Of a stretch of 40,098 nucleotides of DNA, positions 1 through 40,098 are shown one piece after another. A program made the translations under genes and the position numbers. Within the stretch, counting starts at the first letter, position 1. The number at the start of each line of letters is the position of its first letter. The stretch is from assembly GCA_023257495.1 (NCBI GenBank), contig JALRCC010000039.1:1-40098 (forward strand), in the 5' to 3' direction. A model generated the notes under the pieces. The model saw nothing but the letters and a program-made list of their open reading frames with translations, did no database searches and was not told the DNA's origin. Source of the stretch: Rugosibacter sp. (GTDB taxonomy: Bacteria; Pseudomonadota; Gammaproteobacteria; Burkholderiales; Rhodocyclaceae).

Positions 1-935
1 CCAAGGCGCTGCATGCGCTGGTACGCTGGATCGATGTCTGTGACGGCAATATGCAGGAGGGTTCCTTCCGCTGCGATGCCAACGTGTCGGTGCGCCCGGC
101 AGGGTCAACGACTTTGGGTACCCGCCGCGAGATCAAGAACCTGAACAGCTTCCGTTTTCTGCAGCAGGCGATCGAATACGAAGTGCGCTGGCAGATCAAC
201 GAGCTGGAAGACGGACGCGCGATCCAGCAGGCCACTGTGCTGTTCGACCCGGACAGCGGCGAGACACGCGCGATGCGCAGCAAGGAAGACGCGCATGATT
301 ACCGCTACTTCCCCGACCCGGATTTGCTGCCGCTGGAAATTACGCCGGCCTGGATTGACAACGTCCGGTCTGCCCTGCCGGAATTGCCGCAGCAACTGCA
401 AGCCCGTTTTGAAACGGACTATGGTCTGTCCGCCTATGACGCGGCCACCTTGACGGCATCGCGCGAGACGGCGGCCTATTTCACGGCGACTCTGGATGCC
501 GCCGGCATTGACAACGCCAAGCTCTGCGCCAACTGGGTCATGGGCGAGGTGGCGGCGCGTCTGAACAAGGAAGGGCTGGACATGGCCGCCGTACCGCTAG
601 CGCCGACTTTTCTCGCCGGCATCATCCGCCGCATCGCCGACAACACCATTTCCAACAAGATGGCGCGCGAAGTATTCGATGCCTTGTGGGCAGGCGAGGG
701 CGCGGACGCCGATGCGATCATCGCCGCGCGGGGCTTGAAACAGGTGACCGACAGCGGTGCGCTCGAAACGGTGATTGATGAAGTGCTCGCCGCCAACTCA
801 AAATCCGTGGCGGAATTCCGTGCCGGCAAGGAGAAAGCGTTCAATGCGCTGGTCGGCCAGGTAATGAAAGCGACCAAGGGCAAGGGTAACCCGCAACAGG
901 TGAATGAATTGCTGCGCAAAAAACTCGGGGCTTGA
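1..935 (+). CDS. gatB: Aspartyl/glutamyl-tRNA(Asn/Gln) amidotransferase subunit B, 3' part
   Basis: This is the C-terminal part of GatB; the reading frame is open to the left window edge (in frame from base 3), so the start is missing. GatB works with GatC and GatA to convert misacylated Glu-tRNA(Gln) or Asp-tRNA(Asn) to the correct amide form. The visible protein begins with the family's [20 protein letters not shown] stretch, followed by NVSVRP, the [11 protein letters not shown] motif and the [20 protein letters not shown] block. The C-terminal YqeY-like helical tail ends in [16 protein letters not shown] copy of the 25-bp interspersed motif falls in the linker before the tail domain and encodes APTF. 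The upstream gatC/gatA genes would lie outside the window. Identification is secure. Confidence 0.97.
587..611 (-). repeat. 25-bp bipartite interspersed motif, copy 1 (in gatB)
   Basis: On the minus strand this reads AAAAGTCGGCG, an 8-base spacer, then ACGGCG, an exact match to both arms. It lies inside gatB and is translated as APTF on the coding strand. Confidence 0.85.
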
Positions 936-971
936 TTACTGCGCGTGGTTATTCGCCGTTATTATTCCTTG

Positions 972-1655
972 CTAGCGCGCGGGGGGTGATTTTTTTGCTT
1001 GGGACTCACCGGGGACTGCGGGTACATCCGTAACTGCTGGCTCCGGTTTTTTACCGGTGAGGGTGAGATATTGCTCCTTTTCTGAAGCAAAACGAGCACG
1101 AACTTCTTCTATTTCTTTTGTCTGCGTCTCTACCGCTGTCTGCTGTGCACGTATTTCGCGCTCGTTATCCCGAATCAAGGATTGAGTCTTGGGTGGCAAC
1201 GGGTTATTTTTATAAGAAGCTTTTTCGCCATCCAGCTTTTTCTTCACTTTATTGGCCTCATCCAGTTTGGATTGAGACTGCTGAAGGTTCTTTTCCAGCA
1301 CGGTTAACGCGCGATCTCGGGCAGAATCAATTTCTTTTTCATTGGCATAGCTTGCCAGTAGTGCAGCTTTCTGTCTTTGCGCTTCCACTGCTTTGCGTTT
1401 TTCTACCTCTGCCCTGGCCAACTCTGCATCACGCCGGGCCTGCTGTTCAGCGGTAAGGGGCGCATCATATTTTTTGGATATTCTGCCTTGTCCATCACGC
1501 TCTTCATACGCACGATTTGCGCACTGGGGCGGCACAAAATCCGCGCACACCTTGCGACCCTTGGCGTCATCACAACAAAAAATGCGGGCTTGTGCTGCTG
1601 CTTCGCCTGCTACACATAGGGTCGTTGTCATTAACAGAGCAAAAAGCGGACGCAT
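972..1655 (-). CDS. Secreted DUF4124-like coiled-coil protein of unknown function
   Basis: Predicted 227-residue exported protein. Residues 1-22 form a signal peptide (MRPLFALLMTTTLCVAGEAAA). Residues 23-60 hold four cysteines (FCCDDAKGRKVC and PPQC) in an arrangement like the small DUF4124 domain. Residues about 70-200 are a long Ala/Glu/Lys/Gln-rich coiled coil, and the tail is Pro/Lys-rich. An AAGGAG ribosome binding site sits 6 bases before the ATG. It lies 21 bp downstream of pyrE on the same strand, so it is probably co-transcribed with it. It converges with gatB. The function is unknown; a periplasmic structural or envelope role is only a guess. Confidence 0.75.
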   Translation of the reverse strand: MRPLFALLMTTTLCVAGEAAAQARIFCCDDAKGRKVCADFVPPQCANRAYEERDGQGRISKKYDAPLTAEQQARRDAELARAEVEKRKAVEAQRQKAALLASYANEKEIDSARDRALTVLEKNLQQSQSKLDEANKVKKKLDGEKASYKNNPLPPKTQSLIRDNEREIRAQQTAVETQTKEIEEVRARFASEKEQYLTLTGKKPEPAVTDVPAVPGESQAKKSPPAR

Positions 1656-1676
1656 TGCAGTCTCCTTGAAAAAGTA

Positions 1677-2336
1677 TTATTCACTACCGTAACGTACCCG
1701 GTAATCACGTACTGCGGCAAGATACTCGATGAGCTCTGGCTGACCGGACAAATAATCAATAAGATCCGTTAAACGAGCAATGCTGAACACTGGGAGTCCG
1801 TACGATTGCTCAACTTCCTGAACAGCAGACAACGTGCCTTCGCCACGCTCCTGCCGATCAAGCGCAATCACTACTGCGGCAGGCGTTGCACCGGCTTGAC
1901 GAATGATCTCGACAGATTCGCGCACCGAGGTGCCCGCAGAAATAACATCATCAATGATCAGCACACGACCACTTAATGGGGCACCAACTAACACACCGCC
2001 CTCGCCGTGATCTTTGGCTTCTTTACGATTGTAGGCATAAGGCGTGTCGTGCCCTAGCCGCGATAAAGAAATCGCCGTGCCAGCCGCCAGAGGAATGCCT
2101 TTGTACGCAGGTCCAAACAGAACATCGAACTGTACACCTGAGGCAATTATCCGTTGCGCATAAAAATCACACAACCGAGACAAGGCAGCACCATGATGAA
2201 AGAGCCCCGCATTGAAAAAGTAAGGCGATAGACGCCCGGCCTTTGTTTTAAATTCACCAAACCGCAACACCCCTAGCTCACAGGCAAAGGCTATAAACTC
2301 CTGGCTTTGGCTCGTATTAATGGCATTTGCATTCAT
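1677..2336 (-). CDS. pyrE: Orotate phosphoribosyltransferase
   Basis: PyrE transfers a phosphoribosyl group from PRPP to orotate, giving OMP in pyrimidine synthesis in the cytoplasm. The protein shows the [21 protein letters not shown]-terminal block, the [12 protein letters not shown] loop, the [12 protein letters not shown] flexible catalytic loop and the PRPP-binding signature [13 protein letters not shown] near residue 125. Length (219-222 residues) is normal. The start at 2336 ([14 protein letters not shown]) is chosen because it fits the usual short N terminus; an ATG at 2345 adds three residues, and neither has a good ribosome binding site. It is divergent from xth with only 33 bp between the starts, so the two promoters must overlap the neighbouring coding region. 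Confidence 0.96.
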
Positions 2337-2369
2337 CCGAAGCATTCTACATCGACAGGGAAGTGTTAT

Positions 2370-3167
2370 ATGTTACGGGTTATCAGTTTGAATTTAAATG
2401 GGATTCGTTCTGCGTTAAACAAAGGTGTTATTGATTGGCTGACACAAGAAGCTGCAGACATTGTTTGCGTTCAGGAACTCAAAGCCCATGTTGCAGATAT
2501 TCCCGCCGTCGCACGAGCGCCGACTTTTTATCATAGCTACTTCCATGCGGCAGAAAAAAAAGGGTATAGCGGCGTTGGTATTTTTTCCCGCCAAATGCCA
2601 GACTGCATTGTCGAAGGTTTTAATAATCCCGAATTTGATGCTGAGGGCCGCTATATTCAGGCAAATTTTGGTCGTTTAACCGTCGTATCGCTATATCTGC
2701 CATCGGGATCCAGTTCTGAAGAGCGTCAATTAGCCAAGTTTCGTTTTTTAGAACAGTTCAAACCGAATCTGGAACAACTCGCGGCAGAAGCAAAAGCCGA
2801 CCAGCGGGAAGTTTTGTTATGCGGCGACTGGAACATTGCCCACCAGGAAATCGATCTTAAGAACTGGAAATCCAACCAAAAAAACTCGGGCTTTTTGCCT
2901 GAGGAGCGCGCCTGGTTGAGTAAGGTATTTGACGATCTTGGCTGGGTGGATGTTTATCGGCAACTACATCCCGAAGCAACGGGAGAAGCCTATACATGGT
3001 GGTCTAACCGTGGTCAGGCGTGGGCGAATAATGTGGGCTGGCGTATTGATTATCAAATCGCAACGCCTGGCCTGGCCAAGCTCGCACGTAGCGCTTCAGT
3101 TTATAAGGCGCAACGCTTTTCTGACCACGCACCGCTGATCATAGACTACGCGTGGCCTCTGGAATAG
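2370..3167 (+). CDS. xth: Exodeoxyribonuclease III (AP endonuclease)
   Basis: Member of the ExoIII/ExoA family, which cleaves abasic sites and degrades 3' ends during base excision repair. The 265-residue protein starts [19 protein letters not shown] and contains the metal and catalytic blocks [42 protein letters not shown], and the C-terminal [12 protein letters not shown] with [10 protein letters not shown]. The longer frame beginning at 2307 is rejected because the ATG at 2370 has an AGGGAAG ribosome binding site and begins exactly at the conserved N terminus. Residues APTF near position 50 are encoded by a copy of the 25-bp motif. Its partner pyrE is transcribed the other way. Confidence 0.95.
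2504..2528 (-). repeat. 25-bp bipartite interspersed motif, copy 2 (in xth)
   Basis: Both arms are exact on the minus strand with the 8-base spacer kept (spacer reads CTCGTGCG). It is translated as APTF in xth, the same coding phase as the gatB copy. Confidence 0.82.
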
Positions 3168-3259
3168 CCACAACAATCTACTCAAAGAACTTAAAACCTG
3201 CAGCCCATCCGCAAAGAAAAGTAAGACCCACCCTGCTGCATCGCACAGAACTTACCGCA

Positions 3260-6846
<3,587 letters not shown>

Positions 6847-7044
6847 ATAAACCTTTTAATATTTATTAGAAATAGTTGAATCTGTTAATAAATTAATATT
6901 AAATTATTAAATCAAATAGTTGCACTATCAATAACACTGGGGATTACTCATATTTTTAATTGTTGATTTTTGTTGGTTAAATTTCGTAATTTATTTTTTT
7001 CATACTTACTCACAAACAATCAACGCGTTAATTAAGTTTTTTAT
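6847..7044. other. AT-rich dnaA-dnaN intergenic region
   Basis: A 198-bp gap that is visibly much more AT-rich than the flanking genes, with long A/T runs around 6885-6915 and 6950-7000. TTACTCACA at 7006-7014 differs from the DnaA box consensus at two positions, and I find no exact DnaA box. It may hold a dnaN promoter; it is a weak candidate for an unwinding region. Confidence 0.4.
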
Positions 7045-8427
7045 TCAGGTTTTTAATGTTTGTATCAGTATGTGTAAATTGTTGCTTATTTCCAGATCGC
7101 TGACTTTAACTTCTGTGATTGTACGGCAGGCATGTATTACTGTTGTGTGATCACGGCCACCAAAAAAATCACCAATTTCAGGCAAACTGTGTGAGGTTAA
7201 TTCTCTTGCTAACCACATAGCAATTTGGCGGGGGCGCGCAATTGCTCTAGTCCGTTTTTTTGAGTGAAGCTCGGAAACTTTAATTTTGTAAAAATCTGAA
7301 ACTGTTTTTTGTATCTGTTCCAGTGAAATTTGTCGATTGGTTGCACTAATAATGTCTCTCAATGCATCTTTTGCGACATCCAAACTAATTTCTTTACCAT
7401 GAAACCCTGCGTAAGCTATTACTCTATTTAGAGCACCTTCAAGCTCTCTTACGTTGGATCGAAGGTTTTTGGCAACCAAAAAACACACTTCATCAGAGAT
7501 GGAAACCCCCTCTGCTTCAGCCTTTTTTTTCAAAATTGCTATTCGCATTTCAAGTTCAGGTGGATCGATTGTTACTGTTAATCCACAGTCAAATCGTGAA
7601 ATTAATCGCTCCTCTAATCCTTGAACATCTTTAGGATAAGTGTCCGAGGTGATGATAATCTGTTTTTTAGCTTCAATTAATGCATTGAAAGCATAAAAAA
7701 ACTCTTCTTGAGTTCTATCTTTTCGATTAAAAAACTGAATATCGTCTATGAGCAGTAGATCGAGTGATCGATAGTACTGTTTGAAGTTATCCCGACTATT
7801 TTGCTGAAAAGCGCGAACCATATCAGAGAAATAATCTTCTGCATGGACATAACGAATTTCCATAGCTGGATTGGCTGCATATATCGAATTGCCAATTGCA
7901 TGAATAAGGTGCGTTTTACCTAAACCAACGCCACCGTAAATAAATAGTGGGTTGTAGGACGTGCCAGGATTCATGGCGACTTGCTGTGCAGCAGCGCGAG
8001 CTAGGTCATTTGCTCGCCCGGTAACTAGAGTATTAAAAGTAAAATCTTGATTTAAGTGCGTTTTTTGGTAATTTGATTCACCATTTTTTTCTGATGGAGC
8101 TGTTTTTTTGGTTATTTTTTGAGGTATTTCGTGATTATCTTCCAGCTCGGGGTTGGGAAGGGAGCTTTCTGGAATAGGCTCAGTGACAGACAGTTGAATA
8201 GTGATCGGGTGTGCAAAAAAGTCGTTTCCCAGCGCTTCAATTTGGGTTAGATATCGTTCTCGAACCCATTGCATAATGAATCTGTTGGGAGCAATCAGCT
8301 GATATTGGGTGTTGTTTTTGGGATCAATTTCCAAACGTAACCCTTTAATCCAGGTGTTGAATTGCTGCGCAGGAAGCTCTTGCTCAAACCAGTTTAAACA
8401 GATAGACCAAAATTCGTGCATTAACAT
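7045..8427 (-). CDS. dnaA: Chromosomal replication initiator DnaA
   Basis: DnaA-ATP binds 9-bp boxes at the origin, melts the DNA and recruits the helicase. The 460-residue protein has domain I (1-80, FWSICLNWFEQELPAQQFNTWI), a Lys/Glu/Asn-rich linker (about 85-130), the AAA+ domain from about 130 (Walker A GGVGLGKTHLIHAIG near 165-180; Walker B LLLIDDIQF near 230; sensor region RFDCGLTV), and the domain IV DNA-binding helix-turn-helix with GGRDHTTVIHA near the C terminus. The start could be 8427 or 8421 (MHEFW). A perfect DnaA box about 100 bp upstream suggests autoregulation. It is divergent from rpmH, the classic arrangement. Confidence 0.98.
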   Translation of the reverse strand: MLMHEFWSICLNWFEQELPAQQFNTWIKGLRLEIDPKNNTQYQLIAPNRFIMQWVRERYLTQIEALGNDFFAHPITIQLSVTEPIPESSLPNPELEDNHEIPQKITKKTAPSEKNGESNYQKTHLNQDFTFNTLVTGRANDLARAAAQQVAMNPGTSYNPLFIYGGVGLGKTHLIHAIGNSIYAANPAMEIRYVHAEDYFSDMVRAFQQNSRDNFKQYYRSLDLLLIDDIQFFNRKDRTQEEFFYAFNALIEAKKQIIITSDTYPKDVQGLEERLISRFDCGLTVTIDPPELEMRIAILKKKAEAEGVSISDEVCFLVAKNLRSNVRELEGALNRVIAYAGFHGKEISLDVAKDALRDIISATNRQISLEQIQKTVSDFYKIKVSELHSKKRTRAIARPRQIAMWLARELTSHSLPEIGDFFGGRDHTTVIHACRTITEVKVSDLEISNNLHILIQTLKT

Positions 8428-8628
8428 TACGGATGATTAGATTAGAAAACGTAAAAAATATACTTGGTTGTTTTTTGTTGGATTAAAGAAAGCTTGCGAT
8501 CACCGATTCTAGCGATTTTAATATGAGTTATCCACAGATATTCTATTAGCTGGGTTGATTGGCTCACTTGACTAGGTTTTTATAACATGTTCTAATGAAT
8601 GGTTTTTTTATTTGTTGAGAGATTTTTC
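8428..8628. promoter_or_regulatory. dnaA-rpmH divergent regulatory gap with one DnaA box
   Basis: A 201-bp AT-rich gap between divergent dnaA and rpmH. It contains one perfect DnaA box, TTATCCACA at 8528-8536. In many proteobacteria this gap is the origin, but origins usually carry several boxes and only one is seen here. The site could serve dnaA autoregulation. Confidence 0.6.
8559..8586 (+). promoter_or_regulatory. Possible sigma-70 promoter of rpmH-rnpA
   Basis: TTGGCT at 8559-8564 and TATAAC at 8581-8586 are separated by 16 bp and lie about 43 bases before rpmH. The match is moderate. It would drive rpmH and the co-directional genes that follow. Confidence 0.4.
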
Positions 8629-8763
8629 ATGAAACGTACATATCAACCTTCCGTTATACGGCGTAAACGTACCCATGGCTTTCTTGTTCGCATGCGTACC
8701 CGTGGTGGGCGTGCTGTTATTCGAGCACGTCGGGCTAAGGGACGTCACAGCCTTGCGGTTTGA
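8629..8763 (+). CDS. rpmH: 50S ribosomal protein L34
   Basis: A 44-residue, very basic protein starting [18 protein letters not shown] and ending [11 protein letters not shown], the invariant L34 pattern. L34 is a small structural component of the large ribosomal subunit. Its stop overlaps the TTG start of rnpA, so the two are translationally coupled. It is divergent from dnaA. Confidence 0.98.
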
Positions 8764-9140
8764 TTCCAAACTCATTTAGCTTTGGTGTCGAGAGGCGATT
8801 ACACACCCCGAATGAGTTTTCGGGTGTGTTTTCATCTCGGCAGGTGGTTCGGGGTGGGTTAAATTCCCCTTTTATATTGCATTTTCGGTTACTTGGAAAT
8901 CAGAGTTTGCCGCGTTTGGGGGTTGTTGTTCCCAAGAGGCTTGTTAAAAAGGCTTTTTTAAGGAATGCGGTTAAAAGACAAGGGCGTGAAGCCTTTCGTC
9001 TGTTTGCAAACGAGCTCCCGTCGTGTGACCTGATTTTAAGGGTTCACCGTCCTTTAGGCTCTGTAAAGCACCCTGCGTGCAAGGATTGGCGGCTACTGAT
9101 AGATGATTTATTGAAGCGCTTGGTCGCCCAGCAACCTTGA
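8760..9140 (+). CDS. rnpA: Ribonuclease P protein component
   Basis: Protein cofactor of RNase P, which trims the 5' leader of tRNA precursors. The 126-residue protein shows the [16 protein letters not shown]-terminal start of the fold and the RNA-binding signature [20 protein letters not shown] near residues 60-80, followed by DLILRVHRP. The TTG start overlaps the rpmH stop (TTGA); no alternative start codon fits before the conserved region. It is followed within 3 bp by yidD. Confidence 0.94.
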
Positions 9141-9143
9141 AAA

Positions 9144-9365
9144 ATGACTTCTTGGCCTGTAAAGATTTTCCTGTTTATGATCCGTTCTTATCAATGGGCG
9201 ATTAGTCCGTTGATAGGAAATTGTTGCCGCTTCGAGCCTAGTTGCTCTAATTACGCGATATTGGCTCTGCGTAAGAAGGGGTTAGTTGTTGGAATATGGC
9301 TGACCATATGCCGAGTGATTCGTTGTCACCCATGGCACCCTGGTGGTTATGATCCAATACCTTAG
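9144..9365 (+). CDS. yidD: Membrane protein insertion efficiency factor YidD
   Basis: A 73-residue YidD family member. The visible signature is YQWAISPLIGNCCRFEPSCSNYA followed by CHPWHPGGYDPIP; described here in part: residues 16-38 and 61-73, with the conserved cysteines and an amphipathic N-terminal helix. YidD is thought to help YidC-dependent insertion at the inner face of the membrane. It lies between rnpA (3 bp upstream) and yidC (32 bp downstream), its standard position. Confidence 0.95.
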   Translation: MTSWPVKIFLFMIRSYQWAISPLIGNCCRFEPSCSNYAILALRKKGLVVGIWLTICRVIRCHPWHPGGYDPIP

Positions 9366-9397
9366 TAAAATTCAAATGCTTAATAGCTGAGAGAGTT

Positions 9398-11029
9398 ATG
9401 GATAACCGCCGATTAGTATTGATTCTTGTATTCAGCTTCTCGCTTGTCATGCTGTGGAATGGCTGGCAGGGGTCTGTTCAACCTAAAAACACATCAGCAA
9501 CCCAGGCGACTTTTGTGAGTGATTTACCCTCACGCGGGGCGGATGTTCCTGCTACCAGCATTCCCACCGCTGAAGGAACCGCTGGATTAGCGGAAGCAGC
9601 TATTAAAGAGGCTGCTAAGGTTGAAGTGATCAAGGTGGAAACCGACTTGTTTTTGGCAGAAATATCCCCTCGGGGAGGGGATATTGTCCGTTTAGAATTG
9701 AAGAAACACCATGATTCTAAGGATAAAAATCGCGCATTTACTCTTTTTGATGCAGGTGAACATCATGTTTACAACGCTCAATCTGGCGCTATCGGTGAAG
9801 GTTTGCCTAACCATCGGAGCATGTGGCGTGTTGTCGGTGAATCACGCCATCTAAAGGAGGGGGATAATACGCTGAGTGTCCAGCTCGTTTCTGATTTTCC
9901 TGATGGTAAGCAGGTAGTAAAGACTTACATTTTTCATCGCGGAAGCTATCAAATCAGCGTTCAGCATGAAGGTTTGCCTGTGGGATCTTCTACTTATTAC
10001 CAATTTACTCGTGATGGGAAACCTGCAGAAGAACATGGTAATCCCATGATGATAGGGACGTCGACCTTTACCGGCCCAGCGGTATTTACAGAGTCGGAAA
10101 AGTTCCAAAAAGTGAGTTTCTCTGACATTACTAAAAATAAAGCTAAATTTGCAACGAAAGCCGATAACGGTTGGCTCGCTATGGTGCAGCATTATTTCTT
10201 TGCCGCCTGGTTGCCACCTCAGGGCGTTGCTCGCGAGTTTTATATGCGACCGATTGGAGCAGATCTTTATTCTGCAGGTGTCATCTTGCCTGTGGGTGCT
10301 GATGGCAAAAGTTCAGTATCGCTTTACGCGGGTCCCCAGGAATTGCAGAATCTCAAAGCTATTGCCCCAGGGCTGGATCTGGTGGTGGATTATGGCTGGC
10401 TGACAGTGATTGCCGCACCTCTGTTTTGGGTGTTAGGTGTTATCCATAAACTTACAGGTAATTGGGGTTGGGCAATTATCCTGCTCACTGTTCTGATCAA
10501 GCTGGTGTTTTTCCCTCTATCTGCAGCTAGCTATAAATCCATGGCCAAGATGCGCTTGGTTACTCCGAAACTAGCTAAGCTGAAAGAGACTTACGGGGAT
10601 GACAGGATGCGGCTTAACCAGGAAATGATGGCGCTTTATAAAAAGGAGAAGATTAATCCGCTGGGTGGTTGTTTGCCTATCCTTATTCAAATTCCTGTTT
10701 TTATTTCGCTATATTGGGTTCTTCAAGGCACGGTAGAGATGCGTAATGCACCTTGGATTGGCTGGATTCAAGACTTATCGGCGCAAGATCCCTACTATGT
10801 TCTGCCACTGCTCATGGGGGTTACCATGTTTATTCAGACCAAACTGAACCCCGCTCCACCGGATCCTTTGCAGGCTAAGGTGATGTTAATGATGCCAATT
10901 TTATTCACGGGTATGTTTTTGTTCTTTCCAGCAGGCTTGGTGTTGTACTGGACTGTCAATAATCTGTTATCTATCGCCCAGCAGTGGCAAATTACCCGGG
11001 CGATTGAATCGGCAAGTAAGCCAGCATAA
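9398..11029 (+). CDS. yidC: Membrane protein insertase YidC
   Basis: YidC inserts and folds inner-membrane proteins, alone or with SecYEG; substrates include ATP synthase subunits c and a, encoded further down this window. The 543-residue protein has an N-terminal membrane anchor (residues 5-22, LVLILVFSFSLVMLWNGW), a large periplasmic beta domain (about 60-345), and the conserved 60KD_IMP core from about residue 355 (GNWGWAIILLTVLIKLVFFPLS, the MRLVTPKLAKLKETYGDDR loop, NPLGGCLPILIQIPVFISLYW), ending with further membrane segments. The long periplasmic domain is typical of Gram-negative bacteria. A GAGAGAG ribosome binding site precedes the ATG. Confidence 0.98.
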   Translation: MDNRRLVLILVFSFSLVMLWNGWQGSVQPKNTSATQATFVSDLPSRGADVPATSIPTAEGTAGLAEAAIKEAAKVEVIKVETDLFLAEISPRGGDIVRLELKKHHDSKDKNRAFTLFDAGEHHVYNAQSGAIGEGLPNHRSMWRVVGESRHLKEGDNTLSVQLVSDFPDGKQVVKTYIFHRGSYQISVQHEGLPVGSSTYYQFTRDGKPAEEHGNPMMIGTSTFTGPAVFTESEKFQKVSFSDITKNKAKFATKADNGWLAMVQHYFFAAWLPPQGVAREFYMRPIGADLYSAGVILPVGADGKSSVSLYAGPQELQNLKAIAPGLDLVVDYGWLTVIAAPLFWVLGVIHKLTGNWGWAIILLTVLIKLVFFPLSAASYKSMAKMRLVTPKLAKLKETYGDDRMRLNQEMMALYKKEKINPLGGCLPILIQIPVFISLYWVLQGTVEMRNAPWIGWIQDLSAQDPYYVLPLLMGVTMFIQTKLNPAPPDPLQAKVMLMMPILFTGMFLFFPAGLVLYWTVNNLLSIAQQWQITRAIESASKPA

Positions 11030-11098
11030 CCAGATGAAGTGAATGCTGGCTCATCAGTAAGCCAGGCTGGTAATTACTGCATAAGTTTGTGAGGCTCC

Positions 11099-12445
11099 AT
11101 GGCCAGTAGTGCTGTAGACACAATCGCTGCAATTGCTACGGCGGCTGGTCGTGGCGGTATCGGAATTGTCCGTATTTCCGGGCGCGATTTATTGCCGTTT
11201 GCTCATCAGTTAAGCCAAAAAATACCTGTAGCGCGCCGTGTTACCACCGCCGACTTTTTTGCGGAGGATGGCTCTGTGATTGATCGCGGTGTTTTACTCT
11301 ATTTTTCTGCTCCGCATTCTTTCACGGGTGAAGATGTGATTGAGTTGCAGGGTCATGGTGGTTCGGTTGTGATGCAGATGTTGTTGGCGCGTTGTGTTGA
11401 GCTTGGGGCACGCATTGCCCAACCCGGTGAATTTTCTCAACGTGCTTTTCTGAATGACAAAATGGACCTCGCCCAGGCTGAGGCGGTGGCTGATCTGATT
11501 GATGCCGGAACGGCTGCTGCAGCGCGATCGGCATTACGTTCCTTATCTGGTGATTTTTCTCGCGAAGTCCAGGCGTTAGTGGCGCAGTTAATAGAATTGC
11601 GCATGCTGATTGAAGCGACGTTAGATTTTCCTGAAGAAGATATTGATTTGCTTCAGCAGACTGATGTGGCCGAGAGGTTGAGTAATTTCTCTTTAGGTCT
11701 GAATAAGCTTCTACAGCGCGCCCGCGCGGGTAGCATTCTGCGCGAAGGCTTGTATGTCGTGTTAACGGGTTTGCCCAATGTAGGTAAATCCTCGTTGATG
11801 AATTGTTTATCGGGTGAAGACCGTGCGATTGTGACCGAGCATGCAGGAACCACGCGCGACGTGTTGCGTGAAACGATACAGGTGAATGGTATTCCGTTGC
11901 ATATTATTGATACGGCCGGATTGCGCGCCACCGAAGATCCGGTTGAAAAGATGGGGATTAGTCGCGCCTGGCAAGAACTGGACCGTGCCGATGTTGTTCT
12001 TCAGCTGGTTGACGCGAGGGTAGGAATCACAGAGGCTGATCGAATGATTTCTGCGCAACTCCCTTCCGGTGTAGAGCGGCTGGTTATCGAGAATAAGTGT
12101 GACTTGGCTGGTAAGCCGTCACAGCGGTTAGAGCTCGATGGATTGGTGCACTTGTGTTTGTCCGCCCGCAGTGGTGAGGGTATTGATCTACTACAGGATG
12201 AGTTATTGCGTATAGCAGGTTGGGTAGATGCGGGTGAGGATGTTGTTCTTGCGCGTGCGAGGCACATTGAAGCGCTTACGCATGCGGCCGAAAAGTCGGC
12301 GCTGGCGGAACGGCAGTTGGGCCAACCCGAGCTTTGCGCAGAAGAGTTGCGATTGGCGCAGATGGCTCTATCCAGTATTACAGGAGAGTTTTCATCCGAT
12401 GATTTGCTGGGCGAGATATTTTCTCGGTTTTGTATCGGAAAATAA
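11099..12445 (+). CDS. mnmE: tRNA modification GTPase MnmE
   Basis: With MnmG it installs the carboxymethylaminomethyl group on U34 of certain tRNAs. The 448-residue protein has the N-terminal tetrahydrofolate-binding domain (DTIAAIATAAGRGGIGIVRISG; FTGEDVIELQGHGG), a helical domain, and a circularly linked G domain from about 215 (G1 GLPNVGKSSL, G3 DTAGLR, G4 NKCDLAGK). It ends FSRFCIGK with the catalytic cysteine that marks the family. Two copies of the 25-bp motif lie inside the gene in opposite orientations. The gap to mnmG, its functional partner, carries two parS sites. Confidence 0.98.
   Translation: MASSAVDTIAAIATAAGRGGIGIVRISGRDLLPFAHQLSQKIPVARRVTTADFFAEDGSVIDRGVLLYFSAPHSFTGEDVIELQGHGGSVVMQMLLARCVELGARIAQPGEFSQRAFLNDKMDLAQAEAVADLIDAGTAAAARSALRSLSGDFSREVQALVAQLIELRMLIEATLDFPEEDIDLLQQTDVAERLSNFSLGLNKLLQRARAGSILREGLYVVLTGLPNVGKSSLMNCLSGEDRAIVTEHAGTTRDVLRETIQVNGIPLHIIDTAGLRATEDPVEKMGISRAWQELDRADVVLQLVDARVGITEADRMISAQLPSGVERLVIENKCDLAGKPSQRLELDGLVHLCLSARSGEGIDLLQDELLRIAGWVDAGEDVVLARARHIEALTHAAEKSALAERQLGQPELCAEELRLAQMALSSITGEFSSDDLLGEIFSRFCIGK
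11234..11258 (-). repeat. 25-bp bipartite interspersed motif, copy 3 (in mnmE)
   Basis: Exact in both arms on the minus strand, spacer GTGGTAAC. On the coding strand it is translated in the ADF phase (TTADFF), unlike copies 1 and 2. Confidence 0.83.
12291..12315 (+). repeat. 25-bp bipartite interspersed motif, copy 4 (in mnmE)
   Basis: First arm exact; second arm ACGGCA (5 of 6), spacer CTGGCGGA. It is translated as EKSAL in mnmE, a third coding phase, and is oriented opposite to copy 3 in the same gene. Confidence 0.8.
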
Positions 12446-12450
12446 TGTCA

Positions 12451-12466
12451 TGTTTCACGTGAAACA
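12451..12466. promoter_or_regulatory. parS: parS centromere site 1
   Basis: TGTTTCACGTGAAACA, a perfect 16-bp palindrome identical to the widely conserved chromosomal parS consensus. ParB, encoded 3.4 kb downstream, would bind here. It starts 5 bp after the mnmE stop codon. Confidence 0.96.
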
Positions 12467-12476
12467 CTAAGGGATT

Positions 12477-12492
12477 TGTTTCACGTGAAACG
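12477..12492. promoter_or_regulatory. parS: parS centromere site 2
   Basis: TGTTTCACGTGAAACG, one mismatch (last base) from the parS consensus. It starts 26 bp after the first site, about two and a half helical turns away. Confidence 0.92.
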
Positions 12493-12557
12493 GTTTTGGA
12501 GTTTATGTTTCATGGTGTGGTGGCGTATCATTGCGCCTCGAGATTGAGGTGGTAAAA

Positions 12558-14435
12558 GTGGAATTTTTAACTACATTTGATGTCATTGTTGTTGGTGGGG
12601 GACATGCTGGTGCAGAGGCTGCGCTGGCATCAGCGCGGGCGGGTGCTCAAACGCTATTGCTCACACACAACATTGAAACGCTCGGTGCAATGTCCTGCAA
12701 CCCTTCTATTGGCGGTATAGGCAAAGGACATTTAGTAAAGGAAATTGATGCGCTGGGCGGTGCCATGGCTTTGGCTGCGGATGAGGCAGGCATTCAGTTC
12801 CGGATTCTCAATGCGTCAAAAGGTCCAGCTGTACGGGCGACCCGTGCTCAGGCAGATCGCCAGTTATATAAACAGGCAATCCGTTCCCGTCTTGAGGGTC
12901 AGGAAAATCTGACCTTGTTTCAGCAGGCGGTTGATGATTTTATTGTTGTGGGTGATCGTATCAAAGGTGTCGTTACTCAGTTAGGTGTGCGCTTCCATGC
13001 GCCTGCGGTTGTTTTGACAGCGGGTACGTTTCTTGATGGCTTGGTTCATGTCGGACTGGAAAATTACCGTGCCGGTCGCTTTGGTGATCCGGCAGCTATT
13101 TTGCTGAGCCGGCGGTTGAAAGAGCTGAAGCTGCCGGTGGGGCGCTTGAAAACCGGAACGCCGCCCCGGCTTGATGGGCGCTCGATTGATTTCTCGGCTA
13201 TGGTGTGTCAACCGGGTGATGATCCCGTGCCGGTCTTTTCTTTCATGGGTTCGGCTAACATGCATCCACGCCAGATACCCTGCTGGATTACTCAAACGAA
13301 TGAAAAGACGCATGAAATTATTCGCCAGGGTTTAGATCGTTCGCCCATGTTTACTGGGGTAATTGAAGGGATAGGGCCCAGGTATTGCCCGTCGATAGAA
13401 GATAAGATTCATCGTTTTGCGGGCAAAAATAGTCACCAGATTTTTATGGAACCTGAAGGTCTGGGGACTTATGAAATTTATCCCCAGGGAGTGTCCACCA
13501 GTTTGCCCTTCGATGTTCAGCTAAATCTTATCCGATCTATTCGCGGGTTGGAAAAAGCGCACATTACCCGGCCTGGCTATGCCATCGAGTATGACTATTT
13601 CGATCCGCGACATTTGAAGGGTAGTTTGGAAACACAATCCATCGCGGGTTTGTTTTTCGCAGGCCAGATCAACGGCACGACAGGCTACGAAGAGGCGGCA
13701 GCGCAAGGTTTGCTGGCAGGGGTTAATGCCGCTCGGTTTGCAAAAGATTTGCCAGCATGGGCACCTCGAAGAGATCAGGCATACCTGGGGGTTTTGGTTG
13801 ATGATTTAATTACGCGTGGGGTATCTGAGCCCTATCGCATGTTTACCAGTCGTGCCGAATACCGCTTGTCATTGCGTGAAGATAATGCCGACTTAAGATT
13901 AACCGAGGAAGGGCGTGCTTTGGGGTTGGTTGACGATGCGCGCTGGGATCGTTTTAATCGTAAGCGGGATGCGATTGCTCTCGAGGTTGAGCGTACTCGA
14001 GCAACCTGGGTGAATCCTCGGATGGTTAGTGGCGATGAGGCAGTGCGCGTGCTTGGCCAATCGATAGAGCATGAATATAGCTTGTTCGAACTACTCCGGC
14101 GACCGGGAGTTAGCCATTCTGATCTGATGACGTTGACAGGCGCTGGCGAAGGGGTGGCTGATGCGGAAGTTGTCGAACAGGTAGAGATTCAAGCGAAATA
14201 CCAAGGATATATTGAGCGTCAGAAAGAAGAGGTTGCCAAAAGTCTGGCCCATGAATCATCCGCCATACCGGTAGATATGGATTACACACTGGTTCATGGA
14301 TTGTCATTTGAAGCGCGACAAAAGCTGATGCAAGCGCGCCCGGAAACATTGGGTCAGGCATCGAGGGTTCAGGGAGTAACACCTGCGACGATCTCTTTGC
14401 TCTTGGTTCATCTCAAGCGGCAGAAGGCGGCATGA
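12558..14435 (+). CDS. mnmG: tRNA uridine-5-carboxymethylaminomethyl(34) synthesis enzyme MnmG
   Basis: FAD- and NADH-dependent partner of MnmE in wobble uridine modification (also called GidA). The protein begins [20 protein letters not shown] with the Rossmann dinucleotide fold, then [20 protein letters not shown], the [20 protein letters not shown] block near residue 370, and the helical C-terminal domain ([13 protein letters not shown]). The GTG at 12558 is chosen because a GAGGT ribosome binding site sits 7 bases upstream and it begins at the conserved N terminus; the TTG at 12531 would add nine unconserved residues. Its stop overlaps the rsmG start (ATGA), so it heads mnmG-rsmG-parA-parB. 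Confidence 0.97.
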
Positions 14436-15070
14436 CTTTAGGCATTCAGTTGCAACAAGGTCTGATGGCATTAGGGTTGGCGCTGCCAGATAGTGCTCAG
14501 GCGAAACTTCTTGCCTACCTGAGTCTGCTAAAAAAATGGAATGCCACGTATAACTTGACGTCCATACGTGAAGAATCTGCGATGTTAACGCAGCATCTAT
14601 TTGATTCTTTGAGCATATTGCCACATATTGAAAAGTCGGCGCTGGTGACACGGCGCTGGATTGACGTTGGAAGCGGTGCTGGCCTGCCGGGTGTTCCTTT
14701 GGCCATTGCCTGCCCCCAATTACAGATGGCTCTGATTGATTCCGTGGACAAAAAGACAGCATTCCAGCGTCAGGTAAAAATTGAGCTTGGGTTATCAAAT
14801 TTAACCATTTTGGGTGGCAGGGTCGAAAACCAGTCCGCTGCGCAATGCGATGCTGTGATATCGCGTGCATTTGCCGAATTGAAGGATTTTGTCTCGCTGG
14901 CAGGACATCTGCTGGTGGAGGGTGGCACGCTTTACGCCATGAAAGGGCAGATGCCCCATGAAGAAATTGCTCGGCTTCCTGCGGAGTGGCATGTCATCCA
15001 GTGTTTGCCACTGGAAGTGCCAGGGATGATGGCTGAGCGCCATTTGATTGTTCTACAGAAAAGGCCCTGA
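14432..15070 (+). CDS. rsmG: 16S rRNA (guanine527-N7)-methyltransferase RsmG
   Basis: Methylates G527 of 16S rRNA using SAM (also called GidB). The 212 residues show the N-terminal helix region ([24 protein letters not shown]), the SAM-binding motif [17 protein letters not shown] near 75-90, [12 protein letters not shown] and the [11 protein letters not shown] block near 145-155. Start ATG overlaps the mnmG stop by 4 bp. A copy of the 25-bp motif encodes [10 protein letters not shown] just before the SAM motif. Confidence 0.97.
14631..14655 (+). repeat. 25-bp bipartite interspersed motif, copy 5 (in rsmG)
   Basis: Both arms exact, spacer CTGGTGAC. Translated EKSAL, the same phase as copy 4. 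Confidence 0.85.
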
Positions 15071-15073
15071 TCG

Positions 15074-15847
15074 ATGCATATATTTGCCGTAGCCAATCAA
15101 AAGGGCGGGGTAGGAAAAACCACTACGACGGTCAACCTGGCCGCTGCGCTTGCCGCGCAGGGACAGCGCACCCTGTTGATAGATCTTGATCCACAGGGAA
15201 ATGCCACCATGGGCTGTGGAATAGATAAACGGAGCCTGAAGTTCTCGGTTTATCAATTGCTTTTGGAGTCGGCAACGCTTGCGCAAACCCGCGTGATGTC
15301 GCCCAGTGGGAAATTTGATGTACTACCTGCGAACCGTGATTTGGCGGGTGCGGAGGTAGATCTGGTTGATTTGGAGCATAGAGAGGCGCGCCTCAAAAAT
15401 GCGTTGATGCTGCACCGGGATGATTACGATTTTGTCTTGATCGACTGCCCACCATCCCTGTCGATGCTGACACTCAATGGCCTGTGCTCGGCGCATGGCG
15501 TCATTATTCCTATGCAATGTGAATATTATGCGCTGGAAGGGTTGTCGGATCTGGTCAATACCATTAAGAAAGTTCACGCTAATCTCAATCGTGAACTGAA
15601 AATCATTGGTCTTTTGCGGGTCATGTTTGATACGCGCAGCACCCTGTCAAATCAGGTTTCGGCACAGCTGGAGCAGCATTTTGGGGATAAGGTTTTCAAG
15701 ACCATCGTGCCACGCAATGTGCGCCTGGCTGAGGCACCAAGTTATGGTGTGCCCGGTGTCTTGTTTGATAGGGCAGCTAAAGGCTCGCAAGCTTATCTTG
15801 CTTTTGCCGTTGAAATGATCGAACGCGTTAAAACTTGGAAGGAATGA
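15074..15847 (+). CDS. parA: Chromosome partitioning ATPase ParA (Soj)
   Basis: Walker-type ATPase that forms a nucleoid gradient and moves ParB-parS complexes to segregate the origin region. The 257-residue protein has the deviant Walker A motif NQKGGVGKTTTTVNLAAALA at residues 8-27, the Walker B stretch DYDFVLIDCPPSL near 120 and the AEAPSYGVPGVLFD C-terminal block. The short N terminus marks it as a chromosomal (type Ib-like) ParA rather than a plasmid type Ia protein. It lies 3 bp after rsmG and 1 bp before parB. Confidence 0.97.
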   Translation: MHIFAVANQKGGVGKTTTTVNLAAALAAQGQRTLLIDLDPQGNATMGCGIDKRSLKFSVYQLLLESATLAQTRVMSPSGKFDVLPANRDLAGAEVDLVDLEHREARLKNALMLHRDDYDFVLIDCPPSLSMLTLNGLCSAHGVIIPMQCEYYALEGLSDLVNTIKKVHANLNRELKIIGLLRVMFDTRSTLSNQVSAQLEQHFGDKVFKTIVPRNVRLAEAPSYGVPGVLFDRAAKGSQAYLAFAVEMIERVKTWKE

Positions 15848-15848
15848 A

Positions 15849-16712
15849 ATGAATGCCACACGATTAAAGGGTTTGGGTCGCGGTCTGGATACATTGCTTG
15901 ATCCAGAAGCCAGTGGCAATCAAGGACAGCGACAGGATATTTTGTCAGTCGATGCGCTGCGTCCCGGTAAATATCAGCCACGCACCCGGATGGATCCGGG
16001 GTCACTAGAAGAGCTTGCTGCCTCGATCAAGGCGCAAGGTTTGATCCAGCCCATATCCGTTCGTCCGGTAGTTTATGACAGTGTTGCATGCTATGAAATT
16101 ATTGCGGGCGAACGGCGTTGGCGTGCGGCCAAAATTGCAGGGCTGAGCGAAGTGCCTGTGCTCATAAGAGATATTCCCGACGATGCGGCATTGGCCATGT
16201 CGCTGATCGAGAATATTCAGCGCGAAGATCTTAATCCACTGGAAGAGGCGGCAGGTATTCAGCGCTTGATCGATGAGTTTGAAATGACGCATCAACAAGC
16301 AGCCGATGCGCTCGGTCGTTCCCGTTCAGCTGCAACAAATCTGCTGCGCTTATTGCAGTTAGCCAAGCCAGTGCAGGATATGCTCATGGCGGGTGATATC
16401 GAGATGGGCCATGCGCGCGCATTACTTGCCTTACCTAGTCTTGCGCAAAGTCGGCTTGCTGCTACATTGGTGGAAAAGCGGCTATCGGTTCGTGATGCCG
16501 AGCGGCTGGTTGCGCGCGAGCTTAATCCTTCACAAAAGGCGGAAGGTGCCCCAAAAGCCAATCGGGATCTACAGCGGCTTGAAGAAGAATTGTCAGATAA
16601 AATAGGTGCTACCGTGAAAGTGAGTGCTAACAGAAAGGGTGCTGGAACGCTAGTGATTCGCTTTGCAAGTCTGGATCAGCTGGATGGTTTATTAAGTACG
16701 CATTTTGGCTGA
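15849..16712 (+). CDS. parB: Chromosome partitioning protein ParB (Spo0J)
   Basis: CTP-dependent clamp that loads at parS and spreads along DNA. The 287 residues begin MNATRLKGLGRGLDTLL (the ParA-interacting segment). The ParB/Srx nuclease-like domain follows, with PGKYQPRT, ELAASIKAQGLIQPISVRP and the CTP-binding GERRWRAAKIAGL. A helix-turn-helix region (HQQAADALGRSRSAATNLLRLLQL, about 140-165) contacts parS, and the C-terminal dimer domain ends with VIRFASLDQLDGLLS. Its two likely binding sites are upstream of mnmG in the same cluster. Confidence 0.97.
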   Translation: MNATRLKGLGRGLDTLLDPEASGNQGQRQDILSVDALRPGKYQPRTRMDPGSLEELAASIKAQGLIQPISVRPVVYDSVACYEIIAGERRWRAAKIAGLSEVPVLIRDIPDDAALAMSLIENIQREDLNPLEEAAGIQRLIDEFEMTHQQAADALGRSRSAATNLLRLLQLAKPVQDMLMAGDIEMGHARALLALPSLAQSRLAATLVEKRLSVRDAERLVARELNPSQKAEGAPKANRDLQRLEEELSDKIGATVKVSANRKGAGTLVIRFASLDQLDGLLSTHFG

Positions 16713-16789
16713 GTTAAGGCAGGCCGAGGTCTGGTGATATCGCCGCATCATCCAAAAATAGATTTTCCAGAAGTGGCCTCGGGGCTTTG

Positions 16790-16814
16790 CAGCGTATCAC
16801 CAGCGCCGACTTTT
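16790..16814 (-). repeat. 25-bp bipartite interspersed motif, copy 6 (parB-atpI intergenic)
   Basis: The first arm is exact on the minus strand and the spacer is the consensus CTGGTGAT, but the second arm is weaker (ACGCTG). CTGGTGATA at 16731-16739 is an inverted partner of TATCACCAG at 16795-16803, and CCGAGG (16724-16729) can pair with CCTCGG (16777-16782). This copy therefore lies in a potential stem-loop after parB. Confidence 0.78.
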
Positions 16815-16904
16815 CAGAGTGTGGGTAAGGTGGGGCGGTGATGAAGAAAAATGCGTTGAATGTGAGAATGCGTCAGGCGAGTCGATCGTATGACGGCAAT
16901 TTTA

Positions 16905-16933
16905 TTGACACTTATTATGCAAGCATTTAAAAT
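16905..16933 (+). promoter_or_regulatory. Near-consensus sigma-70 promoter of the atp operon
   Basis: TTGACA (perfect -35) at 16905-16910 and TAAAAT (one mismatch) at 16928-16933 with an ideal 17-bp spacer, 40 bases before the atpI start. The strength suits high expression of ATP synthase. Confidence 0.85.
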
Positions 16934-16973
16934 CGCGCGGCTTTGAGCCGTGCAACCTTGGAAGGTTTGATTG

Positions 16974-17309
16974 ATGTATAGGGTTGTATTGCTTCAAATT
17001 ACCGGGGTGCTCGTTGCAGCAGGATTGGCCAGTCTATGGCTAGGGCAGCACGGTGCGTTGTCGGTTTTATTTGGGGGTGCGGCATACGCGATCCCAAATC
17101 TGTTTTTTGTAACGAGACTTGCGGCTTCAACAGCAAGAAAGCGTGCCAGTGTGGCCACCTTTTTTGTTGGTGAGCTGGTTAAGATTCTTGCTACGATCGT
17201 ACTTTTGGTGGCTGCTCAGCGGTTCTACCCTGTGCATTGGTTAGCATTATTGGTAGGGCTATTTGTTGCGTTAAAAGCTAATTTGTTCGCGCTATTGTTA
17301 AAAAACTGA
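16974..17309 (+). CDS. atpI: ATP synthase assembly protein AtpI
   Basis: Small membrane protein of the ATP synthase operon, thought to help assemble the c-ring. The 111 residues form four hydrophobic segments (about 5-22, 28-47, 65-82, 88-108), with the sequence LFGGAAYAIPNLFFVTRL typical of the family. The ATG at 16974 is preferred over the TTG at 16971 because of the GGAAGG ribosome binding site. It is first in the operon and 2 bp from atpB. Confidence 0.88.
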   Translation: MYRVVLLQITGVLVAAGLASLWLGQHGALSVLFGGAAYAIPNLFFVTRLAASTARKRASVATFFVGELVKILATIVLLVAAQRFYPVHWLALLVGLFVALKANLFALLLKN

Positions 17310-17311
17310 TT

Positions 17312-18136
17312 ATGTCATCAAGTACTGAAAATGCGCCTGTCGCAGGCGACTATATCGTCCATCACCTGACCCATTTGACTAGTACTGGCCATAAGCAGTC
17401 GGCGGTGATCGATTGGACAATCATCAACGTGGATACCATTTTCTGGTCCATCAGCATGGGTGTGCTGGCGATGATTATCATGGTTATTGCTGCTCGGCGA
17501 GCCACGTCAGGCGTTCCTGGCCGACTTCAGGGTGCCGTTGAAATGCTGGTTGATATGGTTGATACCCAATCCAAAGCCATTGTTCATGGCGATCGCCGGT
17601 TTATCGCCCCGGTGGCGCTGACCGTGTTTGTTTGGGTTTTGTTCATGAATGCCCTTGATTTCCTGCCAGTGGATTTGTTCCCCAGAATTGCTGAGATGTT
17701 TGGGTTCCACTATCAGCGTATCGTGCCCACCGCCGATCTGAATGGTGCGCTAGGCATGTCGCTGGGTGTTCTTCTTTTGTGCTTGTACTACAACATAAAA
17801 ATCAAAGGCCTCACAGGTTGGGTGCACGAATTATTCACCGCGCCTTTTGGCAACCATCCTTTGCTGTACCTCGTTAATTTCGCGATGCAGATGATTGAGT
17901 TTATTGCCAAAACGGTTTCTCACGGCATGCGGCTGTTTGGCAATATGTATGCTGGTGAGCTGGTATTCATGCTGATTGCTTTGATGGGTAGTACGGCTAC
18001 CGCCATGGGCTTTTTTGGCCATGTTGTGGCGGGGTCGATCTGGGCGATTTTTCACATCCTGATCGTTGTGTTGCAGGCTTTCATTTTCATGATGCTGACG
18101 CTGGTGTACATAGGCCAAGCGCATGAGAGTCACTAG
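17312..18136 (+). CDS. atpB: ATP synthase F0 subunit a
   Basis: Stator subunit that forms the two proton half-channels against the c-ring. The 274-residue membrane protein has five or more hydrophobic helices. The essential arginine is in SHGMRLFGNMYAGELVFMLI (about residue 208), preceded by the LVNFAMQMIEFIAK helix; the last helix contains FHILIVVLQAFIFMMLTLVYIG with the conserved glutamine. The N-terminal HHLTHLTSTGH stretch is typical of betaproteobacterial subunit a. It is co-transcribed with atpI and atpE. Confidence 0.98.
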   Translation: MSSSTENAPVAGDYIVHHLTHLTSTGHKQSAVIDWTIINVDTIFWSISMGVLAMIIMVIAARRATSGVPGRLQGAVEMLVDMVDTQSKAIVHGDRRFIAPVALTVFVWVLFMNALDFLPVDLFPRIAEMFGFHYQRIVPTADLNGALGMSLGVLLLCLYYNIKIKGLTGWVHELFTAPFGNHPLLYLVNFAMQMIEFIAKTVSHGMRLFGNMYAGELVFMLIALMGSTATAMGFFGHVVAGSIWAIFHILIVVLQAFIFMMLTLVYIGQAHESH

Positions 18137-18179
18137 TTGTATCAGTTAGCAGTTTTTACGTGTTTTTAATTTTATATAA

Positions 18180-18437
<258 letters not shown>

Positions 18438-18463
18438 TCGCGTCTTTTTAAAGGACCAATAAC

Positions 18464-18934
18464 GTGAATCTGAACGCAACGCTGTTTGCCCAGCTGGCTG
18501 TGTTCTTTATTTTGGCTTGGTTTACGATGAAGTTCGTATGGCCACCCATCATGAAGGCACTAGATGATCGTGCGAGTAAAATCGCCGACGGCCTTGCGGC
18601 AGCTGACAAGGCAAAGGCTGATTTGGTGTTCGCCGAAAAAAAAGCGGCTGAAGAATTACGTCATGCACGTGAGTCGGCTGCTGAGTTTCGTAGTGGGGCG
18701 GAAAAACAAGCCGCTCAGCTGCTTGAAGAAGCGCGTGCTGAAGCCGCTCGAGTGGTTTCAGCAGCTCGTGAAGCTGCTCAATCGGAAGTCGGTGTCGCCA
18801 TGCAACGTGCCAAGGAGTCGCTACGCGAACAAGTCGCGCTACTGGCTGTGGCTGGTGCAGAGAAAATTCTCCGCAAGGAAATTAATCCTCAGGCGCATGC
18901 CGATCTGCTTTCTCAGCTGAAGTCGGAGCTTTGA
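18464..18934 (+). CDS. atpF: ATP synthase F0 subunit b
   Basis: Peripheral stalk subunit, a dimer linking subunit a to the delta subunit and F1. The 156-residue protein has one N-terminal membrane helix (residues 5-25, [21 protein letters not shown]) followed by a long charged, Ala-rich coiled coil (about 30-140) with the [16 protein letters not shown] start typical of the family. It uses a GTG start at 18464 with an AAAGGA ribosome binding site. It ends 6 bp before atpH. Confidence 0.98.
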
Positions 18935-18940
18935 TCAGAC

Positions 18941-19480
18941 ATGGCTGAAAATGTTACGCTGGCCCGGCCTTACGCAGAAGCTGCCTTTCAGTTAGCTAAA
19001 GGCAGTCCTGCCGATTTGGCTTCATGGGCCGAAGCGCTTGCATGCTTGTCAAATATTACAATCGATCCAGTGATGGAAGCGTGTATTGGCAGTCCGCAGT
19101 TTAATGCAGCACAGTTGACGCAGCTTTATTTTGAGGCGACCGACGGCAAGCTGAGTGCAGATCAGCAAAGTTTTGTTCGTGTGTTGGTTGATAACAATCG
19201 TCTGGTGGTGCTACCGGAGATTGTTGCACTGTTTGACGAACTAAAAGCTAATGCCGAAGGTATCAAGCATGCCGAGATTACCTCAGCTTTTCCTCTTGAT
19301 GATGCCGTACTAAAAAATTTGGTAGCAGAACTCGAACGTAAATTTTCATGTCGGATACAAGCAACAATCAAGCTTGATCCCGAGCTTATCGGTGGCGTAC
19401 GTATGGCTGTTGGCGACGAGGTGATTGATGCCTCAGTTCGCGGCAAACTTGCTGCTATGGCGATTGCCCTAACGAACTAG
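18941..19480 (+). CDS. atpH: ATP synthase F1 subunit delta
   Basis: Connects the F1 head to the b-subunit stalk. The 179 residues begin with [12 protein letters not shown], the family's N-terminal helix, and end with the conserved C-terminal domain [26 protein letters not shown]. Length and position between atpF and atpA are standard. Confidence 0.97.
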
Positions 19481-19490
19481 GAGTTATTTG

Positions 19491-21029
19491 ATGAATCTGA
19501 ATCCATCTGAAATTAGTGAGTTGATTAAAACACGAATCCAGACGATGCAATTGCCCGCAACGGCGCGTAATGAGGGCACCGTCGTTTCAGTGACTGACGG
19601 CATCTGTCGCGTGCATGGCCTGGCGGATGTCATGCAAGGTGAGATGTTGGAATTTCCTGGCAATACCTTCGGTTTGGCGCTCAATCTGGAGCGTGATTCG
19701 GTGGGTGTGGTGGTGCTGGGCGATTACGAACACATTACCGAAGGCGATATCGTTAAATGCACGGGCCGAATTCTCGAAGTGCCTATTGGCCCCGAGCTGC
19801 TTGGTCGCGTAGTGAATGCCTTGGGCGAGCCGATCGATGGCAAAGGCCCGATCAACGCAAAACTCTCAGACAAGCTGGAAAAGGTTGCTCCAGGGGTTAT
19901 CTGGCGTAAATCGGTATCTCAGCCGTTGCAAACCGGACTCAAAGCAGTTGACTCGATGGTTCCGGTGGGACGCGGTCAGCGCGAATTGATTATTGGTGAT
20001 CGACAAACAGGAAAGACAGCCGTAGCGGTTGATGCCATCATCAATCAAAAAGGCCAGAACATGTTCTGCGTCTACGTGGCTATTGGTCAAAAAGCGTCCA
20101 CCGTGGCTAACGTCGTGCGTAAACTCGAAGAGCATGGGGCGATGGAATACACGGTTGTCGTTGCTGCTACTGCCTCTGACTCAGCTGCAATGCAGTTTCT
20201 TGCACCGTATGCGGGTTGCACAATGGGCGAATACTTCCGCGATCGTGGCATGGACGCACTGATTGTTTATGATGATTTGACCAAGCAAGCATGGGCGTAT
20301 CGCCAGATTTCGCTGCTGCTGCGCCGTCCTCCCGGTCGCGAAGCGTATCCGGGTGACGTGTTCTATCTGCACTCACGTTTACTTGAGCGTGCTGCTCGTG
20401 TTTCAGAGGCTTGGGCAGAAAAGCTCACCAACGGCGAAGTTAAAGGCAAAACAGGCTCATTGACGGCTTTGCCCATTATTGAAACCCAGGCAGGCGACGT
20501 TTCTGCCTTTGTGCCGACGAACGTGATTTCGATTACAGACGGCCAGATTTTCCTTGAGACTGACTTGTTCAATGCCGGTATCCGTCCTGCCATGAATGCC
20601 GGTATCTCGGTGTCGCGCGTGGGTGGTGCAGCGCAGACCAAGGTCATCAAGAAGCTGGGTGGCGGCGTGCGTTTATCCCTTGCTCAGTATCGCGAGCTTG
20701 CTGCATTTGCGCAGTTTGCTTCGGATCTCGATGAGGTGACACGCAAGCAGTTGGAGCGTGGTCGTCGCGTAACTGAATTGATGAAGCAATTACAGTATTC
20801 TCCGTTGTCGGTTGCTGATATGGCAATTTCGCTGTATGCCTCTAACGAAGGCTTCATGGACGATGTCGATGTGCCGCGTATTCTGGCATTTGAGACGGCA
20901 TTGCATCAGGTCATGCACCAAAAACATGCTGATCTGGTAGCCAAGATAGAATCGACGAAAGATCTGGATAAAGATGCCGAAGCGCAGCTTAAAGCAGCGA
21001 TTGTCGACTTCAAGAAATCCTGGGCCTAA
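19491..21029 (+). CDS. atpA: ATP synthase F1 subunit alpha
   Basis: Non-catalytic nucleotide-binding subunit of the F1 hexamer. The 512-residue protein starts [19 protein letters not shown] and has the beta-barrel domain, the P-loop [15 protein letters not shown] (about 168-182) and the signature [17 protein letters not shown] (about 365-380). The ATG at 19491 is chosen over the TTG at 19488 because of the AGGAG ribosome binding site and family start. It is followed 33 bp later by atpG. Confidence 0.98.
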
Positions 21030-21062
21030 TTCACTTACCTGACTGGCTAACAAAGGGCGATC

Positions 21063-21938
21063 ATGGCAGGTAGTAAAGAGATACGTAGCAAAATCAAGAG
21101 CGTGCAAAACACGCGCAAGATTACCAAGGCTATGGAGATGGTGGCTGCATCCAAAATGCGCAAGGCGCAAGAACGGATGCAGGCTGCTCGCCCCTATAGC
21201 GAAAAAATTCGTCGTCTGGCGGCTAATCTTTCACACGCCTTGATGACTGATTATCGGCATCCGTTTCTGACTAAGCAGACATCAGTTAAACGTGTTGGTT
21301 TGATCGTGATCACGACCGACAAAGGTTTGTGTGGTGGGTTAAACACCAATGTGTTGCGCCAATCGCTAAACTCCATGCGTCAGTGGGAGGCGCAGGGCAT
21401 AAGTGATATCAGTGTTACCTGTATTGGTAACAAGGGTCTAGGCTTTATGCATCGCCTCGGTGCCAAAGTGATGTCACACGTTACCCATATCGGGGACACC
21501 CCGCACATGGAAAAATTGATCGGCCCCATAAAGGTCATGCTGGATGCTTATCAGACGGGTGAGCTGGATGAAGTCCATATTGCCTACACGCGCTTTATCA
21601 ACACGATGTCGCAACAGGCAATCGTTGAGCCTTTGCTGCCACTGTCTGGTGAGCGCATGGGCACACCTGAAACCGGTTGGGATTATTTGTACGAGCCTGA
21701 TGCACAGACGGTGGTGGATGATTTGTTGTTGCGCTATGTCGAAGCTCTGATTTACGAAGGAGTCACAGAAAATATGGCTTCCGAGCAGTCGGCACGTATG
21801 GTTGCCATGAAGGCTGCGACAGATAACGCGGGCAGTGTCATCAAGGAATTACAGCTTGTTTATAACAAAGCCCGTCAAGCAGCAATTACTAAAGAAATAT
21901 CAGAGATTGTTGGTGGCGCAGCTGCCATTGCAGGCTAA
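21063..21938 (+). CDS. atpG: ATP synthase F1 subunit gamma
   Basis: Central rotating shaft. The 291 residues begin [20 protein letters not shown] and end [17 protein letters not shown], the two long helices that form the coiled-coil axle, with [14 protein letters not shown] in the globular domain between them. Length is standard. Confidence 0.98.
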
Positions 21939-21951
21939 GCCCGGTTTATAA

Positions 21952-23382
<1,431 letters not shown>

Positions 23383-23410
23383 TTATTTTCAGCGAGATGA
23401 AAGGTAAGAT

Positions 23411-23833
23411 ATGGCCATGACCGTTCATGTAGATGTAGTCAGCGCAGAAGAGTCCATTTTTTCCGGCTTGGCGGAGTTTGTTGCCCTGCCCGGGGAAGGT
23501 GGCGAGCTGGGTATTTTGCCCGGCCATATGCCGCTAATGACACGCATCAAACCAGGTACCGTGCGCATCAAGCTGCCGCACGGCAAAGAAGAGTGCATCT
23601 TTGTTGCAGGTGGTTTGCTAGAGGTGCAGCCCGGACTAGTCACAGTGCTGGCAGATACGGCTATTCGTGGTGCTGATCTTGATGAAGCCAAGGCACTAGA
23701 GGCTAAAAAGCGTGCCGAAGAAGCCTTGGCAAGTCGTAGCGCTGAAATGGATTATGCCCGTGCGCAAGCTGAGTTGAGTGAGGCGATTGCGCAACTCTCG
23801 GCAATTGATCGGCTACGCAAGCAAGGCCACTAA
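23411..23833 (+). CDS. atpC: ATP synthase F1 subunit epsilon
   Basis: Rotor subunit that inhibits ATP hydrolysis. The 140 residues have the N-terminal beta-sandwich ([43 protein letters not shown]) and the C-terminal two-helix domain ([18 protein letters not shown]) that acts as a brake. It is last in the operon and followed by a clear terminator. Confidence 0.97.
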
Positions 23834-23852
23834 AAAATTGCGTTAATCGGCT

Positions 23853-23881
23853 AAAAAAAGGCAGCGTAAGCTGCCTTTTTT
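23853..23881. terminator. Bidirectional intrinsic terminator between atpC and sodB
   Basis: A-rich run, GGCAGC, loop GTAA, GCTGCC, then a run of six T residues. The A/T flanks make it work in both directions, ending the atp operon (+) and sodB (-). Confidence 0.92.
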
Positions 23882-23896
23882 GTTTCACAGTTCTGG

Positions 23897-24481
23897 TTAT
23901 GCAAAGTTTTTTTCTGCAAAACCCCAATTAACGAGAGAAGCAAGGAAAGTTTCAACGAACTTGGGCCGTGCATTGCGATAGTCAATGTAGTAGGCATGTT
24001 CCCAAACATCAATGGTGAGCAAAGCTTTATCACCAGAGGTTAAGGGGGTACCCGCTGCGCTGGTGTTGATGATGTCCACCGAGCCGTCGGCCTTTTTTAC
24101 TAGCCATGTCCAGCCTGAGCCGAAGTTGCCGACGGCGGATGCCTGGAATGCCTTTTTGAATTCGTCAAAACTGCCCCATTTCTTGTTGATCGCCTCGGCC
24201 AGTGCGCCAGCGGGCGCGCCGCCGCCAGCGGGCTTCATGCTGTTCCAGAAAAAAGTGTGGTTCCAGACTTGCGCTGCATTGTTGAAGATGCCGCCAGCGG
24301 GCGCTTTCTTGACGATGGCCTCCAGATCAAGGTTTTCGAAGTCGGTGCCCTTGATCAGGTTATTCAGGTTGGTCACATAGGCCTGGTGATGCTTGCCATG
24401 GTGATATTCAAAGGTTTCTTTTGAAATGTGGGGTGCAAGTGCGTCTATTGCGTAGGGCAAAGCGGGTAAAGCGTGTTCCAT
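23897..24481 (-). CDS. sodB: Iron superoxide dismutase
   Basis: Converts superoxide to hydrogen peroxide and oxygen in the cytoplasm. The 194 residues show the metal ligands His26 ([16 protein letters not shown]), the His in [11 protein letters not shown], and Asp and His in [13 protein letters not shown]. Gln in the AAQVWNH motif and the [10 protein letters not shown] block favour the iron form, though metal preference cannot be proven from sequence. An AAGGA ribosome binding site precedes the ATG, and a good promoter lies about 50 bp upstream. Confidence 0.96.
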
Positions 24482-24529
24482 TTGAATTCCTTGAAAAGTG
24501 AAGTAAGGGTAAAACTAAAAAACCCGTTG

Positions 24530-24558
24530 ATTCTAAATAGTACTGCGTTAAATAACAA
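24530..24558 (-). promoter_or_regulatory. Likely sigma-70 promoter of sodB
   Basis: On the minus strand TTGTTA and TAGAAT are separated by exactly 17 bp, 49 bases before the sodB start. The rest of the 24482-24697 gap holds only a 7-bp inverted repeat (GGTTAGC at 24659-24665 with GCTAACC at 24680-24686). Confidence 0.6.
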
Positions 24559-24697
24559 TTCTTCTACTCAAACAACTTGCACAACTTTGGCGTCAGCGTA
24601 GATTTTCGCCGGTGAAAACACTCATCAATTCACTTGTTGGAAAATCTTTTGGGCAGGTGGTTAGCTAATGGTAACTGGCGCTAACCGGCCAGCGGGG

Positions 24698-25291
24698 TTA
24701 ATTCAACCGCTGTAGCCTTTTTTCCAGACGCGCGATATCGTCACGTAGCTTATGGACATCGGCTGAAAAGTCGGCGATGGGGATACGGCGAATTAGCGCT
24801 GGTTGTTCTTCGGTTAGATATTCACTGATATTTTCTGCCAGAGCCATGGCGAATTTTTTCTGGCTCGCCAAAAATAAGTGAGCGCCTGCTACCAGTCGAT
24901 GAGAGATGACGTCACCCAGTACGTGGGAAAGGTCTTCTTCCACGTCCCAGCGCAGGTGTTGTAAAACGTATCCAAGGGTTTGTGCAAATTCTGCTGAACC
25001 GCTGATGCGTGCCGCACGCATGATTGCTGCATGGCCTTGTAGCGCCAGGAAAGGGGTGCTGGTGGGCAGGTCAATCAATACGGCAGGTTCCACATCGCTC
25101 GTTGATGCAATGAGCAAACCTTCTGGTGTCACGTCAAACACCATTGAAAAAGGTGGGAAGGATATTTTTGCGCACAAGCCTGAAAATGGTTGCAATCTCG
25201 CTCGCGCCCAAGCAGCCTGATCAAGTAGATGATTAACCGCCGCGACAGCAGCTTTCATGGCAACTGGCGCGGGATCAGGCAACGTGGGCAT
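24698..25291 (-). CDS. ubiJ: Ubiquinone biosynthesis accessory factor UbiJ (SCP2 domain)
   Basis: UbiJ binds hydrophobic ubiquinone intermediates in the soluble Ubi complex. The 197 residues contain an SCP2 lipid-binding fold (about 20-120: VNHLLDQAAWARARLQPFSG, then the beta region VFDVTPEGLLIAS) and a C-terminal helical segment ending FSADVHKLRDDIARLEKRLQ, a coiled coil typical of UbiJ. It begins 8 bp after the Tim44-like gene, in the order ubiE, Tim44-like, ubiJ. No ubiB follows, unlike the usual arrangement. A copy of the 25-bp motif encodes IADFSAD. Confidence 0.88.
   Translation of the reverse strand: MPTLPDPAPVAMKAAVAAVNHLLDQAAWARARLQPFSGLCAKISFPPFSMVFDVTPEGLLIASTSDVEPAVLIDLPTSTPFLALQGHAAIMRAARISGSAEFAQTLGYVLQHLRWDVEEDLSHVLGDVISHRLVAGAHLFLASQKKFAMALAENISEYLTEEQPALIRRIPIADFSADVHKLRDDIARLEKRLQRLN
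24766..24790 (+). repeat. 25-bp bipartite interspersed motif, copy 7 (in ubiJ)
   Basis: Both arms exact, spacer ATGGGGAT. ubiJ is on the other strand and reads it in the ADF phase. Confidence 0.85.
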
Positions 25292-25299
25292 GTGTTATT

Positions 25300-26220
25300 T
25301 CAGTCTTGCTGAATGCCAGCGACTTGCCAGCCACTGGTGCCACTCAGCGGTTTGACGAGATGCCACACCTCGGAAAAAGCCTCGGGTGCATTTTGTGAGT
25401 TCTCACGCAACTGCCCATGAAAGCGTACGCTGGCTACGTAGCGAGTGGCCTCTGTGGAGACATCCAGCAGATCGGCGGCTAACTGAACGATATCTGTTTG
25501 TTGCGTGGTGCGTTGACGCTCCTGAAACTGCAATTGGATCTCGGCGGCGACTTCTGGCGTAGAGAATTGACGGATATCTTCCATGTCGCCACGATCATTG
25601 GCGGCTTGCAAGCGCACGAAGCCGAGTTTGGCCTGGCGTAAAAAGCCTTCCACATCAAAACCGGCCGGAATATTATCGGCTGTGCCTGGTGTCGTAGTAG
25701 AAGCTGCCATGTTGCCTGTACCGTTCAGAGAAGGACTCAAGACTTTTTCTGTATCAAACGCCATGGGTTCTTGTCGCCCTGCCGAGTTTGCACCAACAGG
25801 TTGGGGATGCTGAAAAGCGTTATCTGCGGGGCGGCTGCCCAAAAAGCGCCGCAGGAGAAAAATGGCACCCATGACTAACAAGGCAATCATCAAGAAATTA
25901 GCCACGCCTTCACCCATGCCAAAATGCGACAGCATGGCGGCCAGGCCAATGCCCGCTGCAAGACCGGCGATCGGCCCCAGCCAGCGACTCATGCCTGAGC
26001 GTGGTGGCGTGCTTGCTGCAGGTGTGGCAGCAGCAGGCGATGGCGCTGCATTTTGCGCAGGCGCAGCGGGCCTGACAGGTGTTGCATCGCGATTCATGAC
26101 GGTGGGCGAACGACTCATGCCTAAAGATTTGCCACCGCCCAGACGCCGAGCTTCGGCGGTGTTAACCAGCACACCTAGGCACAGAACAGCTATGCTGAAA
26201 ATCATCATTAGTTTTTTCAC
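25300..26220 (-). CDS. Tim44-like domain membrane protein
   Basis: About 306 residues from a GTG start. A signal-like hydrophobic N terminus (KKLMMIFSIAVLCLGVLVNT) is followed by an Arg/Gly/Ser/Pro/Ala-rich low-complexity stretch and two hydrophobic segments (GPIAGLAAGIGLAAMLSHFG, VANFLMIALLVMGAIFLLRR). The C-terminal Tim44-like domain includes DVEGFLRQAKLGFVRLQAAN and ends GTSGWQVAGIQQD. The GTG at 26220 is chosen because AAAGGA precedes it; the frame extends further upstream to 26316 but that part overlaps ubiE. The Tim44-like fold is related to mitochondrial import proteins, and its bacterial role is unclear. It sits between ubiE and ubiJ, so a role linked to membrane-associated quinone synthesis is possible but unproven. 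Confidence 0.82.
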   Translation of the reverse strand: MKKLMMIFSIAVLCLGVLVNTAEARRLGGGKSLGMSRSPTVMNRDATPVRPAAPAQNAAPSPAAATPAASTPPRSGMSRWLGPIAGLAAGIGLAAMLSHFGMGEGVANFLMIALLVMGAIFLLRRFLGSRPADNAFQHPQPVGANSAGRQEPMAFDTEKVLSPSLNGTGNMAASTTTPGTADNIPAGFDVEGFLRQAKLGFVRLQAANDRGDMEDIRQFSTPEVAAEIQLQFQERQRTTQQTDIVQLAADLLDVSTEATRYVASVRFHGQLRENSQNAPEAFSEVWHLVKPLSGTSGWQVAGIQQD

Positions 26221-26248
26221 TGCTTGTCCTTTACTTTTAAAAGTATTG

Positions 26249-26992
26249 TCAAAATTTATAACCACGATGCAGAGCAACGACGCCCGCAGTGAGATTGAAG
26301 ACGTTGACCCGTTCAAAACCGGTTTGTTCCATCATGGCCTTTAATGCGGCCTGGTCAGGATGCATACGGATGGATTCGGCCAAATAGCGATAAGAGGCGG
26401 CGTCCCCGGCGATTTTTTCACCGAGCCAGGGCAACAGCTTGAACGAATAGGCATCGTAAATTTTCTCGAGCGGTGCCCATACCTTGGAAAATTCAAGCAC
26501 GAGCAATCGCCCACCGGGGCGTAATACACGCAACATTTCAGACAGCGCCTGCTCTTTGTGCGTCATGTTGCGCAGGCCGAAGGCCACGCTGACGATGTCA
26601 AAATAGTTATCAGGAAACGGCAATTTTTCGGCATCGCACTGTGCCACCGGGGCAATAACCCCTGCGTCCAGCAGGCGATCGCGACCTACACTAAGCATGG
26701 CGTTATTGATATCGGTGAGCCATACCTGCCCGCCCGTTTCGGTTTGGGTGCCTACACGGCGTGCAAAGGCCAAAGAAAGATCCGCCGTGCCGCCTGCAAT
26801 ATCCAATACGCGCTCGCCCGGGCGAGGTGCGGCGATGTCGATAGTGAATCTTTTCCATACGCGGTGCAAACCGACGGACATGAGATCGTTCATGATGTCG
26901 TACTTCGTTGCCACAGACGAAAACACCCCGGCAACGCGTTGCGCCTTGGTTTCTTCATCGACCGTTTCAAAACCGAAATGCGTTTTAGTCAT
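26249..26992 (-). CDS. ubiE: Ubiquinone/menaquinone biosynthesis C-methyltransferase
   Basis: SAM-dependent C-methylation step in ubiquinone (and menaquinone) synthesis. The 247 residues include the family block [22 protein letters not shown] start (here [20 protein letters not shown]), the SAM motif [13 protein letters not shown] near 63-75, and the signature [19 protein letters not shown] followed by [13 protein letters not shown]. It ends ALHRGYKF, a common C terminus. It is 28 bp upstream of the Tim44-like gene and follows the DUF971 gene. Confidence 0.97.
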
Positions 26993-27018
26993 AAGATTGC
27001 GTCACTTTTCGGGTTTCA

Positions 27019-27465
27019 CTAATGGTTGCCATGGTTACCATGATTGCCACAGCCACCACTGGGTGGGTCTTTAGGTGCGGAAGTCTCGCGGTTAGCCCCT
27101 GCTGCTGCCAGGCGTTGAAGATAATCGGCCCACAGTTCTGACTGGTTAGCACCTAGATAGTACAGCACGTCCCAAGAAAAAATGCCGCTATCGTGACCGT
27201 CTGAGAAGGTGGGCTTGATGCCATAGCTACCGACGGGGTCCAGCGCCAGAATTGCTACGTCGCGCTTGCCTGTTTGCAGGGTTTCCTGCCCTTTGCCGTG
27301 GCCGCGCACTTCAGCAGAAGGGCTATAGACCCTCAGAAATTCAGTGGATAGTTGGAACCGGCTGCCATCATCAAAGGCGATTTCCAGCACACACGATTTT
27401 TTGTGCAGAGTAATTTCGGTGGGGTTGGGGGTGGTGTGGTCAAGGCCGGGCATGGGAGGTGTCAC
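27019..27465 (-). CDS. DUF971 protein with C-terminal His/Asn repeat tail
   Basis: 148 residues with a DUF971 domain (about 15-110), the fold also found at the N terminus of gamma-butyrobetaine hydroxylase: TEITLHKKSCVLEIAFDDGS, FLRVYSPSAEVRGHG, and YGIKPTFSDGHDSGIFSWDVLYYLG. The domain is sometimes linked to iron-sulfur biology, but its function is not settled. The C terminus, SGGCGNHGNHGNH, has one Cys and three GNH units and looks able to bind a metal. The last three units are encoded by tandem 9-bp repeats. It lies between priA and ubiE on the same strand. Confidence 0.85.
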   Translation of the reverse strand: MTPPMPGLDHTTPNPTEITLHKKSCVLEIAFDDGSRFQLSTEFLRVYSPSAEVRGHGKGQETLQTGKRDVAILALDPVGSYGIKPTFSDGHDSGIFSWDVLYYLGANQSELWADYLQRLAAAGANRETSAPKDPPSGGCGNHGNHGNH

Positions 27466-27546
27466 ACTGTGACATGGTAAAGCGGGTTGCTATGATAGCG
27501 CAGACCACTGAGTGACACACTGGGTGGCAACTGGGTAGCACAGGAA

Positions 27547-29550
27547 TTAGAACTCCAGCGGATCGACGTCCACATGCCAGCGCAACGTGCGTGGGGATTT
27601 TAAGGTGTACAGCGCGGCGTGCCATTGAACTAGAAAATTTTGCAACGCGGGCCGGTTATCGGACTCCACCAGTAGCTGAGCACGCTCTAGCGCCATCAGA
27701 CGATGCAGGCGCATGGGCACGGGGTCATACAGCGCGATATGGCTATCGGTGCAAGTGAGTGCAAGGTTACGGGCTAGCGTTAAAAAGGCGACGGATTCAT
27801 CCATGGATGGACTTTCAGCACGCAGCATGGCTTGAAATGTGAACGGCGGAAAACCGGCAGTTTTACGCTCGTCGAGTTGAGCGTGCGCAAACCGACTGTA
27901 GTCATGATCGATCAGCGCCTGATACAGCGGATGAGCCGGGTACTCGGTTTGTATCAGGACCTCGCCGGGTAGATCGGCCCGGCCGCTACGACCGCCCACC
28001 TGCATGAGTTGGGCAAAGAGCCGTTCCGGCGTACGAAAGTCCGCCGCAAAGAGTGCGGCATCGGCACTGACCGCGCCGACGAGGGTGAGCTTGGGAAAGT
28101 CATGCCCTTTGGCGAGCATTTGGGTACCAATCAAAATATCTACTTCGCCTGCATGAATGCGTGCCAAGAGTGCCTGCCATTTTTTGGCGCTGTTCGCAGA
28201 ATCGCGGTCGATGCGTAAAACGCGTGCGTGCGGAAAGCGTTCAATCAGTGCCGCTTCAAGCCGCTGGGTACCACGCCCAAAAGGTTGCAGGTCGATATTG
28301 CCACAAGCCGGGCAGGCGTGAGGAATGGCGGTCTCAAACCCACAGTGATGGCAGCGCAAATGTTTATCTGCCAGATGCACCACCAGGTTGGCAGCGCAAT
28401 GTCGGCAGCGGGAAATCCATCCACAGGCGGGGCATGACAGCACTGGGGCGTAACCTCGCCGATTGAGGAACACCAGGCTTTGTTCGCCACGCGCGAGCCG
28501 TAGCTCAAGCGCTTGAATGAGCGCAGCACTTAAGCCTTCCTGCAATTTTTCGCGACGCGTATCAATGGTGCGCACGATGGGCGGTGCCTCGGCAATGGCA
28601 CGCACCGGAAGTGACAATAGACGATAGCGCCCCGCCATGGCGTGATGAAAACTTTCCAGTGACGGGGTGGCCGAGCCAAGAACGATAGGACAGTTTTGTT
28701 GATGCGCCCGCCAAATAGCCAGATCGCGGGCCGAATAACGCACACCGTCTTGCTGCTTGAATGAAGCATCGTGCTCCTCATCCACAATAATCAACCGCAA
28801 ACGGGGCAGTGGCGTGAAGATTGCCAGTCGGGTACCCAGCACAATATCGGCATCACCGCTGAGGGCGTCAAGAAACCCGCGAGCGCGAGCGGCATCGGCC
28901 ACGCTGCTGTTAGCAATGACCAAATGCGCACGGGGAAAGCGTGCGCGCACACGACTTTCAAGCTGTGGTGTGAGCGCAATTTCAGGTACCAGCATCAATG
29001 CTTGCCCGTTCTGCGCCAAGGTTGCTTCGATGGCACGTAAATACACTTCGGTTTTGCCACTACCGGTCACGCCGTGGAGCAAAAAGGTTTGAAAGGCTGT
29101 CGTGCTGGCAATCTGCTCGATAGCCGTTTGTTGCGCGGCTAGCAGTGGCGGCAGAGAAATGATGGGTACCGGGCCAGATTTTTCCTTGGCAGCTGTGGTA
29201 TCTGATGTGGCCTTTTTCGGACGAGGCTTTTTGCCGCGTCTTAGCATTGTCGGCAAGGCAAACGCCATGACTTCACCTAGCGGTGCTTGGTAATAGCGTG
29301 CGCAAAACCCGCACAACGCTAGCCAATCGGATGGCAGCGGCGGTATATCGCGCAAAACGGCGGTAATGGGTTTTAGTTTATCTAGGGGTTGTTCGCCGCT
29401 TGCCATCCAATCGACAATGACTCCTATGCGCACACTACGTCCAAAAGGCACGCTGACGAGGTAACCAATATCACTGACACTAGCTTCGGGTGCCAGGTAA
29501 TCAAACAGCTGGGGCAAAGGCAGATTGAGGGCGATGCGAAGGATGCTCAT
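27547..29550 (-). CDS. priA: Primosomal protein N' (replication restart helicase PriA)
   Basis: 3'-to-5' helicase that reloads the replisome at stalled forks. The 667 residues contain an N-terminal 3'-DNA-binding domain, a Walker A motif FLLHGVTGSGKTEVYLRAIE (about 155-175), the DEEH box LIIVDEEHDASFKQQDG, the zinc-binding Cys clusters CPACGWISRCRHC and CHHCGF/CPACG (about 370-420) and motif VI-type VGGRSGRADLPG. The ribosome binding site is weak. The 395-bp gap upstream, shared with hemE, carries DnaA boxes. Confidence 0.97.
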   Translation of the reverse strand: MSILRIALNLPLPQLFDYLAPEASVSDIGYLVSVPFGRSVRIGVIVDWMASGEQPLDKLKPITAVLRDIPPLPSDWLALCGFCARYYQAPLGEVMAFALPTMLRRGKKPRPKKATSDTTAAKEKSGPVPIISLPPLLAAQQTAIEQIASTTAFQTFLLHGVTGSGKTEVYLRAIEATLAQNGQALMLVPEIALTPQLESRVRARFPRAHLVIANSSVADAARARGFLDALSGDADIVLGTRLAIFTPLPRLRLIIVDEEHDASFKQQDGVRYSARDLAIWRAHQQNCPIVLGSATPSLESFHHAMAGRYRLLSLPVRAIAEAPPIVRTIDTRREKLQEGLSAALIQALELRLARGEQSLVFLNRRGYAPVLSCPACGWISRCRHCAANLVVHLADKHLRCHHCGFETAIPHACPACGNIDLQPFGRGTQRLEAALIERFPHARVLRIDRDSANSAKKWQALLARIHAGEVDILIGTQMLAKGHDFPKLTLVGAVSADAALFAADFRTPERLFAQLMQVGGRSGRADLPGEVLIQTEYPAHPLYQALIDHDYSRFAHAQLDERKTAGFPPFTFQAMLRAESPSMDESVAFLTLARNLALTCTDSHIALYDPVPMRLHRLMALERAQLLVESDNRPALQNFLVQWHAALYTLKSPRTLRWHVDVDPLEF

Positions 29551-29945
29551 GATGCATCAATCAGTTGTTTGCGATAGCTCGAAAAAACATCGGTAAAGCT
29601 TTGTAACTGGCTGTAGTAATAGACAAAAGTTCTTACCCACAAAAACTGTGGATAACTTTGTGAGTAAACACACAAAAAAACACCCAACCCATGGTTCTGT
29701 AAGGTAATTGACTTATTTGTGCAAAAATTGATCAAAATAAATATACATTAAAACAATTAGTTAAGTAATTTTTCAAGAAACTGATGTGTGGCAGCGCACA
29801 AGAGGGTCAATTCACTATTTTTGTGCATAAGTCAATCGCGATGAGCTAAATTTTAGCGATTCTGGCGGGTGATCAAGTGACTTGGCTGGCGGGGTTTTCA
29901 CGCGCGTCACCAGCCAATGGGATTGTCTCGCAAGGGATTACAAAA
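29551..29945. other. DnaA-box cluster with AT-rich stretch (oriC-like region)
   Basis: This 395-bp gap between priA and hemE holds three matches to the DnaA box consensus TTWTNCACA, all on the minus strand: 29647-29655, 29718-29726 and 29822-29830. Near matches are TTACCCACA at 29633-29641 (one mismatch) and 29659-29667 (two mismatches). Bases 29718-29775 are strongly AT-rich and include a TGATCA. Multiple boxes plus an AT-rich stretch is the pattern of an origin or of a DnaA-controlled region. No gene is seen. Confidence 0.55.
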
Positions 29946-31016
29946 TCAGGCGGCTGAAGACCCTTGCCACCAATGGTTGTGCACCGCATTAATTAAGACA
30001 TTGACATTTTCTGGCGGGGTGAATTGCGAGATGCCATGACCCAAATTAAACACATGTCCGGTGCCCTCGCCAAACTGGTTCATGACGCGGTGTACTTCAG
30101 CCGTCACTTTCTCGGGTGAGGCAAACAATACCATCGGATCCAGGTTGCCTTGCAAGGCCACGCGATTCCCTACCCGAGCACGGGCTTCGCCCAAATGGGT
30201 GGTCCAGTCCAGTCCGATGGCGTCACATCCTATATCGGCGATGGCTTCCAGCCATTGGCCGCCGCCTTTGGTGAACACAATACATGGCACGCGTTGACCA
30301 TTATGCGACCGTTTAAGATCGGCCAGGATGCGTTGCATGTAGGCGAGTGAAAATTCACGGTAGGCTGCATGGGATAACACGCCACCCCATGAGTCAAAAA
30401 TCATCACGGCCTGGGCACCGGATTCGATTTGCGCATTGAGATAGCTCACGACGGCTGTTGCGGTAACTTCGAGAATGCGATGCAGTAAATCTGGCCGGTC
30501 GTACAACATGGTCTTGATGGTGCGATAGTCAGCTGAGGCACCGCCTTCCACCATATAACAAGCGAGCGTCCAGGGGCTGCCGGAAAAGCCAATGAGCGGC
30601 ACACTATTACCCAGGGCACGACGAATTTCTGCGACGGCATCCATCACATAGCGTAAATGCACATTAGGGTCCGGCACGGTAAGGTCACGAATTTCCCATT
30701 CGTTGCGGAGTGGGCGCTCAAATTTTGGCCCTTCGCCGTCGGCAAAATACAGCCCTAAACCCATGGCATCCGGCACGGTCAAAATGTCGGAAAACAAAAT
30801 GGCGGCGTCCAGATCGAAACGCGACAGAGGTTGCAGAGTGACTTCGCAAGCAAGTTGAGGGTTTTTGCATAAGCCAAGAAAACTGCCAGCCCGCCGCCGG
30901 GTTTCATTGTATTCCGGCAGATACCTCCCGGCCTGACGCATGAGCCAGACCGGTGTGTGGTTTACGGGTTCGCGTAGCAAAGCGCGTAAAAAAGTATCGT
31001 TTTTGGGGCGGGACAT
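29946..31016 (-). CDS. hemE: Uroporphyrinogen decarboxylase
   Basis: Decarboxylates uroporphyrinogen III to coproporphyrinogen III in heme synthesis, in the cytoplasm. The 356 residues show the signature [15 protein letters not shown] (about 22-36), [18 protein letters not shown] with the catalytic Asp, [18 protein letters not shown], and the C-terminal [18 protein letters not shown]. Length is standard. It follows ntrX on the same strand with an 85-bp gap. Confidence 0.98.
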
Positions 31017-31101
31017 AAAAAATTCCGGCAGGAGAAAGAGTGAATTATCGCATTACAAGCTTGTTTCAGCCCGCCGTGGTGTCCAAATGAGCCAAAGGGA
31101 G

Positions 31102-32337
31102 TCAGCGCAAGCCCAGATCTTTGAGTTTGCGATAAAGGTGTGTGCGTTCAAGCCCGGTTGTTTCTGCCAGACGCACCATGTTGCCATCAACTTCAGCGAG
31201 ATGGTGCAAGAAGTAAAGGCGCTCGAAAGCCCCCCGCGCTTCACGCAAGGGTTGCTGGAGAATTTCCAGGCTGAGCTGCTGGTTTTCCGGGAAAGGTGCT
31301 CCCGCAGGAGTGAGCAACTGATGTACTTCTTCGGCAGAAACTTCCTCACCCAGTGCTGCCACGGCGAGCGATTTCACGGCGGCACGCAGTGCGGAATAGC
31401 CCTCGACCCATGCCCGATGACGCAAGGCATTTAAAGCGCCGGTGGTAAAGCGACGCAAGGGTAAGGCTTCATCTTCAATCAAAAAGCTCAACAAGTGCGT
31501 GGCAATATCCGGTACTTCCTCTTTCAGTTCTGTCAGTGCAGGCACTCCCAACACTGATCCGAACAGTGTTTTGACAATCTCTTCTTCCCACCCCTGGGCG
31601 ATCAGATTGATTGGGTCGTGTATGGTGCCAACCACCAGACGCAGCTGATATCTGGTTAACCGTTCGACCGCAAAACACAGATTTTTCTGCTGCAAGCGAT
31701 TAAGCCGTGAGAGTTCTTCACACCACAACAAGCCCTCTCTTAAGGATTCAAGTTTTTCCACTTCGAGTGGCTCCGACTCATTGGCCAGATCCAGCACGGG
31801 TTTGTTGTTTTTTTGCGCGGTGAGGGCAACAAGCTCAACGATGCCACCCGGTGCCGAACGCAACAAGAGCAAAGGACTACTGGCGAGCAACTGGTCGAAG
31901 CGCTGCTTTAAATCACGCAATACACCCGGGCGGGTAAAGGCGGCGAGCGACAGCCCGCTGCGCGGTTTGCGGTTGCCTCGCTCAAGCGCTTTTTTGACGG
32001 TCTGCAGCAGCTTTTGCATGCCGATGGGTTTTTCCAGAAAGTCCAGGGCACCGATGCGCGTGGCTTCTACTGCCGTATCAATAGTGGCGTGGCCGGACAT
32101 CATCACGACCGGCACGTTGAGCTGGCCATGCGCCGCCCATTCCTTGAGCAGACTGATGCCATCCATTTCAGGCATCCAGATGTCCAGCAAAATCAAATCG
32201 GGTTGTGCTTCGGCGCGGGCGAGTTTAGCGCTGACGGCATTTTCTGCGAGGATCACGTCATGGCCTTCATCACGCAAAATTTCCGAGAGCAGCTCGCGAA
32301 TGCCTACTTCATCATCGACTATGAGTATTTTTGACAT
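31102..32337 (-). CDS. ntrX: NtrX-type response regulator with degenerate AAA+ domain
   Basis: Partner of NtrY. The receiver domain (1-120) has the acidic pocket in ILIVDDEVG, the phosphorylated Asp in LILLDIWMPEMDG, and VVMMSGHATIDTAVEA. A Fis-type helix-turn-helix ends the protein (GNMVRLAETTGLERTHLYRKLKDLGLR; residues about 385-411). The middle (about 135-300) aligns in position with the sigma-54 AAA+ domain, but has no recognisable GESGTGKE Walker A and no GAFTGA loop; LLLLRSAPGGIVE stands where the P-loop should be. At 411 residues it is shorter than usual. It probably cannot activate sigma-54 by ATP hydrolysis and may act by DNA binding alone. Confidence 0.85.
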   Translation of the reverse strand: MSKILIVDDEVGIRELLSEILRDEGHDVILAENAVSAKLARAEAQPDLILLDIWMPEMDGISLLKEWAAHGQLNVPVVMMSGHATIDTAVEATRIGALDFLEKPIGMQKLLQTVKKALERGNRKPRSGLSLAAFTRPGVLRDLKQRFDQLLASSPLLLLRSAPGGIVELVALTAQKNNKPVLDLANESEPLEVEKLESLREGLLWCEELSRLNRLQQKNLCFAVERLTRYQLRLVVGTIHDPINLIAQGWEEEIVKTLFGSVLGVPALTELKEEVPDIATHLLSFLIEDEALPLRRFTTGALNALRHRAWVEGYSALRAAVKSLAVAALGEEVSAEEVHQLLTPAGAPFPENQQLSLEILQQPLREARGAFERLYFLHHLAEVDGNMVRLAETTGLERTHLYRKLKDLGLR

Positions 32338-32339
32338 GT

Positions 32340-34481
32340 TTATTCCGAGGTTGTTTTCTGGCTACCAGCGAGGAGCAGCCACAAGCTGACTTCGCCCCCA
32401 TCGTGGTTGGCCAGGCGAATTTCTCCACCATGGTCATCAATGATTTTTTTCACGATGGCCAAACCCAAACCGGTGCCCTTGGTTTTGGTGGTGACATAGG
32501 GTTCAAAGGCGCGCGCCAGCATTTGGGGTGAAAAGCCCGTGCCGTTATCGTGCAAGGTGAGGCGTACGCGGTGTTTGTCTTGCTCGATGCGAATATCGAT
32601 GCGCGGTTGCGCAACGTTTGCCAGGGCATCTTGCGCATTGGCGAACAGGTTATGCAGCACTTGACGTATTTGATTGGTGTCTGCAAGAACATGCGCAAAA
32701 GTCGGCGCTGGTGAGACGGTGAATTGAGTCGGTGTATTTTCATACAGCGCCAGTACATCGATAACCAGCGCATATAAATCCACTTCGGCGAGCTGCGGGG
32801 GCGGCGTGCGTGCGTAATCACGGAAATTATTCACCATGCTTTTGAGCGCTTCCACCTGGGTAATGATGGTGTGGGTGGCGCGGTCAAGTAACGCGCGGGA
32901 AGGTTCATCCAGAATTGCTCCGAGCTTCATGTGCAAGCGCTCGGCAGATAATTGAATGGGCGTGAGCGGGTTTTTGATTTCATGCGCCAGACGCTGTGCA
33001 ACTTCAGCCCAGGCGGCAGAGCGTTGTGCCGAGATAAGGCGCGTGATGTCGTCAAACACCACGACAAACCCACCACTACTCGTCATCGGTAGCGTGGTGC
33101 CGCGAATCAGCAGCGTTTGCGGTGCGTGATCCTCATGTGTCAGGTCAAGTTGTTGCTGCCATTCTTCGCCATACCGGGCAAAGCCCTCAATGATCGTCAT
33201 CGCCAGTGTGTGATGACGCGGCCAATCCGCGAGCGGTATTTTTTCAAATGCCGCCAGATCATCATGCAAAATCGTGAGCGCGCCACGGTTTGCCGCGCGC
33301 AAATGAAAATCCGTCCTGAACGCAAGCACGCCGGCAGATAAATTGCCCAGCACACTTTCCAGATAGGCTTGCGCAGCCTCGGTTTTTTCGCGTTGAAGAT
33401 CAGCTTCTGCACGGGCTTCGCTCAATTGGCGGGTCATGTTGTTGAACGAACGCGTCAGAAGCCCCAGTTCATCAGAGGTTTCAATGATCGTGCGCGGCGT
33501 GAAATCACCTGCTGACACGGCTCGCGTGCCTTCCGCAAGTATCAGCAATGGTTGCGCCAGGCGTTCGGCTAGAAGAAAAGCCAGCGCGACAGCGGCGAAC
33601 AAGGCCAGCATCAAGGTCAGTGTCAACGTCAGCGTGTAAATGCGCTTAAGACCGCTGCGGCCCAATTGCAGCTCTTGATAATTACGGTAGCCCGCTTCAG
33701 CATTGCTGGCGTTTTTAGCAATCGCTGCGGGAACGCGCTGGGTAAATTGCAGAATGCGTGGTTCAAATTCGAGCAGATGGGTCGTATTGGCAATGACCGG
33801 TACGAGCGTGCGAATCGTCAGGCCTTCTGCAGCCTCTTCACTCACCAGCGCGAGGCCGCGCCCACTGCGGGCGCTGCGCAACTGGTTGGTGCTGGGCACC
33901 TGTGGCAAGAGATTGTTCAAGCTGCCCACACTGCTGGCAATGGTTTGGCCGGAGAGCGTGAGCAGTGTGGCGGTGTCGACACCCATTTGTTCGCGCAGAA
34001 GATTGAGCTGACTCGCTGCGGATTCAACACCCGGCAGCGTTTGGCTATCGCCGAGTTTAAAAGCAGCGGTGCGGGTTTTTTCCAGTAAATCATTCTGCAA
34101 GTTATCGAGCACGCTACGGCCAAGTTCCAGTCCGCCCTCCAATGCGCGATCAACGCGTACATCAAACCAGGAATCGATGCTATTGACGGCAAATTGCATG
34201 GAGACGGCATATACCAAGGCACCTGGCAGCACGGCCATCAAGGCTAGCATCACCAAGAGACGCGACTTGAGCCGCGCGCCAAAAACACCCGCTTTGAAAT
34301 CGCGCCGCAAGCGAATCAGCTGGGCTGCGACCATGACTAACATGCCCAGTGCGGCGAGCCCGTTCAATGCCAGCAGCCAAGGGTAATACTGGGCAAAGAA
34401 AGCGGTGTTTCCCGAGGTAAATGCCAGTAAAAAAAGCAATACCGCAGCTAAAGTGGCGGCCAGAATGAGTGCCAGCTTCAT
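32340..34481 (-). CDS. ntrY: NtrY-type sensor histidine kinase
   Basis: Membrane sensor kinase of a two-component pair with NtrX, linked in other bacteria to nitrogen, redox or envelope responses. From the ATG at 34481 it has 713 residues: two or three N-terminal membrane segments (MKLALILAATLAAVLLFLLAF, WLLALNGLAALGMLVMV, LLVMLALMAVLPGALVYAV), a periplasmic region, another membrane helix (LTLTLTLMLALFAAVALAFLLAE), HAMP, a PAS region, the histidine motif QRLAHEIKNPLTPIQLSAE and an ATPase domain (LHDNGTGFSPQML, GTGLGLAIVKKIIDDHGG). Its start overlaps the stop of the DUF4390 gene (ATGA). A 25-bp motif copy encodes SPAPTF. Confidence 0.92.
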   Translation of the reverse strand: MKLALILAATLAAVLLFLLAFTSGNTAFFAQYYPWLLALNGLAALGMLVMVAAQLIRLRRDFKAGVFGARLKSRLLVMLALMAVLPGALVYAVSMQFAVNSIDSWFDVRVDRALEGGLELGRSVLDNLQNDLLEKTRTAAFKLGDSQTLPGVESAASQLNLLREQMGVDTATLLTLSGQTIASSVGSLNNLLPQVPSTNQLRSARSGRGLALVSEEAAEGLTIRTLVPVIANTTHLLEFEPRILQFTQRVPAAIAKNASNAEAGYRNYQELQLGRSGLKRIYTLTLTLTLMLALFAAVALAFLLAERLAQPLLILAEGTRAVSAGDFTPRTIIETSDELGLLTRSFNNMTRQLSEARAEADLQREKTEAAQAYLESVLGNLSAGVLAFRTDFHLRAANRGALTILHDDLAAFEKIPLADWPRHHTLAMTIIEGFARYGEEWQQQLDLTHEDHAPQTLLIRGTTLPMTSSGGFVVVFDDITRLISAQRSAAWAEVAQRLAHEIKNPLTPIQLSAERLHMKLGAILDEPSRALLDRATHTIITQVEALKSMVNNFRDYARTPPPQLAEVDLYALVIDVLALYENTPTQFTVSPAPTFAHVLADTNQIRQVLHNLFANAQDALANVAQPRIDIRIEQDKHRVRLTLHDNGTGFSPQMLARAFEPYVTTKTKGTGLGLAIVKKIIDDHGGEIRLANHDGGEVSLWLLLAGSQKTTSE
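32697..32721 (+). repeat. 25-bp bipartite interspersed motif, copy 8 (in ntrY)
   Basis: First arm exact, second arm ACGGTG (5 of 6), spacer CTGGTGAG. ntrY, on the other strand, reads it in the APTF phase. Confidence 0.8.
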
Positions 34482-35122
34482 GGCGTGATTCCTGTCCCGG
34501 ATCCGGTGGCAGGCGCGGTAAATTGCCACTCGATGGTTTTGGCGTTGATGCGCCAATCGCTGTCAGTGATGGCATCGATCTGCAAGGGCTTGGGCAACTG
34601 GCTGTGATCCAGCGACAAGCGCACGCGCGCAATATAAGTTTCGCCCGGGGTGATGGCTTGGCGGGTGACGAGGGGCAAGGCATGGATGCGTGAAACAACA
34701 CGCAAGGCCTCGTTCAACGTGTTAAAACTTTGATACAAACTGCTATTGCCTGCCTGGGCACCCTGTGTCACGCGGGATACGCGATATTGGCGCGTCAGTC
34801 CGTGATAACTCAGGCGATAGGTCGCGTTGAGCGTGGCGATGTGCTCGTTGCTCCAATATTTTCTTGGTCGCTCAAGGACGGCTTCAAAATCAAAATACAG
34901 CGGGATGCCATGCGTTACCACGTCATCCAGACGACGTCCGAGGTCAATGGCGAATTCAGCCGTGAGTGCGTAATTTTCTTCATTCGGGGCAATGCTTGCG
35001 CGTTGCGCTTCGATGCTACCGGCGAATGCGACCGATGCACAACTCGTTAACAGGATGCATGAAAGCATCAGCAAAAGCTGCCGGATGCAAGCCCCGTAAA
35101 AATTTAACCGAGCGCCTAGCAA
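34478..35122 (-). CDS. DUF4390 exported protein
   Basis: 214 residues with an N-terminal signal (RQLLLMLSCILLTSCASVAFA); LTSC could be a lipobox but the AFA site just after is an equally good type I cleavage site, so lipoprotein or secreted protein is undecided. The remainder (SIAPNEENYALTAEFAIDLG, VVTHGIPLYFDFEAVLERPR, YRLSYHGLTRQYRV) matches the DUF4390 pattern of a periplasmic beta-rich protein. It sits between rsmB and ntrY and overlaps ntrY by 4 bp, a fixed neighbourhood in betaproteobacteria, so it may help NtrY sense envelope state (inference). Confidence 0.85.
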   Translation of the reverse strand: MLGARLNFYGACIRQLLLMLSCILLTSCASVAFAGSIEAQRASIAPNEENYALTAEFAIDLGRRLDDVVTHGIPLYFDFEAVLERPRKYWSNEHIATLNATYRLSYHGLTRQYRVSRVTQGAQAGNSSLYQSFNTLNEALRVVSRIHALPLVTRQAITPGETYIARVRLSLDHSQLPKPLQIDAITDSDWRINAKTIEWQFTAPATGSGTGITP

Positions 35123-35155
35123 GGTCTATTGCGCCGCGCTTTATTGGAGCGGGCG

Positions 35156-36460
35156 TTATTTTTTTTGGAGCAGTGCGTAAAAAAAGCCGTCATGGTCGGC
35201 ATGCGGTAAAAGCTGCATGGAGGGCGCGCCATCAATGGCCAGGCGCTGGGCATCGGCATGCCGGCCGACAAAGGCAGCCACCTGATTTTCATTTTCGGCA
35301 GTAAACACGGAACAAGTCGCATAGAGCATTTTGCCACCGCTAGCGAGCGTGCGCCAGAGCGCATCAAGAATGCGGATTTGTGTAGCTGCGAAGTGTTCAA
35401 TATCACTGACGCGGCGCAGCCATTTGGCATCCGGATGACGGCGCACGACGCCCGAGGCCGTACAAGGAACATCGGCCAGAATGCGATCAAACGGTTGGCC
35501 ATCCCACCAGGTGGCAGGCAGACACGCATCGCCCGTGCGTACCTGAACATGGTCTGAGCGCAGGCCCAAGCGCACAAAGTTTTCAGTGATTCGCCCGGCG
35601 CGGATAGGGTCTGCATCGAGCGCGAGCAAGTGTAGATCGGCAAGCTCCAGCAAATGTGCCGCTTTACCCCCGGGCGCGGCACAGGCATCCAGCGCACGCT
35701 GGCCGGGTTGCACATCCAGTAACAGGGCGGCGCGTTGTGCACCAGCGTCTTGCACTGAGCAAAGTCCCTCGCGAAAGCCGGGGATTTTTTCTATCGGGAC
35801 GGGCCTGTCGAGTCGCCAGGCTGTCTCGCCCACGGCGCGGGCAGTTAATCCGGCGGCTGTGAGTCGCGCTGAAAAGTCGGCGTTGGTGATACGGCGCAGA
35901 TTGACCCGCAACGTCATGGGCGGATGCGTATTGCTGGCCGCAAGAATGGCCTGCCAATGGTGCGGATGATCTTTTTTCAGGCGCGTGATCCACCAGGCGG
36001 GATGTTGATAGTGGGCGACAGGATTTTCTTTGGTGCGTGCCAGCAGCTCGTCCTGGCGACGCAAAAAGTTACGCAGCACGCCATTGACCAAGCCTTTGAA
36101 ATTGCCTGCAGCCAAATGCGATGCCGCAGTAACCGCTTGATCGACAATTGCGTAAGCATGTTCCGGTCGGGTTGTCAGACGATTGAGCGTGATCAGCAAC
36201 AAGCAGCGCACGTGCACATCGGTCAAGGGTTTTGCCATCAGTTGCGCGAGCAGAAAATCCCCCTGGCCAAAGCTGCGCAACGTGGAATAGGCCAAATCCA
36301 TCACCGCTGCACGCAGGGGGCCGGTAGGTGGCGTTGCAGAAAGCACGGTGTCGGCCAGTGCCGCATCCAGCGTGCGGCCTGAAATGACAGCAGCCAGAAG
36401 GTCAGTCGCGCCCAGCAGAGCGGTTGCAAGGGGCGCGGATCGGGAAGGTTGATCAGTCAT
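35156..36460 (-). CDS. rsmB: 16S rRNA (cytosine967-C5)-methyltransferase RsmB
   Basis: Methylates C967 of 16S rRNA with SAM. The 434 residues have an N-terminal NusB-like RNA-binding domain (about 1-160) and a C-terminal methyltransferase with the SAM motif LDACAAPGGKAAHLLEL (about 255-270), the DRILADVPCTASGVVRRHPD motif with one catalytic cysteine and LYATCSVFTAENE with the second. The gene follows htpX and precedes DUF4390. The protein segment ITNADFSARL is encoded over a 25-bp motif copy. Confidence 0.96.
   Translation of the reverse strand: MTDQPSRSAPLATALLGATDLLAAVISGRTLDAALADTVLSATPPTGPLRAAVMDLAYSTLRSFGQGDFLLAQLMAKPLTDVHVRCLLLITLNRLTTRPEHAYAIVDQAVTAASHLAAGNFKGLVNGVLRNFLRRQDELLARTKENPVAHYQHPAWWITRLKKDHPHHWQAILAASNTHPPMTLRVNLRRITNADFSARLTAAGLTARAVGETAWRLDRPVPIEKIPGFREGLCSVQDAGAQRAALLLDVQPGQRALDACAAPGGKAAHLLELADLHLLALDADPIRAGRITENFVRLGLRSDHVQVRTGDACLPATWWDGQPFDRILADVPCTASGVVRRHPDAKWLRRVSDIEHFAATQIRILDALWRTLASGGKMLYATCSVFTAENENQVAAFVGRHADAQRLAIDGAPSMQLLPHADHDGFFYALLQKK
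35872..35896 (+). repeat. 25-bp bipartite interspersed motif, copy 9 (in rsmB)
   Basis: Both arms exact, spacer TTGGTGAT. rsmB, on the other strand, reads it in the ADF phase (NADFS). Confidence 0.87.
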
Positions 36461-36574
36461 GACGACAGTCTACCGTGGCAGGCTGACATCGTGGCTTTCT
36501 TTGCGTCAGGAAAATCCTGTATCCGCACCCCCACAGGCTGCAACGACTGTAGCACTGACAATGGTTACAACAGG

Positions 36575-37420
36575 CTACAACACTAGAGCTTTTAGACGTG
36601 CCACCCGTTCTTCAGTGCTGGGGTGGGTTGAAAACAGGTTGCTCAGGCCGCCACCAGAGAGCGGGTTCATGATCATCATCTGGGCTGTTTCGGGGTGCGC
36701 ATCTGCCGGTGCCAGCGGAATGCCACGCGCGTAAGCGTCGATTTTTGTCAGCGCATCGGCGAGCCCCTGGCTTTCGCCGGAAATTTCGGCACCACCGCGA
36801 TCGGCCTCGAATTCACGGGCGCGTGAAATTGCCATTTGGATCAAGCTGGCTGCCAGGGGAGCCAGAATCATCACCAGAATGCCGACGAGCGGATTGGTTG
36901 ACCGCCCCGAAGAATCACGCCCGCCAAAGAACATGGCAAAGTTGGCCAGCATCGAAATAGCACCGGCCATGGTAGCGCTGATGGTGGAAATCAAGATATC
37001 ACGATGCTTCACATGGGCGAGCTCGTGCGCCATCACGCCGCGCAATTCGCGCGCCGAGAGCAACTGCAACAGACCGGATGTTGCCGCAACGGCAGCGTGC
37101 TCGGGATTGCGTCCGGTGGCAAAAGCGTTCGGCTGTGCTTCGTCGATCACGTAGACGCGTGGCATGGGCAATTCGGCACGTGCCGCCAGGTCTTTCACCA
37201 TGTTGTACAAATAAGGCGAGCTGGTTTCATCAACCTCCTGCGCGTTGTACATGCGCAGCACCATCTTGTCGGAAAACCAGTAAGAAAAGACATTCATCGC
37301 GCCGCCCAGCAGCAGCGCCAGCAGCATGCCCTGTGCACCACCCAGCGCCGCGCCAATGGCACCGAACAGCGCCACAATGCCTGCCATCAGAATCGAGGTT
37401 TTCAACCAGTTGCCAAACAT
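36575..37420 (-). CDS. htpX: Protease HtpX (M48 zinc metalloprotease)
   Basis: Inner-membrane zinc protease involved in quality control of membrane proteins. The 281 residues have two N-terminal membrane helices (about 5-24, 30-50), then the [23 protein letters not shown] block, the zinc motif [13 protein letters not shown] (about 140-150), two further hydrophobic helices ([42 protein letters not shown]) and the third ligand in [14 protein letters not shown], ending [18 protein letters not shown]. It is 114 bp upstream of rsmB's start... transcribed in the same direction but downstream-located rsmB starts at 36460, so the order is htpX, then rsmB. Confidence 0.96.
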
Positions 37421-37675
37421 GTCATGCTCCTGTAGTTAAGGGGTTCAGCCGGGCATTCTTTCATGAACATGAGCGGTCATCAAAGTATGCCGTATGAAGT
37501 AAATTGCATTACCCGGCATTGGATTGGGGCGGGCGGAAAAAATTCAATCGCCAGCGGGCTATATTTTTGCGCTACATTAGCGCTACCATTGCCGCGCGGA
37601 AGATGAAAAATCATGATCCGCGAGCTGGGGGGACTCCATTTTAGTGATTACAACAACCTCAAGGAGAATCGTCTG

Positions 37676-38254
37676 ATGTCTATCATTTTTCAATCGTTGG
37701 GCCGGACAGTGATTGCCGGTATCGTGATACTTGCGCTGCTGCTGGTTTTTGCAGGCACCGGGCTGACCAATGGCATGGCACATGCCATCGGCCTGCGCTG
37801 GCTGCATGTAGGTAGCGGCGTGATGTGGATTGGTTTGCTGTGGTATTTCAACTTCGTGCAAATTCCGTCCATGCCCAAAATTCCGGACGAGCAAAAACCA
37901 GCCGTCAGTAAAGTGATCGCGCCCACCGCGCTATTCTGGTTCCGCTGGGCTGCGCTGGCCACGGTGGTCACTGGTTTGCTGGTCGCCATGAATGCGCATT
38001 ATCTGGTGCAAGCCTTGACCCTGACCGACCCGGCACGCACCATCGGCATTGGCATGTGGCTGGCGCTGGTGATGGCCTTTAACGTCTGGTTCATCATCTG
38101 GCCGAACCAGAAAAAGGCGTTGGGCATTGTGGTGGTTGAAGCGGCCGAAAAAGCCAAGGCCGCCCGCATGGCCATGCTGACCTCACGTTTCAACACGATG
38201 CTCTCTATCGCCATGCTGTACTGCATGGTCGCTCAGCAGAACGGCGGTTTGTAA
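37676..38254 (+). CDS. Membrane protein of the urate hydroxylase PuuD N-terminal type (DUF989-like)
   Basis: 192-residue integral membrane protein with about five hydrophobic helices (10-28, 40-58, 82-104, 118-142, 165-185). The sequence LRWLHVGSGVMWIGLLWYFNFVQIPSMP is given here in part as HVGSGVMWIGLLWYFNF, a motif shared with the membrane part of PuuD. Conserved histidines suggest a possible heme or metal site. There is no C-terminal cytochrome domain, so urate oxidation should not be assumed. The ATG at 37676 is chosen for the AAGGAG ribosome binding site and family start. It is divergent from htpX. Confidence 0.7.
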   Translation: MSIIFQSLGRTVIAGIVILALLLVFAGTGLTNGMAHAIGLRWLHVGSGVMWIGLLWYFNFVQIPSMPKIPDEQKPAVSKVIAPTALFWFRWAALATVVTGLLVAMNAHYLVQALTLTDPARTIGIGMWLALVMAFNVWFIIWPNQKKALGIVVVEAAEKAKAARMAMLTSRFNTMLSIAMLYCMVAQQNGGL

Positions 38255-38295
38255 CCCATCCGCCGCATTGGCATAAAAAGGTGCGAATGTGTAAC

Positions 38296-38333
38296 TAACC
38301 GGACCTGCGCAGTTTCTTGCGCAGGTCCGGTTA
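38296..38333. terminator. Perfect 16-bp inverted repeat, possible terminator
   Basis: TAACCGGACCTGCGCA, a 6-base loop, then its exact reverse complement. It lies 41 bp after the membrane protein gene and could fold into a very stable hairpin, but it lacks a long T run (TTACTTCTT follows), so termination is uncertain. Confidence 0.6.
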
Positions 38334-38507
38334 CTTCTTGGGTTGCTGGTTTCTAACGACACTGTAGAAAAAGTCTATTCATCGCCGCCTTCTGATGTGA
38401 ACCCAATGGAATCTGCGCCACAACAAGTGGCTGAACCGCTTCACACTGAGAGGTCAGAAGAAGTTCGACGGGCAATGGAAGCCTTGCTCCCTGCCGGCCG
38501 GTCCGCG

Positions 38508-38532
38508 AAAAGTCGGTGCTGATGAAACAACT
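38508..38532 (+). repeat. 25-bp bipartite interspersed motif, copy 10 (degenerate, in mobile element)
   Basis: First arm AAAAGTCGGTG (10 of 11), spacer CTGATGAA, second arm poor (ACAACT). A right-arm half copy, ATGGCAAT then ACGGCG, follows at 38579-38592. Confidence 0.5.
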
Positions 38533-38620
38533 GCGCTACAGGGCGGTCGGGCAAAAGACGCCCTCCTCGCCGTAGCGGATGGCAATACGGCGGGTAAAGG
38601 ATTGTGGGCAATCAGAATGG

Positions 38621-38650
38621 AAAAGGCGCGATGCGATACGCGCCTTTTTT
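38621..38650. terminator. Intrinsic terminator inside the MITE-like element
   Basis: AAAAGGCGCG, an 8-base loop, CGCGCCTTTT, followed by further T residues (six in all): a perfect 10-bp stem with a T run. It works on the plus strand, and the A run on the other side could serve the minus strand. Confidence 0.8.
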
Positions 38651-38733
38651 ACGCCTCGCGGCGGGTGAAAATTGGGTTTTTCTACAGCTTCAACGTTTAG
38701 CTTGAGCGGTTCCCTCGAAGCGATTGTTAGCCC

Positions 38734-39003
38734 TCATGTGGCACCCAGCACAGACTGAAGCGTTCTTGCGCCAGAGGGCGAAAACAACCAGCCCAGCGCT
38801 CCGCAGTTGAGCACGACAGTAACCCAAAAGGTGGCTTGAAACGAAGCCTTCGCCGTCTTGTGCCGAAGCAGCCGCTGTGCAGCCAAGGCACCCGGCCAAC
38901 CACCGAGAAGGGCGAACAGGTGCAATGTGCTTTCCTTGTATCTTTGACAGTAGGTCGAATTCGGCAACTCGCCGTATTTGGTCCTGATTCCGAGTTGTTT
39001 TGG
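38734..39003 (-). pseudogene. 5'-truncated DUF1294 membrane protein gene
   Basis: The minus-strand frame ends at a stop at 38734 and is closed upstream by a stop at 39004-39006. Residues ESTLHLFALLGGWPGALAAQ and LLRHKTAKASFQATFWVTVV are the DUF1294 C-terminal block, often preceded by a cold-shock domain in longer members. Only about 65 residues from ESTLHL onward look like the family; the residues before it do not. The gene's 5' part is missing, and the break near 38935 faces the IS110 element, so insertion is the likely cause. Confidence 0.6.
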
Positions 39004-39006
39004 CTA

Positions 39007-40098
<1,092 letters not shown>

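Follow-up and report, generated by a model that had tools for sequence, protein, structure and literature searches.

The word that recurs through the window (the whole 40,098-nt stretch of DNA that was analysed) is most probably a DNA uptake sequence, a function suggested by sequence comparison because its copy numbers exceed those of the controls, it occurs in dialects, it has a desert over mobile DNA and it shows no strand polarity. Taken together, this evidence fits a DUS or USS better than any rival that we considered. A sequence-only reading of the window had named three candidate functions; the genome-wide counts support the uptake signal among them, while a chromosome-organising site and a recombination signal are disfavoured.

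Copies in the window and the form of the word

A search of the window for AAAAGTCGGCG-N8-ACGGCG with up to three mismatches returned nine matches, where 100 dinucleotide shuffles averaged 0.16 and never exceeded 2. Over both arms, six of these copies have no mismatch, two have one and one has two. The sequence-only reading, which had reported about ten copies far beyond chance, is borne out in its coordinates, its mismatch counts and its judgement of chance, with nine copies that are clear and one that is half-decayed:

587..611, minus strand: motif copy, both arms exact; antisense within gatB (ORF 51-935, plus)
2504..2528, minus strand: motif copy, both arms exact; antisense within an endonuclease/exonuclease/phosphatase-family gene (ORF 2307-3167, plus)
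11234..11258, minus strand: motif copy, both arms exact; antisense within mnmE (ORF 11099-12445, plus), codons from 46
12291..12315, plus strand: motif copy, 1 mismatch; sense within mnmE, codons from 398
14631..14655, plus strand: motif copy, both arms exact; sense within rsmG (ORF 14432-15070, plus), codons from 67
16790..16814, minus strand: motif copy, 2 mismatches; intergenic, with parB (ends 16712) on one side and ORF 16971-17309 on the other
24766..24790, plus strand: motif copy, both arms exact; antisense within an SCP2/UbiJ-like gene (ORF 24698-25291, minus)
32697..32721, plus strand: motif copy, 1 mismatch; antisense within a sensor histidine kinase gene (ORF 32340-34556, minus)
35872..35896, plus strand: motif copy, both arms exact; antisense within rsmB (ORF 35156-36460, minus)
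38508..38532, plus strand: degenerate copy; 2 mismatches over its first 18 bases, the second arm apparently lost; no gene assigned

The rsmG copy, in a gene identified by its order and alignment rather than by an HMM call, is common to most motif-bearing relatives. The copy at 38508 has four mismatches over the two arms, which is chance level (exactly four: 2 seen, 2.67 expected). Its first 18 bases match the full consensus with two mismatches, for which 0.03 matches (exactly two) are expected, and it is therefore probably a real copy that has since lost its second arm.

The motif is best described as a single word of about 26 bp (25-26), AAAAGTCGGCGCTGGYGRBACGGCGA. The eight bases between its arms had been taken for a free spacer, a description that fails in this dialect: across 128 sites most of the spacer is conserved, CTGGYG at 60-96% per position with C or T at position 16, and position 19 alone is nearly free. 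These 128 sites show no inverted-repeat structure within the motif and no conserved flanks beyond 26 bp. The distribution of mismatches is bimodal, with plenty of copies at 0-2, a dip at 3 and background from 4 up.

Abundance, placement and dialects in the Rhodocyclaceae

Judged by its MnmG, the window belongs with genomes named Rugosibacter. The genome-wide count that had been proposed, against shuffled and codon-matched backgrounds, placed the motif far above its reversed-word, Markov and synonymous-codon controls. By hand tally of 395 Rhodocyclaceae genomes, 47 contain at least 10 exact copies, and 72 have at least 2.5 times the control count when up to three mismatches are allowed. G021 has the most exact copies, 341 in all, and no copy of the reversed word. 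At up to three mismatches a motif-rich genome carries about 300-800 copies; the copy density is about one per 5-7 kb. At the sensitivity used, the motif is confined to this one family. Four kinds of control (Markov order-4, reversed-word, dinucleotide and synonymous-codon) are near zero throughout; shuffling synonymous codons left 0 exact copies where the real genes hold 10 and 23.

Motif words also came out on top in de novo k-mer rankings of G173 and G021 (k=10 and k=12). K-mer scans of the motif-free relatives G112 and G058 (400 kb each) and of G051, G037, G390 and G143 (80 kb each) yielded no uptake-like word, and the same scan recovered the motif word from 80-kb pieces of G173 and G021. 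The abundant word of G037 is REP-like, with inverted pairs about 70 bp apart that lie mostly in one 20-kb stretch, and that of G051 is one 12-bp tandem array plus a single copy elsewhere.

The two strands carry equal numbers of copies genome-wide (170 plus and 171 minus in G021). Replichore polarity is absent from the complete chromosome of G173, whose halves hold 68 and 72 plus-strand copies, a test on one complete genome in which 40 of the 140 plus-strand positions were inferred from listing order; among the plus-strand copies listed, we saw no enrichment or depletion along this chromosome. Copies in G021 are spaced more regularly than random (48 of 5000 simulations were equally low). Called genes hold 88 of 128 copies, in all six frames, and 5 more span gene edges; the remaining 35 are intergenic, an over-representation given that intergenic DNA makes up about 10% of the total. 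A desert of 82 kb in G173 (about 60.4-142.3 kb) has 0 copies where 13.7 are expected, and annotation by Pfam of 18 of its 79 called genes includes phage terminase, portal, serine recombinase, Wadjet JetA/C/D and type III restriction. Depletion in newly acquired DNA is thus seen in one desert, that of G173, with its prophage and defence genes.

Lineage-specific dialects are clear in two genomes, G050, where the word ends in ACGGCA, and G299, where it reads AAAAGTCAGTC...ACGGCG, and mixed in G054 and G273. Positions 1, 7, 8, 10, 11 and 25 are those at which the dialects vary. Among the 50 low-mismatch copies listed for G273, some carry T at position 7, others G at position 1 or G at position 3. 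The rsmG copies of several genomes in a Sulfuritalea-type clade read AAGAGTCGGCG; at 15 non-ascertained sites elsewhere in this clade, G occupies position 1 in 53% and A occupies position 3 in 73%. We regard AAGAGTCGGCG as a candidate dialect of this clade, one on which the sites outside rsmG give no clear answer.

Orthologous sites, compared at three positions (two in mnmE, one in rsmG), bear on whether copies arose by insertion or substitution. Both mnmE copies align by eye without gaps to relatives that lack the motif. The rsmG copy occupies a loop longer than that of motif-free relatives, so that probably not every copy came from point mutation; in G018, two motif peptides lie on either side of a longer insertion.

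A probable uptake signal and its alternatives

As an uptake sequence, the motif would mark free DNA that the type IV pilus machinery preferentially binds and imports; its patches AAAGTC and ACGGC, which fall within about 25 bp, would be read by a receptor on the cell surface, probably one of the minor pilins. Once recombined into the chromosome, imported DNA would spread the word by molecular drive. Copies would then accumulate in the shared chromosome on either strand, in whichever frame the protein can bear, mobile DNA of recent arrival would remain free of them, and the word would change in step with its receptor to give lineage-specific dialects. We infer the uptake preference, the receptor and the molecular drive from these patterns.

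The com and pil genes that the earlier reading had suggested seeking are present, in the form of ComEC and ComP-family pilins, but neither tracks the motif. Competence machinery (ComEC, type IV pilins) is encoded equally in motif-free relatives, and ComEC, found in 52 of 53 genomes including motif-free ones, does not discriminate. Pilins of PF16732 (ComP_DUS-family) occur in 25 of 29 motif-rich genomes and in 26 of 28 that lack exact copies. G173 has a pilin operon whose minor-pilin genes include ComP_DUS and GspH/FimT-like members. Close relatives (E 1e-20 or better) of its Rugosibacter-clade pilin turn up in 29 of 43 genomes with the motif and in 5 of 10 without it; G021, the genome richest in the motif, has none. 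Co-occurrence was tried as a route to the receptor, and PF16732 pilins, ComEC and the G173 minor pilin all fail to follow the motif; among the pilins compared, no ComP orthologue co-occurs with it in the Neisseriaceae manner.

A binding site for a protein that organises the chromosome or places division, such as Noc, SlmA, MatP or KOPS/FtsK, could also occur in many, evenly spread copies with the regular spacing of G021. We regard such a site as unlikely, given the lack of polarity and of enrichment or depletion along G173 among the plus-strand copies listed. ParS, MatS and similar sites are strongly conserved, whereas this word, long and asymmetric, differs between relatives as fixed dialects; it also avoids the prophage and defence region, which sites of nucleoid proteins need not do, though they could. 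A Chi-like recombination signal, or another biased gene-conversion signal, that spreads by molecular drive without uptake would give the same picture of substitution across core genes, dialects and drive. Yet Chi-type sites are short words whose orientation follows replication, and for a motif of 25-26 bp without orientation this explanation is quite improbable.

A self-copying mobile short repeat (REP/MITE-like) might account for the high copy number, the extended loop that holds the rsmG copy and the G018 motif peptides that bracket a longer insertion, but it is highly improbable for a word without inverted repeats or conserved flanks that lies within genes in 88 of 128 cases and whose mnmE copies align gap-free by eye with relatives lacking them; the true REP word of G037, in clustered inverted pairs, looks different. 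As for chance or a codon-usage artefact, pieces such as CGGCG and CTGG are indeed common in GC-rich genes, but the near-zero controls already refute this explanation, to which we give practically no credence.

With an uptake sequence as the preferred reading, we think it likely that the motif represents a third uptake-sequence system, in environmental free-living betaproteobacteria and independent of those in Neisseriaceae and Pasteurellaceae. This system would have a 25-bp two-patch signal, a receptor other than the compared ComP-family pilin, and at least two, probably at least four, dialects in one family, and its drive would have lengthened and rewritten the RsmG loop (KSALAGRR) across the clade.

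Relation to known uptake sequences

Strong uptake preferences are on record for only two bacterial families (PMC7811141). DUS dialects follow phylogeny, and DUS are concentrated in the core genome (PMC3630211). Like the DUS of Neisseriaceae, whose receptor is ComP, the motif is non-palindromic, genome-wide, present in the core genome, divided into lineage dialects and missing from some members (PMC3630211). It differs in that DUS are continuous words of 10-13 nt with about 1900 or more copies per genome (PMC3630211), whereas the word described here has 25-26 nt and about 300-800 copies at up to three mismatches, and in that the ComP-family pilin is present here but not tied to the motif. Set by eye against the 10-mer that PMC3630211 quotes, the consensus contains no word of the 10-12-nt DUS type related to GCCGTCTGAA, and we saw no resemblance in sequence.

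The motif resembles the USS of Pasteurellaceae in being a long composite whose two patches are separated by about two turns of the helix, in its dialects and in its depletion in new DNA (PMC12616744, PMC7811141), a depletion described for uptake sequences in newly acquired segments (PMC7811141). USS consist of a 9-nt core with downstream parts, up to 32 nt; these parts are AT-rich (PMC12616744, PMC7811141), whereas the second patch here is the GC-rich ACGGCG. Protein-DNA structure modelling has been applied to PpdA/ComN (PMC12616744). The starting AAAGT and the following CGG recall the Hin-USS AAAGTGCGGT, a likeness noted by eye that may be chance, and the consensus contains neither of the two 9-nt USS cores quoted in PMC12616744 (AAGTGCGGT and ACAAGCGGT) followed by AT-rich parts. 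Copies lie several times more densely in Neisseria or Haemophilus than here. Close inverted pairs of DUS or USS that serve as transcription terminators are common in Neisseria and Pasteurellaceae (PMC1852404), and the 128 sites include a single inverted pair less than 100 bp apart; such terminator-type pairs do not define an uptake sequence. We found no description of the motif in the literature searched, which took in only a minority of subscription papers; the seven papers there that contain the string AAAAGTCGGCG do not, judging by title, concern bacterial genomes, and none combines 'DNA uptake sequence' with 'Rhodocyclaceae'.

If the uptake reading is correct, a third independent case would allow a comparative test of whether uptake bias alone makes genomic uptake words, would offer new dialects in which to trace the receptor through co-variation, and would reveal barriers to gene exchange among wastewater and groundwater bacteria. 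The motif also serves as a genomic watermark: imported DNA is indicated where an otherwise motif-free genome such as G112 has a few copies, and mobile elements where a motif-rich one such as G173 has deserts.

Shape of the motif and its copies in the window

Across 128 sites with at most two mismatches on the two arms, collected from 780 kb of G173 (a complete, motif-rich genome) and G021 (the genome richest in exact copies), conservation spans 26 positions and amounts to ~38 bits by column sum, a figure slightly inflated because the sites were picked on 17 of the 26 positions. The flanks are flat. The sequence-only reading had described two arms separated by an 8-base spacer; the arms stand, and most of the spacer is conserved as well. 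Degeneracy is seen at position 16 (C/T), at 18 (A/G) and at 19, where A is rare. Motif words head the de novo rankings of each genome at both k=10 and k=12, and G173 holds 16, 19, 15, 11 and 34 sites with 0 to 4 mismatches, against order-4 Markov expectations of 0, 0.33, 0.33, 3.67 and 34.

HMM searches name gatB, pyrE, gyrB, dnaN, dnaA, yidC, mnmE, mnmG and parB in the window, together with Fe-SOD, ubiE, priA, NtrY/NtrX-like genes, rsmB and htpX, a gene set indicating that it covers the origin region. GC skew switches sign at ~8 kb (window 7000-9400), adjoining dnaA, which fits a replication origin. An MnmG tree of 51 rows places the window in a six-row set (support 98/96) with G272, G173, G028, G013 and G025, the last three being the genomes behind loci titled Rugosibacter. 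The repetition first noticed in the window is borne out by nine copies at up to three mismatches, against 0.16 expected, and a half-decayed tenth. The nine lie as follows:

gatB, one copy inside the gene
phosphatase-family gene, one copy inside the gene
mnmE, two copies inside the gene
rsmG, one copy inside the gene
SCP2/UbiJ-like gene, one copy inside the gene
histidine kinase gene, one copy inside the gene
rsmB, one copy inside the gene
parB to the next gene, one intergenic copy

A 213-residue open reading frame (window 37613-38254, + strand) partially matches the urate oxidase N-terminal region.

Abundance, range and dialects

Public genome contigs scanned for the exact motif gave at least 120 matching stretches, and among the 80 listed nearly all titles are Rhodocyclaceae, Sulfuritalea, Rugosibacter or betaproteobacteria; our use of the family name Rhodocyclaceae is based on these titles. 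The outliers include one Fimbriiglobus and one Puniceicoccaceae MAG with 1 exact copy each, and a Thiobacillus MAG (L012, G011) with 7, which may reflect import, mis-binning or a weak dialect. Three more MAGs bear the titles Gammaproteobacteria (247 copies), Burkholderiaceae (184) and Propionivibrio (162); the family search drew these three too, consistent with titles that are mislabelled or a taxonomy that is broad.

The sequence-only reading had proposed a genome-scale signal, to be judged by genome-wide counts and a codon-matched background, and both speak for it. Among 395 genomes of G021's family, 84 carry the exact motif, 47 of them ten times or more, with a maximum of 341 copies in G021; the reversed-word control, read by eye, gave 5 matches in total. 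Synonymous-codon shuffling left no exact copy, against 10 and 23 observed inside genes. By hand tally, 72 of the 395 reach at least 2.5 times the control at up to three mismatches; 14 of these lack any exact copy and 11 have one to nine, the signature expected of dialects. Among 399 genomes drawn at order level and searched with AAAGTCGGCGCTGGYG at 1 mismatch (a pattern that would overlook remote dialects, the G299 one for example), only G021, G050, G109 and G076 stand out, all of them members of the family draw too, and no other genome exceeds 7 matches.

The G050 dialect has A, G or C at position 1, then AAAGTCGGCG, CTGGC and ACGGC, with A at position 25 in 86% of the 50 copies listed, which are the lower-mismatch ones. 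That of G299 reads AAAAGTCAGTC...GCRRBACGGCG; among 100 copies listed, A8 occurs in 92%, T10 in 73% and C11 in 70%, and positions 12-14 vary. The picture in G054 is mixed (A8 in 25 of 49 copies listed at up to two mismatches; G1 in 37%), and so is that in G273, whose individual copies carry T at 7, G at 1 or G at 3 among the 50 low-mismatch copies listed. AAAGTC, G9 and ACGGC are invariant in G050, G299 and G173/G021.

Placement and history

Most copies were said to lie inside genes, and 88 of the 128 do so by the calls of a simple codon-usage script; 5 cross gene edges and 35 lie between genes, where ~10% of the DNA is found. Copies in genes fall into codon phases 0, 1 and 2 as 2:6:30 in sense and 18:6:26 in antisense. 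Complete G173 (2,934,611 bp) has 285 copies at up to one mismatch, 140 on the + and 145 on the - strand. With its origin set near coordinate 0 from GC skew and mnmG at 2.93 Mb, the chromosome halves hold 68 and 72 + copies, a count based on the first 100 listed (to 2,145,494) with the remaining 40 placed beyond that point; the first 380 kb hold 30 + and 20 - copies. Copies in G021 are spaced more regularly than random placement would give (48 of 5000 simulations reached a value as low), and those in G173 are clumped because of one gap.

Some 82 kb of G173 (about 60.4-142.3 kb; L124-L128) lack any copy at up to two mismatches, against 13.7 expected (P ~1e-6 before allowing for the choice of the largest gap). 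A Pfam run on 18 of the 79 genes called there identified terminase gpA, portal and tail proteins, a D5-type primase and a serine recombinase, along with GmrSD, DUF3375, SbcC-like and type III restriction proteins. Also among the 18 were a symporter, an HMA-domain pyridine-nucleotide oxidoreductase and a chaperonin. PADLOC reported JetA, JetC and JetD (Wadjet) and a type III restriction enzyme. Prophage genes at about 60-142 kb adjoin a defence cluster made up of the Wadjet genes, a type III restriction enzyme gene and GmrSD-like and SNF2 helicase genes. GC content does not account for the absence of sites, judging by windows with and without them (0.556 vs 0.575 in G173; 0.625 vs 0.613 in G021). 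Mobile elements have been located through uneven DUS distribution (PMC7371117). Conversely, G112 has the motif at background overall, yet several near-consensus copies bunch at 1.46-1.50 Mb; an 18-kb piece (L331, 1,488,001-1,506,000) combines three of them with a set of RND efflux genes and a transposase-like gene of the integrase-core type, the kind of content that imported DNA would have.

Every motif-bearing row of the MnmG tree lies inside one 46-row group (98/98), whose motif-free members are G112, G063, G143 and G058; the five rows outside are all motif-free. The labels are exact counts set before dialects were recognised, hence G050 and G054 appear as 'neg'. One gain followed by losses would be the simplest history suggested by this single gene tree. 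At mnmE codons 46 and 398, motif-free relatives align gap-free by eye. The copy at rsmG codon 67, common to most motif-bearing genomes, encodes KSALAGR in a loop ahead of the SAM-binding stretch; in most motif-free relatives this loop is shorter by 4 residues or more. G351 has no site there within three mismatches. RsmG loops of G010 and G018 (L236, L237) carry long insertions at the motif position, and the G018 insert is flanked by two motif-like peptides.

Machinery, uptake-sequence traits and other repeats

Of 53 genomes searched for ComEC (PF03772), 52 encode it, including genomes that lack the motif. The G173 pilin operon encodes PilW, GspH/FimT-like and other N-methyl pilins, a ComP_DUS-family pilin and a 1312-residue LamG/DUF6701 protein (L297:8285-12223), a possible pilus-tip or adhesive part. 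The suggested search for com/pil genes found ComEC and pilins, but across the genomes compared the ComP-family pilin does not follow motif presence.

Abundance, strand symmetry, dialects, core placement, the desert and the machinery are what uptake sequences show (PMC3630211, PMC7811141, PMC12616744), and we regard an uptake function as putative. Compared with the DUS of Neisseria and the USS of Pasteurellaceae, the motif is less dense and rarely forms inverted pairs; these two features, a receptor with no protein assigned to it and the rsmG loop do not fit neatly.

Other repeats were also seen. In G037 (L287; L286, L288), 80 kb hold 40 copies of TGTGGGAGCGGC, most of them in REP-like inverted pairs ~70 bp apart within one 20-kb stretch, and G051 (L283:6203-6308) has a 12-bp tandem array within a long open frame.
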